A stretch of 64,000 nucleotides of DNA, from positions 62,001 through 126,000 of the forward strand of contig NZ_KI650983.1 in NCBI RefSeq assembly GCF_000506985.1, read 5' to 3'. The notes beneath the pieces are model-generated. The model saw nothing but the letters and a program-made list of their open reading frames with translations, did no database searches and was not told the DNA's origin. Source of the DNA: Advenella kashmirensis W13003. GTDB lineage: Bacteria > Pseudomonadota > Gammaproteobacteria > Burkholderiales > Burkholderiaceae_B. Made by a program: the position numbers and the translations under genes. Numbering within the stretch: the first letter of the stretch is position 1; each line of letters starts with the position of its first letter. Positions 1 through 64,000 of this stretch are shown here, piece after piece.

Positions 1-2
1 CC

Positions 3-686
3 ATGGGCCTGCATATCATCAACCCGGCCTCCCCCGGCAACCAGCAGGAAATGTGGCTGGTGGACACCGTACACCAACTGGCTGACCGGGCCGGCATCGG
101 GCATCCGGAAGTGGCGATCTATGAAGGCGAGCCTAACGCATTCGCCACCGGCGCGTTCAAGAATGACTCGCTGGTCGCCGTCTCAACCGGCCTGCTCAAC
201 GGAATGAGCGAAGAGGAAGTGACGGCTGTCCTGGGTCATGAGGTCGCGCACATTGCCAACGGAGACATGGTCACCCTGACCCTCATCCAGGGCGTGGTCA
301 ACACATTTGTGGTTTTCCTGGCCCGCGTCGTAGGCTACTTCATTGACAAGACTGTTTTCCGCAACGAACGCGGGGTCGGCCCGGGCTATTACATCACGGT
401 TGTCGTCTGTGAGATCGTATTCGGCATTCTGGCCTCAATCATCGTGGCCTGGTTTTCCCGTCAGCGCGAATACCGCGCCGATGCCGGCTCGGCACAGATG
501 CTGGGGTCTGCCTCTCCCATGATCAACGCGCTGGCCCGGCTGGGCGGCATGCATCCCGGCGAACTGCCCAAACAGTTCGAATCGTCCGGGATCAGCGGTG
601 GCCAGGGCGTAGCCGCCTTGTTCGCGACCCATCCGCCGATCGAACACCGCATTAACGCGCTGCGCGCACGTATCGTTCAGTCCTGA
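3..686 (+). CDS. htpX: Protease HtpX homologue, 5'-truncated by the window edge
   Basis: Membrane zinc metalloprotease of the M48B family, which degrades misfolded membrane proteins. The visible 227 residues carry the zinc motif HEVAH at residues 79-83 and the third ligand glutamate in REYRAD near residue 157. Two hydrophobic segments (about 95-115 and 131-150) lie between them. The family is usually about 280-290 residues, so roughly the first 60, including the N-terminal membrane helices, lie upstream of the window. The ATG at position 3 is therefore probably internal. The reading frame is open to the left edge. Confidence 0.93.
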
Positions 687-703
687 ACATAACAGGCCTG
701 GCT

Positions 704-1675
704 TCACTGGATTTTTTCTGCCAGGCCGCGCCATTTTTTGATCCCTGCCGCCACGGACGCCGCGGCCTCTTGCGGTGAGCCCCCGATGGGTACTGCACCT
801 TCTGCGGACAAGGTCTCCCGCACCTGCGGGTCGCTCAGTATCTGGTTAATCTGTTGATTCAACTTATTAACAATACTGTCCGGCGTGCCTGACGGAACCA
901 GCAAGCCAAACCAACCCACACCCTCATAACCGGGCAGCCCCGACTCGGCCACAGTCGGCACATCAGCAAGCGCGGGCGAACGCGCCGCGCCCGTGACAGC
1001 CAGTGCCTTAAGTTTGCCCGCCTGAATCTGCGGCAGCACCAGTGGGAACGGCGCAAAATTCAACTGAGTCATGCCCGCAACAAGATCGTTGACAGCCGGC
1101 CCGCTTCCCTTATAGGGAACATGGGTCAGCTCAATCCCGGCCATTGATGCGAACAGCTCACCAAAAAGATGATTGGACGTTCCCTTGCCAGAGGAACCAT
1201 AGTTCAGTTTGCCCGGATTTTTCTTCGCATAGGCGATCAGCTGTGTCACATTGGAGACCGGCAGGCTGGCCGTTGCCGTCAGGATGGTCGGCGGGGTCGC
1301 CAGCAGAATCACCGGCTTGAGATCCTTCACCGGATCATATGAAAGATCCTTGTATAGACTTTGGGCGACAAGAATATTGCCAAACGCCCCCAAAATCATG
1401 GTATAGCCATCGGGTTTGGATTTGGCAACTTGACTGACCCCGATCGTACCGCCTGCGCCGGGCCTATTCTCCACCACGACCGGGACGTTCCACGCCTGCC
1501 CCAGATGCTGTGCAACCAGGCGACCAAGAAGGTCGGTGTTGCCGCCGGGCGTGTAAGGAACAACAATTCGGATCGGTTTGCCGGGATAAGGCTCTGCGGC
1601 CATCGCCAAGGTGTTGATCACAGTACTACAGGCGAAGGCAGAGAGCAGAAGAAGGGAACGAAGAAAATGTCTCAT
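704..1675 (-). CDS. Bug-family tripartite tricarboxylate transporter substrate-binding protein
   Basis: Periplasmic solute receptor of the Bug (TctC-like) family, highly expanded in Alcaligenaceae. An ATG at 1675 gives 323 residues with a clear Sec signal peptide (about residues 1-26, ending AMAA before EPYPGKPIRIVVPY). The Bug hallmark VPYTPGGNTD follows directly, and VVENRPGAGGTIG lies downstream. A longer upstream reading frame exists but would bury the signal peptide. No TctA/TctB membrane subunits are adjacent, which is common for orphan Bug receptors. The ligand is unknown. It sits just downstream of the 2OG-Fe(II) oxygenase gene on the same strand, about 80 bp apart, suggesting co-expression and a related organic-acid or sulfonate substrate. 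Confidence 0.9.
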   Translation of the reverse strand: MRHFLRSLLLLSAFACSTVINTLAMAAEPYPGKPIRIVVPYTPGGNTDLLGRLVAQHLGQAWNVPVVVENRPGAGGTIGVSQVAKSKPDGYTMILGAFGNILVAQSLYKDLSYDPVKDLKPVILLATPPTILTATASLPVSNVTQLIAYAKKNPGKLNYGSSGKGTSNHLFGELFASMAGIELTHVPYKGSGPAVNDLVAGMTQLNFAPFPLVLPQIQAGKLKALAVTGAARSPALADVPTVAESGLPGYEGVGWFGLLVPSGTPDSIVNKLNQQINQILSDPQVRETLSAEGAVPIGGSPQEAAASVAAGIKKWRGLAEKIQ

Positions 1676-1757
1676 GATTTTTGTGTTCTCATTATTTGTA
1701 TTGAAGGCGGTATGTATTAAAGGCGACGCAGCGGCAACCAGGCCTGAACAAGCCGGC

Positions 1758-2783
1758 TCACGCACGCACTGCCGTTCCGTGGCGACTTTGATAGGATGTT
1801 GCAAATTCCCGGGTCTGGGCGAACACGGGTGGCAGCGCACGACCATTAGGTAATGTCAGCCACGCGCGCAGCAGATGTCGACGCGCCTCGGGATCCTGGG
1901 CATCCTCATACTTGGTGCGCGCATGGAGAACCGCGTAATTGTTGGCGATCTGAATATCGCCCGGCTCCATGTAAAAACCCAGCTGAATTGCGGGATCGTT
2001 ACAGATTTCCTCAACCAGCCCGATCGCTTCCTGCTGTGCCAGGGTAAGCCTGGGTACCTCGGGAAAGCGCTGCGCCGCCATCAGATACCGTTTTTTATAC
2101 AGCACACTGAGCCGACCATCGAAAAAATTCAGAATCGGTGCGCTTTGTATCTTCAATCCGCTCGGATGCTGGCCGCGCGCATCGAAGTGAAATGGCTGCT
2201 GCAACACCTCAAGCAGATCAGGCCGGCGCGCCAGCACTTCGTTGTAAATTGTACCGACGCTCACCAGCTTGCTCATGCCGCCGGAAACCGCCGTTCTCAG
2301 GCACAGCAACATGAAAGCATCGCCGCCGTCGTTATGAAAGGTCAACTCATCGTCAGTCTGATAACTGCGTACCTCGTCAGATCCTTCGACGCGCAAATTC
2401 GTGTTGGTTACGCTATGCATGCGATTGCCCAACTTGTCCTGTGCCTGTGGCTCACCAAGCAGTAAAGAAAGCGCCCAGAAAATGAGACGGTTTTGTGCCA
2501 GTGTATAGCGCGTGACCGGGACCCCTCGTATCAGCGCAAAGCCCCGCCCCCCTTCGAGCTGTGTCCGTACACGCGCAAACCTCGCCTGCAGATGCGATAG
2601 CTGAAAATCCTGCAGTCCAAGCTGTTCGGGTTCAACGACGTCTGGTCCAAAATTTTGCAGCATGGCTTCCAGTTCTGCGAGTTCTTGCACTTCCAGCCGT
2701 TCGATCCAGTCCTGTCGTTCGCTCAATTGCGCACCTGTCCATACTTCCGGGCCCATCAAGGGGCCTGTCACACCGTCGTTCAT
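1758..2783 (-). CDS. TauD/TfdA-family 2-oxoglutarate Fe(II) dioxygenase
   Basis: Probable non-haem iron, 2-oxoglutarate-dependent oxygenase of the clavaminate synthase/TauD superfamily, 341 residues. The iron-binding facial triad is visible: His150 and Asp152 in FHNDGGD, and distal His287 in VLHARTKYED. Arg306 in HLLRAWL is the likely 2-oxoglutarate carboxylate ligand. The substrate cannot be told from sequence; relatives hydroxylate sulfonates, aryloxyalkanoates or other carboxylates. The gene is divergent from a LysR regulator at 2964, and a Bug receptor follows it. This layout fits a regulated uptake and oxidation unit. Confidence 0.82.
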   Translation of the reverse strand: MNDGVTGPLMGPEVWTGAQLSERQDWIERLEVQELAELEAMLQNFGPDVVEPEQLGLQDFQLSHLQARFARVRTQLEGGRGFALIRGVPVTRYTLAQNRLIFWALSLLLGEPQAQDKLGNRMHSVTNTNLRVEGSDEVRSYQTDDELTFHNDGGDAFMLLCLRTAVSGGMSKLVSVGTIYNEVLARRPDLLEVLQQPFHFDARGQHPSGLKIQSAPILNFFDGRLSVLYKKRYLMAAQRFPEVPRLTLAQQEAIGLVEEICNDPAIQLGFYMEPGDIQIANNYAVLHARTKYEDAQDPEARRHLLRAWLTLPNGRALPPVFAQTREFATSYQSRHGTAVRA

Positions 2784-2918
2784 TGCATTTCCTTTTTAAG
2801 ACAAAATGCGGTTTCAGATACTGGCGCGCGCATCGCACGCCACCGAGCAACAAACCGCTACACCGCTCATCAGAAAGACTATAGGAGGCTGAAATTTATT
2901 TGTCTATTTCCATTTTTT

Positions 2919-2944
2919 GATAAACTTATCTGATATTTGGATAA
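2919..2944. promoter_or_regulatory. Overlapping inverted repeats in the LysR/oxygenase divergent intergenic region
   Basis: TTATC at 2926-2930 and GATAA at 2940-2944 form an inverted repeat with a 9-nt spacer. A second GATAA at 2919-2923 pairs with the same TTATC with a 2-nt spacer. The sites lie 20 nt upstream of the LysR start, between the divergent genes, where LysR-family operators usually are. Binding by the adjacent regulator is inferred from position and symmetry. Confidence 0.45.
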
Positions 2945-2963
2945 ATTAGACAAGGCATACGCG

Positions 2964-3881
2964 ATGTCGATCACGTTAAAACAGATTGAAGCGTTTCTCG
3001 CTGTCGCCCGAACCCTGAGCTTCAGTCAGGCCGCCGACGCCGTACATCTGTCACAGCCGGCTCTCAGTGCCAATATCCAGCGATTGGAGCAAACGCTGGG
3101 CGCACGTCTTTTTGATCGCGACACGCGATCTGTCACCCTATCTGTCGTCGGACTGGAGTTTTTTGACATTGCCTGCGCACTGACCAATCAACTGACGCGC
3201 GGACTGGAACATATGCATGAGGTAGTGTCCGGCACCCACGGGCATCTGAGTATTGCGGTCGCACCATCGGTTGCCGCCGGTGTCCTTCCCAACGTGCTGG
3301 TGCGATACAGACAGGCGTATCCAAATATCCGCCTGCACGTGCATGATGTATTGACCAATATCGGGATTGACATGGTGCGAAATGGCAGCGCTGATATCGC
3401 GCTACTGCCCGAGCAACCCGATGCCGACGATCTTGACCAGCATGTTCTATTTCAGGACCCCCTGATCGTATTATGCGCAACGAATCATCCGCTGGCGTCG
3501 CTCGAGTGGGTGGATTGGCCGGACATTTTTGCTCACGATCTCATTGTGAGAGGGCAAAATAGCAGTGTGCGACAATTGCTGGAAGCGCAGTATTTGCAAC
3601 ACGGCCAGATACTTCGACCGGCATTCGAAGTCAATCACGTCGGAACCGCGTTAGGATTGATTAGCGCAGGGCTGGGCATTGGCGTGGTCCCATCCTCGCT
3701 TTTTCATACAGTCAATATGACCGGTATGCATGCCGGTCAATTCAAAGCTCAGGCCGCACCCTATTGGACCATCTGTGCCACCACGCCCAATACCCGTTCG
3801 CCTGCGCCCACCGTCGAACCTTTCATACAATTATGTCTGGCGTACCTGAAATCCACCGGGAATCAACCAGTCTCTTTATGA
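2964..3881 (+). CDS. LysR-family transcriptional regulator
   Basis: DNA-binding regulator of 305 residues. The N-terminal winged helix-turn-helix is typical (ITLKQIEAFLAVARTLSFSQAADAVHLSQPALS), followed by a periplasmic-binding-protein-like effector domain. The ATG at 2964 matches the usual family N-terminus better than an in-frame ATG at 2937. Divergent orientation from the dioxygenase and Bug receptor genes suggests it controls them in response to their substrate. Its stop overlaps the end of the convergent hydrolase gene by 6 bp. Confidence 0.88.
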   Translation: MSITLKQIEAFLAVARTLSFSQAADAVHLSQPALSANIQRLEQTLGARLFDRDTRSVTLSVVGLEFFDIACALTNQLTRGLEHMHEVVSGTHGHLSIAVAPSVAAGVLPNVLVRYRQAYPNIRLHVHDVLTNIGIDMVRNGSADIALLPEQPDADDLDQHVLFQDPLIVLCATNHPLASLEWVDWPDIFAHDLIVRGQNSSVRQLLEAQYLQHGQILRPAFEVNHVGTALGLISAGLGIGVVPSSLFHTVNMTGMHAGQFKAQAAPYWTICATTPNTRSPAPTVEPFIQLCLAYLKSTGNQPVSL

Positions 3882-4730
3882 AGCGGAACGCTGCCTGTCG
3901 GCACGGCGGGCATGGGCCGGATCAAGCATAAAATGCTCCAGCACGCAGACCGCCACCTGCTCCCGGTCGTTATCGACGCAAATCATGTGATAGCTGTTTT
4001 CCAGAACGACGACATTGACTGTCGTGCCGGTCATCTGTTTTTGCAGGTAATAGGCGGATTTGATTGAAGTGAGTTCGTCTTCCCTGGCATGCACGATCAG
4101 CGTCGCGCAGCCGATGTGTTCAAGACTCTGCCTGACCCAGTTGCGCAAACGGTCCACTTGCCTGACTACTGCCAGCGGCACCCATTGATAATGAAAACTG
4201 TCGCCCTTGGCAAAACGCGACTTGACGATTCGGCGCACCAGTTCGTTTTTGATCCCATAGGGCTCTTCTTCCTCGACCCGAATACGCTGCGCGATATACG
4301 GGATTGCATACAAAAGATGACGAAAGTGGCGATACCACGGTGTTGACCATCCATCCAGATAGACCGGAGGCGCAAGCAATACCAGCCGGCCCTTGGCATG
4401 GCGTTCGCGCTTGGCCAGTTCCGCGGCCAGCAGCGATCCCATGCACATTCCCATGATGTGCACGGTTTCATATTGATCGACAATTTCCCGGTACTTGGCC
4501 TGCACTGCATCAATCCAGTCTTCGGCACTCACATTCAGCAGATCTGTGGGATCGCCCCCGTGGCCCGGCAGCGTCAATGCATGCGTCTGGACACCGGCAC
4601 GATTCAAGATTTTGTGCAAAGATCCCAGATCGAACTGAGTCCCTCCCAAACCATGAATCAGCAGCGCGCCAACCGAATTGGATGCCTTTTCCATGGGTGC
4701 ACTAGCCTGGATTATGCCCGACGTCGTCAT
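3876..4730 (-). CDS. Alpha/beta hydrolase with a cysteine at the nucleophile position
   Basis: Alpha/beta-hydrolase fold protein of about 284 residues, resembling monoacylglycerol lipase or carboxylesterase. HGLGG (residues 26-30) supplies the oxyanion loop. The nucleophile elbow reads GMCMG, with Cys96 where Ser is usual. Asp219 (AREDELTS) and His248 (NSYHMI) complete a plausible triad. Cys nucleophiles are known in dienelactone-hydrolase relatives, so the enzyme may still be active. The start is uncertain: ATG at 4730 overlaps the MASE1 gene end by 29 bp, and ATG at 4694 would avoid the overlap. The neighbouring MASE1 gene is transcribed in the same direction and is probably co-expressed. 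Confidence 0.75.
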   Translation of the reverse strand: MTTSGIIQASAPMEKASNSVGALLIHGLGGTQFDLGSLHKILNRAGVQTHALTLPGHGGDPTDLLNVSAEDWIDAVQAKYREIVDQYETVHIMGMCMGSLLAAELAKRERHAKGRLVLLAPPVYLDGWSTPWYRHFRHLLYAIPYIAQRIRVEEEEPYGIKNELVRRIVKSRFAKGDSFHYQWVPLAVVRQVDRLRNWVRQSLEHIGCATLIVHAREDELTSIKSAYYLQKQMTGTTVNVVVLENSYHMICVDNDREQVAVCVLEHFMLDPAHARRADRQRSAS

Positions 4731-6000
4731 TTCCCGGCAGACGCAACAATCCATTGATCCGGTACACCTGATCATCCAGATCTGCCAGCGGCCCGCCGGT
4801 ATCGACGACGCGAAAGCATTGATCCGTCGCGCTGCATATGCGAAAACGCAATTCGGCGGCTGCCGCCGCCGTCCGCACCGAGCTCCGCGCATCGAAGCCC
4901 TCAACAACCTGCGGGCGATCAGCCGGATGCACATGTTTGAGGAAAGCATCCAGTGTCGCCAGATCAGATGGCGTCAGACCCAACAGGCCGCGTGTATCTC
5001 CGGCCCAGATAAACTGCTGGCTGGCCGGGTCATACTCATACACCAGATGCTGGCTGCCCTGCAACGCCGCCTCGAACCGCAGCTTCCAGACCGCCGCGTC
5101 GCGCAAAGCGCGATTGCGCGTGGAAATAATCGCCGTCATCAGTAAACCGGCCAGGCAGGCCGCGCCAATATAACCCTGTACTTCGAGCAGACCGTTGCCG
5201 AAAAACGCCATGGAATCTGCAAAAGGCCCCTCGTTCTGGGCCGTGTTGAAGGCCGCCACCAGAGCCAGCACCAGGGTCGCCAGCGTCAGCCCGCGCTGGT
5301 CCCAGACCAGCGCCACCAGAACAACGAAAAGCAATGGCAGATACGACAGCTCATAGCTCTGGGAGCCCAGCACCGCAACGCTGGTCGGCCCATCAAAGGC
5401 CAGGGCCGCAGAGGCGACCAGCAGCACAAACCAGATCAGGCCGAAGTAGAAATTGGTTTGCGTTGATCCGCCCGAACGTCTGGCCCGGAACGCAGACCAG
5501 GCAATAACGAGAGGCGCTCCCACCAGGTTGCCGATCAAATCGGCAACAAACCAGGTGTAGACGCGCGTTGACGCTCCGGCATTCACCAGGCTGAGCCCCA
5601 GACTGTTCAACACCGTACCGACAATCGCCCCGACCAGCAACAGGCCAAGAAAGTACGCCAGATTGGAAGGGCTTTGCAGATTAAAGTGAGGCAGCACACG
5701 CTTGCGCCAGACTGCGGCTATCCCGCACATCACCACAAGATCGGTGAGCATGTAGACCAGTGACACGGGCAAGGCCCTGCCGGTCCACATGCCCGCCAGC
5801 AGGTGCAACGCGCCCGCGATCAGCACCCAGCCTAGCCAGTCTTTTCTACGACTGGCCATCAATGCCCCCAGCAGGATGCCGCCGGCGGGCCAGAGCAAAG
5901 TGGACTGGCTGTCGGGATCTCTGATGCCAATGCACAAAAAAGCCAGAACGCCATAGACGACAGCAAATAACGCCATTCTCAAGACGAGGGTATCTTTCAT
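4702..6000 (-). CDS. MASE1-domain membrane sensor with a PAS-like domain
   Basis: Integral membrane protein of about 432 residues. The N-terminal roughly 300 residues contain eight or more hydrophobic helices with the MASE1 pattern (LLWPAGGILLGAL, WFVADLIGNLVGAPLVI). A cytoplasmic PAS-like segment follows (about 320-425: LVYEYDPASQQFIWAGD, LLGLTPSDLATLDAFLKHVHPADR). MASE1 proteins normally end in histidine kinase, GGDEF or EAL output domains; none is present here, so this is a sensor-only form. The ATG at 6000 precedes the first helix; an upstream in-frame ATG at 6072 would add a polar stretch. It may signal through a partner or be a remnant. Confidence 0.75.
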   Translation of the reverse strand: MKDTLVLRMALFAVVYGVLAFLCIGIRDPDSQSTLLWPAGGILLGALMASRRKDWLGWVLIAGALHLLAGMWTGRALPVSLVYMLTDLVVMCGIAAVWRKRVLPHFNLQSPSNLAYFLGLLLVGAIVGTVLNSLGLSLVNAGASTRVYTWFVADLIGNLVGAPLVIAWSAFRARRSGGSTQTNFYFGLIWFVLLVASAALAFDGPTSVAVLGSQSYELSYLPLLFVVLVALVWDQRGLTLATLVLALVAAFNTAQNEGPFADSMAFFGNGLLEVQGYIGAACLAGLLMTAIISTRNRALRDAAVWKLRFEAALQGSQHLVYEYDPASQQFIWAGDTRGLLGLTPSDLATLDAFLKHVHPADRPQVVEGFDARSSVRTAAAAAELRFRICSATDQCFRVVDTGGPLADLDDQVYRINGLLRLPGNDDVGHNPG

Positions 6001-6116
6001 ATATCGGGTCCAGTATCCGCTTTTGCCGCCGCTCTGAGGTACGTCGCGCGCTTGACGCCCATCATAACGCAAGTCCGCCTGCGGTCAAAGCAAAGCACGT
6101 ATCCGGCAAGCCCGGT

Positions 6117-8834
6117 CTAATGCGCTTCTTCCCAATTGTTACCCACGCCTGTCTCGGCCACCAGCGGCACGGCCAGACTGGCCACATCACACATCAGGCC
6201 CGGCAAGGCCTGGCTGACCAGGTCCTGCTCTGCATGCGGCACGTCCAGCACCAGTTCATCGTGGACCTGCATGACCAGACGTGAACCCAGTTTTTCCTTT
6301 TCGAGCCAGTCCTGCACGGCCACCATGGCCATTTTGATCAGATCGGCCGATGTGCCCTGCATCGGCGCGTTGATGGCCGCCCGCTCGGCGCCGGCGCGGC
6401 GCGGACCTTTTGCATTGATTTCCGGCAACCACAAGCGCCGGCCGAATACAGTTTCCACGTATCCGTTGGCCGAGGCCTCTTTCTTGATGCGTGACATATA
6501 TTCGGCGACGCCGGGATAGCGGGCGAAATACCGGTCAATATAGGTTTGCGCCGCATCGCGGGTAATACCCAAATTGGCGGCCAGTCCGAACGCACTCATG
6601 CCATAGATCAGACCAAAGTTAATGGCCTTGGCGGCCCGGCGCTGTTCGGCATTGACGTCAGCGGGCGCCACGCCAAACACCTCGGCGGCGGTTGCCCGGT
6701 GAATATCTTCCCCCTCGCGGAACGCACGCTGCAGATTGACGTCGCCTGACAAATGCGCCATCACCCGCAACTCGATCTGGGAATAGTCGGCGGACACAAT
6801 CACGCCCCCGTCCGATGGAACAAACGCCATGCGAATGCGCCGCCCTTCTTCGGTACGCACTGGAATATTCTGCAGATTGGGATCCGAGGACGCCAGCCTG
6901 CCGGTAATCACGGCGGCCTGCGCATAATCGGTGTGCACCCGCCCGGTCGCCGGATTGATCATCTTCGGCAATTTATCGGTATAGGTCGATTTCAGCTTGG
7001 CCAGCCCCCGATAATCCAGCAGGGTGCGCGGCAATGGGTAATCTGCGGCCAGCTTTGCCAGCACATCTTCATCAGTAGAGGGCGCGCCCTTGGGCGTCTT
7101 GCGCACCACCGGCAGATTCATTTTGACAAACAGAATCTCGCCCAGCTGTTTGGGAGAATTCAGGTTGAACGGCTGGCCAGCCAGTTCGTAGGCCTTGTTT
7201 TCCAGATCAACCAGGGTTGCACCGATCTGCGCACTCTGCTGGCGCAACATGGACTCGTCAATGCGAACCCCCTGGCGCTCGATCAGGGTCAGAACTCGGG
7301 AAACCTGCACTTCCAGACGATAAATACGCTGCAGGCCTTCCTGTTGCTGCACCAGAGGCGCAAGTGCCCGATAAAGCTGCAGCGTGAAGTCGGCATCTTC
7401 GGACGCATAGTGGGTCGCTGTTTCGATATCTACTTCGTCAAAACAGATCTGTTTGGCCCCCTTGCCGCAAATGTCCTCGTAGGTGGTGCCGGTACGGCCC
7501 AGGTAGCGTTGCGCCAGTTCCTGCATGCCCACATTGCGATGCGACTCAAGCACATAGGCCATAAGCATGGTGTCGTCTTCAATGCCTGCCAGTTGAATGC
7601 CTTCGTTCAGAAAGACATGGCTGTCGTACTTGGCGTTATGCAACACCTTGGCGGCCGCCGCATCTTCCAGCCAGCCGCGCATCGCTGCCAGTGTCTGGGT
7701 TTTATCCAGTTGCACACCGGCTCCCGTACCACGGTGGGCCAGCGGAATGTACCAGGCAGACCCGGGTTCGATGGCAAGTGAAATACCAACCAAACGCGCC
7801 TGCATCGGGTTCAGGGACGTGGTTTCGGTATCAATGGCGACCAGCGCTGCCTGTCGGATGGCATCGAAACAGGCACGGAATTTTTCCTCGGTGTCGACCG
7901 TCAGATAACTGACCTGCGCCGGCGCCTCGGGCAGATTCTGCGCCACACGGGCATCCTGCTCCGGCATCCGGTCGGCATCGCCGGTCAGCTCGCGCAGCCA
8001 GGTGCGAAAACCATAACGATCATAGATGGCGGTGAGCGTGGGCACATCGGGTGCCTTGGGCAACAGGTCCCCGATTCCCTGCATGAACTCGGCCAGCTCG
8101 CAGTCGCGCCTGACGGTAATCAGGTTGCGGGTCAGCTCAAACTGGGGAATGGCATCACGCAGATTCTGGCCCGCGACGCCCTTGATACTGTCGGCATTGG
8201 CCACCAGATTATCAAGACTGTCATACTCACTGAGCCATTTCACGGCAGTCTTGGGCCCTACTTTGGTGACCCCTGGCACATTATCCACGGCATCGCCGAT
8301 CAGCATCAGATAGTCCACGATCCGATCTGGCCGCACGCCGAACTTGCCAAGCACCCCGGCCTCGTCCAGCTTTTCGCCCGTCATGGTGTTGACCAGCGTA
8401 ATATGGGAATTGACCAGTTGGGCCAAATCCTTGTCGCCAGTTGATATAATGGTATGGATATCGGATCGGGCGGCCAGATCCGCCAGTGTTGCAATTACAT
8501 CGTCCGCTTCCACGCCCGCTGCAGCAATAACCGGCCAGCCCATTGCGCGTATGGCCTCATGAATAGGTGCAGTCTGCACAGCAAGATCGTCCGGCATGGG
8601 CGGCCTGTCCCCTTTGTATTCCGGGTACAGATCATCCCTGAAGGTTTTCCCCTTTGCGTCGAAAATACATGCGGCGTAATCGGCCTTATAATCATCAATG
8701 CATTTGCGCATCATGTTTATCACGCCATAAAGCGCGCCAGTCGGCTCCCCCCGCGCGTTGCGCAAGTCGGGCATGGCATAGAAAGCGCGGTACAAATAGC
8801 TTGATCCGTCAACAAGTAACAAGGTTTTTTTCAT
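6117..8834 (-). CDS. polA: DNA polymerase I
   Basis: Repair and Okazaki-fragment-processing polymerase, 905 residues, full length. Domains in order are the 5'-3' nuclease (about 1-290, starting LLLVDGSSYLYRAFYA), a 3'-5' exonuclease domain with DTETTSLNP retained, and the polymerase domain. Polymerase motif A is DYSQIELRVMAHLSGD, motif B RRAAKAINFGLIYGMSAFG and motif C VHDELVLDVP. The proofreading domain looks intact, unlike in some bacteria. The start codon overlaps, on the opposite strand, the start codon of the LOG-family gene at 8833, so there is no intergenic space upstream. Confidence 0.98.
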   Translation of the reverse strand: MKKTLLLVDGSSYLYRAFYAMPDLRNARGEPTGALYGVINMMRKCIDDYKADYAACIFDAKGKTFRDDLYPEYKGDRPPMPDDLAVQTAPIHEAIRAMGWPVIAAAGVEADDVIATLADLAARSDIHTIISTGDKDLAQLVNSHITLVNTMTGEKLDEAGVLGKFGVRPDRIVDYLMLIGDAVDNVPGVTKVGPKTAVKWLSEYDSLDNLVANADSIKGVAGQNLRDAIPQFELTRNLITVRRDCELAEFMQGIGDLLPKAPDVPTLTAIYDRYGFRTWLRELTGDADRMPEQDARVAQNLPEAPAQVSYLTVDTEEKFRACFDAIRQAALVAIDTETTSLNPMQARLVGISLAIEPGSAWYIPLAHRGTGAGVQLDKTQTLAAMRGWLEDAAAAKVLHNAKYDSHVFLNEGIQLAGIEDDTMLMAYVLESHRNVGMQELAQRYLGRTGTTYEDICGKGAKQICFDEVDIETATHYASEDADFTLQLYRALAPLVQQQEGLQRIYRLEVQVSRVLTLIERQGVRIDESMLRQQSAQIGATLVDLENKAYELAGQPFNLNSPKQLGEILFVKMNLPVVRKTPKGAPSTDEDVLAKLAADYPLPRTLLDYRGLAKLKSTYTDKLPKMINPATGRVHTDYAQAAVITGRLASSDPNLQNIPVRTEEGRRIRMAFVPSDGGVIVSADYSQIELRVMAHLSGDVNLQRAFREGEDIHRATAAEVFGVAPADVNAEQRRAAKAINFGLIYGMSAFGLAANLGITRDAAQTYIDRYFARYPGVAEYMSRIKKEASANGYVETVFGRRLWLPEINAKGPRRAGAERAAINAPMQGTSADLIKMAMVAVQDWLEKEKLGSRLVMQVHDELVLDVPHAEQDLVSQALPGLMCDVASLAVPLVAETGVGNNWEEAH

Positions 8835-9501
8835 GTCAGTAACAAAAGCAACAACGATTCAGGGTCAGATAAAAGAGATTACCAGCGAGCTGGAAACAGC
8901 CGCCGTCCGTCTCAAGGATTTGACCGCAGCGGTGAGCATTTTTGGCAGTGCACGGATCCGGTCAGATTCGCCCTACTATACCAAAACGCAGGAGATCAGC
9001 GGCCTTCTTGCCAAGGCCGGCTTCAATGTTATTTCCGGTGGCGGTCCCGGCATCATGGAAGCGGCCAATAAAGGCTGCCATGAAGCCGGTGGCACCAGCA
9101 TCGGCCTGAACATCGAATTGCCTCACGAACAAAAAGACAACCGCTACCAGACCGACAGCCTGTACTTCAAATACTTCGTCTCGCGCAAGACCACCTTTTT
9201 CATGAACAGCGCAGGCTACATCATTATGCCAGGCGGATTTGGAACGCTGGACGAAATGTTCGAGGCGCTCACACTGATCCAGACCGGCAAAGCCAGCCGC
9301 GCGCCGGTCGTCTTTGTCGGCACCGAATTCTGGCAAGGCCTCATGGACTGGATACGGGATCAGCTGGTAACGAACAAGCTGATTTCGGAACACGATCTGG
9401 ATCTGTTCATTGTCGAAGACGATCCGCAAAAAGTGGTCGAACACATCCAGACCCGCCACCAGCAATACGTACTGGATGCGACCTGCATCGGGCTTTGCTG
9501 A
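8833..9501 (+). CDS. LOG-family protein (TIGR00730, cytokinin riboside 5'-monophosphate phosphoribohydrolase-like)
   Basis: Rossmann-fold protein of 222 residues, once annotated as lysine decarboxylase-like. The LOG signatures are both present: SGGGPGIMEA (68-77) and PGGFGTLDE (133-141). These bind nucleotide and act in N-glycosidic cleavage of nucleoside 5'-monophosphates in characterised members. AAGG at 8821-8824 is a suitably spaced ribosome-binding site for the ATG at 8833. That ATG overlaps the divergent polA start codon by two bases. The physiological substrate in this organism is not deducible. Confidence 0.87.
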   Translation: MSVTKATTIQGQIKEITSELETAAVRLKDLTAAVSIFGSARIRSDSPYYTKTQEISGLLAKAGFNVISGGGPGIMEAANKGCHEAGGTSIGLNIELPHEQKDNRYQTDSLYFKYFVSRKTTFFMNSAGYIIMPGGFGTLDEMFEALTLIQTGKASRAPVVFVGTEFWQGLMDWIRDQLVTNKLISEHDLDLFIVEDDPQKVVEHIQTRHQQYVLDATCIGLC

Positions 9502-9555
9502 CCCGTCTGCAGGGGCGGTGCGCGTCAGTCAGCGTTCACGCGCAGGTGACAACCC

Positions 9556-9813
9556 TTATTCGGCAGGTGGTTTTTGCTTTGGCGGGGGCCGGCAAATCAC
9601 CTGCACAACGGGCAGCTCTTCCTGAACAATATCGCGCGACATGACCTGTCCTTTTTCCTGTGCGCAGGACTGCTCCATTTTTTTCATGCACGCAGCAGTA
9701 TCGGTTTTGCAGGGCAAAATAAAATGGATATCATTCTGGTCATAGATGGCTTTCGATGCGCAACCGGACAGCGCCACAACCGCCACGACCGGTAACATGA
9801 AATGACGAAGCAT
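9556..9813 (-). CDS. Small predicted lipoprotein
   Basis: An 85-residue protein with an N-terminal hydrophobic stretch and a lipobox, VVALSGCASK, placing the lipidated cysteine at residue 18. The remainder has three more cysteines (PCKTD, AACMKK, QSCAQE) and a Pro/Lys-rich tail. I do not recognise a family. It is convergent with the LOG-family gene and probably monocistronic. Confidence 0.65.
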   Translation of the reverse strand: MLRHFMLPVVAVVALSGCASKAIYDQNDIHFILPCKTDTAACMKKMEQSCAQEKGQVMSRDIVQEELPVVQVICRPPPKQKPPAE

Positions 9814-10043
9814 CGGATCTCCTGTAATAGCCTGACCCGCACACTCACAGATACATACGCATCCGGCTCAGACCCATAACTGATGCAGCATCATAACCCA
9901 GCCACCGTGCGCATGGCGCCGGCACAACCAGCCATCCTGCATTTTTTACAATGCTTGCAAACAATTGCATTTGTTTCCGCAACCAGCCGACACGTAGTAT
10001 GCTAGATTTTCGATACTCTCACTCCATTCTTTTCCGGCGCGCA

Positions 10044-10397
10044 ATGTCAATGAAATCCAAACCTGCCCTTCTTTTTCTTGGCGTTCTGCTGTTGACCGGC
10101 TGCTCCACCGGCTTTGGCGTCAGTGTGCCGCTGGTCAGTGGCCTGTCCCTGGGCATAGGCAGCGGCGGCGTCAGTCTGGGGACCGGGCTGGGACCTGTCG
10201 GTGCCGGTGTGGGTATTGGTCATGGCGGGCGGGTATCGGCGGGAGCCGGTGTAGGCGTGGGTGTCGGCGCGGGTCTCGGCGGCGGCGCCACTGCGGGTGT
10301 CGGGACCGGCGTGGGTACCAGCACCGTTCTGTATGACCCGCAGGCTCCGACTGAAGCGGCGCCCCAGACCAAGGCTGATTTGTACGGCGGCAACTGA
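10044..10397 (+). CDS. Glycine/valine-rich predicted lipoprotein
   Basis: A 117-residue protein. The signal sequence ends in a lipobox (LLLTGCSTG) and is followed by about 70 residues made almost entirely of Gly, Val, Ala and Ser in short GVG/GAG-like repeats. A polar tail follows (LYDPQAPTEAAPQTKADLYGG). ATG at 10044 is chosen because it places the hydrophobic segment at the N-terminus; ATG at 10050 is also possible. The composition recalls glycine-zipper outer-membrane lipoproteins, but no function can be assigned. The coding sequence is correspondingly repetitive and GC-rich. Confidence 0.6.
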   Translation: MSMKSKPALLFLGVLLLTGCSTGFGVSVPLVSGLSLGIGSGGVSLGTGLGPVGAGVGIGHGGRVSAGAGVGVGVGAGLGGGATAGVGTGVGTSTVLYDPQAPTEAAPQTKADLYGGN

Positions 10398-10545
10398 CCA
10401 CAAGACGTGCTCCGACCGGCGGCCGGCCCGGCACCGCCCATGCGGCGCTATGGGATACTCCCTGTCCCTTCATGCGCAAATTGACCATTCACTTTCACCC
10501 CTGTTCCGATACGATCAATATTCCGTATTCGAATAAGGGGTCAGT

Positions 10546-11247
10546 ATGTCTACCGATACACACACCGTTTTTAGCCTTACACAGGACGAACCGGCACAAA
10601 TGGCCTTTATCAATCGCGCACTTGCCATGCTGGATTTCGACTGCTTTGATTATGTACAGCGATTTCCTGTTCCCTTTACCTCGCCGCGCTACCAACACCT
10701 GGGCACCATTCCCGATGCATTGATCCGGGTCGGTGACTACCATCTGATCCACGACACGGTCATTCCACTGCTGATGCAGCGCGAAACCATGCAAATATGG
10801 GAACGCAAGGACTTTTATGCCAGCCATCCCGAACTGGCGCAACAGACCGGCGAAAATTTTTATGGCCTGGTTGCCCCCTGCTCCAATCTGGTGGGCAATA
10901 CCCGGGCGGCACTCACACTGATCCGATTAAACCGTCCCATCAATGCGCAGGAGTTTGCCAGCGATCGAACCGCTTGCGGGCTGCTCGTCTACGCCTTGCT
11001 GCACACCTGCCAGATGATTTTGTCCCGACGCCATCGGCAGCAGGAAGGATGGGATCTGAACCGCCGGCAGATCGAGATACTGAACTGGATCGCCGATGGC
11101 AAAAGCAACGACGATATCGCCCTGATCCTGGGCATTTCCACCCATACGGTCAATTACCACATCCAGCAGATTTTGGACAAAACCGGGACTCAGAACCGGC
11201 ATAACGCGGCTATGAGCGCACTGGCCGCCGGCGTCATTCCTGCATAG
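10546..11247 (+). CDS. LuxR-family transcriptional regulator, orphan (no adjacent synthase)
   Basis: A 233-residue regulator. The N-terminal domain (about 15-160) looks like an autoinducer-binding domain. The C-terminal LuxR helix-turn-helix (about 169-228) reads LNRRQIEILNWIADGKSNDDIALILGISTHTV. In the sensor domain the usual Asp-Pro pair of acyl-homoserine-lactone receptors appears as HDTVIP (Asp-Thr), with a conserved-looking Trp in MQIWE. No luxI-type synthase occurs in the window, so it is a solo regulator and its ligand is open. AGGGG lies just upstream of the ATG. Confidence 0.82.
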   Translation: MSTDTHTVFSLTQDEPAQMAFINRALAMLDFDCFDYVQRFPVPFTSPRYQHLGTIPDALIRVGDYHLIHDTVIPLLMQRETMQIWERKDFYASHPELAQQTGENFYGLVAPCSNLVGNTRAALTLIRLNRPINAQEFASDRTACGLLVYALLHTCQMILSRRHRQQEGWDLNRRQIEILNWIADGKSNDDIALILGISTHTVNYHIQQILDKTGTQNRHNAAMSALAAGVIPA

Positions 11248-11294
11248 AATTTGCAGTTGGACCGGCATCGCACACGGTTCGATCGCGTAGCCTC

Positions 11295-11300
11295 TATAAT
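11295..11300 (+). promoter_or_regulatory. Consensus -10 hexamer upstream of leuS
   Basis: TATAAT lies about 96 nt upstream of the leuS ATG at 11396. No good -35 hexamer is seen at 16-18 nt spacing, so the promoter call rests on the perfect -10 and its position. Confidence 0.4.
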
Positions 11301-11395
11301 AATGGGTTAATCCCATTCTTTTCGGACGCCGAATCGTGTCGCCCGGCCATTGCCGGCCCGCAGCTGCCTGCGTCCCATTTTGTGCGAACTTATAC

Positions 11396-14053
11396 ATGCA
11401 GGATCACTACCATCCCACCGACCTTGAACAAGCGGCCCAGAAAAACTGGCAGGAACGCGACGCCTATCTCGTGACCGAACATGCGAAGGACGCAAGCGGC
11501 AACGAAAAACCCAAATTCTACGCCTGCTCCATGTTGCCCTACCCCAGCGGCAAGTTGCATATGGGACATGTGCGCAACTACACCATCAACGATATGATGA
11601 CGCGTCAGCTGCGCATGCGTGGTTTCAACGTGCTGATGCCCATGGGCTGGGACGCCTTCGGCATGCCTGCAGAAAATGCGGCCATCAAATCGAAAGTGCC
11701 GCCCGCCAAGTGGACCTACGACAATATCGCCTACATGAAAAAGCAGATGAAGGCGATGGGACTGGCCATCGACTGGTCACGGGAAATGTGCGCCTGTGAC
11801 CCGCAATATTACAAATGGAATCAATGGCTTTTTCTGAAAATGCTGGAAAAAGGCATTGCCTACCGCAAGACGCAAGTGGTGAACTGGGATCCGGTGGATC
11901 AGACGGTGCTGGCCAATGAACAGGTGATTGACGGTCGTGGCTGGCGCTCTGGCGCGCTGGTCGAAAAGCGCGAAATTCCAGGCTATTACTTGCGCATTAC
12001 AGATTATGCCGAAGAACTGCTGAATCAGGTGAACCACAACCTGCCGGGCTGGCCCGAGCGCGTGCGCCTCATGCAGGAAAACTGGCTGGGTAAAAGCGAA
12101 GGGGTTCGCTTTGCGTTTACCCATAACATTCGTGATGAACAGGGTACGCTGATCCAGGACGGGCGCATGTACGTCTTTACGACACGGCCCGACACCATTA
12201 TGGGCGTCACGTTCTGCGCGGTCGCACCCGAACATCCGCTGGCCGCGCATGCTGCAGCTGGCAATCCGGCCCTGGCCGCCTTCATTGAAAAATGCAAGCT
12301 GGGCGGCACGACCGAAGTCGAAATGGCCACTCGTGAAAAAGAAGGCATGCCAACCGGCCTGAGCGTGGTGCATCCCCTGACCGGCGAGTCGGTTGAAATC
12401 TGGGTCGGCAATTACGTACTCATGAGTTACGGCGATGGCGCCGTCATGGGCGTGCCGGCGCATGACGAACGCGATTTTGCCTTTGCGCTCAAATATGCGC
12501 TTCCCATCAAACAGGTGGTGCAGGTCGCCGACAAACCGTTCAGCCAGACCGAATGGCAGGACTGGTATGGCGACAAGCAGCAGGGGCGCGTGGTCAACTC
12601 CGGCCAGTTCGATGGCCTGACATACAGTGAAGCCGTTGACGCGGTTGCCCGTGCATTAAACGAAAAAGGGCTGGGCGAAAAACAGACAACCTGGCGTCTG
12701 CGCGACTGGGGCATCTCCCGACAGCGCTATTGGGGCACGCCCATCCCGATTATTCACTGCGACAGCTGCGGCCCGGTACCGGTGCCCGAGGCTGATCTGC
12801 CGGTACGCCTGCCTGAAAACCTCATTCCGGACGGCAGCGGAAATCCGCTGGCCAAAGACGAGGCCTTCCTGTCATGCACCTGCCCGTCCTGCGGTAAACC
12901 CGCAAGACGCGAAACCGATACCATGGATACCTTCGTGGACTCCTCCTGGTATTTCATGCGCTATACCTCTGCGGGTAACGATCAGGCCATGGTCGACCAG
13001 CGCAATGATTACTGGATGCCGATGGACCAATATATCGGCGGCATCGAGCACGCGGTATTGCATTTGTTATATGCCCGGTTCTGGACCAAGGTCATGCGTG
13101 ATCTGGGATTGTTGAACTTTGATGAACCGTTCACCCGCCTGCTGTGTCAGGGCATGGTATTGAACCACATCTATTCACGCCGCACGCCCCAGGGGGCCGT
13201 CGAGTATTTCTGGCCTGAAGAAGTCACCAATACCTACGACGAAAAAGGCGCAATTTCAGGCGCCACACTGAACCGGGACGGTTCTGCCGTGCAGTATGGC
13301 GGCGTCGGCACCATGTCCAAATCCAAGAACAACGGCGTGGATCCTCAGGCCCTGATCGACACCATGGGCGCCGACACGGCACGCTTGTTTGTCATGTTTG
13401 CCAGCCCGCCTGAACAGACGCTGGAATGGTCCGATTCCGGCGTAGACGGTTCACACCGCTTTTTGCGACGCCTGTGGTCTATTGCCCATAACCTGAAAGA
13501 ACGGATACTGGCGGCACCGACCGACATCTGCGATTTCAGCCAGGCCGACAAAGCCGTCAAGGATTTGCGCCTGCAGGCCTACTCCCTGCTGCGTCAGGCC
13601 AATTACGATTACGAACGCATCCAGTACAATACCGTTGTGTCTGCAAACATGAAGCTGCTCAATGCCATTGACAGTGCAACACTTGCCGAAGGGGCCGTCG
13701 AAAACGCAGCCCTGCGCGAAGTCATGGGCATTCTGATTCGCATGCTGTACCCGATCGTGCCGCACGTCACCTGGCATTTGTGGAACGAGCTGGGTTACGC
13801 GCAGCAATACGGTGATCTGCTTGACGCTCCGTGGCCCGAGATCGACGAGAGCGCACTGGTTGCGGATGAAATCGAACTCATGCTGCAAATCAACGGCAAG
13901 CTGCGCGGTTCGATCCAGATTCCCAATGGCGCCGATCGCGAACATATTGAAAGCGTGGCCAAAAGCCATCCTTCCCTGGAAAAGTTCCTGGAAGGACGTC
14001 CACCGAAACGTGTTATCGTGGTACCCGGCAAACTCGTCAATATCGTTGGTTAA
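11396..14053 (+). CDS. leuS: Leucine-tRNA ligase
   Basis: Class I aminoacyl-tRNA synthetase charging tRNA-Leu, 885 residues. The HIGH motif appears as HMGH in [14 protein letters not shown] and the KMSKS loop as TMSKSKNNG. The editing CP1 domain (about 225-420) includes [12 protein letters not shown] and [10 protein letters not shown]. The ATG at 11396 ([15 protein letters not shown]) matches the family start; the frame extends 20 codons further upstream but without support. It heads a tight same-strand run with lptE, holA, proA and hemJ. Confidence 0.97.
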
Positions 14054-14071
14054 TTTGAGCAGGTGAACACC

Positions 14072-14641
14072 ATGGTGTATTCTACTTCTTCCTTGCGCTG
14101 GTATCAGGCTGCGCTGGCCGCCCTCCTGCTGTGCCTGGTGCTGGCCGGCTGCGGCTTCAAACTGCGTGGCACCAAGCCGCTGCCCTTTACCACCATGTAC
14201 ACCAATATTGACGAAAACTCCCGATTTGGCGCCTATTTGCGCCGCTCGCTCAGGGCCAGTTCGCCAACTTTGCAATTTGTAGATTCAACAGCCGGCGCGC
14301 AAGTCACGTTGTCGCAATTGGAAAGAACACAGTCGCAACGCGAGGTCTCGCTTAACGCCCAGGGCCAGGTCGAAGAATACGAACTGACCCTGCGCCTGAC
14401 CTTTCAGCTGACCACCAGCAGCGGCCAGTTGCTGATTGCCCCGTCAACCCTGACTGCCACGCGTACCCTGCCGTACGACGAAGCCAATTCGCAGGCCAAG
14501 GCCCAGGAAATGGTCACGCTGTACCAGGACATGGAAGCGCAGATGGTCAATCAGCTGGTCCGGCGTATCAGTTCCGATGACGTCATCAACGGCTACAACC
14601 AGGGCGGCGCAACAAGCAGTGATGCGCAGTTCGCGCGGTAG
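14072..14641 (+). CDS. lptE: LPS-assembly lipoprotein LptE
   Basis: Outer-membrane lipoprotein that plugs the LptD barrel in lipopolysaccharide export, about 189 residues. The lipobox LVLAGCGFKLRG is the typical LptE N-terminus, and the TTMYTNIDENS region fits the family. ATG at 14072 has AGCAGG eight bases upstream; a GTG at 14063 in frame is the alternative. It sits between leuS and holA, the conserved proteobacterial order, 18 nt after leuS. Confidence 0.9.
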   Translation: MVYSTSSLRWYQAALAALLLCLVLAGCGFKLRGTKPLPFTTMYTNIDENSRFGAYLRRSLRASSPTLQFVDSTAGAQVTLSQLERTQSQREVSLNAQGQVEEYELTLRLTFQLTTSSGQLLIAPSTLTATRTLPYDEANSQAKAQEMVTLYQDMEAQMVNQLVRRISSDDVINGYNQGGATSSDAQFAR

Positions 14642-14646
14642 GCGCA

Positions 14647-15708
14647 ATGGCCGGACAGACCCTCAGTTACGAGCGCTTCATCGCCGATCTGGCAAAACCG
14701 GACGTCTCGTTGCAGCCACTTTATGTGATCAGCGGCGACGAACTGTTGCTGCGTAATGAAGCCCTGGATGCATTGCGTGCCGCCTGCCGACTGCAGGGGT
14801 ATACCGAAAGGGTCTCGCTCAGCCTGACCGCGACGGGCCCCTGGAATGCCATCGAAGAAAACGCGCAATCCATTTCCCTATTCGGCGATCGCAAGCTGAT
14901 GGAAATCGAACTGCCTACCGGCAAGCCGGGCAAAACCGGCGGCGAAGCGCTGACGGCGCTGGCAACGCGTGCCGCAAACCAGCAACTGAGCGACCTGTCC
15001 GTAGTCCTGGTCCTGCCGCGTGCAGACAAGGCCATGTCCTCGGCCAAATGGTATACCGCCGTTGCACAGCAGGCGGTGGTTGTCAGCACGCCGGTCATCA
15101 GCCGTGAGCAATTGCCCGCCTGGATCCAGAGTCGGCTCAAACGGCAAAAGCAGCGCGCCGATGCCGCCACACTGGCCTGGATTACCGACAAGGTTGAAGG
15201 CAACCTGCTGGCGGCCCATCAGGAAATACTCAAACTCGGACTTCAGTATCCCGAGGGTGACCTGACGCTGGAAGACGTGGAAAACGCCATTCTGGACGTC
15301 AGCCGCTACAATGTCTTTGACATGAGCCATGCCATTCTGCGTGGCGACGGCCAGCGCGCACTCAAAGTGCTGCATGGCCTGCAGGCCGAAGGCGAAGCGC
15401 TGCCCATGGTACTGGGGCTGCTCACTTATGACATCCGCAATCTTTACACGCTGGCGCAGGAAAGGCAAAATGGACACAATCCGCGCAATCTGACACGCAA
15501 GCTCGGCCTGTTTCCGCCCAAGGACCAATTAATCATCAATACACTGGACCGGCTGCCGTTTTCGCAGATCATGGGGCTGGTCCAGCACGCTCACGACATT
15601 GACCGCCTGTTCAAGGGCTTCCCGGCAGACGGGCGGCTGACCGACCCCTGGCAGGAAATGGCCCGACTGGTGCTGCGTATGGCCGACGCAACCGTAACTA
15701 CCCACTGA
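14647..15708 (+). CDS. holA: DNA polymerase III subunit delta
   Basis: Clamp-loader delta subunit, 353 residues, which opens the beta clamp. The sequence fits the family throughout: [19 protein letters not shown] near the start, the beta-binding region around [16 protein letters not shown], and the C-terminal [22 protein letters not shown]. It begins 5 nt after lptE, as in other proteobacteria. Confidence 0.95.
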
Positions 15709-15715
15709 TTCCATT

Positions 15716-16996
15716 ATGACGACCGACACGAGTACAACAACGACCCTGGATGCAGACATGCTGGCTTACGGCCAGCAGGCCAGGGCCGCCTCCCGATTAC
15801 TGATGCGCGCCGACGACGCCCAGAAATCGGCCGCCCTGCTTCATATCGCCAGCCGCCTGCAAGCGCAGGCCGAGGTGCTCAAGGCAGAAAATGCCCAGGA
15901 TGTTGAAAAAGCCCGAGCAAATGGCCTGGAACCGGCCATGCTCGATCGCCTGACCCTCTCTGACAAATCCCTCGCGCTGATGGCGACCGGCCTGCGCCAG
16001 ATCGCCGCACTGGAAGACCCGGTCGGCAGTCGCAGCGAAACTCGGATCAGGCCCAACGGCATGCGCGTGTCAAAAATGCGCATTCCACTTGGGGTAGTCG
16101 GTATTATTTATGAATCGCGTCCCAATGTCACCGTCGACGCAGCGGCGCTATGCCTGAAATCCGGCAATGCGGCCATTTTGCGCGGCGGCAGTGAAGCCTT
16201 CTGCTCCAACCAGGCATTGGGCCAGATCATCCAGGAAGGGTTGGCCCATGCCGGGCTGCCCACGCATGCCGTCCAAACCATCAACACCACCGACCGCGCA
16301 GCCGTAGGGCGCCTGATCACCCTCGCGGACTACGTGGACGTCATCATTCCGCGCGGTGGCAAGGGGCTTATCCGGCGTCTTGAAGCCGAGGCGACCGTGC
16401 CCATGATCCGCCACCTCGATGGCAATTGCCATGTTTATATTGACCGTGACGCAGACCTGAAAATGGCCCATGACATCGCCTTTCAGGCCAAAACCTATCG
16501 CTATGGCGTTTGCGGCTCCATGGAAACACTGCTGGTGCATCAGGATGTCGCGCAACAAATCCTGCCTGCGCTGGCCGCTGCCTATATCGAAAAAGACGTG
16601 GAACTCAGAGGCTGCGAGCGCACCCGGCAACTGGTTCCCCAGGCCGCGCCGGCTACAGACGAAGACTGGGCGACCGAATACCTGGCGGCCATCCTGGCCA
16701 TTCGCATTGTCGATTCCATTGATGAGGCCATGGTGCATATTGCCCGGTGGAGTTCCGGCCACACGGAAGCCATCGTCACCGACAGTCTGACCGCGGCCAA
16801 CCGGTTTCAGCGGGAAGTCGACTCCAGCTCGGTGTATGTGAATTTACCAACGGTATTTGCCGACGGCTTTGAATACGGCCTGGGAGCCGAAATCGGCATT
16901 TCCACCAATCGCCTGCATGCGCGGGGGCCGGTTGGCCTTGAGGGTCTGACAACTTATAAATGGGTACTCGAAGGCAACGGTCAGTTGCGCGGGTAA
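15716..16996 (+). CDS. proA: Gamma-glutamyl phosphate reductase
   Basis: NADPH-dependent reduction of gamma-glutamyl phosphate to glutamate semialdehyde in proline biosynthesis, 426 residues. The aldehyde-dehydrogenase-like catalytic cysteine is in [31 protein letters not shown] and the C-terminal [16 protein letters not shown] are characteristic of ProA. The start lies 7 nt after holA. proB is not in the window. Confidence 0.97.
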
Positions 16997-17003
16997 AAAT
17001 CGT

Positions 17004-17423
17004 ATGCTTTGGATCAAATCGCTTCATATTGTGTTCGTGGTGGCCTGGTTTGCCGGGCTGTTCTATCTGCCGCGCATCTTTGTCAACCTGGCCCAGCAAC
17101 CCCAGGACGGCCCGGTCTACCCGGTCCTGCTGGGCATGGCCAAGCGATTGCTGCGTTTTACCACCATGCTGGCAGTCCCCGCTGTGGCGTTTGGACTGAT
17201 TCTGATGCTGTACTACCGGATCGGACTGACCAATGGCTGGCTGCACGCGAAGCTGCTGTTTGTTCTGCTGATTATCGGCTACCATCACGCCTGTTTTCGC
17301 ATCTATAAAAAGTTTGAACTGGGCCGCAACCAGCGCGACCATGTCTTTTACCGCTGGTTCAATGAAGTACCGGTATTGCTGCTGCTGGTGGTGGTCATTC
17401 TTGTGGTCACCAAACCTTTCTGA
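17004..17423 (+). CDS. hemJ: HemJ-type protoporphyrinogen IX oxidase (CopD/UPF0093 family)
   Basis: Small membrane protein of 139 residues with four predicted helices. It matches HemJ, which oxidises protoporphyrinogen IX in haem synthesis in many Proteobacteria. The N-terminus KSLHIVFVVAWFAGLFYLPRIFVN contains the conserved His in the first helix. GWLHAKLLFVLLIIGYHH supplies the conserved Lys region and further histidines. It starts 7 nt after proA, so translational coupling is likely. Confidence 0.85.
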   Translation: MLWIKSLHIVFVVAWFAGLFYLPRIFVNLAQQPQDGPVYPVLLGMAKRLLRFTTMLAVPAVAFGLILMLYYRIGLTNGWLHAKLLFVLLIIGYHHACFRIYKKFELGRNQRDHVFYRWFNEVPVLLLLVVVILVVTKPF

Positions 17424-17434
17424 AAAACCTAGCC

Positions 17435-18994
17435 ATGACCGACGATAATACGCCTCCTGCCCGCAAGAAACTGAGCCTTGGTCGTTCTCCACGCCCTGAA
17501 AACGACAGTGAGGACAAACCCCGGGTACGGTCCGGCGCCCGGGCACGCGCTGTGGCCCAGAATCGCCTGCGTACAGGCGAGGCCCAAGCCCAGGCCAGGC
17601 CTGCCCGGCCTCAGCGCGCCCTGCCGGAGCGACAATCGGATACACGCGCACAGCGCGCAAACCCGGTACGCGAAGCACAAGGACCGCGTCTCAACCGGGG
17701 CGCACCCGCCCGTCCTGTCGATCACAAGCGCAGTTTCGCCAAGGGCGACGGCGTGCAGGACAAGCGCAGTACGGCCAGACCCAAAGACAACACCGAGCGT
17801 ACCGGACGCACACAAAGGCAATCGGCTTCCCGCCCTTCCTCACGCCTGACCGAAACCTTTCGCGTCTTTGCGCCCTGCCCGCAGGGTCTCGAAGAAATTC
17901 TGTGTGAAGAAATGCAGGCGCTGGGCTTCGAACACGTGGAAAAGGGGCGCGCAGGCTGCGCCTTTGAAACAGACTGGGCCGGTATTTTGCGCGCCAACCT
18001 GTATTCCCGGCTGGCCACCCGCATTCTGGTGCAGGTGGGACACGGCCTGGTACTCAAGGAAGACGACATTTACGAACTGGCCTACGATACGCCCTGGGAA
18101 CGCTGGTTCGGCGCCGAGCATACGCTGCGGGTTGACACGTCTGCCATACAGAGCCCGATGAAAAGCCTTATGTTCTGCAACCTGAAGGCCAAAGACGGAA
18201 TCTGCGACCGTCTGCGCGACCGTGAAGGCGAACGACCCAGTATCGATACCGTCAGGCCCGACGCACGGGTCCACCTGTTCCTGACCCGGGATTCGGGCAC
18301 GCTGTACCTGGATACCTCGGGCGAGTCACTGTTCAAGCGCGGCTGGCGCCTGGACAAGGGCGAGGCCCCGCTGCGTGAAAATCTGGCGGCCGGCATTCTG
18401 GCCCTGGCCGGCTGGGATCCTTCCCAACCGTTACTGGACCCCTTTTGTGGCAGCGGCACCATTCTGATTGAAGCCGCCTGGATCGCCCAGGGTGTGCCGC
18501 CGGGCATCAACCGTCCTTTCGGATTCGAGCGACTGCGCAACGCTGACGCCCGACAATGGTCCGCACTCAAGGAAGACGCCCACAGTCGAATCGCGCCGCA
18601 ACTGGAGACTCCGCTTTTCGGTTGCGACCTGAACCCCCACGCGCTGGAAGCCGCCCGTGAAAATCTGGCGCGCGCCAATCTGGCGCCCGATTCTATTCAG
18701 TTTGCGCGGGCCAACGCGCTGGATCTGCAGCCGCCCATGAATAGAGGCTGGCTGGTCACCAACCCGCCCTACGGCGAACGCCTGGACGAGCAGGACGACA
18801 AATTCTGGCGCGACTGGTCTGCCTGCCTGAAACAGGAATTTGCGGGATGGCAGGTTCACGTGATTTCCAGCGACCTGGAACTGCCCGGAAAACTGCGCCT
18901 CAAACCCCGGCGCCGTACGCCACTGTACAATGGCGCCCTTGACTGCCGCCTTTTTGCATTTGAAATGGTTGCCGACAGCTACCGCAAACCCTGA
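17435..18994 (+). CDS. THUMP-domain class I SAM-dependent RNA methyltransferase (RlmL/YpsC-like)
   Basis: Probable 23S rRNA guanine-N2 methyltransferase, 519 residues. The first about 125 residues are a very basic, low-complexity Arg/Ala/Pro/Gln extension. A THUMP RNA-binding region follows (about 130-235), then a Rossmann methyltransferase domain with DPFCGSGTILIEAAW (SAM motif I) and the catalytic NPPYGERL. The separate RlmK half of gammaproteobacterial fused RlmKL is absent. The basic tail may help ribosomal RNA binding. Confidence 0.87.
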   Translation: MTDDNTPPARKKLSLGRSPRPENDSEDKPRVRSGARARAVAQNRLRTGEAQAQARPARPQRALPERQSDTRAQRANPVREAQGPRLNRGAPARPVDHKRSFAKGDGVQDKRSTARPKDNTERTGRTQRQSASRPSSRLTETFRVFAPCPQGLEEILCEEMQALGFEHVEKGRAGCAFETDWAGILRANLYSRLATRILVQVGHGLVLKEDDIYELAYDTPWERWFGAEHTLRVDTSAIQSPMKSLMFCNLKAKDGICDRLRDREGERPSIDTVRPDARVHLFLTRDSGTLYLDTSGESLFKRGWRLDKGEAPLRENLAAGILALAGWDPSQPLLDPFCGSGTILIEAAWIAQGVPPGINRPFGFERLRNADARQWSALKEDAHSRIAPQLETPLFGCDLNPHALEAARENLARANLAPDSIQFARANALDLQPPMNRGWLVTNPPYGERLDEQDDKFWRDWSACLKQEFAGWQVHVISSDLELPGKLRLKPRRRTPLYNGALDCRLFAFEMVADSYRKP

Positions 18995-19004
18995 TATTGA
19001 CCGC

Positions 19005-19535
19005 ATGAACTCCTCTGCTCCTTCTGACGCGACCCGGTTGTCGCGCCGCCCTTCCCGCCTGCGCCTTTTTGCCTGCATGATGTACGAAGCCGTCCTGCTG
19101 TTTGGCGTGGTATTTTTTACCGATTATATTTTCGACACCCTGACGCAAAGCCGCAGTGGCCTGATGCTGCTTGGCCCGCGCCAGGCCGTGCTGTTTGTGG
19201 CCATCGGTCTGTATTTCGTGCTGTGCTGGAGAAAGCACGGCCAGACGCTGCCCATGAAAACCTGGAATATCCGCCTGGTTGACCGCCAGGGCGGCAAGCC
19301 CACCTGGGGACAGCTGGTGCTGCGCTATCTCCTGTGCTGGCCGATCCCGCTGGCAGGCGCCTATCTTGTCTACGTCGTCTCGGCCTCCCTGGGTTGGCCG
19401 TCGGTCACCATGTTCATTGTGGTCACGCCATTTCTGAATTTTGTCTATAGCTGGTTTGACCGGAACGGTCTGATGCTGCATGACAGGCTGGCCGGCACCC
19501 GTCTGGTCGATCTATCCCCGGCGGCGATTCAATGA
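19005..19535 (+). CDS. RDD-family membrane protein
   Basis: Integral membrane protein of about 176 residues. It has the RDD pattern: an N-terminal arginine-rich segment leading into the first helix, WRKHGQTLPMKTWNIRLVD in the middle, and LMLHDRLAGTRLVDL near the end. Function is unknown for most RDD proteins; some act in ion or compatible-solute transport. ATG at 19005 is 10 nt after the methyltransferase stop, so the two are likely co-transcribed. Confidence 0.8.
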   Translation: MNSSAPSDATRLSRRPSRLRLFACMMYEAVLLFGVVFFTDYIFDTLTQSRSGLMLLGPRQAVLFVAIGLYFVLCWRKHGQTLPMKTWNIRLVDRQGGKPTWGQLVLRYLLCWPIPLAGAYLVYVVSASLGWPSVTMFIVVTPFLNFVYSWFDRNGLMLHDRLAGTRLVDLSPAAIQ

Positions 19536-19630
19536 TAGAATCAGAGGTCCATGGGCAACGTGCAGGATCATTTTTGCACGCATTGCCCTACTTTATTAGC
19601 ACTCCCGATTCTGATTCTTTACGCCACCTT

Positions 19631-20968
19631 ATGACCGATCATTATTCGTCACTCTACAAATCATTTGAATGGCTGGTGCCCACGGTATTCAATATAGCCG
19701 ATGCCTGTTGTCATCGCTGGGCCTCCAGCCCGCACGAAGCCCGTCAGGTCGCCGTTTATTTCGAAGATCAGGTAGGGCAGCTGACATTACTGACCTACGG
19801 GCAGTTGTCCGAAAAGGTCAACAAGCTGGCCAACGGCTTTATCCGCATGGGTATTCAGCCGCAAGACCGCATTGCCGTTGCCCTGCAGCACTCGGCCGAA
19901 AGCGCCATCACCCAGCTGGCCGTCCTGACGGTCGGCGCTATCGTCGTGCCCCTGACCGCCTCGCTGACGGGTCCTGAATATGCGGAAAGACTGCATGACT
20001 CACAGGCGCGGGTAGCGGTGGTGGACAAGCATTCCATCACGGCGCTCATGTCTGCCGTGGATAATCACTCGTCGGTCAAACAGATCATCGGCATTCACAC
20101 TGATGATGATCGTATTATTTCCTGGCGCACCCTGCTGGCGCGGCAACCTTCTACCTTTACCCCGCACGTGGTGAGCGCCGCGACCCCGGCAATCCTGATT
20201 TATCCGGCCCCCTCGGAAAACCAGCCATTGCGCGGTGTGCTGCTCGATCACAGTTCCCTGATCGGCACCCTGCCTGGCTTTGTCGCGTCTCAAAACTGGT
20301 TTCCCAAAACCAACGATATTTTCTGGACCTCCTACGACTGGAACAGTCCCAACGGGCTGCTGAATGCGCTGCTGCCGACCCTGTACTTCGGCAAATCCAT
20401 TGTCGGTTGTCCGGCCGGGCGCACCATTCCGCGACTATTCACCCTGCTCGAACATTACCAGATCACCAATATTTACGCCTCGGGCCAGGATCTGGAGCGT
20501 ATTCGCGCTTATCCCGATGCCCTGGAAGAATTCGAACTGGCCATCCGCAGCATCAGTTGCCAGGATACCGACTACGAGCCGGCCCTGGGCGAATGGGCCA
20601 GACAACGCTTTGGTATCGATATCAACATCGTCGCGGCCCCGCTGGGCTTTGGCTATATTATTGGTGAAAGCCAGGAAAAATGGGCGCCTCGCGCCGGCAG
20701 CATGGGCCGCGTCTATCCGGGCCACCGTATCATGGTGGTCGATGAAGCCGGCAAACCCGTGAAAACGGGCCAGAATGGCTGGATCGCCGTCAACCGGACT
20801 GATCAGAATGACTATCCCGATCCGGCCGTCGCGCTGCAATACTGGTCCGGTGCCCAGATTCACCCGTTGCAGGCCGAACCCCTGGAATGGATTCCCACCG
20901 CGATTCGCGGCCATATTGATAAAGATGGCTACGTATGGCGCGACACCACGACCACAACGGGCGAGTAA
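19631..20968 (+). CDS. Degenerate AMP-binding (acyl-CoA synthetase-like) protein lacking key motifs
   Basis: ANL-superfamily-like protein of about 445 residues. The N-terminal domain layout is preserved: LTYGQLSEKVNKLANGFIRMGIQPQDRIAV, then VLTVGAIVVPLTASLTGPEY. The phosphate-binding loop that should read YTSGTTGxPKG is replaced by YPAPSENQPLRG (residues 191-202). The protein ends right after GHIDKDGYVWRDT, where the hinge and C-terminal domain with the catalytic lysine should begin. Adenylation therefore looks unlikely. The frame is intact over its length, arguing against a recent pseudogene. It lies 14 nt ahead of the gamma carbonic anhydrase gene. An in-frame ATG at 19532 would overlap the RDD gene; 19631 is preferred. 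Confidence 0.7.
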   Translation: MTDHYSSLYKSFEWLVPTVFNIADACCHRWASSPHEARQVAVYFEDQVGQLTLLTYGQLSEKVNKLANGFIRMGIQPQDRIAVALQHSAESAITQLAVLTVGAIVVPLTASLTGPEYAERLHDSQARVAVVDKHSITALMSAVDNHSSVKQIIGIHTDDDRIISWRTLLARQPSTFTPHVVSAATPAILIYPAPSENQPLRGVLLDHSSLIGTLPGFVASQNWFPKTNDIFWTSYDWNSPNGLLNALLPTLYFGKSIVGCPAGRTIPRLFTLLEHYQITNIYASGQDLERIRAYPDALEEFELAIRSISCQDTDYEPALGEWARQRFGIDINIVAAPLGFGYIIGESQEKWAPRAGSMGRVYPGHRIMVVDEAGKPVKTGQNGWIAVNRTDQNDYPDPAVALQYWSGAQIHPLQAEPLEWIPTAIRGHIDKDGYVWRDTTTTTGE

Positions 20969-20982
20969 CGGAGTAATAAACC

Positions 20983-21504
20983 ATGGCGGTATATCAGATC
21001 GATGAGCTGGCACCCACGATTGATCCCAGCGCTTTTGTTTTCGAAAGCGCAACGGTTATCGGCAACGTCACGCTGGAAAAAGACGTCAGTATCTGGGCCA
21101 ATGTGGCCATTCGCGGCGACAATGCGCCGATCGTTATCCAGGAAGGCAGCAATGTTCAGGAAGGCAGTGTTCTTCATGTTGACGAAGGCGTTCCGCTGAC
21201 GATTGAAAAGAACGTCACCGTTGGCCACCAGGCCATGCTGCATGGCTGCACCATCGGCGAAGGTTCACTGATCGGCATGCAGGCCATCGTACTGAACAAT
21301 GCGCGCATCGGCAAAAACTGCATTATCGGCGCCGGTGCCATCGTCACCGAAGGCAAAGACATTCCCGATGGTTCACTCGTGATCGGTATCGGCAAGATTG
21401 CCCGTACCCTGAGCGACGAGGAAATCGCGACCATCCACAAAAATACGGCTCACTACGTAAAACAGGGCCAGCGCTACAGCCGGAGTCTCAAACGCCTGGC
21501 GTAA
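20983..21504 (+). CDS. Gamma carbonic anhydrase-family hexapeptide protein
   Basis: Left-handed beta-helix trimer protein of 173 residues, related to YrdA/CaiE and gamma carbonic anhydrases. Hexapeptide repeats run from about residue 15 to 140. The zinc-ligand histidines are in place at 65 (VLHVDEG), 82 and 87 (VGHQAMLHGC). Enzymatic CO2 hydration is possible but many relatives are inactive. It follows the degenerate acyl-CoA-synthetase-like gene by 14 nt and is probably in the same transcript. Confidence 0.85.
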   Translation: MAVYQIDELAPTIDPSAFVFESATVIGNVTLEKDVSIWANVAIRGDNAPIVIQEGSNVQEGSVLHVDEGVPLTIEKNVTVGHQAMLHGCTIGEGSLIGMQAIVLNNARIGKNCIIGAGAIVTEGKDIPDGSLVIGIGKIARTLSDEEIATIHKNTAHYVKQGQRYSRSLKRLA

Positions 21505-21526
21505 CACCGGCTGCGCGCCATTTATC

Positions 21527-22450
21527 ATGACAACTGACCATTTACAGAAGTACCTCCTGGAAGATCGCAGCACCCGCATCCAGACCGTCGACCTGACCGA
21601 AACCTGGCTGACCGGTCTGGCCCACCAAAGCTACCCGCCGGTCGTACGCGACCTGCTGGGTCAACTGTGCGCCGCCTCGGTACTGCTCGCCTCCAATATC
21701 AAATTCAACGGCTCACTCGTTCTGCAGCTGCAGGGCGACGGGCCTTTGGCGCTGATCGTGGTTGAGTGTCAGTCCGACCTGAGCCTGCGCGCCACGGTTC
21801 AACTGCGACAGGAACTGGTGGTGCCCGACAATGCCACCTTCCAATCCTTGCTCAACAGTAACGGCAATGGCCGGTTCATTGTCATTCTGGACCCAGCAGA
21901 CCGCCAGGAAGGCCAGCAACCCTATCAGGGCGTTGTTCCCATGCAGGGTGATTCGGTGGCCCAGGTCCTGGAGCATTACATGAAGCAGTCCGAGCAACTG
22001 GATACCCGGATCTGGCTGGCCGCCAACGGCAGCCGTGCGACCGGCCTGCTGCTGCAAAGGCTGCCCGATCATGGCGGGACAGCCGAAGATACGGAAACGC
22101 ACCACGAGTCGTGGCAACGCGCCGGTATTCTCGCCCAGACGCTGACTACCCAGGAAATGCTGAGCGAATCACCCGATACCCTTATACATCGGCTGTTCTG
22201 GGAAGAGCCGCTGCTCACGTTCGAACCCCAGCCGGTGCGCTGGTTCTGCCCGTGCACCCGCGAGCGTGTCGCCAATATGCTGAAAATGCTGGGGCAGGCT
22301 GAAATCGAAAGCATTCTGAGCGAACAGGAAAAAGTCGATATTGCCTGCAACTTCTGCGGCAAACCCTATTCTTTCGACGCCATCGATTGCGCCCGTCTGT
22401 TTATCGACGGGCAGTCAAGCGCAGACCCGGACAAACCCGTCGAACACTGA
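21527..22450 (+). CDS. hslO: Redox-regulated chaperone Hsp33
   Basis: Cytoplasmic holdase activated by oxidative unfolding, 307 residues. The zinc-binding redox switch is complete near the C-terminus: a CPC pair in WFCPCTRERV and a CxxC pair in ACNFCGKPY. The N-terminal substrate-binding domain is full length. It starts 22 nt after the gamma carbonic anhydrase gene. Confidence 0.94.
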   Translation: MTTDHLQKYLLEDRSTRIQTVDLTETWLTGLAHQSYPPVVRDLLGQLCAASVLLASNIKFNGSLVLQLQGDGPLALIVVECQSDLSLRATVQLRQELVVPDNATFQSLLNSNGNGRFIVILDPADRQEGQQPYQGVVPMQGDSVAQVLEHYMKQSEQLDTRIWLAANGSRATGLLLQRLPDHGGTAEDTETHHESWQRAGILAQTLTTQEMLSESPDTLIHRLFWEEPLLTFEPQPVRWFCPCTRERVANMLKMLGQAEIESILSEQEKVDIACNFCGKPYSFDAIDCARLFIDGQSSADPDKPVEH

Positions 22451-22608
22451 CGGGGCGCTGCCTGCCATCCGGTGCTGGGTCAGATGATCCAGTGCCACAA
22501 GCCACACTATACTTTTTTTCATCAATTGCGCACACTGGCAGAATGATGAACATTCTGCCTGCTACCTCTTTGCGCACCTGCCCTTGCCCGCCTGAGCACT
22601 TATCTGCC

Positions 22609-23577
22609 ATGACACGCCGCGGCAAACCTCGGCATGCCGACAGGGCTTTGCTGCGACGCCAGCGCGGCGTCGGCACTATTGAATTTCTTGTCGCCGCTGT
22701 TCCACTGCTGTTTTCCGCCATGGCCACCTTTGAAGCGTCGCGCTGGTATATGACGCGCGAAGCCGTCAATCTGGCGCTGCTTGAGGCGGCTCGCGCGGGC
22801 AGTGTCGCACATGCACGACCACAAGCGATTGAAAACGCCTTTCTGAACGGCCTGACGCCTTTATTTGCATCTGCGGGACAGGGTCGCAACCCGCAAGCCC
22901 GCATGATGTTCGAGCTGGATCAATTTGAACAGACAAGCGGTGGTCTGGCATGGGACATCACCATCCTGCATCCGTCGGCAGCGGAATTTGCCGACTTTAT
23001 GCAAAAAGACCTGCCCATCGCCCTGACAACCGGCCTGCCGGCCATCAATAATCACTATCAATTCCGGCAACATCAACAGCACGGCAAAGGTCAGCTGTCA
23101 GGCAGCACGATCTATGATGCCAACACGCTTCAATTGCAGGTGCGCTATCTGTACCAGCCTGTGGTGCCGGGCATGCGTACCCTGCTGCGCAGCGTCTTTT
23201 CAGCCACGGGTCTCGCCAACTCAGCAGCGGCGACTCAAGGAGCCTTGCCCATCGTCTCGGCAATCGCAATCGAAATGCAGTCGCACCCCGTATTCTGGCA
23301 GTCCGGCGAAACCCGCCACGTGCATTATGCGCAGCGTGCGGGCCTGGCTGCCAACAGACCCGCAGCACCCCCCCATACGCCGCAAAAGCCGCAGACCTCT
23401 GGTGTCCACAACCGGACCGAACCCGCCGGGCAGACATCCGGCGCAAAACCATCGGTCTCGACTGCAGCCAGTGATGCCTCGAACGCTTCGGCGCCGGAGG
23501 TAGCCTCGCGCAATGGTGCTGGTATACAAGGTGCGCCTGAAGATCTGCTGATCAACGAATCGGCCTGCCGGCCTTGA
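22609..23577 (+). CDS. TadE-like pseudopilin
   Basis: Predicted minor pseudopilin of about 322 residues. The N-terminus is a class III signal: basic residues, then RRQRGVGTIEFLVAAVPLLFSA, with cleavage expected after the Gly and a Glu at mature position 5. The C-terminal third (about 230-322) is a Pro/Ser/Ala-rich low-complexity tail. No other tad/flp genes occur in the window, so it would depend on a tad system elsewhere. ATG at 22609 is chosen as the closest start to the signal; ATG at 22543 is an alternative. The stop codon directly abuts the tRNA-Asn-like element. Confidence 0.68.
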   Translation: MTRRGKPRHADRALLRRQRGVGTIEFLVAAVPLLFSAMATFEASRWYMTREAVNLALLEAARAGSVAHARPQAIENAFLNGLTPLFASAGQGRNPQARMMFELDQFEQTSGGLAWDITILHPSAAEFADFMQKDLPIALTTGLPAINNHYQFRQHQQHGKGQLSGSTIYDANTLQLQVRYLYQPVVPGMRTLLRSVFSATGLANSAAATQGALPIVSAIAIEMQSHPVFWQSGETRHVHYAQRAGLAANRPAAPPHTPQKPQTSGVHNRTEPAGQTSGAKPSVSTAASDASNASAPEVASRNGAGIQGAPEDLLINESACRP

Positions 23578-23594
23578 ATCATTTTCTTAATTTA

Positions 23595-23670
23595 TTCTCA
23601 ACTGCTCGGCCGTTAGAGCGACGGACTGTTAATCCGCAGGTCACTGATTCGTACCCGGTTCGGGGGCCGT
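23595..23670 (+). pseudogene. Degenerate tRNA-Asn(GUU)-like element
   Basis: A 76-nt stretch aligns without gaps to the intact tRNA-Asn at 32635-32710, with 61 identical positions by hand count. Positions 20-52 of the tRNA (D-arm end, anticodon arm with GTT, variable region) are identical. Differences fall in the acceptor stem (several GU-type pairs and an A-C mismatch), the D-loop (second conserved G changed), the T-arm (one broken pair) and the 3' end, which lacks CCA. The 16 nt at 23577-23592 also match the intact gene's 5' flank, but its TATAAT is not preserved. It is probably a decayed duplicate in inverted orientation. Transcription or a regulatory RNA role cannot be excluded. Confidence 0.8.
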
Positions 23671-23720
23671 CAATCTACGGGGACTTGGTACTCAGTCGTT
23701 CAAGCTATTGTTTCTACAGA

Positions 23721-24200
23721 TTATTGTTGTTGAGATCTGGACGACGTGGCTGATTTGGGCTGTGCAGATTTTGTGCGCCCCTGGTTCGCGCCGGATTTTG
23801 CCTGCGTCCGGGCATTGGCGGTTGTTTTGGCCGCCGCCTTGGGTTTGTCTGCGGCCGCTACTTCAGCTTTTTTGCCGTCAGCCGGCGCCGGTACTTCATA
23901 GCTGACCGGCACCTGCGGCTGCGGCTCATTAGGCGTCAGGATCTGGACGTAGGTCTCGTCCTTCTTGATCATGCGCATCTCAATGCGCGCACGATCTTCC
24001 AGCGCGTCCGTGCCTGTTTTAAGGTCATGAACCTCGGCGTCCATTGCGTTGTTACGTGCCAGCAGAGCCTTGTTTTTTTCTTCCTGCAGCTCCAGCTGCT
24101 GCTTGAGCACTGTCACGCGCGCCCAACCTTCTTCGCCCCACCACAACGGGTATTGAATGGCAACACAAGCGACCATCAGGGCAAGGTAGAGTAAGCGCAT
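23721..24200 (-). CDS. ftsB: Cell division protein FtsB with a long C-terminal extension
   Basis: Septum-formation initiator of the FtsQBL complex, 159 residues. One N-terminal membrane helix (about 3-20, LYLALMVACVAIQYPLWWG) is followed by a coiled coil (about 28-65, LKQQLELQEEKNKALLARNNAMDAEVHDLK). The usual family length is about 90-110 residues. The extra 60 residues are a low-complexity Lys/Ala/Ser/Gln tail of a kind seen in Alcaligenaceae homologues. It lies 31 nt downstream of eno, the conserved eno-ftsB pairing. Confidence 0.9.
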   Translation of the reverse strand: MRLLYLALMVACVAIQYPLWWGEEGWARVTVLKQQLELQEEKNKALLARNNAMDAEVHDLKTGTDALEDRARIEMRMIKKDETYVQILTPNEPQPQVPVSYEVPAPADGKKAEVAAADKPKAAAKTTANARTQAKSGANQGRTKSAQPKSATSSRSQQQ

Positions 24201-24231
24201 GACAAGGTCTCAATGCTCGCGCAAAAAGCGC

Positions 24232-25601
<1,370 letters not shown>

Positions 25602-25773
25602 TTTTGCACGCAGGGGCAATCAAACTTGTATCGTATTTTTTACAATTTTTGCCTGATGCCACCGGCTCGGAACTTGACTGTCAAGGCCACCGTCCTGTCC
25701 CGTCAGCTGCCAGTTGCAGCGCTCCCGGTCAGGCACTCACTACCCGTCGTAGCGCTCACCACCTGGCGGGACG

Positions 25774-27420
25774 TTACTTTTCTCTACGACGCCGCAGACG
25801 CCGGCGGCGCCTGCGCGGCTCCTGTTCAACCCGGGTGCTCACCAGGCTGTTAAAGCGGATCAGCGGCAGCCTGAACAGCCACAGCAAGGCCACCACATTT
25901 ACAATCAGCACCACGATCAGGCCCGACTCGATCGCGCCCACCATGTGTTCCCGTGCCGCCAGCAGCCATGGCCGGGCGTCCTGGCCAAGCGCTGCCATTT
26001 GCGCGATCAGTTCCGTCTGACTATCCGGGCGCACCAGCAATTGCGGGTCGGACAATGCGCCGACCATCTCCTGAGAAGGCATGGTGCGTGCTTCCTGCTG
26101 TATGCCGGCCACAAAATAAAAATTGACCATGGCGCCGATAATAGCCGTTCCGAGCATACCGCCAATCATGCGAATGGATTGTACCAGCGCAGTCACGATA
26201 CCCAGATTGCTCCGTCCCGACAGTTCCTGGCTGAAAATGGTCAAATTGGGCATGATAAAACCAAGCCCGACACCCCCCAGCGTCATATACGCCACAAAAA
26301 GCCACTGCGACATATGCCGATCGTAAAGCACAACGCCAGCGACTGCAATGCCCGTCAGCACAAAACCCATATAAAGGATAAGATTGGGCCGCGCCAGACG
26401 AATGACCACGCGTCCGCTCAGTATGCTGCCAAACGTGATACAGACAACCAGCGGCGTTACCAGCATGCCGGCGTCATTGGGCGACAACCCGAACCCGCTT
26501 TGCAGCAGAAGCGGAATATAAAACAACATGCCGAACATGACAAAACCGGTCAGCAGCGACAGAATGAACATGGTCGCCAGGCTGCGATCCCGGAATACTT
26601 CGAGTGGCAGCAGCGGATACGCGCAACGGCGCTCCCAGAGAATGAGAGAGATAAAGGCGAGCACAGAGGCCACAGAAAACACGGCCACCTGCCACGAAAC
26701 CCCATGCGTCGCGAACAGCTCGACTGCCAACTGCAAACACCCCAGGAACAGTGCAATCAGCAAGGCCCCCTGCCAATCAAGCCGAATCGCCTGATCACGG
26801 CGATAGCGGATCAGGGGCAGATATTGCCAGATAAAGAACAGGCTGATCAGTCCGACCGGCAGATTCACATAGAATACGGATCGCCAGCCGTAATACTCCG
26901 TCAGAAATCCCCCGAGAGAGGGGCCGACGGCTGAAGCGACACCGAAAGAGGAACTGAGCAGAATCTGCCAGCGCAGCCGCACTTTGGCGTCCGGAAACAG
27001 GTCGGGTACGCAGGCGAAGGCCGTGCCGACCAGCATACCGCCGCCGATCCCCTGCAGCGCCCGGGCCAGGACCAGCAGCGTCATGTCGCCCGCCATGCCG
27101 CAAAGCATTGAGGCAATGGTGAAAATAATAACGGACGCCACCACAAAGGGTTTGCGTCCATAATAATCACTCAATCGGCCACAGATGGGAACGGTGATGA
27201 CGGAGGTCAGCAAATAGGAAGTCCCGACCCAGGCATAAAGCTCAAACCCGTTGAGCTCAGCCACGATGGTGGGTAACGCGGTACCCACAATGGTCTGGTC
27301 CAGGCCAACCAGCATACCCACGAAGCAGATGCCCAGCACGGCCATCAACGACTGTCGAAACGGCAGCAGCCGCCCCGTTGCCGATTGTTCCTCATTCACT
27401 TCGATCGTTTTGGTAACCAT
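25774..27420 (-). CDS. DHA2-family MFS multidrug exporter (EmrB/QacA type)
   Basis: Proton-driven exporter of 548 residues with 14 predicted membrane helices. DHA2 features include GLDQTIVGTALPTIVAELNG in the first helix and motif A as GRLSDYYGRKPFVV. LARALQGIGGGMLVGTAFA corresponds to motif B. The C-terminus is strongly basic (RVEQEPRRRRRRLRRRREK). The substrate is unknown. No adaptor (EmrA-like) gene is adjacent, so it probably works alone in the inner membrane. It interrupts the otherwise conserved kdsA-eno adjacency, suggesting insertion between them. Confidence 0.88.
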   Translation of the reverse strand: MVTKTIEVNEEQSATGRLLPFRQSLMAVLGICFVGMLVGLDQTIVGTALPTIVAELNGFELYAWVGTSYLLTSVITVPICGRLSDYYGRKPFVVASVIIFTIASMLCGMAGDMTLLVLARALQGIGGGMLVGTAFACVPDLFPDAKVRLRWQILLSSSFGVASAVGPSLGGFLTEYYGWRSVFYVNLPVGLISLFFIWQYLPLIRYRRDQAIRLDWQGALLIALFLGCLQLAVELFATHGVSWQVAVFSVASVLAFISLILWERRCAYPLLPLEVFRDRSLATMFILSLLTGFVMFGMLFYIPLLLQSGFGLSPNDAGMLVTPLVVCITFGSILSGRVVIRLARPNLILYMGFVLTGIAVAGVVLYDRHMSQWLFVAYMTLGGVGLGFIMPNLTIFSQELSGRSNLGIVTALVQSIRMIGGMLGTAIIGAMVNFYFVAGIQQEARTMPSQEMVGALSDPQLLVRPDSQTELIAQMAALGQDARPWLLAAREHMVGAIESGLIVVLIVNVVALLWLFRLPLIRFNSLVSTRVEQEPRRRRRRLRRRREK

Positions 27421-27542
27421 GCTTCCCGTTCTTCGTACGCACCGGCATCGTACTTCACCGGGACGGCCTGCCGCCCTGAGGCAGTACGGCGATTCAGTCA
27501 GTCATCGGCGCCGCCGATAATTGTATGGGTGACAGCACCAAG

Positions 27543-28400
27543 CTAGGCGCTGAACTGATCTTCGATAAAACCCTGTTTTTTCACGATGCTGTCGATCGCT
27601 GACAGCGATTGCAGCAAGGCTTCCATATGCCCGAGCGGCACCGCATTGGGTCCGTCGGACAGGGCCACGGACGGATCCGGATGGGTTTCCATGAACAGCC
27701 CCGCGACCCCGACCGCGACGGCCGCGCGCGCCAGCACCGGTACAAACTCGCGCTGCCCGCCCGAAAACGTGCCCTGCCCGCCCGGCAACTGCACCGAATG
27801 CGTGGCATCGAACACGACCGGGCATTCGGTTGCGCGCATGATGGCCAGCGAACGCATATCCGACACCAGATTGTTATAGCCGAAAGAGGCGCCCCGTTCA
27901 CACACCATGATATTGGAACCGTCGCCGCCTGCCTCGATGGCTGCGGCTTTGGCCTTGGCGACCACCTGCAGCATATCGGCCGGCGCCAGAAACTGGCCTT
28001 TCTTGATATTGACCGGCTTGCCCGTGGCAGCACAGGCCGAAATGAAATCCGTCTGGCGACACAGGAATGCCGGCGTCTGCAGGACATCGACGACCTCGGC
28101 AACCCGCGCCACTTGGGTGATGTCGTGAACATCGGTCAGCACCGGCACGTTCAGCTGTTCCCGCACATCGGCCAGGATCTGCAGGCCTTCGTCCATACCG
28201 GGACCGCGATAAGACTTGCCGGAACTGCGGTTGGCCTTGTCAAAAGAGCTTTTGTAGATAAAGGGAATGCCAAGACGCCCGGTGATCTCAATCAGGGTGC
28301 GCGCGGTGTCGAACGCCATCTCGCGCGATTCGATCACGCAGGGTCCGGCAATCAGAAAAAAAGGTTTCGTCAGACCGACGTCGAAGCCGCATAGATTCAT
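27543..28400 (-). CDS. kdsA: 2-dehydro-3-deoxyphosphooctonate aldolase (KDO-8-P synthase)
   Basis: Condenses phosphoenolpyruvate with arabinose 5-phosphate to KDO-8-phosphate for lipopolysaccharide inner core, 285 residues. Family landmarks are [39 protein letters not shown], and [14 protein letters not shown]. It follows pyrG by 10 nt, as in many betaproteobacteria. Confidence 0.97.
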
Positions 28401-28410
28401 GATCTGTACC

Positions 28411-30186
<1,776 letters not shown>

Positions 30187-30200
30187 TTAAAGAAACGATC

Positions 30201-30308
30201 ATGGACCGAAAACGTAAAACCCTGCTCATGCTGTTAGGCTATGTCTTGGCCTTTTTTGTCACCATTGGCCTGCTCTCACTGTGGGCAACCACGCTATACC
30301 TGAAATAA
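30201..30308 (+). CDS. Possible 35-residue single-helix membrane protein
   Basis: Short frame encoding a basic N-terminus (MDRKRK), one hydrophobic helix of about 24 residues and a short tail ending YLK. A TATAAT at 30168-30173 lies 27 nt upstream of the ATG, but the ribosome-binding site is weak (AAAGAAA) and no good -35 is seen. Its end overlaps the convergent sirtuin gene by 15 bp. It is divergent from pyrG. The topology fits many genuine small membrane proteins; homology was not assessed. Confidence 0.4.
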   Translation: MDRKRKTLLMLLGYVLAFFVTIGLLSLWATTLYLK

Positions 30309-31181
30309 ATCAAAGGGTCCCGCCGGGGCTTCCGATCCGGATTCAGCCACTGCGAACGGCTCCAGCACCGTATCCAGCGCGGACAGCACAGGTGCACAAG
30401 CGGTGTTCAATTTGAATGCCAGCACGTTATCGGCACGGGTACGACCCTGGGTAATTGCCGCCACCGGTTTGCCCTGCCTGACTGCATCCCGTACAAACCG
30501 ATAGCCGGAATATACCATCAGCGAAGAGCCCACCACCAGGACTGCGCTGGCCTTATCCAGCGCCGCATAAACAGCATCGACGCGGGGTCGCGGCACCGCT
30601 TCTCCAAAAAATACCACATCCGGCTTGAGGATACCGCCACAACGCGGACAGGGCGGAACACAAAAAGCCGAAAAATCCGTCTCCAGATCCACATCCCCGT
30701 CGGGACCCATGACCGCTGTCATGTGCACCCAGTCGGGATTGCATTGCTGCAATTGCTGTTGAAAATCAGCGCGATCAAGCCGGCATTGACACTGCATGCA
30801 AATGACGCTGGCCAAAGAACCATGCAGCTCCAGCAAGCGGGACTGACCCGCCTGCCGGTGCAGGCCATCGACATTTTGTGTGACCAGCAGGCCGGTATAG
30901 CCTTTTGCCTCAAGCGAGGCCAGGGCCTGGTGCGCGGCATTGGGCCTGCCGCCCGAAAACAGCGACCAGCCCACCATACTGCGCGCCCAATAGCGCTGGC
31001 GTGCCGGTTCGCCGCTCATGAATTTCTGGAACGTCATGGGCGGAGGCCGCATCCAGGCACCGTCGGTATCCCGATAGGCAGGGATACCCGAGTCAGTACT
31101 GCAACCGGCACCGGTAATCACCAGCAGACCCGCGTGCCGGTGCACGAAGGTCTGTAACTCGGTGATTGCCGCGGCACTCAT
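30294..31181 (-). CDS. Sir2-family NAD-dependent protein deacylase
   Basis: Sirtuin of 295 residues that removes acyl groups from lysines using NAD+. The nucleotide site reads TGAGCSTDSGIPAYRD, the catalytic region QNVDGLHRQAG and LELHGSLA, and the structural zinc site has two Cys pairs (CMQCQC and CPRCGG). The spacing and STDSGIPAYRD sequence resemble class II (SIRT4-like) bacterial members rather than E. coli CobB. The downstream end overlaps the 35-residue frame. Confidence 0.9.
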   Translation of the reverse strand: MSAAAITELQTFVHRHAGLLVITGAGCSTDSGIPAYRDTDGAWMRPPPMTFQKFMSGEPARQRYWARSMVGWSLFSGGRPNAAHQALASLEAKGYTGLLVTQNVDGLHRQAGQSRLLELHGSLASVICMQCQCRLDRADFQQQLQQCNPDWVHMTAVMGPDGDVDLETDFSAFCVPPCPRCGGILKPDVVFFGEAVPRPRVDAVYAALDKASAVLVVGSSLMVYSGYRFVRDAVRQGKPVAAITQGRTRADNVLAFKLNTACAPVLSALDTVLEPFAVAESGSEAPAGPFDLFQV

Positions 31182-31190
31182 TGCGCCGCT

Positions 31191-31580
31191 TTACTCTGTG
31201 GTTTTACCATCAAAGTGCTCTTCCTGCTCATCTTCCTTGGTGGCATGCACCACGCCGTCACGATGCTCGGGCGGTCCGTAAATGGTGTACAGACGCAAGG
31301 GATGATCCCCTGAGTTGATCACATTATGCCGGGCACCGGCAGGCACAATGACCGCGTCATCATCGCTCACGGCATGCGTCTCGCCATCAATGACCACGTT
31401 GCCTTCGCCCTCTTCGATGCGAAAGAACTGGTCATGACCCTCGTGCACCTCTTCGCCGATTTCATCGCCAGGCTGCAGGGTCATCAACACCAATTGCAGA
31501 TTTTTGCCCGTGTATAACACCTTGCGGTAAAGATCATTGTTTAACGTCAATTCCTCGATATCATCGACAAACCCTTTCAT
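31191..31580 (-). CDS. Cupin-domain protein
   Basis: A 129-residue single-domain cupin. The metal-binding motif 1 is visible as EEVHEGHDQFFRIEEGEG and motif 2 as PAGARHNVINSG, so a metal ion is probably bound. The C-terminus is acidic. No specific function can be assigned. It lies 9 nt upstream of the sirtuin gene on the same strand and is likely co-transcribed with it. Confidence 0.8.
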   Translation of the reverse strand: MKGFVDDIEELTLNNDLYRKVLYTGKNLQLVLMTLQPGDEIGEEVHEGHDQFFRIEEGEGNVVIDGETHAVSDDDAVIVPAGARHNVINSGDHPLRLYTIYGPPEHRDGVVHATKEDEQEEHFDGKTTE

Positions 31581-31640
31581 ACGGCATACTCCATAAAAAA
31601 TAAAGGCGGCCGGATCCCGGTCACCTGGGGGTCCCGGGCA

Positions 31641-32039
31641 TTACATTTCCCAGGATTGAAAAACATCATTGACAAACTTAATCTCCAGCACCTGCTGACC
31701 CATATCGGTTTTGCCCGGGTTCAGCAGTTTGCCTGCCGAATCGACAACCGGGCCAACGATCGGCACGGCGCCCACCATATTGCCCGCCATATTGCCGGAT
31801 GATTTGCGCACGTACTTCAGCGTGGTTTCATTGTTGGAATTGCGAGTGGTCCGATCCGGTTCGCCGAACACCTGCACGGCTTCGGACACCGTTGTCTTGT
31901 CCTTGACCAGATGGCTGTTCAGGAAGACCGGATCAAAATAGTCGGCATTCCCCATGATATCGGTTTTGCCGGGCACACTGCAGGCGGCCAGACCCAGACT
32001 GACGAGGCATATGGCCATATACTGGAAAAATCCTTTCAT
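31641..32039 (-). CDS. Predicted lipoprotein
   Basis: A 132-residue protein. A signal peptide ends in the lipobox SLGLAACSVPG (lipidated Cys20). A segment follows that recalls small-protein-A/BamE-like repeats (KTTVSEAVQVFGEPDRTTRNSNN, then TLKYVRK). A hydrophobic glycine-containing stretch (AGNMVGAVPIVGPVVD) follows. The resemblance to the BamE fold is tentative. It is separated by about 60 nt from the cupin gene downstream. Confidence 0.7.
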   Translation of the reverse strand: MKGFFQYMAICLVSLGLAACSVPGKTDIMGNADYFDPVFLNSHLVKDKTTVSEAVQVFGEPDRTTRNSNNETTLKYVRKSSGNMAGNMVGAVPIVGPVVDSAGKLLNPGKTDMGQQVLEIKFVNDVFQSWEM

Positions 32040-32289
32040 CTTGCACCCCTGAACATAAGTTGAATGGCAGCGACTCCCACCATCGCTCCGACAAAATGAG
32101 CCGCGTCATTTCCGAAACACATTCCCGGCTAATCAGAACTCAAAGAATTATCCCACAATTTACGCAATTGATTCAGCACTCCCGGGCGCCTTACCCCTGT
32201 AAGCTGCTGTTATCGGTTTTACACTTTTGATGAAGCGAATCCATTGACGGTCGTGCTATAAAAGGCTTTTTCCCTCAGGAGCCGAAAAC

Positions 32290-32556
32290 ATGCCTATGCG
32301 CGCGCTCACCCGGTACGGATTCGTGCTATTTCTATTGACCTCAGCGGTCGGCTGCGGCACCTCCAGGGAAGAAGCCACATCCACCGCATCGGCACCCATC
32401 ACCAAAGAATGCAGCAAGCGCAGCAGCTGTATCTTTAAAGGATCGTATGAGTCAGGGGAAAGAAAGTTTGCAGAAGAAGAAGCCAGGCGCTTGAATAAGG
32501 CCCAGACACTCAGGTTGACCAAAAGCGTTCGCACGGTGAAGGTGGTTTCCCGCTGA
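32290..32556 (+). CDS. Small predicted lipoprotein
   Basis: An 88-residue protein with an N-terminal hydrophobic signal and a lipobox-like TSAVGCGTS (Cys22). The mature part is short, basic and lysine/arginine-rich, with two further cysteines (ECSKRSSCIF). A ribosome-binding AGGAG-like sequence (CAGGAGCC) lies about 8 nt upstream of the ATG. I do not recognise the family. Confidence 0.55.
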   Translation: MPMRALTRYGFVLFLLTSAVGCGTSREEATSTASAPITKECSKRSSCIFKGSYESGERKFAEEEARRLNKAQTLRLTKSVRTVKVVSR

Positions 32557-32566
32557 TTTTGGACAC

Positions 32567-32591
32567 AAAAAAACCACCTGAAAAGGTGGTT
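32567..32591 (-). terminator. Rho-independent terminator after tRNA-Asn
   Basis: Hairpin with stem AACCACCT/AGGTGGTT and loop TTTC, followed on the minus strand by seven T residues. It lies about 43 nt beyond the 3' end of the tRNA gene. Confidence 0.8.
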
Positions 32592-32634
32592 GGCTTTGTT
32601 TGTACTGCCAAGTACAAGGTACTGAGTAAATTGA

Positions 32635-32710
32635 TGGCTCCCCGAACTGGGTTCGAACCAGTGACCTGCGGATTAACAGTCCGTCGCTCTACCGACTGAG
32701 CTATCGGGGA
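32635..32710 (-). tRNA. tRNA-Asn (anticodon GTT)
   Basis: A 76-nt cloverleaf including encoded CCA. Acceptor stem TCCCCGA pairs with TCGGGGA. The D-arm is GCTC/GAGC with GG in the loop, the anticodon loop is CTGTTAA, and the T-arm is ACTGG-TTCGAAC-CCAGT. The sequence is typical of betaproteobacterial tRNA-Asn. It has a strong promoter upstream and a terminator downstream, so it is a monocistronic tRNA gene. A degenerate second copy lies at 23595-23670. Confidence 0.97.
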
Positions 32711-32725
32711 TCAATTAAGAAAATG

Positions 32726-32755
32726 ATTATAGCGAGAAATCTGTTTTTATTGCAA
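32726..32755 (-). promoter_or_regulatory. Predicted sigma-70 promoter of tRNA-Asn
   Basis: Minus-strand TTGCAA (32750-32755) and consensus TATAAT (32726-32731) with an 18-nt spacer, 15 nt upstream of the tRNA 5' end. Confidence 0.65.
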
Positions 32756-32817
32756 GCCCCCTGCCCTCTGGCTTTAAATCTTTGTCTCAATCGTTGCTTT
32801 TAAGCGACGCATTCAAC

Positions 32818-32844
32818 AAAAAACGCGGCCGAAGCCGCGTTTTT
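32818..32844 (-). terminator. Rho-independent terminator after actP
   Basis: Stem AACGCGGC/GCCGCGTT with a 4-nt loop, flanked by A and T tracts on both sides, so it can act in both directions. It lies 19 nt beyond the actP stop. Confidence 0.8.
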
Positions 32845-32862
32845 ATCTAGCAAACACCCTGA

Positions 32863-34581
32863 TTAATGAGCTGATGCCTTGCTACTGCCGATGCCCGTTT
32901 CGGCACGAACGCGCTGGGCGTCATAGCCGGCAATATCCACTGCTGCACGCTTGCTCTTGTCGCTGATCGAAAAAAACCAGATACCGACAAAGGCAATGAT
33001 CATCGAAAACAGCGCAGGCGATTTATATGGGAACAGCGAGCTGCCCGCCGGATTACCCAGTGTCACCTCCCAGACATCGGGAGACACGATCGTCAGAATA
33101 ACCGAAGAAATCAAACCCAGAAAACCGCCGATCACGGCACCGCGTGTAGTCATTCTCTTCCACATGATAGACAGGAAAAGGACCGGGAAATTGGCCGATG
33201 CCGCAATGGCGAAGGCCAGCGACACCATAAAGGCCACATTCTGCTTCTCAAACAGAATGCCCAGCAGAATGGCCAGAATACCCAGAACAAAGGTCGTGAT
33301 CCGTGAGACCCGCAACTCGGTCGCAGAATCTACATTACCCTTGCGGAAAACCGATGCGTACAAGTCATGGGAAACGGCAGAGGCTCCGGAGAGCGTGAGA
33401 CCGGCCACCACAGCCAGAATTGTGGCAAAGGCCACCGCCGAGATAAAGCCCAGGAAGATATGACCACCCACGGCGTCGGCCAGGTGCACGGCCGCCATAT
33501 TGGCCCCGCCGATCAGCCCGCCCTTGGCATCCAGAAATTCGGGATTGGTCGACACGAAAATAATCGCACCGAAGCCGATAATGAACGTCAGCACATAGAA
33601 GTAACCGATCCAGGTTGTGGCCCAGAACACGGATTTACGTGCTTCCTTGGCATTGGGAACGGTAAAGAAGCGCATCAGGATATGCGGCAGACCCGCCGTT
33701 CCGAACATCAGCGCCATCCCGAAAGAAATGGCGGAAATCGGATCCTTGATGAACGAGCCCGGCCCCATGATGGACGAGCCCGCAGCAGCCGCCTCTTCAG
33801 CTGTTTTGCCCGCCGCCTGCGCGCCTGCCGCCTTGACTTCAACCGCCTTGGCGAACATGGCCTCGAAAGAGAAGTTGTTCAGTTTCATGACCATGAAAGC
33901 CATGAACGTCGCGCCGGCAAGCAGCATGACCGCCTTGATGATCTGTACCCAGGTCGTGGCGGTCATGCCGCCAAACAGCACATACACCATCATCAGCACA
34001 CCCACGATGACCACGGCAATCCAGTAATCCAGACCAAACAGCAGCTTGATCAGCTGGCCTGCCCCGACCATTTGGGCGATCAGATAAAACAGCACCACCA
34101 CGATGGTGCCGCAAGCGGCAAACGTGCGCACCGGTGCCTGGGCAAAACGATAGCTGGCCACATCGGCAAACGTGAACCGGCCCAGGTTGCGCAGCCGCTC
34201 GGCCATCAGGAACATGATGATCGGCCAGCCGACCAGAAACCCGATAGAGTAAATGAGCCCGTCATAGCCGCTGGCCATGACCTGGGCGGCAATGCCCAGG
34301 AACGACGCAGCAGACATATAATCGCCGGCAATCGCCAGACCATTCTGAAAGCCCGTGATACCGCCACCGGCCGTATAGAAGTCTGACGCCGACTTGGTTC
34401 GGGCCGCAGCCCACTTGGTGATGAAAAGCGTCAGCCCAACAAAAACGACGAACATAATGATCGCCGTTAAATTGACCTGCTGCTTGGTGGTTTCCCCCAC
34501 GGCATCTGCGCCGTAGGCAAGAGAAAGAAACAGACCGGTAAACGCGATACCGATCAAAAATCGCGATACACCTTTATTCAT
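32863..34581 (-). CDS. actP: Cation/acetate symporter ActP
   Basis: Sodium:solute symporter-family permease for acetate and other short carboxylates, 572 residues with about 13 membrane helices. Typical ActP segments are [31 protein letters not shown] near the N-terminus and [14 protein letters not shown] in the second half. An insertion of about 40 Ala/Lys-rich residues around positions 225-265 is present, as in many betaproteobacterial ActP proteins. It overlaps the upstream DUF485 gene by 8 nt, the usual yjcH-actP arrangement. Confidence 0.93.
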
Positions 34582-34894
34582 GTGATACCCCTACATCATT
34601 CAACAAACTTCTTTCCATCGCGTCAAATTTGGAATTGGCGATCAGAATGTAGATGCCCGTAAGCGCGATAATCAGAATCATCAGGCCAAAGCCAACAGGA
34701 ATGCCCCAGGTCATGGCGCCCCCGCTGATGGACTGCGCAAACAGCTGTTTGTCAAATGCGATAATGCCGATAAATCCGACATAATAGGCCACGAGAATAA
34801 TGGCAGAAAAAACCCAGCCGTACATGCTGCGCATGCGGGTCATTTCCTTGTATTTCGGGTTTGCCATCACCCGCTGAACGATATCCTCACTCAT
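34574..34894 (-). CDS. DUF485 (YjcH-like) membrane protein
   Basis: A 106-residue protein with two membrane helices (about 28-48 and 64-88), matching the YjcH/DUF485 family that precedes acetate symporter genes. Start context [23 protein letters not shown] is typical. It is thought to assist ActP; direct evidence is limited. Upstream, 34895-35130 is non-coding, and I see no further feature there that I can support. Confidence 0.88.
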
Positions 34895-35130
34895 ATCTTT
34901 CCTCCCAGAAAGTATCGTTAAATGTTCACTAATGGTTATATACTGCTCGTTTTTTAGAGGGCATTGATAATCGTTTTACCCGCAGCGCAGTGTTTGCGCA
35001 ATTAGTGATATACCCTAGCATTGCAATTGCACCGGGCCAGCTCTTTGCTATACTTTCGCCCGTCCGGCCATAAGCCCTTCACATTTGTAATACGTTCCTG
35101 CCCGGCCAATGCGGACCGTTTCTTCTCCTA

Positions 35131-35754
35131 CTACTGCAGATCACGGGGATAGCCCGCAGATAGATCCGCTGTATCTCCATTGAGCAGCATGTCATGGAAC
35201 TGCGACAATTCGCTTTTATGCAACAAATTAATCGGGCAGGCAATCTGCTTCGCATATTGTTCAAATTGTGGATTCAACACGCCGTCCCGAATTTGCTGGG
35301 AGATCCCGGCACTCGGAAAAAAGGGACGGCTCTTGACCAGAACCAGTCGTTCCGCCTTCAAATGGTTGGCCAGCCAGGCTGCGATACAATCTGATGACAT
35401 GTAGACCGAGGTTAATTCATCCGGCCGTTCCCGCATAAGAGACAACGGGACCCACACTGCTACGCCGCCACGCGCAAGCACATCACGAACAGCACTGGCA
35501 TTAACAACAGGCGTCAATTGTGGCGACAGTGCCGTTAGCATCAGACCGTACTGCGCCCTTGATAACACCAGCATGTTATGGGCGACCACGTTGTCAAACC
35601 CCCAGCGCGCTTTCATATCCCGAATAAAATCGCCGCCACGCCATCGACCCGGCACAATAATGATTCTGCCGCCGCCCAACGTCCCCAATTGTGCAAGCCA
35701 CAAATTAAGCGTACTGTCGTGCGCCAGATCACCATCAAGCTTCACTACCCACAT
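35131..35754 (-). CDS. Amino-acid-kinase-fold protein resembling MfnE-type kinase
   Basis: About 207 residues with the amino acid kinase fold layout: VVKLDGDLAHDSTLNLWLAQL, then GGGRIIIVPGRWRGGDFIRD, then AHNMLVLSRAQYGLML, then a C-terminal part with YMSSDCIAAWLANHLKAERLVLVKS. The overall pattern recalls the kinase found with methanofuran/tetrahydromethanopterin gene sets in methylotrophs. The two phosphate-binding glycine motifs are altered: the expected KxGGS reads KLDGD (5-9), and the GGG loop reads GRWRGG (36-41). Activity or specificity may therefore differ. It is the last gene of the mxa transcript, 22 nt after the beta-propeller gene. ATG at 35754 is chosen over an upstream frame start inside its neighbour. 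Confidence 0.6.
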   Translation of the reverse strand: MWVVKLDGDLAHDSTLNLWLAQLGTLGGGRIIIVPGRWRGGDFIRDMKARWGFDNVVAHNMLVLSRAQYGLMLTALSPQLTPVVNASAVRDVLARGGVAVWVPLSLMRERPDELTSVYMSSDCIAAWLANHLKAERLVLVKSRPFFPSAGISQQIRDGVLNPQFEQYAKQIACPINLLHKSELSQFHDMLLNGDTADLSAGYPRDLQ

Positions 35755-35776
35755 ACCCGCCTCCCTGCCTTTCCGA

Positions 35777-36763
35777 CTATTCTTTTTTGCACGAGGAACG
35801 CCTCGCCACGATACGCGGTCCCGCGGCGACTTCAATTTTTTCTGTCACCTTCGCCTGGTTCAAATCCACGACCGCAATGGCATCATCAAACCAGTTGGCG
35901 ACGTAGCCACGATCGCCCATAATGGCGACCCCTTCCGGATAGCGACCGACTTTGACTGAAACCGGGGTAGCACTGCCGTCAGCATTAATCCGCTGCAGCA
36001 CGCCTTTTTGCTGGGCAGTCGCCCATATTTGTTCACCATCGTCTGAAATGGCAATACCGTAAGGCATGGCCTGCATCCCGGTACGCCACACCTCTTGCAG
36101 CGAGTCCGCGGCGAGACGGCTCAGTGTATTATCCTTGACATTAGCGACATAAATCTGGCTGCCGTGCGCCGCAACGGCAAAAGGGGAAGCTCCTACCTCA
36201 ATATCGCGCAAAAGCGTCCACGCATCTGCGTCAATCACACTCACAGTAGCGCTTGCGCGGTCAGCCACAAAAAGCCGTTTGCAGGCACTATCCAGCGTCA
36301 GTCCCGCAGGCGCCTTACCCACGGCAATTCTACCGGTCTCCCGGCCGTCCTCGGCATTGAGCCTGACGACAGCATTGCCTTTCCAGTCAGATACGAAAAG
36401 CGATCGTTCATCCGCAGAGAGAGCCAGCGAGAAAGGCTCGCCCGGAAAATCATAAGTATTTTCCACCCGTTCTTCAGGCAGATTCAGGACCGATATGCGC
36501 GCGCTGTCCGGATGGGTGACATAGCCTCGCTTACCATCGGCCGAGACCGCGATGAATACCGGCTTGTCTGCCACTTCAATCCGGGAGACCACAGACCCAT
36601 TGACGGTGTCCAGTACGCTCACGGTATTGCCATCCTGGCTAACTATATAAACGGGCTCAGCGGTCGCGAGCGCCCCGGACGGACCGGGCAGCCAGCACAC
36701 TGCCAGTCCGGCACAAAGACTGATAACAAACCGCGCCGGCCCGCTTAAGTAGCCCTTGCGCAT
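35777..36763 (-). CDS. Secreted YVTN-repeat beta-propeller protein of the mxa operon
   Basis: A 328-residue protein with a signal peptide (about 1-35). Six to seven repeats of about 40 residues follow, in the YVTN/surface-antigen-like pattern (PVYIVSQDGNTVSVLDTVNGSVV, KRGYVTHPDSARISVLNL, SLFVSDWKGNAVVRLNAEDG, RLFVADRASATVSVIDA). Such periplasmic propellers often accompany PQQ-dependent alcohol dehydrogenase genes, with unknown role. It follows mxaD by 1 nt, in the slot where some mxa clusters carry mxaE; homology to mxaE could not be tested. Confidence 0.85.
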   Translation of the reverse strand: MRKGYLSGPARFVISLCAGLAVCWLPGPSGALATAEPVYIVSQDGNTVSVLDTVNGSVVSRIEVADKPVFIAVSADGKRGYVTHPDSARISVLNLPEERVENTYDFPGEPFSLALSADERSLFVSDWKGNAVVRLNAEDGRETGRIAVGKAPAGLTLDSACKRLFVADRASATVSVIDADAWTLLRDIEVGASPFAVAAHGSQIYVANVKDNTLSRLAADSLQEVWRTGMQAMPYGIAISDDGEQIWATAQQKGVLQRINADGSATPVSVKVGRYPEGVAIMGDRGYVANWFDDAIAVVDLNQAKVTEKIEVAAGPRIVARRSSCKKE

Positions 36764-36764
36764 C

Positions 36765-37298
36765 CTACTTGCCTTCTACCGTTTTCTTCAGACCGGCAAG
36801 CCCGTTCTTATAAATTGCCGTCATCGCTGCGATCGCCGATTCATCGTTCAGGTTTTCAGGCGGCTCATTGCTTGTATCCCCTCTATAGAATCGGCCGATC
36901 CATGACACCTTGCTCCCCTCGCCATCGGCCTGCACAGTCATGGTTGAGGAGTAGGAACTGACAGGCAGCGCTTCCAGATTTTCGCCATCCATCCGATAGC
37001 TGTATGAATGAGCACCTTCATCATATTCGTCCAGGCTCTCCTTGATCACGCCTTTTTCGAGTGTCAGTTCACGCACTGACCCCGGTTCATTTCCCTTGGT
37101 TGCGCTGCTTTTGCTCACATCCGGATGCCAGGCGGCAATCTCGCCGAACTGCCCGGCCGTTTTCCAGACCTTGTCAACGGGTGCAGAAATACTGACCGTC
37201 TCTTCGATTTTCTTGGGTGTCGGACCGTGGGCATCAGCAGGCGCAATGGCCACGGTACAAAAAAGTGCGGTAATCAATGTTGCTTTAATCAATTGCAT
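36765..37298 (-). CDS. mxaD: Methanol dehydrogenase-associated protein MxaD (SRPBCC family)
   Basis: Periplasmic protein of 177 residues with a signal peptide ending PADAHG. A START/SRPBCC-like domain follows (IEETVSISAPVDKVWKTAGQFGEIAAWHPDV). MxaD in Methylobacterium stimulates electron transfer between methanol dehydrogenase and cytochrome cL. The sequence GPTPKKIEETV and the position after mxaL support the call. GAAGGAG directly precedes the ATG at 37298, which decides the start over the longer open frame. Confidence 0.9.
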   Translation of the reverse strand: MQLIKATLITALFCTVAIAPADAHGPTPKKIEETVSISAPVDKVWKTAGQFGEIAAWHPDVSKSSATKGNEPGSVRELTLEKGVIKESLDEYDEGAHSYSYRMDGENLEALPVSSYSSTMTVQADGEGSKVSWIGRFYRGDTSNEPPENLNDESAIAAMTAIYKNGLAGLKKTVEGK

Positions 37299-37303
37299 CT
37301 CCT

Positions 37304-38371
37304 TCAGGAAGTAAAAGAAACAGACTTGGCCGGGTGTCCGGCGGAGCGGAACAGACCGCGACGGCGCACCCCGGAAAAGGCCGACATATAAAAAATCACG
37401 GACAATGCACACGCCAATCCAGCTAAATAGGGAGTCAGGCGGACTGGCGTTGCCACTTGATGTTTCTTCGAATGCGCCACGATGGTCTTGCTCAGATCAA
37501 TGGCACTGCCCAAGGTTGTATAGGCCAGCCCATATGCCGTTGCCAGTGATCGCAAATGGGGTTCCTTAAGCGACGAAAAATGTTCGACACCAGTTGCGGG
37601 CCGCGCGCCGTAAGGCGCATTTCGGGCATGCCAGCCTTCCCGGTTGGCTGCGTCGGCTGGAGGCGGGCCGTTGCGGTTTTCCTGTTCAACTTCATCAGCG
37701 CCAAAAAAACCGATTTGGTGCCCCGTCTCATCAAATTTGGGAATGGGCGACAGTTTTGCCCCCCCCACACCCACGATTACGCCCTCTGCAGCAGAGGCGT
37801 CAGCCCGCGGGGATGGCGATCTATTCAGCGTCTGCGCCCGGACTTCGGCTTCGCCCTGCATCATCATGTGGCCGATTTGCGTCTGCGCCGCAGGTAAAGG
37901 CGGCGCCTCATGGCCATCGGTCATATAGACCACGCTCAAATTCATACCTTTTGCCATCTCCAGCGCGGACTCCAGACCCTTGGTAATGTAACTGTCTCCC
38001 TCCCAGGCCATGCGCCAGTCCAGCTCCGCGATGGTGTCCGACAAGGATGCGAAGTTTTCACACACCTCTATCGGTTCAAGCAGCAAAAATGCCCGCCTCT
38101 CGGAGAAGACAGCCAGGGCGACACGGCTGCCGCAAGGCAGGCGAACGAGTGTCTGCTGCAGTCGTTGCCGGACCTCGTCAAGCCGGCTATGCAAGTGTCC
38201 TTCAGGACCATAATCGCGCACGTTCATGCTGCCGGTAATATCGACGACGAACAGGACTTCCGGTCTGTCCTGTTGCGTGCGCCACTGAGGCTGAAAACTG
38301 GCGATGACGCTCAAACAGAAGGCCGCAAGCAGTAACCAGAATCGATAATCCAGGACTGAAGGCAGTCTCAT
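37304..38371 (-). CDS. mxaL: Methanol dehydrogenase maturation protein MxaL (VWA domain)
   Basis: Membrane-anchored von Willebrand A-domain protein of 355 residues. An N-terminal helix is followed by the MIDAS-like motif DITGSMNVRD (Thr in the second position, as in MxaL proteins). VVYMTDGHEAPPLP supplies the second metal-site Asp, and a second helix lies near residue 325. MxaA, K and L are needed for calcium insertion into methanol dehydrogenase in Methylobacterium. The start overlaps the mxaK stop by 4 nt (ATGA). Confidence 0.88.
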   Translation of the reverse strand: MRLPSVLDYRFWLLLAAFCLSVIASFQPQWRTQQDRPEVLFVVDITGSMNVRDYGPEGHLHSRLDEVRQRLQQTLVRLPCGSRVALAVFSERRAFLLLEPIEVCENFASLSDTIAELDWRMAWEGDSYITKGLESALEMAKGMNLSVVYMTDGHEAPPLPAAQTQIGHMMMQGEAEVRAQTLNRSPSPRADASAAEGVIVGVGGAKLSPIPKFDETGHQIGFFGADEVEQENRNGPPPADAANREGWHARNAPYGARPATGVEHFSSLKEPHLRSLATAYGLAYTTLGSAIDLSKTIVAHSKKHQVATPVRLTPYLAGLACALSVIFYMSAFSGVRRRGLFRSAGHPAKSVSFTS

Positions 38372-39015
38372 GGCAGCCCCTTGGGCAGGCCCGGCAAATC
38401 CGTCCAGAGACGTTTCGGTTTTTCCGGCGATTCGTCTTCTTCGGAAACCTCTGCAGGCGGCAAATCGCGCACCAGGCGTGAAGCGATATCAAGGTTATAT
38501 CTGGCATCCCAGAAACTGGCGTCCAGTCTTAAGGCACGAACATAATATTCCTTGGCGAGCCTGACCAGCGACGGGGCTTCTTCTGTCCTGGTGCTGCCGA
38601 GCAACTCCAGAGCCTGACGCAATCGCGCGTTGCCCATGTTATAGAGTGACCAAACGGCAATGTCGGTCGATTTTTCGGAGGCAACCGTTCCGTCCTGCAC
38701 CAGCGCCTGTGCGGCAAGCCGCTCTACCCACGGCAGCGCCTCATCCAGACGGCCCACGGCGGCCAGAAAACGCAGGCGCGCAAACGATACCTCCGGCGAG
38801 GCCTGTTCGACCACGACGATGTCCTCTCTGCGCTCCAGTGCATCGATGGTCTTATTATCAGACCTGGCCCCATACAATTGCATCAGTGTCGCGAGCAGCG
38901 CGCAAAGGGTCAGGCCCAATCCGAGCCACAGGATCCAGGCAAACGCCCGGCCACCCACCCGACGGTACAATGGCCACCGGTTCAGACTACGCAGTGAGCT
39001 TGGATTGCCGGCCAT
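38368..39015 (-). CDS. mxaK: Methanol dehydrogenase maturation protein MxaK
   Basis: A 215-residue protein with one N-terminal membrane helix (about 24-48, FAWILWLGLGLTLCALLATLMQL). A TPR-like helical region follows (SLYNMGNARLRQALELLG, AKEYYVRALRLDASFWDARYNLDIA). It sits between mxaC and mxaL, as in the canonical mxa order, and overlaps mxaC by 29 nt. It belongs to the AKL group implicated in calcium loading of MxaF. Confidence 0.85.
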   Translation of the reverse strand: MAGNPSSLRSLNRWPLYRRVGGRAFAWILWLGLGLTLCALLATLMQLYGARSDNKTIDALERREDIVVVEQASPEVSFARLRFLAAVGRLDEALPWVERLAAQALVQDGTVASEKSTDIAVWSLYNMGNARLRQALELLGSTRTEEAPSLVRLAKEYYVRALRLDASFWDARYNLDIASRLVRDLPPAEVSEEDESPEKPKRLWTDLPGLPKGLP

Positions 39016-40036
39016 GCCTGCTCCTTATCGAACCTGTACTGACCACTTTTTGCGCACAATGCACCGCGAGCAGCAATAACAGCACGGCAGCCGCAAGCGC
39101 GCTCAAATACCCCGACAGTTCGCGACGCGGGATATGTTCTGTGTACCGTAGGGGCGCCTTCTCGCGTTTGTCAATTTCCGCGATCGCAGCACCCACCTCC
39201 TGCGCATTCTCTGCTTCGAAAGCGCGATAGTTGATCCCGAGCGATTTAAAGAAAATATCAAGATGACGCTCGGGCATTGCCTGAGGGGTGTCCTCGGACG
39301 GATCTGCAGGCGCATCCCAGATTCCTGCGGCACCGGCTGTGCGCAGAAAAAGCCAGTACAACCGTACAGGTCGGGCCGCCACTGCCTTTTTCAGTGCATT
39401 TTGCACACGCATGTCAATAACCGCCGCCCCGTCGGATACGAGCAGAATAACTCGGGATGCCAGCGGATCATTGTCATTGTCGAATGCCGACAGCGCCATT
39501 GCGAGCCCGCGTCCAATATCGGTATACGAAAGACCGGGACGATCGATTGCGTCAATAGCGGCGTTGACAGCATCAGGCTTGTCGCTTAACGGTAATACGA
39601 ACAGGGGCATGGTCGAGAAGGCCACCATCCCGATGCGGTCCTGTTCGCGTTCATCGACAAACCCTTTGAGCAAACGTTTGGCTGCAGCCGCCTTGGATTC
39701 CTCCTGACCGGTCGGCATCCTGCCCGCAAAGCTGCTATTCATGCTTGAGCTGCGATCGATCAGTAAAACCAGATGCGCGCCCGCGCCGATTTTCTGAACA
39801 GTCCCGCCTTTCAAGTGCAATCCGGCCATGCAAAGAACAAGCGCAAGCAATGCAACACAGCCAAGGATTCTTAACCCCCAGTCGACCATTTCGGAAAAAG
39901 GATCCGTGCCCACGCTTCCCAGCCAGGGCCAATCGGACTGCCGGCGCGGCCGCAGAATAAAAGGCAGCAGGGCCAGCGGCAGCAGCCACAACAAATGAGG
40001 CGAGTCAACTGACAGGTCTCGCAACAGCCCGTTCAT
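38987..40036 (-). CDS. mxaC: MxaC (VWA-domain methanol oxidation protein)
   Basis: A 349-residue membrane protein with N-terminal helices (about 12-25 and 53-72) and a VWA domain. The complete MIDAS motif is DRSSSMNSS, followed by SYTDIGRGLAMAL (Thr ligand) and LVSDGAAVID (Asp ligand). A last helix lies near 310-330. It is a batA-like accessory protein of the mxa operon. The 4-nt overlap with mxaA points to coupled translation. Confidence 0.88.
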   Translation of the reverse strand: MNGLLRDLSVDSPHLLWLLPLALLPFILRPRRQSDWPWLGSVGTDPFSEMVDWGLRILGCVALLALVLCMAGLHLKGGTVQKIGAGAHLVLLIDRSSSMNSSFAGRMPTGQEESKAAAAKRLLKGFVDEREQDRIGMVAFSTMPLFVLPLSDKPDAVNAAIDAIDRPGLSYTDIGRGLAMALSAFDNDNDPLASRVILLVSDGAAVIDMRVQNALKKAVAARPVRLYWLFLRTAGAAGIWDAPADPSEDTPQAMPERHLDIFFKSLGINYRAFEAENAQEVGAAIAEIDKREKAPLRYTEHIPRRELSGYLSALAAAVLLLLLAVHCAQKVVSTGSIRSRHGRQSKLTA

Positions 40037-40956
40037 AAGCCTCTCCTTTCGGTCGCCGCAAGACGGCTGGCTATATCCAGTAATCTTGCCGCCGTCAGCC
40101 CCGGATCGGTCTGTCTCGGAGCACCACCAAAAAAGGTGCTTGCCGAAGCCGTAAAGAAAAGCGCAAGGTCATCCTGCACGGGCGCAAATCGCGGATTGCG
40201 GGCAACGAAGGCACTGACATCACTGGACATCAGACGCGTCTGGTTGCTTGCATCCAGTGCGCGATGCAGTTCAATCAGACTGCGGGAGTAAGATTCATGA
40301 TCTGCACGCTTCAGATTCTTTCGGATGGCTCGATAGGCACGGGCAAAAGGACGGGCCTGGCGCTGGTGAAAAGGCCATCTTGAATAATGCATCGAGAGTA
40401 GCAGCAGCCAGAGCAGGACGAGCACAATCAGCCCGCCAGCCCTTTGCCATAAGGGCTTTTCATCTATCCGTCCGGCCGGCACATCCGGCCGGATCTGTTC
40501 CGACACTTCCGTGCCCGATTGCGCCACGCCGCGCAGGGGCGACATGTAAAACACCTGAGGCGGAACCCTAATCGTCTGCTCTGACGCACCGTCGCTGAAA
40601 AGCAGATCAAGCGCCGGGATTTCGCGACGGTTCACATCCAGCGGGACATAAAAGGTTTGGTAATTCAGTGTCAGCGTATAAACGGTATCTGCACCCGAAC
40701 CACTTTGCTCAACGACAACCGAGCGCAAATCGAGCCAATAGTTCAGGGAACCCGGAACGGGGAGCGAGGACTGTTGCAGCGTCGCATTCGGACTGTCAAT
40801 CCGGATGGTAACCGGCACCACATCGCCAAGCAGCCAGCCGGCAGGCCGCAGCGGAGCAACCTGAACACGAAGGTCTGCGGCCTGTCCCTGGGAGCAGACT
40901 GCGACCAGAAAAAGCGCGACGATCAAGCGGAGAAAAGGCCAAATGCGTCCTCTCAT
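40033..40956 (-). CDS. mxaA: MxaA (methanol dehydrogenase calcium-insertion accessory)
   Basis: A 307-residue protein with a signal peptide or N-terminal helix (ending SQGQAADLRV), a periplasmic beta-rich region (VQVAPLRPAGWLLGDVVPVTIRID), one membrane helix near residue 175-190 (GGLIVLVLLWLLLLSM), and a cytoplasmic helical tail. Genetic work in Methylobacterium links MxaA to calcium incorporation into methanol dehydrogenase. It is in canonical position between mxaS and mxaC. Confidence 0.87.
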   Translation of the reverse strand: MRGRIWPFLRLIVALFLVAVCSQGQAADLRVQVAPLRPAGWLLGDVVPVTIRIDSPNATLQQSSLPVPGSLNYWLDLRSVVVEQSGSGADTVYTLTLNYQTFYVPLDVNRREIPALDLLFSDGASEQTIRVPPQVFYMSPLRGVAQSGTEVSEQIRPDVPAGRIDEKPLWQRAGGLIVLVLLWLLLLSMHYSRWPFHQRQARPFARAYRAIRKNLKRADHESYSRSLIELHRALDASNQTRLMSSDVSAFVARNPRFAPVQDDLALFFTASASTFFGGAPRQTDPGLTAARLLDIASRLAATERRGL

Positions 40957-40964
40957 TGCATCCC

Positions 40965-41843
40965 CTATCGCTCAAGCAGATACGTGTTCAAGGACTCAAT
41001 ATCCAGCGTTCGCCCCACCCGAAAAGGCCGATTGACATAGCGTGCGAACAAGGCGTCCTGACGCACCCGGCGATGTTCGCTCTCCTGCAGCCAGCGTTGC
41101 TTTAGCGATGACCGGACAATTGCAAACCGGCGCTGACCGGTTTCCAGGTCAGCCAGTTCAGTGAACCCCCAGTTGGGCAAATCGGCAACGGAATAGTCCT
41201 CCAGCACCACAGGTATCACATCATGACTGGAAATCGCAGCAAGAATCCGCTCCGTCTGTTGCTCTGGAAAAAGGAAATCTGAAAATAGAAAGACCAGCTT
41301 GCGGGGTCCCTGTAAATACTCGGCGGCGGTCTCCAGCGCGGCCGCGCTATCGGCGGTGGGCAACAGCGTTCTGAGCCGGGAAACAATATCGCTTACAACA
41401 GCACGATTGCGATTGGAGGGCAAACTGATCTCTTCCAGAATATCCCCGCCACAGGCATACAAACCAAAACTGTCTCCATTGCGATGCGCCGCGCGAGCCA
41501 GCAAATCGCAAAACTGACCGGCCACGTCCAGCTTACTGCGATTATCGTCACGCCAGGCCATGGATGCAGACACATCGACAAGCGCATATACCTGCACCGA
41601 CAGGCGTGGCTGATACTCTTTTACATACCACTGTCCGTACGGATCGCGCATGCTGCGTCGCAAGTCCAGCCGACGCATGTCCGGCGCCCGTTCAAAGGGA
41701 ACAAGCGCGCGAAACAGACCTGCTGCTGCGCCGCCGGCACCACGATGACTACCGGGATACACGCCCTGTGCGCGCCAGCGCAACGAATAATCAATCACAC
41801 CGCTGTCGCCGGCCTGCTCTCTCGCGGCACTCACGGTACTCAT
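40965..41843 (-). CDS. mxaS: MxaS (DUF58 family)
   Basis: A 292-residue DUF58 protein with a VWA-like core: YALVDVSASMAWRDD carries the MIDAS motif and KLVFLFSDFLFPEQQ the later acidic site. DUF58 proteins pair with MoxR ATPases in metalloprotein or complex assembly. The ATG at 41843 overlaps the mxaR stop codon (ATGA). A longer open frame to 41876 would lie inside mxaR and is less likely. Confidence 0.88.
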   Translation of the reverse strand: MSTVSAAREQAGDSGVIDYSLRWRAQGVYPGSHRGAGGAAAGLFRALVPFERAPDMRRLDLRRSMRDPYGQWYVKEYQPRLSVQVYALVDVSASMAWRDDNRSKLDVAGQFCDLLARAAHRNGDSFGLYACGGDILEEISLPSNRNRAVVSDIVSRLRTLLPTADSAAALETAAEYLQGPRKLVFLFSDFLFPEQQTERILAAISSHDVIPVVLEDYSVADLPNWGFTELADLETGQRRFAIVRSSLKQRWLQESEHRRVRQDALFARYVNRPFRVGRTLDIESLNTYLLER

Positions 41844-42874
41844 GGCACCGCCACTTTGGAGAAAACCTGGCGACACATTTGGCTGACGATATCCTCCCTG
41901 CGCATTTCATAAATCGGGTTGAGGAATATGCGGTGGCCCACGGTTTCATAGAAGACTTCGCGCACATCCTCAGGCAGAACCATGTCCCGCCCTTCCAGCC
42001 ACGCCAGAATTTTGGCGGCTCTCACGAGCACCGCCATTCCGCGCGGGCTGGCGCCCCCTTTGATGAGCCTGGCGGTATCGACGCCAGCAATGTCGATACC
42101 CGCCTGCTGCGGCTCTCTGACGGCGTCCCACAGAGTCACGACATAGTCCTGCAGCGTCCGACTGGTTTGAACATGGTTCTGAATGTGTCTGGCAACGTCA
42201 TTGAGCCGGGTGTAATCCAAGACCCTGTGGTCGACTTGCTCAATTAACAGATCGACATCGTGATAACGTGTATTGAAAATCAGTTCCCGGCGCAGTTGCC
42301 TGTCCCGCGGGGCCTGTACGGGTATTTCCATGAAGAACCGGTCGCGGGCCGCAGCCGGCAACTCGAAGGTTTCTTCTTTTTCGATCTGATTGCGATCCGC
42401 AAAAACCTGAACATTGGGCAGCTGAATATCACGATTGAACGCGTTGACCGCCTTTTCTGCCATGAGCCGGAGCAATAGCGAATGCACCTGCGGTCGGGCA
42501 CGATTGATTTCATTGAAGAAAAAAACCGAAATATCCTCGCCGTGCGACAGTAACGGTCCGGCTTCGACGCGCGGCTTGCCCTCTTCATTCAGATAGGTAT
42601 GGTAAATCAGATCTGATGGCATCAGGTCGATCGTACCTTCCACGCGACTGTATGCACCGCCAATGGCCCGCGCTACTGCCCTGAGCATTAACGTTTTGCC
42701 AACGCCGACATCCCCTTCCAGCAGGACATGGCCTCTGGCAAATATTGCAATCGTAATTAACCGGATAGCGCGTGTCTGCCCGATAGCCGCTTTCGCGACC
42801 TCCTGCTCAAACAACAACGCATGCTGGCGCCATTGCACCAGATCAATCGCGTCTTCGGCAGTGCCTTGAATCAT
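41840..42874 (-). CDS. mxaR: MxaR, MoxR-family AAA+ ATPase
   Basis: Cytoplasmic AAA+ chaperone of 344 residues needed for active methanol dehydrogenase; MxaR is the founding member of the MoxR family. Walker A is GDVGVGKT (54-61), Walker B-like FFFNEINRARPQVHSLLL, and a conserved FADRNQIEKEETFELPAAARDRFFMEI segment (sensor 1 and arginine finger) follows. ATG at 42874 gives the usual N-terminus. A stem-loop at 42954-42984 separates it from mxaI. Confidence 0.93.
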   Translation of the reverse strand: MIQGTAEDAIDLVQWRQHALLFEQEVAKAAIGQTRAIRLITIAIFARGHVLLEGDVGVGKTLMLRAVARAIGGAYSRVEGTIDLMPSDLIYHTYLNEEGKPRVEAGPLLSHGEDISVFFFNEINRARPQVHSLLLRLMAEKAVNAFNRDIQLPNVQVFADRNQIEKEETFELPAAARDRFFMEIPVQAPRDRQLRRELIFNTRYHDVDLLIEQVDHRVLDYTRLNDVARHIQNHVQTSRTLQDYVVTLWDAVREPQQAGIDIAGVDTARLIKGGASPRGMAVLVRAAKILAWLEGRDMVLPEDVREVFYETVGHRIFLNPIYEMRREDIVSQMCRQVFSKVAVP

Positions 42875-42953
42875 GAAATTCTTCTCCCGACGGCCGTCGC
42901 ATGTTTCTGCGTTATGACAATCACACGCCGGCTTTTTGATGCCTCCCTTCCAG

Positions 42954-42984
42954 CCATCCCCGGACGACACCCGGCCGGGGATGG
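42954..42984 (-). promoter_or_regulatory. Intercistronic stem-loop between mxaI and mxaR
   Basis: A perfect 10-bp stem (CCATCCCCGG at 42954-42963 with CCGGGGATGG at 42975-42984) and an 11-nt loop. No T tract follows on the minus strand, so it is not an ordinary terminator. It may stabilise the upstream mxaFJGI message or lower expression of the accessory genes. Confidence 0.6.
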
Positions 42985-43005
42985 GCACATCGACCGGACA
43001 AAGCC

Positions 43006-43311
43006 TTATGAAGCGGGAATTTTTTTGACGTCATATTCAAATTTGCCGGTTTTTTTGAAGTTATCCACGCGCAATTTGTTGCGTTTTTCCATCGCCTGGA
43101 TACTTTCCTGCTGCTTGGCAACCTCCTTGGGGTCATGCTTGGGATCGTACTTTGATCCTTTCACCTGGTCCGGGTAGCCAGGTTTGGGCTCCCAGCAATT
43201 GCCTGGCGCCTTGCACTTCGTACCGTCATAGGCCATTGCGTTCAGTGAACCCAGGGTCATCGCTGCAGCCCCGGCCAGCACGAGCGCCGAACGTACTATA
43301 GAATGTCTCAT
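43006..43311 (-). CDS. mxaI: Methanol dehydrogenase small subunit MxaI
   Basis: Beta subunit of the periplasmic alpha2-beta2 methanol dehydrogenase, 101 residues as precursor. A signal peptide ends SLNAMA, and the mature protein starts YDGTKCKAPGNCWEPKPGYP with the two disulfide cysteines. A lysine-rich helical part follows (DPKEVAKQQESIQAMEKRNKLR), which wraps the alpha subunit. The presence of MxaI marks the calcium enzyme; lanthanide XoxF enzymes lack it. GAGGAG upstream of ATG 43311 fixes the start. Confidence 0.97.
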   Translation of the reverse strand: MRHSIVRSALVLAGAAAMTLGSLNAMAYDGTKCKAPGNCWEPKPGYPDQVKGSKYDPKHDPKEVAKQQESIQAMEKRNKLRVDNFKKTGKFEYDVKKIPAS

Positions 43312-43425
43312 CAGTTTCTCCTCTTTTGTCATACCTGCCAGACGGCGACTGCTGGCCGAACAGCGCAGGTTCCGATTTTCCCGCGTTTGAAACGCAAGAT
43401 CCGCTATCCACCCATCAGGGATGGA

Positions 43426-43947
43426 TTATTCTTTATATGGCTTGAAGTTCTTCCTTTGCTCTTCTGTCAGCCAGCTGGCATCCTCAGCCTTGCCGGTATA
43501 GAGATGGCGCACCCAGGCCATAACATGCAATATTTCATCCTGAGTGAGAAATTCGTTCTGCGGGCCCATCTGGCGTTCAGCGCCGCCAAAAATGACTTCA
43601 AACATGGCTTTGTCTTCTTCCAGATCATAATGCCAGTTCCCGTGATTCAGAGCGGGACCGATTTTCCCTTCAGCCAGATGTCCATGGCAACCGGAACAGG
43701 ACGTATTGAAAATATCCTTTCCCTTCACCAGAGCTTCCTTGTCTTCGTTATAAGGGTTCTGGCCGGTCTGCATGAATTGCTTGACCGCCGGCGTATCCCG
43801 ACCTTCTTCCTTACCGGACTTCAGGTCCAGGGGCTCACCTGTTACGATATTGATAAATGGCATCTGCTGGGCAGCAGCAGGCACAACATAAACCGAAGCA
43901 ATCGCTACACAACATACAAGACGTTTGATCAATGCTAGCTTCATCAT
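43426..43947 (-). CDS. mxaG: Cytochrome cL (MxaG)
   Basis: Periplasmic cytochrome that accepts electrons from methanol dehydrogenase, about 173 residues. The signal peptide ends VVPAAAQQ. A single haem site CSGCH (84-88) is followed by a plausible axial Met in RQMGPQNEFLTQDE. LTQDEILHVMAWVRHLYTGKAEDASWL is typical of MxaG. ATG at 43947 (or the next codon) has AGGAG upstream. It lies between mxaJ and mxaI in canonical order. Confidence 0.95.
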   Translation of the reverse strand: MMKLALIKRLVCCVAIASVYVVPAAAQQMPFINIVTGEPLDLKSGKEEGRDTPAVKQFMQTGQNPYNEDKEALVKGKDIFNTSCSGCHGHLAEGKIGPALNHGNWHYDLEEDKAMFEVIFGGAERQMGPQNEFLTQDEILHVMAWVRHLYTGKAEDASWLTEEQRKNFKPYKE

Positions 43948-44005
43948 ACTGTGGTTATCTCCTGAAATTTTTTCGTGTCTTGCGAAACATACCGGCCGAC
44001 CGCGC

Positions 44006-44890
44006 TCAAGACGGAATGGGCAGCAATGGAATACCTTCGTCTTCCAGTAACTTGGTAATCTGCGATTGCTCTTTGGCAATGGCCTCGTTGATTTCTTTCA
44101 TCAACGCCTGATCGTTCTTGCGAACGGCCATCGATTGTGAATAATTGAATTCGATCTTGTTGCCCGCGCCGTCGGCAATTCGGTCTTCGGGCACAAACTC
44201 CATCGTCAGGGGAACACTTGACGCTTTTACATAGCGTCCCACCTCGGCGCCATAGGCAATGGCGGCATCGGCCTTGCCCTGAATGACTTCATTGACCATT
44301 CGAGAAGGATCAAGCCGCACATACTGATTGCGTGGCGATTTGAAATTGACCAGTGAATACATGTAATTCATATTGGTTTCATATTTTCCGATAGCCTTCA
44401 GGATCAGCTCGGCAGGCGAACCGACCGACATGGCGATGCTGGTCAGTTTCTCCAGCTGACTGTCTTCCCAGTCCTTGATATGAATATTTCTATCGGTACG
44501 TGTCACGAATACGTAGCCGGTACGGTAATACGGTTTTGACGTCAGTACCCGCTCATCGCCCGTATCCAATCCCATGACCACGTCGCACTGATTTTTATCC
44601 AGGAAATCCCGAACCAGATAGATAGCCGGCTTGTCTGTGTATACGAAGACAGGCTTCCGGTTGATGGATTTTGCGACCAGATCTGCCACCTTATTTTCGA
44701 AACCCGTCCCGTCTTTACTGGTATAGGGATTTTCGTGAGATGACGCACAAATACGCAACGTGTCTGCCGACGCTGGAACTTCGCCTTCAACCTGCTGCGC
44801 ACTGCTGCTTCCTGCCAAGAGTAGCGCCACGAACATTGCCGAAGCAGGTATACATGAGCCGGCCCATTTCCCTCGCGTCACTTTCAACAT
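44006..44890 (-). CDS. mxaJ: MxaJ, periplasmic solute-binding-like methanol oxidation protein
   Basis: A periplasmic binding-protein fold of about 294 residues. A signal peptide (AMFVALLLAGSSSAQQ) is followed by LRICASSHENPYTSKDGTGFENKVADLVAKSI, the ABC/glutamine-binding-like N-lobe. MxaJ is essential for methanol oxidation and probably helps mature the dehydrogenase; the crystal structure of a homologue shows a binding-protein fold with an altered cleft. GGAG seven bases before ATG 44890 favours this start over 44902. Confidence 0.92.
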   Translation of the reverse strand: MLKVTRGKWAGSCIPASAMFVALLLAGSSSAQQVEGEVPASADTLRICASSHENPYTSKDGTGFENKVADLVAKSINRKPVFVYTDKPAIYLVRDFLDKNQCDVVMGLDTGDERVLTSKPYYRTGYVFVTRTDRNIHIKDWEDSQLEKLTSIAMSVGSPAELILKAIGKYETNMNYMYSLVNFKSPRNQYVRLDPSRMVNEVIQGKADAAIAYGAEVGRYVKASSVPLTMEFVPEDRIADGAGNKIEFNYSQSMAVRKNDQALMKEINEAIAKEQSQITKLLEDEGIPLLPIPS

Positions 44891-44991
44891 ATTTGTCTCC
44901 ATTATCCCGGCCTGTTTGCCGGTTCTTTTTAATCTGCCTATCCAACCACCCGCCATTTCCCTCAGAAACGGCGGGTGTACCCTTGCTGCCG

Positions 44992-46899
44992 TTACTGCTT
45001 GGCGCTCTTGTCCTCTGCCTTGCCTGCTGGCTTGGCAGAAGTATTCATGGCGGCATATTCACCCAGGTTAGGATCGTCGTACACTCCTTTTCCATCGAGT
45101 GAGAAGACCATCACCCCACCACCCATCGCGGTGTAGTGCTGAATATTTTTGAACGCGCCGACCGAGCCAAGACCTGCTGTCGGATCATCCAGATCGAACA
45201 CCAGGCCGACGCCAGGCCAGCCGCCCACACCGTAGAAAATAGCGACATACTGAACGCCGTCATGCATGTACGTCATAGGATGGCCAATGACGCCGGAAGG
45301 CAGCCGGTATTTCCAGACAAGGTTGCCATTACGGGTGTCACGTGCTTTGATATACCCATCCAGGGTACCGTAGAACACCAGATTGCCGGCAGTCGCCATG
45401 GTACCGCCCCAGACTGCAAAGCGTTCCATCACTTCCCAGTCAAATTTGCCGGTAATGGCATCATATGACTTGACCTGACCCAGACCAGTAAAGTTCTGGC
45501 GGTCACCCTTGGGCCCCGGATACATGCTCAAGGTCGCGCCCACGAAGAACTGGCCGGCACGGTAAGGCAGCATGAATGGCTCCCAATCCATACAAATATG
45601 GTTCACACCCATATAGAATCGTTGCTTCTCGGGATCGTAGGAATCGTGCCCCTGGTTGTGATAACCCATGGCGGATGGGCAGATATCACGACCTTTATGA
45701 TCCATGCGGGTTCCAAATTCAGGATCGCGCAATGGCAGGCCGGTTTCGAGGTCGACTTTCTTGACCCAGTTCACCGTATCGTCAATCTTGTCGGCAGATA
45801 CCATTTCGCCTGTTTCCCGATCCAGCGTATAGATAATGCCGTTACGATCGGGATGGGTCAGCAGCTTACGCATTTTACCGTTCTTGTCTTTTTGCTCACT
45901 GAGCATCATGACGTTCACGCCGGCATAGTCCCATTCATCGTGAGGTGTTTTCTGATAGGCGAATTTTGCCTGGCCGGTATCAACATCCCTGCCCCAGATC
46001 GCCATCGTCCATTTGTTGTCGCCAGGACGCATGGTTTCATTCCATGGAGCGGGGTTGCCGGTACCGAAATACACCATGTTGGTATCGGGATCGTAGGCAT
46101 ACCAGCCCCAGTTGGTGCCGCCGCCGATTTTCCATGCGTCCCCTTCCCACGTCTCGGTACCCAGGCCTTTCTGACCGTAATGTGGATTCTTCTCGTTGAA
46201 ATTATCTGCAAGGATAATATCTTCGTCAGGGCCTGTGGCATAGGCACGCCATTTCTGCTCACCGGTTTTGACGTCATACGCCGTCACGTATCCCCGCACA
46301 CCCAGTTCCGCGCCCGAGGAACCGATCAGCACGATATCCTTGACAACATAAGGCGCGATGGTCAGTGTTGAACCCACCTTATAATCCGAGTTCTCGACCT
46401 TCCAATACTCCTCGCCCGTTTCGGCATTCAATGCAACAACGTGACCGTCAAGCAAAGTCTTGAGAATCAGCGGTGGTGTCTTACCATCACCCGGCCAATA
46501 GCCCAGACCACGGTTAACAACGTCGCAACAAGCCACGGAACGGGCAGCAGCACTTTGCTTGGGCACGTGTTTCCACAAAATTTTCCCCGGTTCCTTCAGG
46601 TCTACCGCGTAAGTTGTATTGGGAAACGGTGTGTGAATGTACATGACATTATTCACAACGAGCGGCGTTCCTTCATGTCCGTTCAGCACGCCCGTTGAAA
46701 AACTCCAGGCCGGCTTCAACGTCTTGACATTGTCAACGTTGATCTGCTTCATCGGACTGTAGTTGGTTTCACTATAGGTTCTGCCGGGCAGCACCCAGTT
46801 TTCATCGCTTTTGGAAAGTTCGATCAGTTTGTCGTTCGCATGCGCGAAGGGAACCGCAACTCCCATCGCGAGCGTGATAGAAAGCAGTATTCGCTTCAT
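44992..46899 (-). CDS. mxaF: Methanol dehydrogenase large subunit MxaF (PQQ, calcium type)
   Basis: Periplasmic quinoprotein oxidising methanol to formaldehyde, 635-residue precursor with a signal peptide (about 1-21, ending FAHA). It forms an eight-bladed tryptophan-docking propeller. Vicinal cysteines 124-125 (SVACCDVV) form the unusual disulfide over PQQ. Calcium ligands are Glu198 (GAELG) and Asn282 (GTGNPAPW). The catalytic base is Asp324 in [10 protein letters not shown]. The residue two positions on is Ala326; lanthanide XoxF enzymes have a second Asp there. This and the adjacent mxaI and mxaG make it a true MxaF. It is the first gene of the mxa operon. Confidence 0.98.
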
Positions 46900-47224
46900 C
46901 TATTGTCTCCGTCCATTATTGCTTAGAAGTATCATTTCGTTATCCCGCGCTGATCTGCCGGCGCGATAACACCCCTGCCAGTGTGTGCGTTTAAACCTCT
47001 CGCGCTCCTTCTTAAGCAATATCCATACCAGACGGCCCGCAGTAGTGATAAACCCTTAGACAGTCGATCTATTCTTGCGCCAGCCGCGTCCTGACGTTAA
47101 CAAATGGATATGAAAACCGGCTTCGCAATCGCAGGACCGCGATGGCTTGCAACCGAAATCGAGACATCTTGCCCAACCGCACACGCTGATGTGACGCATG
47201 CGTGACACTGTGTACCACGTCGGC
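46900..47224. promoter_or_regulatory. mxaF upstream region with a leader hairpin
   Basis: This 325-bp stretch between mxaF and cbbR has no convincing gene. It must hold the mxa promoter, though I see no clear -35/-10 pair. GTTATCCCGCGC (46939-46950) and GCGCGATAAC (46961-46970) can pair with one or two unpaired bases, giving a hairpin 39 nt upstream of the mxaF start. No U-tract follows. A 10-bp palindrome ACGCATGCGT lies at 47194-47203, near the cbbR stop. A regulatory role is inferred. Confidence 0.45.
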
Positions 47225-48136
47225 TCAGGCCCACACATTAATGAGTGCAGCACCATCACTGATCAGAAACGCCTTGAGCCCCAGCGCGGCGGGCGCCAGC
47301 TTTTTGGTTCTCAAATGGGCGACCCGCCACTGACGGACGATAGGCATCCCCTGCATATCGAGTAGCACCAAATGCCCTGCCGCCAGCTCGTGACGTACGG
47401 TACGCAACGATAAAAAAGTCACGCCCATGCCTGCCATGACGGCCTGCTTGATGGATTCGTTGCTGGGCATTTCCATCACAATGCGCGGAGCGATCTGGTG
47501 CTTTTCAAAAACACTTTCCATGGTCGCGCGTGTGCCCGACCCGTTCTCGCGCACCACAAAATCAACATCGTTGAAAATGGACAGCGGCGCCTGCCGCCGC
47601 CGCGACAGCGGGTGGCCTGGCGCGCTCACAAACCCGAGCGGATTGGTGGCAAACGCCTCGGACAGGCAATCGAGCGCCTCGGGCACACGACCTGTGATCG
47701 CCAGATCCAGTTCGTTGCGCTCGAGCATTCTGAATATCTGGTCCCGGTTCTGTATCTGCAGTGAAATTTCAATTGACGGAAATTTACGCCGGAAATGCAC
47801 CAGCAGCATGGGGACGAAATATTTTGCCGTACCCACTATACCCAGGCTGATACGACCGCGCTGCAAGCCTTTGAGGTCTTCGACCACATCATCAAGCTGG
47901 CTCAGTTGCGAGGTGGCCGCGATGGCAAACTGCTCGACCTCTCGCCCCGCATCGGTCAGGCGGATCTGCCGCCCGTTGGCCTCCACCAGCGCAATTCCCA
48001 GCACCTCTTCCAGTTGCTTCAGTTGCGTTGATACCGCCGGCTGCGTGACATGCAGTTTCTCGGCCGCCTTCGATACCGACTCGGCGCGGGCCACTTCCAG
48101 GAAAGTATCAAGCTGTCTCAGTGTGTAACGTCGCAT
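47225..48136 (-). CDS. cbbR: LysR-family regulator CbbR of the Calvin-cycle operon
   Basis: Transcriptional activator of cbb genes, 303 residues. The N-terminal helix-turn-helix is YTLRQLDTFLEVARAESVSKAAEKLHVTQPAVSTQLKQLE. The effector domain includes GRISLGIVGTAKYFVPMLL and NRDQIFRMLERNELDLAITGR, as in CbbR. It is divergent from cbbL across a 140-bp control region, the standard arrangement. Known CbbR proteins respond to phosphorylated intermediates or NADPH; which applies here is unknown. Confidence 0.95.
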   Translation of the reverse strand: MRRYTLRQLDTFLEVARAESVSKAAEKLHVTQPAVSTQLKQLEEVLGIALVEANGRQIRLTDAGREVEQFAIAATSQLSQLDDVVEDLKGLQRGRISLGIVGTAKYFVPMLLVHFRRKFPSIEISLQIQNRDQIFRMLERNELDLAITGRVPEALDCLSEAFATNPLGFVSAPGHPLSRRRQAPLSIFNDVDFVVRENGSGTRATMESVFEKHQIAPRIVMEMPSNESIKQAVMAGMGVTFLSLRTVRHELAAGHLVLLDMQGMPIVRQWRVAHLRTKKLAPAALGLKAFLISDGAALINVWA

Positions 48137-48144
48137 GGTGATGT

Positions 48145-48160
48145 ATAAGCCTGCGCTTAT
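48145..48160. promoter_or_regulatory. Inverted repeat in the cbbR-cbbL control region, site 1
   Basis: ATAAGC-CTGC-GCTTAT, a perfect dyad located 8 nt upstream of the cbbR start. Its position fits autoregulation by CbbR. Confidence 0.5.
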
Positions 48161-48203
48161 GATTTTTCCGATATTTATTATTAGACCTGAAGCATGCGCG
48201 TTT

Positions 48204-48220
48204 GTATAGTTTGTTCATAC
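48204..48220. promoter_or_regulatory. Inverted repeat in the cbbR-cbbL control region, site 2
   Basis: GTAT-N9-ATAC, containing a T-N11-A core (48205 and 48217) as expected for LysR-type operators. A -10-like TATAGT (48205-48210) overlaps it. It lies about 56 nt upstream of cbbL. Confidence 0.5.
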
Positions 48221-48273
48221 CCGTCAGACGCAACATCCTGCCGGCTTGATCACACAAGGCATTCAGGAGATAA

Positions 48274-49740
<1,467 letters not shown>

Positions 49741-49742
49741 AG

Positions 49743-49802
49743 TCACAGTTGTTGGAATCATAGTTTTTCAACTCACAGTTGCTGTATTCACAGTTGCCAC
49801 AG
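49743..49802 (+). repeat. Four 15-bp tandem repeats in the cbbL-cbbS spacer
   Basis: TCACAGTTG begins at 49743, 49773 and 49788, and a 7/9 match (TCATAGTTT) at 49758, giving a strict 15-bp period. The four units fill most of the 103-nt gap between the RuBisCO subunit genes, ending about 40 nt before the cbbS start. Confidence 0.75.
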
Positions 49803-49843
49803 GCAGGCAAAAATTACCGCATTTCACGACAGGAAAAAACATC

Positions 49844-50263
49844 ATGCGAATTACACAAGGCACCTTCTCGTTTCTTCCCGATCTGACCAACGAACAGATC
49901 ACTAAACAGCTCCAGTATTGCCTGGATAACGGCTGGGCGGTGGGCATTGAATATACCGATGATCCGCACCCGCGCAATACCTTCTGGGAGATGTTCGGCA
50001 ACCCCATGTTCGATCTGCGCGATGCCGCCGGCATATTGCAGGAAATCGAGCAGGCGCGCAATACGTTTCCGAATCACTATATCCGGGTCACAGCGTTTGA
50101 TTCGACCCATACCGTCGAGTCTGTTGTGATGTCCTTCATCGTCAATCGCCCTGAAAACGAGCCGGGTTTCCGCCTGGTTCGCCAGGAAATTGACGGTAGA
50201 CGCATGCGCTACACCACCGAAAGCTACGCCGTCGTGACTGCACCTGAAGGCAACCGCTATTGA
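49844..50263 (+). CDS. cbbS: RuBisCO small subunit
   Basis: Small subunit of the L8S8 enzyme, 139 residues. It starts MRITQGTFSFLPDLTNEQITKQLQYCLDNGWAVGIEYTDDPHPRNTFWEMFGNPMFDL, typical of red-type small subunits, and has the longer C-terminal beta-hairpin of the red type (GRRMRYTTESYAVVTAPEGNRY). AGGA lies about 10 nt upstream of the ATG. The spacer to cbbL carries the 15-bp tandem repeats. Confidence 0.97.
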   Translation: MRITQGTFSFLPDLTNEQITKQLQYCLDNGWAVGIEYTDDPHPRNTFWEMFGNPMFDLRDAAGILQEIEQARNTFPNHYIRVTAFDSTHTVESVVMSFIVNRPENEPGFRLVRQEIDGRRMRYTTESYAVVTAPEGNRY

Positions 50264-50334
50264 TGGCCTTGCCCGGGCGGCACCGGGAAATCAAGCCGCC
50301 TGACGAAAATCACTGCAAATAAAAGGAGAGCATG

Positions 50335-51303
50335 ATGACCCAAGCGACGGTCACCGCAGAACGCCCGCCCACAGAACGCAAGACAAGCGACAGCACGTCT
50401 GCCCAGGACAGGCAGGCCATTGCCGCTACACTGCAGCAGCTCGATCGCGAGCTGATCGGGCTGACGCCGGTCAAGCAGCGCATTCGTGATATTGCCGCCC
50501 TGCTTCTGGTCGACAAGCTGCGGGCCGAGCGCGGCCTGCGTACGGGTGCGCCCAGCCTGCATATGAGTTTTACCGGCAATCCCGGCACCGGCAAAACCAC
50601 GGTCGCCATGCGCATGGCCGAGATCCTGCATCGGCTGGGCTATCTGCGGCGCGGTCATCTAGTGGCCGTGACTCGCGACGATCTGGTCGGCCAGTATATC
50701 GGGCACACGGCGCCAAAAACCAAAGAGATTCTTAAAAAGGCCATGGGCGGTGTTCTGTTTATCGATGAGGCCTATTACCTGTATCGCCCGGAAAATGAAC
50801 GTGACTATGGCCAGGAAGCCATTGAAATTCTGCTTCAGGTCATGGAAAACAATCGTGATGATCTGGTGGTGATTTTTGCGGGTTACAAGGACAGGATGGA
50901 TCGATTTTTTTCCTCTAATCCGGGCATGTCTTCACGTGTCGCCCATCACATTGATTTTCCGGATTATGCACCCGGCGAACTGGAACAGATCGCTGGCATT
51001 ATGCTCGAAGGCATGCAGTACCGGCTCGACGCGCAGGCGCAACAGGCCTTTGCCGACTATATTGTCAAACGCATGCAACAGCCCTACTTTGCCAATGCCC
51101 GCAGCGTGCGCAACGCCCTTGAACGGGCGCGCCTGCGTCACGCCTCCAGGCTCATGCAAAATCCCGACAGCGTCAGCGACGAAGCACTGCAGACGATTGC
51201 CGCGCAGGACATTCTGGCCAGCCGGGTGTTCAGTGAAGCCGCTCCGGATACAGACGCCGCCCATGAACAGAATAACCACAAGGCTGACCACAGGGAGACA
51301 TGA
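50335..51303 (+). CDS. cbbX: Red-type RuBisCO activase CbbX
   Basis: AAA+ ATPase that removes inhibitory sugar phosphates from red-type RuBisCO, 322 residues. Walker A is GNPGTGKTT (81-89) and Walker [12 protein letters not shown]. The pore-loop region [16 protein letters not shown] is present. The first 30 residues are a polar, probably disordered tail. The ATG at 50335 has better spacing from AGGAG (50324-50328) than the ATG at 50332. Its presence agrees with form IC RuBisCO. Confidence 0.96.
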
Positions 51304-51304
51304 C

Positions 51305-52069
51305 ATGCTCAAGGCACTGATCTTCGATGTAGATGGCACACTGGCCGATACCGAATCGGTCCATTTGCGCGCATTCAACACTGCCTTTATCCTTGCAGGC
51401 CTGGACTGGTACTGGAACGAGGATCTTTATAAGGAACTGCTTGCCATCAGTGGCGGCAAGGAGCGCATTGCCCATTACTGGCTGTCCATCGATCCCAGGG
51501 GCGCCAGTACACTGGAAGCGGCACGCAAAATTCGTGAGATTCATGCACTGAAGACCCGGGAATATGCGCGCCTGGTGGACAACGGACAGCTGACCTTGCG
51601 CCCCGGTATCCATCGCCTGATTATTGACGCGTATTGCGCCGGCATGCCGGTCGCCATTGCGACCACCACCACCCCAGCCAATGTACAAGCCCTGCTGGAG
51701 CATTGCCTTGGCGCAGATTGGCGAAAGTTCTTTGCCGTCATTTGCGACGCCAGCTCCCCGGGCAAAAAAAAGCCGGACCCCGACGTCTACCTGCACGCCC
51801 TCGCCCAGCTTAAGGTGGAACCGGCCAATTGCATCGCCTTTGAGGATTCCGCGAACGGCCTGCAAGCGGCTACACAGGCCGGTATTGCAACCATCATTAC
51901 GCCGACGCATTACACCCGTGATCAGGATTTCAGCGCTGCCATGCTGGTGCTGCCGCATCTGGGTGAACCGGATTTGCCAGTGCCGTCCGGCAACGGCCTT
52001 CACCAGACGATGGTGGATCTGCTCACGCTCAAATGCCTGCATGCCGATCCGCTGCTCAAGGCCGGCTGA
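51305..52069 (+). CDS. cbbY: HAD-family sugar phosphatase CbbY
   Basis: Haloacid-dehalogenase-superfamily phosphatase of 254 residues. The nucleophile and acid pair are in FDVDGTLADTES (motif I), with KPDPDVYLHAL and FEDSANGLQAA as motifs III and IV. In Rhodobacter, CbbY hydrolyses xylulose 1,5-bisphosphate, a RuBisCO misfire product, complementing CbbX. Phosphoglycolate phosphatase (CbbZ) is the alternative, but the LADTESVHLRAFNTAF cap entry is CbbY-like. It begins 1 nt after the cbbX stop. Confidence 0.88.
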   Translation: MLKALIFDVDGTLADTESVHLRAFNTAFILAGLDWYWNEDLYKELLAISGGKERIAHYWLSIDPRGASTLEAARKIREIHALKTREYARLVDNGQLTLRPGIHRLIIDAYCAGMPVAIATTTTPANVQALLEHCLGADWRKFFAVICDASSPGKKKPDPDVYLHALAQLKVEPANCIAFEDSANGLQAATQAGIATIITPTHYTRDQDFSAAMLVLPHLGEPDLPVPSGNGLHQTMVDLLTLKCLHADPLLKAG

Positions 52070-52105
52070 ATACCGATATCCATGATTCAGAAAGAGGAGA
52101 CGATC

Positions 52106-53188
52106 ATGCCCTACCCACAACGCCCTACCCTGACACAGTTTCTGATCGACGAACGCAAGCGCTTTCCCGAAGCGGGCGGAGACTTCAACAGCGTGATACT
52201 CAATATCGCGCTGGTCTGCCGCAGAATTTCACATGCTATTGCCTGCGGCGCCCTTGCGGGCATCAATGGAAGCGCCGATTCCACCAATGTGCAGGGCGAA
52301 GAGCAAAAGAAACTGGATGTGCTGAGCAATGATCTGTTCATTGAAGGAAACAAATGGGGCGGACAGCTGGCCGGCATGGTCTCGGAAGAACTGGATGAAC
52401 CTTATCGTATCCCCAAACCCTACAGTCGCGGCGCATACCTGCTGTTGTTCGACCCGCTGGACGGATCCTCCAATATCGATGTAAATGTTGCCGTCGGTAG
52501 TATTTTCTCGGTGCTGCGTACACCCGACTCCCGACGCCCGACCCGGGCCGAGGATTATCTGCAACCGGGCGTGCAGCAGGTGGCGGCCGGTTACGCGATT
52601 TACGGACCATCGACCATGCTTGTACTGACGGTCGGCAATGGGGTGCATGCCTTTACGCTGTGTCCACAAGTGGGCGAATTCATGCTGACGCACCCCAATC
52701 TGAAAATTCCCGAGGATACCTGCGAATATGCCATCAACACCTCCAACAGCCGATTCTGGGAGGACCCGGTGCGGCGGTATGTGGACGAATGCATCGCCGG
52801 CAAAACAGGAGAACGCGGCAAAGACTTCAATATGCGCTGGATCGCCTCACTGGTGGCCGAAGCCCACCGTATCCTGATGCGCGGCGGCGTGTTTCTATAC
52901 CCACGAGACAACAAACAGCCCCAGCGCAACGGTCGACTGCGTTTGCTCTATGAAGCCAACCCGATCGCCTTCATCATGGAGCAGGCTGGCGGACGGGCCA
53001 GCACGGGTCGCCAGCCGGTCCTGGAAGTCACGCCCACTGCCATTCACGAGCGTATCGGTCTGATATTCGGATCAAAGAACGAAGTGGAACGCATAGAAGA
53101 CTTTCACAAGCATCCTTTACAAATTGACTCGCCCAATCCGCTCTTTCATGAGCGCAGCCTGTTTACGGAGTCACCGAATATGCAATAG
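52106..53188 (+). CDS. cbbF: Fructose-1,6-bisphosphatase class I
   Basis: Calvin-cycle and gluconeogenic phosphatase, 360 residues. Metal-site residues are in LLLFDPLDGSSNIDVNVAVGSIFSV, and the substrate-binding region includes GVFLYPRDNKQPQRNGRLRLLYEANPIAFIMEQAGG. It may also act on sedoheptulose bisphosphate, as CbbF enzymes do. AGGAG sits six bases before ATG 52106; the upstream in-frame ATG at 52082 lacks one. Confidence 0.95.
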   Translation: MPYPQRPTLTQFLIDERKRFPEAGGDFNSVILNIALVCRRISHAIACGALAGINGSADSTNVQGEEQKKLDVLSNDLFIEGNKWGGQLAGMVSEELDEPYRIPKPYSRGAYLLLFDPLDGSSNIDVNVAVGSIFSVLRTPDSRRPTRAEDYLQPGVQQVAAGYAIYGPSTMLVLTVGNGVHAFTLCPQVGEFMLTHPNLKIPEDTCEYAINTSNSRFWEDPVRRYVDECIAGKTGERGKDFNMRWIASLVAEAHRILMRGGVFLYPRDNKQPQRNGRLRLLYEANPIAFIMEQAGGRASTGRQPVLEVTPTAIHERIGLIFGSKNEVERIEDFHKHPLQIDSPNPLFHERSLFTESPNMQ

Positions 53189-53296
53189 GCCGGCCAGATG
53201 CAAAGCGGTACGCCGAACGCCCTCCCGCTGACGGCCCGCTATCGCGCGATGCCGGTGCAAACCATTTTATTTATTATTCATCCAGGGGCCATCATT

Positions 53297-54178
53297 ATGT
53301 CAGAACGCCACCCGATTATCTCCATTACCGGTTCTTCAGGCGCAGGAACCACGTCGGTCACCCGAACATTCGAGAATATTTTTCGGCGCGAAGGTGTGAC
53401 CGCCGCCTCCATTGAAGGAGATAGTTTTCACCGCTATAACCGCGCCGAAATGAAGGAGCGGCAGGCCGTCGCAGAAAAAAGCGGCAATGCCAATTTCAGT
53501 CATTTCGGCCCGGACACCAACCTGTTTGCAGAACTGGAAACGCTTTTTCGCAGCTACAGTGAAACCGGCAGCGGCAAACGCCGCAAGTATCTGCACGACA
53601 CGCGCGAAGCAGCGCCATATCAACAGGAACCGGGTACGTTCACGGCCTGGGAAGATATTCCTGCCGGCACCGATCTGCTTTTCTATGAAGGGCTGCATGG
53701 CGCAGTCGTACACAAGGATATCAATATCGCACAATTTCCGGATCTGCTGGTCGGCGTCGTACCGGTCATCAATCTGGAGTGGATTCAGAAACTGTGGCGC
53801 GACAAATCCACCCGGGGTTATTCGGCCGAAGCGGTTACCGATACCATTTTGCGGCGCATGCCCGACTATGTAAATCATATCTGCCCGCAATTTTCGCTGA
53901 CTCATGTCAATTTCCAGCGCGTGCCCTGCGTAGACACCTCCAATCCATTCATTGCGCGCGACATACCCGCCCCCGATGAAAGCTTCGTGGTCATCCGCTT
54001 TGCCAATCCCAAGGGCATTGATTTTCAATACTTGCTCAATATGGTTCACGACTCCTTCATGTCGCGCGCGAACACAATCGTGGTACCCGGCGGCAAGATG
54101 GAACTGGCCATGCAACTGATCTTCACCCCATTTATCTGGCGCATGATGGAACGCAAAAAGCGCGCCACGCAGACCTAA
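53297..54178 (+). CDS. cbbP: Phosphoribulokinase
   Basis: Phosphorylates ribulose 5-phosphate to the RuBisCO substrate, 293 residues. This is the short bacterial class I enzyme. The P-loop is GSSGAGTTSV (12-21). Substrate residues lie in EGDSFHRYNRAEM and NFSHFGPDTNLF, with LFYEGLHGAVV carrying the Walker B-like Glu. The start at 53297 gives the conserved MSERHPIISITGSSGAG; a longer upstream frame is unsupported. A 108-nt gap precedes it. Confidence 0.97.
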   Translation: MSERHPIISITGSSGAGTTSVTRTFENIFRREGVTAASIEGDSFHRYNRAEMKERQAVAEKSGNANFSHFGPDTNLFAELETLFRSYSETGSGKRRKYLHDTREAAPYQQEPGTFTAWEDIPAGTDLLFYEGLHGAVVHKDINIAQFPDLLVGVVPVINLEWIQKLWRDKSTRGYSAEAVTDTILRRMPDYVNHICPQFSLTHVNFQRVPCVDTSNPFIARDIPAPDESFVVIRFANPKGIDFQYLLNMVHDSFMSRANTIVVPGGKMELAMQLIFTPFIWRMMERKKRATQT

Positions 54179-54190
54179 GGAGAACACAAG

Positions 54191-56212
54191 ATGAATGTTG
54201 CCGAGAAAATCACCGTGCCCGACACACGCCATGCCGATGCCTTGCGCTTTCTGGCTGCCGACGCGGTGGAGCAGGCCCAATCGGGCCACCCCGGCGCGCC
54301 CATGGGAATGGCCGATATTGCTCAGGTCCTGTGGCGCCGCCACCTGTCCCACAACCCGGCCGACCCCGGCTGGTTCAACCGCGATCGTTTTGTGCTCTCC
54401 AACGGACATGGCTCCATGCTGTTGTACGCCCTGCTTCATCTGAGCGGCTACGATCTGCCACTGCAGGAAATACGCCAGTTCCGCCAACTGCATTCCAAAA
54501 CCCCGGGCCACCCCGAAGTGGGACTGACCCCGGGCGTGGAAACCACCACCGGTCCGCTGGGCCAGGGACTGGCCAATGCGGTCGGCATGGCGCTTGCCGA
54601 AAAGCTGCTTGCGCGTCGCTACAATCGCCCCGGTCATGAGATTGTGGATCATTACACCTATGTGTTTCTGGGCGATGGCTGCCTGATGGAAGGCATCAGC
54701 CACGAAGCCTGCTCCCTGGCAGGTACGCTTGGACTGGGCAAACTGATCTGTCTTTATGACGATAATGGTATTTCGATTGATGGCGATATCTCCGGCTGGT
54801 TCGGCGACCATACCCCGACACGCTTTGCCGCCTATAACTGGAACGTGATTGCCGATGTAGACGGTCATGATGCCGCCGCCATTGACGCAGCCATCACGCA
54901 GGCAAAATCACAGGCGTCATTAAACCACCCGACCCTGATCTGCTGCCGCACCCGCATCGGTCACGGCGCACCGACCAAGGCTGGCAGCCACGATGTCCAT
55001 GGCGCGCCGCTGGGCGCAGACGAAATCGCTGCCATGCGCGCCGCGCGCAACTGGCATCACGCCGAATTCGAATTGCCCCAGGATATCGTCAACGGCTGGA
55101 ACGCGGTCAAAGCGGGCACCATGCGCCAGGCGGCCTGGCAACGGGATTACGATCGGTGGCAGGCCCACTATCCGGATGATGCGCGTGAACTGGCACTGCG
55201 CCTGTCCGGCGACATTCCCGCAGACACGCTGCAGGAACTGGAAGCGCTGCTGAACACGTCTGACGCCCTGCACAGTAAAGTGGCCACACGCAAGGCGTCA
55301 CAGCTGGTGCTCGAAGCCATCACGCCCACCCTGCCCGGCCTGTTAGGTGGCTCGGCCGATCTGACGGGCTCGAACCTGACCAACGTCAAATCGTCAGTCT
55401 GGGTCAATCATCATGGTCAGGGTAACTATTTGAGCTATGGTGTGCGCGAATTCGGCATGGCCGCCATGATGAATGGCCTGGCCTTGCACGGCGGATTCAT
55501 TCCCTATGGCGGGACGTTCCTGACGTTCTCGGATTATTCGCGCAATGCGATCCGCATGGCGGCGCTCATGAAGCAGCGCGTGATTCATGTCTTCACACAC
55601 GATTCCATCGGCCTGGGAGAAGACGGTCCCACACATCAGCCAATCGAACATCTGGGCGCGCTGCGCCTGATTCCCAATAACCAGGTCTGGCGACCCTGCG
55701 ACGGCGAGGAGACCGCCCTGGCCTGGCAGGCTGTATTGCAGCGTCGCGACGGTCCGGGCTGCCTGATTTTGTCGCGCCAGGGGCTGACGCCCTTTACCCG
55801 CGACAAGGCGCAACGCGCCGAGATCGCCCGCGGCGGCTACATCCTGCACGATACGACACAGCCACAAGCCGTGCTGATTGCGACCGGCTCCGAAGTGGAG
55901 ATCGCTATGAAAGCGGCCAGCGCGTTACAAGACGAGGCGATTGCGGTGCGCGTCGTTTCCATGCCTTGCGTGGAAGTCTTCTTCACCCAGCCCGCTTCCT
56001 GGCAGGATCAGGTCCTGCCGCCAGGCCTGCCTCGTATCAGTATTGAAGCCGGTGCCAGCGGGTTCTGGCGCGGTGTCGTCAATCAGGGCACCGCCATCGG
56101 CATCGACACATTTGGGGAATCCGCACCCGCCGGGCAGCTCTACCACTACTTCGGCCTGACCCCGGACACCGTGTGTGACGCCGTGCGTTCCTTGCTCAAA
56201 ACCAGTCAATAA
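54191..56212 (+). CDS. cbbT: Transketolase
   Basis: Thiamine-diphosphate enzyme regenerating pentose phosphates in the Calvin cycle, 673 residues. The N-terminal part contains [20 protein letters not shown] and the ThDP-binding [13 protein letters not shown]...DDNGISIDG. The pyrimidine domain has [19 protein letters not shown] and [24 protein letters not shown] precedes the ATG. A second, housekeeping transketolase is likely elsewhere in the genome. Confidence 0.97.
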
Positions 56213-56269
56213 CCCTTTGTTCACCGCGTCCGTGTTGTTCACGGACGCCGCCCTTCCAAGGAGATCAAC

Positions 56270-57325
56270 ATGGCTCTCGTTTCTTTACGTCAATTGCTGG
56301 ATCACGCTGCAGAACATGATTACGGCATTCCCGCCTTCAATGTCAATAATCTGGAACAGATCCAGGCCATCATGCAGGCGGCAGAAAACCGGGACAGCCC
56401 TGTCATTCTGCAGGCCTCGGCCGGTGCCCGCAAATATGCCGGCGAAGCGTTCCTGCGCCGGCTGGTTGAAGCCGCTATCGAATCCTGGCCCGATATCCCG
56501 GTGTGTATGCATCAGGACCACGGTGCCAGCGCGGCCGTGTGCCAGGCGTCCATCCGTTCCGGTTTTTCAAGTGTGATGATGGATGGTTCGCTGCTGGCCG
56601 ACATGAAAACCCCGGCTTCGTATGAATATAATGTTGCGGTCACGCGACAGGTTGCCGACATGGCGCATTGCGTGGGTGTTTCGGTAGAGGGCGAACTGGG
56701 CTGCCTGGGTTCGCTGGAATCGGGTCAGGCAGGAGAAGAAGACGGTTCCGGCGCCGAGGGCGTCCTGTCGCATGAGCAATTGCTGACCGACCCGGAGCAG
56801 GCGGCCGACTTTGTGGCCAGAACCGGCGTGGATGCTCTGGCCATTGCCATCGGCACCAGCCATGGCGCCTATAAATTTACCCGCAAGCCCACTGGCGATA
56901 TTCTGGCGATTGATCGTATCCGCGCCATCCACGAGCGCATTCCCAATACCCATCTGGTCATGCACGGCTCCTCATCGGTTCCGCAGGAATGGTTGCAGAT
57001 CATCCGCGAGCATGGCGGTGACATTCGCGAAACCTATGGCGTACCGGTGCAGGAAATTTGCGAAGGCATTAAAAACGGTGTGCGCAAAGTCAATATTGAT
57101 ACTGATATTCGTCTGGCCATGACAGGTGCTATGCGTCGCAGCATGATGCAAAACACATCTGAATTCGATCCAAGAAAATTCTTCAAAGAAGCCACGGCTG
57201 CCGCCAGACAGATTTGTGAACAGCGTTTTGACGCTTTCGGTTGCGCAGGTCGCGCCTCCGGCATCAAACCGGTTCCGCTGGAGCAGATGGCACGCATCTA
57301 TGAACAACAGGCGGTCGCTGCCTGA
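56270..57325 (+). CDS. cbbA: Fructose-bisphosphate aldolase class II
   Basis: Zinc-dependent aldolase forming fructose or sedoheptulose bisphosphate, 351 residues. Metal ligands are in CMHQDHGAS and the later HGAYKFT and [30 protein letters not shown] is the conserved C-terminal region. It is the last gene of the cbb transcript and is followed by a hairpin terminator. AAGGAG is eight bases upstream of the ATG. Confidence 0.97.
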
Positions 57326-57364
57326 TGCCTCTCTGAACAGTATTGTATTTTCCGAAATAGCGAA

Positions 57365-57396
57365 GGGGCTCCTGAACAGGAGCCCCCTCTATTTAT
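57365..57396 (+). terminator. Terminator after cbbA
   Basis: GGGGCTCCTG-AA-CAGGAGCCCC is a perfect dyad (57365-57386), followed by a short T-containing tract. It lies 39 nt beyond the cbbA stop and between convergent operons. Confidence 0.75.
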
Positions 57397-57482
57397 CTGT
57401 TGTGTCCGTAACGGCACGACAGGCTTACTGCTTCTGAAAGGCACACTGTCTGCAGATCGTATGCCTCAAATCTTCACTCCGA

Positions 57483-58595
57483 TCAATCGAATGTGACGAC
57501 CGAACGGATGGACTTGCCTTCATGCATCAGATCGAACGCTTCGTTGATCTTTTCGATGGGCATGACATGCGTGATCAAATCATCGATATTGATCTTGCCT
57601 TCCATATACCAGTCCACAATTTTGGGCACATCGGTACGGCCACGTGCGCCGCCGAAAGCAGACCCCTGCCAGACGCGGCCGGTCACCAGCTGGAATGGCC
57701 GGGTGGAAATTTCCTGACCTGCGCCGGCAACACCGATAATGGTGCTCTTGCCCCAGCCCTTATGGCAGGATTCAAGCGCCTGGCGCATGAGGTTGACGTT
57801 CCCGATACACTCAAAGGTATGATCGGCGCCGCCCTTGGTCAGACTGACCAGATACGGCACGATCTCGCCTTCGACTTCTTTCGGATTGACAAAGTGCGTC
57901 ATGCCGAATTTGCGTGCCAGCTCTTCACGCGCCGGGTTGATGTCCACACCGATAATCATATCGGCGCCCGCCATGCGAGCCCCCTGCACCACGTTCAGCC
58001 CAATGCCGCCCAGGCCGAACACAATGACCTTGTCGCCCGGCTGAACCTTGGCCGTATAGATCACGGCGCCGACACCGGTGGTGACGCCGCAGCCGATATA
58101 GCAGACTTTTTCGAAAGGCGCATCTTCACGGATTTTTGCCAGGGCAATTTCCGGTACGACGGTATAGTTGGAAAAGGTCGACGTGCCCATGTAATGGAAC
58201 ACATCCTTGCCGTTCAGTTTGAAGCGGCTGGTGCCGTCAGGCATCAGGCCTTTGCCCTGCGTTTCACGAATGGCGCCGCAAAGATTGGTTTTGCGGGACA
58301 GGCAGAATTCGCAGTTGCGGCACTCTGGCGTATAAAGCGGAATCACGTGGTCGCCGGGTTTGAGCGTGGTGACACCCGACCCTACTTCCACGACCACACC
58401 GGCGCCCTCATGACCCAGAATGGCCGGAAAAATACCTTCCGGATCGTCACCGGACAGTGTGAACATGTCGGTGTGACACACACCCGATGCCTTGATTTCC
58501 ACCAGAACCTCAAAGGCGCGCGGACCGTCCAGCTGAACAGTCTCGATCGTCAGCGGTGCCCCCGCTTTGGTGGCAACAGCGGCTTTTGTATCCAT
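57483..58595 (-). CDS. frmA: S-(hydroxymethyl)glutathione dehydrogenase (class III alcohol dehydrogenase)
   Basis: Oxidises the formaldehyde-glutathione adduct to S-formylglutathione, 370 residues, zinc-dependent. The catalytic zinc Cys is in ASGVCHTD and GHEGAG supplies the His. The structural zinc site is [15 protein letters not shown]. The NAD fold is [36 protein letters not shown] is typical of class III enzymes. It follows gfa by 15 nt, so the pair forms a formaldehyde-detoxifying and energy-yielding unit downstream of methanol dehydrogenase. Confidence 0.95.
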
Positions 58596-58610
58596 TACTT
58601 CAACTCCTGC

Positions 58611-59180
58611 TTAAGATGCATGTTTTGATTTTGCAACATGCGTTGCGATGACGTCCATTAGTGCCGGCGACAGGCAATCATAGGGTGGCAGTCCCAGTTC
58701 GTTCAAGCGCGCCCGAATCCCGCTCATCTCGGCAGGATCTGTTCCGGTTTCGATGATAGAAGATACGAAAGCGGCAAATGTAGGCGCAGACCAGCCGGTA
58801 TCGGGAGATCTCTCGGTATGGATGAAATCCAGTCCATAAAATGGGTGCTGGGTATTTTCAATCCGCCCGTACATATGCACACCGCAACCGCTGCATGCAT
58901 GTCGCTGAATGGCGGCCGACTCGTCTACCACCTTGAGTTTGTCCGCATGGGCAGTAACCTGAACCGCTTCTTTCGGTACGACGGCAACCTGGGAAAACAG
59001 GGCGCCGGTCGGCCGCCAGCATTTGGAACAACCACAAAGGTGATTATGAGCCGATTGCGAATTGATTGTGACTTCGACCCTGTCAGTCTCGCAATCACAT
59101 ACCAGCTTGCCGCCGGTAAAATTATTGTCTGCCCTTGCCTGAACACCATTGTTAACGGCGGGATGGATATTGTAACTCAT
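58611..59180 (-). CDS. gfa: S-(hydroxymethyl)glutathione synthase (Gfa)
   Basis: Glutathione-dependent formaldehyde-activating enzyme, 189 residues, close to the Paracoccus Gfa length. Zinc cysteines are visible in [27 protein letters not shown] and [16 protein letters not shown]. It promotes condensation of formaldehyde with glutathione, although its enzymatic role has been debated. It is transcribed ahead of frmA, as in Paracoccus. Confidence 0.93.
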
Positions 59181-59428
59181 ATGTGTCTCCGGATTGGTTA
59201 TGGATGGGCGTTAGTTTGTACTCAAGCAACTTCCATGCCAGGCGGGAGAGCATTGTGCAGAACCGGCAAAGCATCCATCAGACGCAGGCACAGCCAAGCC
59301 AAAACCGCGACGGGACAAGGTTCCATTCTTTCCGGCATCAACCAGGAGTTGTTCAGAATACGATACAGGCTGTTCCATCCCCTTGGCATTGCACCGGCAA
59401 CCGGTACACTTGCGCACCGTCGGCAGAC

Positions 59429-60403
59429 TTATTCAGGCGACGAGGAAATATCAATCAGGGCCTGGCGCAGGCCCGCCAGCAGCAGCGGATCGGCAGGTGT
59501 ATGTGTGCCGCCCGGCACCCAGCGCATATCGGCCTGACGCAGATAAGGCAGCAGCAAATGGATATTTGCCGCAGGACAAATCCAGTCATGCGTACCGTGC
59601 ACCACGGTTACCGGTGTGCCGACCCGTTCAAGCCGGGACAGCAGCGACGGCAGCTCGACAAAGGCCTGGTGATGCAGATAGTGAGCCTGGATGCGAAACT
59701 TGTGAATCCTGCGCATCATTGCCTGAGTCTGCTCTTCATGACTCTGCTGCTTTTCACTGTACTTCGACGCGCGACGATCCGCCTGATCGTTGCGCTGCAT
59801 CATGGCTGCCATGATACCGTCTTCATACTGACCCCAGCGCTGCGCGATATCACGTTGACGATCCTGGTCAGAACCAAGCAGGCCGGAGGCCAGCGTCTCG
59901 AACACCGATGCCTTTTCCGCTGGCGTCATGGTTTCTGTCAGCCTCTGCCAGGCCTGGGGGACCAGGGCGCGCAGATCCTGAAAAAACCATTGCAATTGCA
60001 ATCGGGACGGTAAAAACACGCCACGCAGCAGCAAATGACGAATGGTCTGCGCATGCTCTGCAGCATAGGCCAGCGCCAGGAACGCGCCCCAGGAACCGCC
60101 CAGAACAACCCATTCGGAGATGGCCAGATGCTGGCGCAAACGTTCGATATCGTCTACCAAATGGCCCGTGGTATTATGCTGCAGACTGCCGGTAGGACGG
60201 CTTTTGCCGCAACCGCGCTGATCAAAGAGTACGACCCGCCAGCGCGTCAGATCGAACCAGTCCAGCATGCCGGGATAACAGCTGCTGCCGGGTCCGCCAT
60301 GCAGGACAACCACTGCCGGAGCCTGCATATTGCCATATTGGGCATAATACAAATCGTGATCGTCGGGCGTTTTTAAGAAACCTTGAGAGAGAGGCGAGTT
60401 CAT
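59429..60403 (-). CDS. Proline iminopeptidase (S33 family)
   Basis: Alpha/beta-hydrolase peptidase of about 324 residues that removes N-terminal proline. The oxyanion loop is VVLHGGPGSS, DQRGCGKSRP is the family signature, and the nucleophile elbow is LGGSWGA. The Asp and His are in HGTHDWICP and VPGGTHTPAD. ATG at 60403 (MNSPLSQGFLKT) is preferred; 60415 is possible. The gene is divergent from pqqABCDE, with about 260 bp between its start and pqqA. It may be an ordinary peptidase or might serve PqqA processing. Confidence 0.88.
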   Translation of the reverse strand: MNSPLSQGFLKTPDDHDLYYAQYGNMQAPAVVVLHGGPGSSCYPGMLDWFDLTRWRVVLFDQRGCGKSRPTGSLQHNTTGHLVDDIERLRQHLAISEWVVLGGSWGAFLALAYAAEHAQTIRHLLLRGVFLPSRLQLQWFFQDLRALVPQAWQRLTETMTPAEKASVFETLASGLLGSDQDRQRDIAQRWGQYEDGIMAAMMQRNDQADRRASKYSEKQQSHEEQTQAMMRRIHKFRIQAHYLHHQAFVELPSLLSRLERVGTPVTVVHGTHDWICPAANIHLLLPYLRQADMRWVPGGTHTPADPLLLAGLRQALIDISSSPE

Positions 60404-60503
60404 TTCAAAAAACATTCCTGACAGCAATTGGACCGGTGGCGCACATTGACCACGAATTGCGCACGCGATCGGATACCGGAATTTTTTTGCAGGTTAAAGC
60501 GCC

Positions 60504-60531
60504 TTGACAAATATCGGGGTCATGCTACCAT
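60504..60531 (+). promoter_or_regulatory. Predicted sigma-70 promoter of the pqq operon
   Basis: A consensus TTGACA (60504-60509) and TACCAT (60526-60531) are separated by 16 nt, leaving a leader of about 130 nt before pqqA. GTCAT-GT-ATGAC, a 12-bp palindrome at 60557-60568, lies in the leader and could be an operator. Confidence 0.55.
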
Positions 60532-60662
60532 TAATTTGACTGCACAGCGTTTTACAGTCATGTATGACAGTATCAAACCTGAAATATCAACGTCGTACTG
60601 GCCGTTCAAGCACCATCGTTCAGCCAGCCACTTCAATCATCCAATCTGTAAAGGACACAATT

Positions 60663-60737
60663 ATGAAATGGACAACCCCCGAGTTTTGCGATCTGCGTTT
60701 CGGCTTTGAAATCACGATGTACATTGCCAACCGCTAA
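60663..60737 (+). CDS. pqqA: PQQ precursor peptide PqqA
   Basis: A 24-residue ribosomal precursor of pyrroloquinoline quinone. The sequence begins MKWTTPEFCDLRFGFEITMY and ends IANR. The conserved Glu16 and Tyr20, three residues apart, supply all the carbon and nitrogen of PQQ after cross-linking by PqqE. AAAGG lies about 9 nt upstream. It is followed by pqqBCDE on the same strand. Confidence 0.97.
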   Translation: MKWTTPEFCDLRFGFEITMYIANR

Positions 60738-60800
60738 TCTGCAAATACTGCTCTTACCATGCGGCGTTGGCGTGAGCCAGCGCCGTTTTGCATGCTACCT

Positions 60801-61730
60801 ATGAAAATTCTTGTCCTTGGTTCTGCCGCTGGCGGCGGATTCCCGCAGTGGAACTGCAACTGCCCGAATTGCGATGGCATCCGTCGCAACACCATTCGCG
60901 CCATTCCCCGAACGCAATCGTCCATTGCCGTTTCAGCCGATGGCGTTCAATGGCTGCTGGTCAATGCCTCCCCCGATATTCTCAAGCAAATTCAATCGAA
61001 TCCTGCCCTGCAGCCTGCACGCAGCATACGCGACACCGGTATCACATCTGTGATATTAATGGACGCACAGATTGATCACGTCACCGGACTGCTGATGTTG
61101 CGCGAAAGCGGCACGCCGCTACCGTTATACTGTACACAGCCTGTCTGGCATGACCTGAGCAGCGGCCTGCCTCTGACGCAAGTGCTGTCTCATTATTGCG
61201 GACTGGAGCACCAGCCCATTGACGTCCAGGCCAACCGCTTCGGCCCGCCTCTGCGTCTTGAACACCTGCCCGATATCACGATCATGCCGTTCCCCTTATC
61301 GAGCAAGGCGCCCCCCTACTCTCCGAACCGCGCCAATCCGCAGACGGGCGATAATATCGGCCTGCTGATGACAAATGAAAAAACCGGCAAGACCCTGTTC
61401 TATGCACCGGGACTGGGTCAGATGGAGCCGCTGGTGCTTGAAGCCATGTCGCGCGCAGACTGTATCCTGGTGGACGGCACCGTGTGGACCGAAGACGAAA
61501 TGATTCGTCTTGGCCTGTCGCGCAAGACCGCTGCGCAAATGGGTCATCTTCCCCAATCAGGACCGGGCGGCATGATCAGCGTGCTGGACTCGCTGGGAGA
61601 TGATAAGCGCAAGATTCTGATTCATATCAACAACAGCAACCCCATCCTGAACCAGGATTCGCAGGAAGCCGCGGTGCTGCAGGCACATGCAATAGAAATT
61701 GCCGTTGACGGCATGGAGATCACATTGTGA
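60801..61730 (+). CDS. pqqB: PQQ biosynthesis protein PqqB
   Basis: Metallo-beta-lactamase-fold hydroxylase of PQQ synthesis, 309 residues. It opens [24 protein letters not shown]. Metal and substrate regions include [15 protein letters not shown] and the C-terminal [20 protein letters not shown] at 60801 is the family start; earlier in-frame ATGs at 60759 and 60792 lack support. The stop codon overlaps the pqqC GTG. Confidence 0.96.
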
Positions 61731-62488
61731 GCATCACCCTTTCCAGCCTCGCAGGCTATAACACCAAACAGACCGATCCCAATGCCTGGGATCGTACCGA
61801 ATTTGAGCAGCAACTGCGCGCCAAAGGTGCCGGCTATCACATTCATCATCCCTTCAATGTCAGGATGAACAGTGGCCAGCTATCGGAAGAAGATATCCGT
61901 TGCTGGGTTGCCAACCGCTTTTATTATCAGATCAACATTCCTTTGAAAGACGCGGCGGTCATGTCCAACTGCCCCGACAGAGAAACCCGTCGACGCTGGA
62001 TCCTGCGGATGCTGGACCACGATGGATTCGACGACAACGAAGGGGGCATCGAGGCATGGACGCGCCTGGGCGAGGCGGTCGGCATCAGCCGCGAAGAGTT
62101 GTGGTCACTGAAACGCGTCGTTCCGGGCGTGCGCTTTGCGGTGGACGCCTACGTCAATTTCGCCCGCCAGGCGCCATGGCAGGAGGCGGTCTGCTCGTCA
62201 TTGACTGAAATGTTTGCGCCCAAAATTCACAAAGATCGACTGGCCAACTGGCCCGGTCATTACCCCTGGATCGAAAGTGATGGGCTGGCATATTTCCGCA
62301 GCAGGATTTCGCTGGCCGAGCGGGATGTCGAGCACGGCCTGGAAGTCACGCTGGATTACTTTACCACTCGCTCACAACAGGCACGGGCACTGGAAATCCT
62401 GCAATTCAAACTGGATATTCTCTGGTCCATGCTGGATGCGATAGAAAAAGCCTGCGACCTGAGCCACAGCGAGGTGGACCATGCCTGA
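61727..62488 (+). CDS. pqqC: Pyrroloquinoline-quinone synthase PqqC
   Basis: Cofactor-free oxidase that performs the final ring closure and eight-electron oxidation, 253 residues. The all-helical family sequence is clear: [44 protein letters not shown] and [25 protein letters not shown]. It starts with GTG overlapping the pqqB stop (GTGA). The end overlaps pqqD by 8 nt, so B-C-D are translationally coupled. Confidence 0.97.
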
Positions 62489-62753
62489 TTCAGCTCCTTT
62501 GCCTGAAAAGCCGCTGCTATCCCGCCTGTTTCGCCTGCAGTATGAAAAGGCGCAAAATGCGTACGTCCTGCTGTATCCTGAAGGCATGGTCAAACTCAAC
62601 GACAGCGCCGCAGAAATTTTGCGTCGATGCGATGGCGAGCGCACGCTTGCGCAGATTGTTGCCGATCTGGAAAACAGTTTTGCCACGACAGGCCTGCAGA
62701 ATGATGTAGAAGCGTTTCTGCAAGCGGCCCAGGAGCGTGGCTGGATCAAATAG
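62481..62753 (+). CDS. pqqD: PQQ biosynthesis peptide chaperone PqqD
   Basis: A 90-residue chaperone with the RiPP recognition element fold, which binds PqqA and presents it to PqqE. Typical sequence: [48 protein letters not shown]. It is a free-standing protein here, not fused to PqqC as in some methylotrophs. Confidence 0.96.
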
Positions 62754-62761
62754 AGGTCATC

Positions 62762-63943
62762 ATGGATATGCCCCAAGCCGTTCAGGCCAAACCACCGGCC
62801 AGCGTTGCCCCGCCACTCTGGCTGCTGGCCGAGCTGACCTACCGCTGCCCGCTGCACTGCGTGTTCTGTTATAACCCGGTAGACTACGCCAGCAATACGC
62901 ACGAACTGACCACGGCACAGTGGATCGATGTCATGCAGCAGGCGCGCGAATTGGGCGCGGCACAACTGGGTTTTTCAGGCGGTGAGCCCCTGTTGCGCGA
63001 TGACCTGGAAATATTGATTGCCGAAGGCCGCCGGCTGGGTTTCTATACCAATCTGATTACCTCGGGCGTGGGCCTGAAACGTGAACGCCTGGCGGCATTC
63101 CGGGAGGCCGGACTGGACCATATCCAATTATCCTTCCAGGATTCGACCCGGGAGATGAATGATTTTCTGTCGCACACCAAAACGTTTGATCTGAAATCGC
63201 GCGTCGCCGCCATGATCCGTGAATTCGAGTATCCCATGGTTTTGAATGTGGTACTGCATCGCTATAACCTGGATCATATCGAACGCATTATCGACATGGC
63301 CGATCAGATGGGCGTCGAATACCTGGAATTGGCCAACACCCAGTATTACGGCTGGGGGCTGATCAATCGACAACAGCTTCTGCCCGACCGGGCGCAATTG
63401 GAGCGCGCCGAAGCCGCGGTCAACCGCTATCGTGAAAAGCACGGCAACCGCATGCGTGTTTTGTTTGTCGTGCCCGACTATTTTGAAACCCGGCCCAAGG
63501 CCTGTATGAACGGCTGGGGTTCGGTTTTTCTGGCGGTTTCGGCCGATGGCTCTGCCCTTCCCTGCCATGCGGCCAAAACCATTCCCGGCCTGCAATTTCC
63601 CGATGTCACGCAGACGCGCCTGCATGATATCTGGTATCACAGCGACGCTTTCAACCAGTTTCGCGGCGACGACTGGATGAAAGACCCCTGTCGCAGCTGC
63701 CCGGAAAAAAACCGTGATTTCGGCGGCTGTCGCTGCCAGGCCCTGGCGCTTACAGGAGACGCTGCCAACGCGGACCCGGTCTGCGACAAATCGCCCCATC
63801 ACCATGTCATCACCGATATGATCACTCAGAAATCAGCCGTGGCAATCGAGGAAAAGCCACTGGTATTTCGTAACGACGCCAATTCACGAGCGCGTTCAGG
63901 GTTACACAATGCCACGGCCACCGGCGACAAATTGTCACACTGA
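62762..63943 (+). CDS. pqqE: PqqA peptide cyclase PqqE (radical SAM)
   Basis: Radical S-adenosylmethionine enzyme forming the Glu-Tyr carbon-carbon bond in PqqA, 393 residues. The radical SAM cluster is Cys29, Cys33 and Cys36 (YRCPLHCVFCYNP), with GFSGGEPLLRDD following. The C-terminal SPASM cysteines are visible in ALPCHAAKTI and CRSCPEKNRDFGGCRCQA. It begins 8 nt after pqqD. The 57 nt after its stop show no further feature. No pqqF protease gene is present in the window. Confidence 0.97.
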   Translation: MDMPQAVQAKPPASVAPPLWLLAELTYRCPLHCVFCYNPVDYASNTHELTTAQWIDVMQQARELGAAQLGFSGGEPLLRDDLEILIAEGRRLGFYTNLITSGVGLKRERLAAFREAGLDHIQLSFQDSTREMNDFLSHTKTFDLKSRVAAMIREFEYPMVLNVVLHRYNLDHIERIIDMADQMGVEYLELANTQYYGWGLINRQQLLPDRAQLERAEAAVNRYREKHGNRMRVLFVVPDYFETRPKACMNGWGSVFLAVSADGSALPCHAAKTIPGLQFPDVTQTRLHDIWYHSDAFNQFRGDDWMKDPCRSCPEKNRDFGGCRCQALALTGDAANADPVCDKSPHHHVITDMITQKSAVAIEEKPLVFRNDANSRARSGLHNATATGDKLSH

Positions 63944-64000
63944 TAGGGGCAAACCAGACGCGCACAGCGCGCCAGCTGATATACAATCAGATTAAAAGAT

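What the first reader, a model, noticed from the sequence alone, without database searches (positions are those of the whole stretch)
35131..63943. Contiguous methanol-autotrophy block: mxa, cbb, gfa-frmA and pqq side by side
Within 29 kb the window carries a calcium-type methanol dehydrogenase operon, a complete RuBisCO core operon with activase and regulator, glutathione-linked formaldehyde oxidation genes and PQQ synthesis. Methylotrophs usually scatter these modules. The clustering would let one segment convert methanol to cell carbon through CO2, and would make the trait easy to transfer as a unit. Genes still required from elsewhere are S-formylglutathione hydrolase, formate dehydrogenase, cbbE, cbbG and cbbK.
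Basis: partly seen in the sequence, partly recalled or inferred. Interest (0 to 1): 0.8.

Follow-up and report, generated by a model that had tools for sequence, protein, structure and literature searches.

The report
Swappable methanol enzyme beside Calvin genes
This bacterium keeps most genes for turning methanol into cell carbon in one inherited stretch of DNA, and among its close relatives the methanol-oxidising enzyme in one fixed slot of that stretch is a calcium type in some species and a rare-earth type in others.

Summary
In detail: window 35131-63943 carries an mxa (calcium methanol dehydrogenase) operon, a form I cbb operon, frmA-gfa and pqqABCDE. S-formylglutathione hydrolase and formate dehydrogenase lie elsewhere in the genome and Fae is absent, so methanol -> formaldehyde -> CO2 -> Calvin cycle is a sound reading, untested by growth or expression.

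Transfer of the block as a unit is not supported inside the genus. All 6 large-genome members (window's own included) hold the cbb/frmA-gfa/pqq block between the same neighbours, and block and flank trees agree. Such clusters are also published (Sinorhizobium meliloti pSymB).

The unexpected part is the slot between yjcH and cbbR. It holds mxa in 3 of 6 species and a lanthanide-type xoxF module in 3, and the types cross the species tree: mxa species G095 is sister to xox species G071. Flank, block and unlinked rpoB data each reject a xox clade. A sigma-54-like promoter and an upstream repeat beside cbbR are kept under both cassettes. None of 13 dehydrogenase-bearing family genomes found has both types. 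I read this as a stable methanol-autotrophy locus with an exchangeable dehydrogenase slot.

The parts
32863..34894 (-). actP-yjcH (SSF symporter + DUF485): left neighbour of the slot, conserved in all six large-genome members of the genus
35131..35835 (-). MfnE-like amino-acid-kinase gene; present in both cassette types of the genus, tree splits by cassette type
35777..36763 (-). beta-propeller gene (provisional mxaE)
36765..42988 (-). mxaRSACKLD accessory genes (VWA, DUF58, AAA, SRPBCC proteins; names by gene order)
43006..43332 (-). mxaI, MDH small subunit (PF02315)
43426..44079 (-). mxaG, cytochrome cL
44006..44956 (-). mxaJ
44992..46899 (-). mxaF, Ca-type methanol dehydrogenase large subunit, motif DEWDYAG
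47015..47030 (-). sigma-54-like promoter TGGTATGGATATTGCT before mxaF; equivalent site kept in all six large-genome members of either cassette type
47191..47206 (-). upstream repeat GTCACGCATGCGTCAC just past the cbbR stop, kept under both cassette types; possible activator site
47225..48136 (-). cbbR, LysR regulator; right neighbour of the slot
48277..57325 (+). cbbL, S, X, Z, F, P, T, A: form I RuBisCO and Calvin cycle operon
57483..58595 (-). frmA, zinc-dependent alcohol dehydrogenase fold, taken as S-(hydroxymethyl)glutathione dehydrogenase
58611..59180 (-). gfa, S-(hydroxymethyl)glutathione synthase
59225..59240 (-). sigma-54-like promoter TGGCATGGAAGTTGCT before gfa-frmA, conserved in six large-genome members
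59429..60427 (-). alpha/beta hydrolase gene, beside pqq in both genera
60666..60722 (+). pqqA (matched part)
60759..63943 (+). pqqB, C, D, E

Best explanation
The segment is a methanol-autotrophy locus: PQQ-dependent methanol dehydrogenase makes formaldehyde, Gfa-FrmA with unlinked FGH and FDH oxidise it to CO2, and the cbb operon fixes the CO2. Within this genus everything from cbbR to pqqE is inherited vertically. The dehydrogenase is an exchangeable cassette in the slot between yjcH and cbbR, either mxa (Ca) or xox (Ln). The cbbR-side edge, an upstream repeat plus a sigma-54-like promoter, stays in place under either cassette: it reads into mxaF in mxa genomes and into mfnE-cytochrome b561-beta-propeller in xox genomes. 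Shown: gene content, fixed position, conflict between cassette type and species tree, conserved promoter-like parts. Inferred: exchange by homologous recombination through the shared flanks; control by the sigma-54 activator beside pqqE; metal availability as the selective force; growth on methanol.
For: Six of six large-genome members have the same order actP-yjcH-[slot]-cbbR-cbbLSXZFPTA-frmA-gfa-hydrolase-pqqBCDE-sigma54 activator; slot = mxa in G000, G095, G152 and xox in G071, G134, G151. The motif was read as DEWDYAG in G000 and G095 and DEWDYDG in G071, G134 and G151. Flank tree (12,532 columns) and block tree (15,576 columns) both give G000,(G152,(G134,(G151,(G095,G071)))) with 100/100 on the three inner branches; a xox clade is rejected, p-AU 5.8e-6 and 1e-41. 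rpoB, unlinked, also rejects it, p-AU 7e-4. At least 2 changes of type. mfnE splits by cassette type, not species. Edge: repeat and sigma-54-like site in six of six (repeat with 1 mismatch in G152, 2 in G151); exact sigma-54 matches 2 per stretch in each of six against 0.02-0.04 expected. Fae 0 of 8, FGH 8 of 8, FDH 8 of 8. No family genome seen with both MDH types.
Against: No expression, growth or metal data. The sigma-54 pattern was loosened after I had seen the mxaF sites, so its chance figure flatters; an unadjusted scan of the window was not above chance. The near-identical G095/G071 tracts beside the slot (actP, end of cbbR) are suggestive only: 9 of 82 circular shifts do as well, and yjcH, the nearest left gene, does not share them. 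2 of 28 flank and block genes (yjcH, gfa) do not pair G095 with G071 and 3 tie (counted). Only six species. Distances fit vertical descent of mxa as well as exchange.
Confidence: 0.75

Rival explanations
1. The ancestor carried both mxa and xox modules at this place and each species later lost one; no exchange took place.
For: mxa distances among G000, G095, G152 are a constant 1.60-1.63 times the block distances, as vertical descent predicts, and the xox tree (G134,(G151,G071)) also follows the species tree. Coexistence in one genome is usual in proteobacterial methanotrophs (PMC12482762, section 10 part 1 read).
Against: Needs up to six independent losses, always leaving exactly one (my count on the tree); 0 of 13 MDH-bearing family genomes keeps both at the cut-offs used; one search printed no remnant of the other module in any slot (tblastn at 1e-5; short remnants could be missed).
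Confidence: 0.2
2. The whole 29-kb block is a recently transferred unit.
For: Patchy in the family: MxaI over cut-off in 6 of 151 genomes; no MDH in the four small-genome members of the genus; in Pollutimonas the cbb-GSH-pqq part lies at another chromosomal place; similar clusters sit on plasmids in other genera; third-position GC of mxa is lower than the flank's.
Against: Same place in six of six large-genome members, congruent trees, ordinary overall GC; no integrase among the family-annotated ORFs of 23.7-64 kb.
Confidence: 0.15
3. G095 alone is the oddity: one recent import of mxa from an unsampled relative that left the line after G152, with no general exchange.
For: Without G095 the tree needs one change; the distances fit such a donor.
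Against: Pollutimonas shows the same split by another route: xox beside gfa in G109, G028, G087, but mxa at a separate locus and no xox there in G061.
Confidence: 0.3

Closest known systems
XoxF-CBB methanol cluster of Sinorhizobium meliloti pSymB (PMC12628762)
   Same: MDH, frmA, gfa, form I cbb operon and pqq genes in about 28.5 kb; GSH route plus Calvin cycle
   Different: Ln enzyme, different gene order and orientation (cbb read F-P-T-A-L-S-X instead of L-S-X-Z-F-P-T-A), on a megaplasmid; no exchange of MDH type in the passages I read
mxaFJGIRSACKLDE operon of Xanthobacter, Ancylobacter, Methylobacterium
   Same: Same gene order; MxaF 76-80% identical
   Different: 0 of 80 named mxaF loci (best 80 of 379; genomes near the window's may be left out) have cbbL in the flank held, at most 10 kb a side
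Methylophilaceae ecotypes with MxaFI or only XoxF (PMC4109929)
   Same: Close relatives differ in MDH type
   Different: There strains carry xoxF copies throughout and mxa sits in a genomic island in one; here one type stands instead of the other in the same slot (passages read)
Paraburkholderia phymatum pBPHY01 xox-cbb region
   Same: xoxF, sigma-54 activator (50%), mfnE-like gene and cbb genes in about 25 kb
   Different: No mxa, gfa, frmA or pqq hit in the 50 kb read

Membership tests
Ca-dependent MxaFI methanol dehydrogenase module | MxaF with Ala two residues after the catalytic Asp (position recalled; extra Asp of XoxF in PMC12628762) | tested here: met
   DEWDYAG
Ca-dependent MxaFI methanol dehydrogenase module | MxaI small subunit, MxaG, MxaJ and RSACKLD accessory genes | tested here: met
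   homologues in the same order in named mxa loci
XoxF-CBB methanol cluster (S. meliloti type) | Ln-type XoxF with DYD | tested here: not met
   not found in the window genome; met in the slot of G071, G134, G151
XoxF-CBB methanol cluster (S. meliloti type) | GSH formaldehyde genes, form I cbb operon and pqq side by side | tested here: met
XoxF-CBB methanol cluster (S. meliloti type) | induction by methanol and carbon assimilation as CO2 | not testable with these tools
   needs cultures
Recently acquired genomic island | integrase, odd composition, trees at odds with the species | tested here: not met
   (third-position GC of mxa somewhat low); direct repeats at the edges were not tested
sigma-54-controlled operon | -24/-12 site of the TGG-N10-GC class upstream and an enhancer-binding activator (consensus recalled) | tested here: inconclusive
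   conserved sites; activator gene L010:10084-12114; that this activator or sigma-54 acts on these sites is inference

The most novel reading that the evidence does not exclude
The slot is a two-allele locus kept across species: Ca and Ln dehydrogenase cassettes have coexisted since before the crown of the genus as alternatives behind one fixed promoter edge, swapped between species by recombination in the flanks and held by changing lanthanide supply, a 'lanthanide switch' made by gene exchange instead of by regulation within one genome.
Probability: 0.3. Interest if true: 0.8.

Novelty: new variant of a known kind. Interest (0 to 1): 0.58.

Why it matters
In a survey of 179 methanotroph genomes most proteobacterial ones carry both mxaF and xoxF5 and can switch between them, and a single gammaproteobacterium is named as lacking xoxF (PMC12482762, section 10 part 1 read; that survey covers methanotrophs, not methanol users such as these). 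Here sister species differ in dehydrogenase type at one locus while the rest of the pathway is constant. That is a natural experiment on what calcium against lanthanide dependence costs and gains, and on how dehydrogenase type spreads. Eight paper searches listed no report of such an in-place alternation; subscription papers and preprints were not searched.

Tried and rejected
Recent transfer of the whole block: rejected for the genus. Plus-strand ORF 59183-60013 as a gene: dropped after (amino-acid identity far below DNA identity); the same reason removed R13366 from later tables. The H4MPT route: no Fae in 8 of 8, so the MfnE-like kinase is unlikely to serve methylofuran synthesis. A scan for sigma-54 sites with 2 mismatches over the whole window was not above chance (18 found, 28 expected); the later pattern was fitted to sites already seen, and at 1 mismatch it also gives many sites with no such place (for instance 8 in G109, 1 expected). 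The case rests on position and conservation. Recombination tracts beside the slot: not significant. A first mfnE tree had two rows read in a wrong frame and was redone. The mxa tree used 10 of 13 cassette genes (mxaA, mxaE, mfnE left out), its block used 14 genes without cbbZ and the hydrolase, and its xox tree used xoxF and xoxJ only. dS values of -1 are failed estimates and were not used. The number of genomes with both MDH types rests on XoxF at 1e-120 in 151 genomes and MxaF at 1e-60 in 10 members of the genus; a broken second gene could be missed at these cut-offs. MxaI in 399 order genomes gave 7, the window's own and 6 of one other family; their cbb linkage was not checked.
Full report
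Observation. The window lies at G000:C5:62001-126000 of a 4.85-Mb genome in 12 contigs. Genes left of the block that have a family match are housekeeping or ordinary: polA, leuS, holA, proA, hslO, then ftsB, eno, an MFS transporter, kdsA, pyrG, sir2, tRNA-Asn, actP-yjcH. To the right come a GAF/AAA+/Fis sigma-54 activator, a sodium symporter, a TauD-type dioxygenase and a sugar-type ABC transporter. An alpha/beta hydrolase gene on the minus strand, 59429-60427, belongs to the block.

Completeness. FGH (TIGR02821) and formate dehydrogenase (TIGR01591) are over cut-off in 8 of 8 genomes examined and lie outside the block in the window genome. Fae is found in 0 of 8. The glutathione route therefore looks like the way to CO2. 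The serine cycle, the RuMP cycle and cbbE, G, K were not searched.

Genus. Ten genomes of the genus are held. Six, the window's own included, have a methanol dehydrogenase of this kind and 4.3-4.9 Mb; four have none and 2.6-3.3 Mb. In the six the order of the genes tested is the same from ftsB to the sigma-54 activator. The slot between yjcH and cbbR holds mxaFJGIRSACKLDE-mfnE in G000, G095, G152; in G071, G134, G151 it holds xoxF-xoxG-xoxJ and a 251-aa gene, facing mfnE-cytochrome b561-beta-propeller. Active-site motifs agree with Ca type in G000, G095 and G061 and Ln type in G071, G134, G151, G109, G028, G087; G152's was not printed, its MxaF is 93% identical to the window's.

Trees. Flank genes and block genes give one and the same tree, G000,(G152,(G134,(G151,(G095,G071)))), the three inner branches 100/100; holding the xox genomes together costs 123.4 and 122.5 log units (p-AU 5.8e-6 and 1e-41). 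rpoB, far away, gives p-AU 7e-4, though several of its own branches here are weak. The cassette type therefore changed at least twice at one place. Gene by gene, 23 of 28 flank and block genes have G095-G071 as the closest pair of G095, G071 and G151, 3 tie (MFS, frmA, pqqB), and 2 (yjcH, gfa) do not (my count from the rounded table).

Age of the cassettes. mxa distances (10 genes) are 1.60, 1.63 and 1.61 times the block distances for G000-G095, G000-G152 and G095-G152, and 1.45 to 1.55 times for the three pairs with G061. G095's mxa is thus as old as descent from its common ancestor with G152 predicts; a donor from an unsampled branch above that ancestor would look the same. The xox tree follows the species tree too. 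mfnE, found in both cassettes (59-63% identity between types), forms one clade per cassette type (mxa 94/96, xox 100/100), joined to each other inside the genus and outside G061 (98/96, whose outgroups have long branches). Two cassette lineages therefore seem to have run side by side through several speciations. That fits a long-lived two-type polymorphism, a double-carrier ancestor with repeated loss, or exchange with unsampled relatives.

Edges. On the cbbR side, G095 and G071 are alike up to just past the cbbR stop and then part. Two islands of likeness remain in all six: a repeat GTCACGCATGCGTCAC after the stop (exact in four, 1 mismatch in G152, 2 in G151) and a sigma-54-like site TGGTAYGRATATTGCTT. 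The first gene after them is mxaF in mxa genomes and mfnE in xox genomes. A second exact sigma-54-like site precedes gfa-frmA in six of six; a weaker one (1 mismatch to my pattern) precedes xoxF in three of three and in the three Pollutimonas-genus xox genomes. Exact matches expected by chance are 0.02-0.04 per stretch, but I had fitted the pattern to the mxaF sites first, and at 1 mismatch chance sites are common. The activator beside pqqE is 65% identical to the one beside mxa in G061 and 40-41% to those in the xox clusters of G109 and G028; the activator of the xox genome G071 behaves the same way. This hints that mxa was the older state here; it is not proof. actP and the end of cbbR are unusually alike in G095 and G071 (gene dS 0.07 and 0.13 against about 0.3; pqqD, short and distant, also has 0.13), but this placement is not significant by circular shift (9 of 82).

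Wider picture. MxaI is over cut-off in 6 of 151 family genomes. A XoxF query at 1e-120 hits 10 of 151: five MxaF and five XoxF carriers, none with two hits. With G151, G152 and G138, whose mxaF hit is in two pieces, that is 7 mxa, 6 xox, 0 both. In the Pollutimonas genus (g29) G109 has cbbRLSXFP, GSH genes, xox and pqq in one 26.5-kb run; G028 and G087 have GSH genes, xox and pqq without cbb in the 60 kb read; G061 has cbb, GSH and pqq there but its mxa on another contig. In G044, G037 and G138 mxa lies between frmA and pqq and no form I cbbL was found (the hit in G138 is a 33% relative). Of 80 named mxaF loci (the best 80 of 379) 0 have cbbL in the flank held, which is under 10 kb for some contigs.

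Known work. PMC12628762 (passages read) shows the XoxF-CBB pathway by growth, labelling and transcripts and describes the S. meliloti cluster. I saw that cluster's gene order on L205; Phyllobacterium sp. T1293 has pqq, xoxF5 and cbb in about 24 kb of one plasmid, next to H4MPT genes. PMC12482762 (passages; section 10 part 1) finds both MDH types in most proteobacterial methanotrophs and names Methylogaea oryzae as having mxaF and no xoxF. PMC4109929 (passages) reports MDH type differences between close strains. PMC6028718 (passages) gives background. Searches listed no paper on in-place alternation of mxa and xox.

Judgement. The block itself is a further case of a published kind of cluster. 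The alternation of Ca and Ln dehydrogenase cassettes at one slot behind one conserved promoter-like edge, with the rest of the pathway constant, is the new part, and it rests on six species and sequence evidence alone.

Noticed in passing
window 35131-35835: MfnE-like kinase kept in seven mxa or xox loci of two genera whose seven genomes have no Fae; its relative in Azoarcus KH32C (L207:29199-29798) sits in a methylofuran/H4MPT gene cluster. Its role without H4MPT is open.
   Followed up: partly
window 59429-60427: Alpha/beta hydrolase gene beside pqq in both genera and evolving fast (65-67% DNA identity between G000 and the five other large-genome members); substrate unknown, FGH exists elsewhere.
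   Followed up: partly
G151 locus L177-L179: Many interrupted frames in conserved genes (actP, cbbL, cbbT, kdsA), probably a noisy assembly.
   Followed up: no
G000:C1:2323478-2324683 and G095, G071, G134 equivalents: A second gene about 30% identical to CbbL, probably a RuBisCO-like protein.
   Followed up: no
L206 (Paraburkholderia phymatum pBPHY01): xoxF, a sigma-54 activator, cbbPFXSL and an mfnE-like gene within about 25 kb of a plasmid of another Burkholderiales family.
   Followed up: partly
G138:C2:287071-292806: mxaF, mxaR, mxaS (and pqqB at 298520-299439) hits come in several pieces: decay or assembly error.
   Followed up: no
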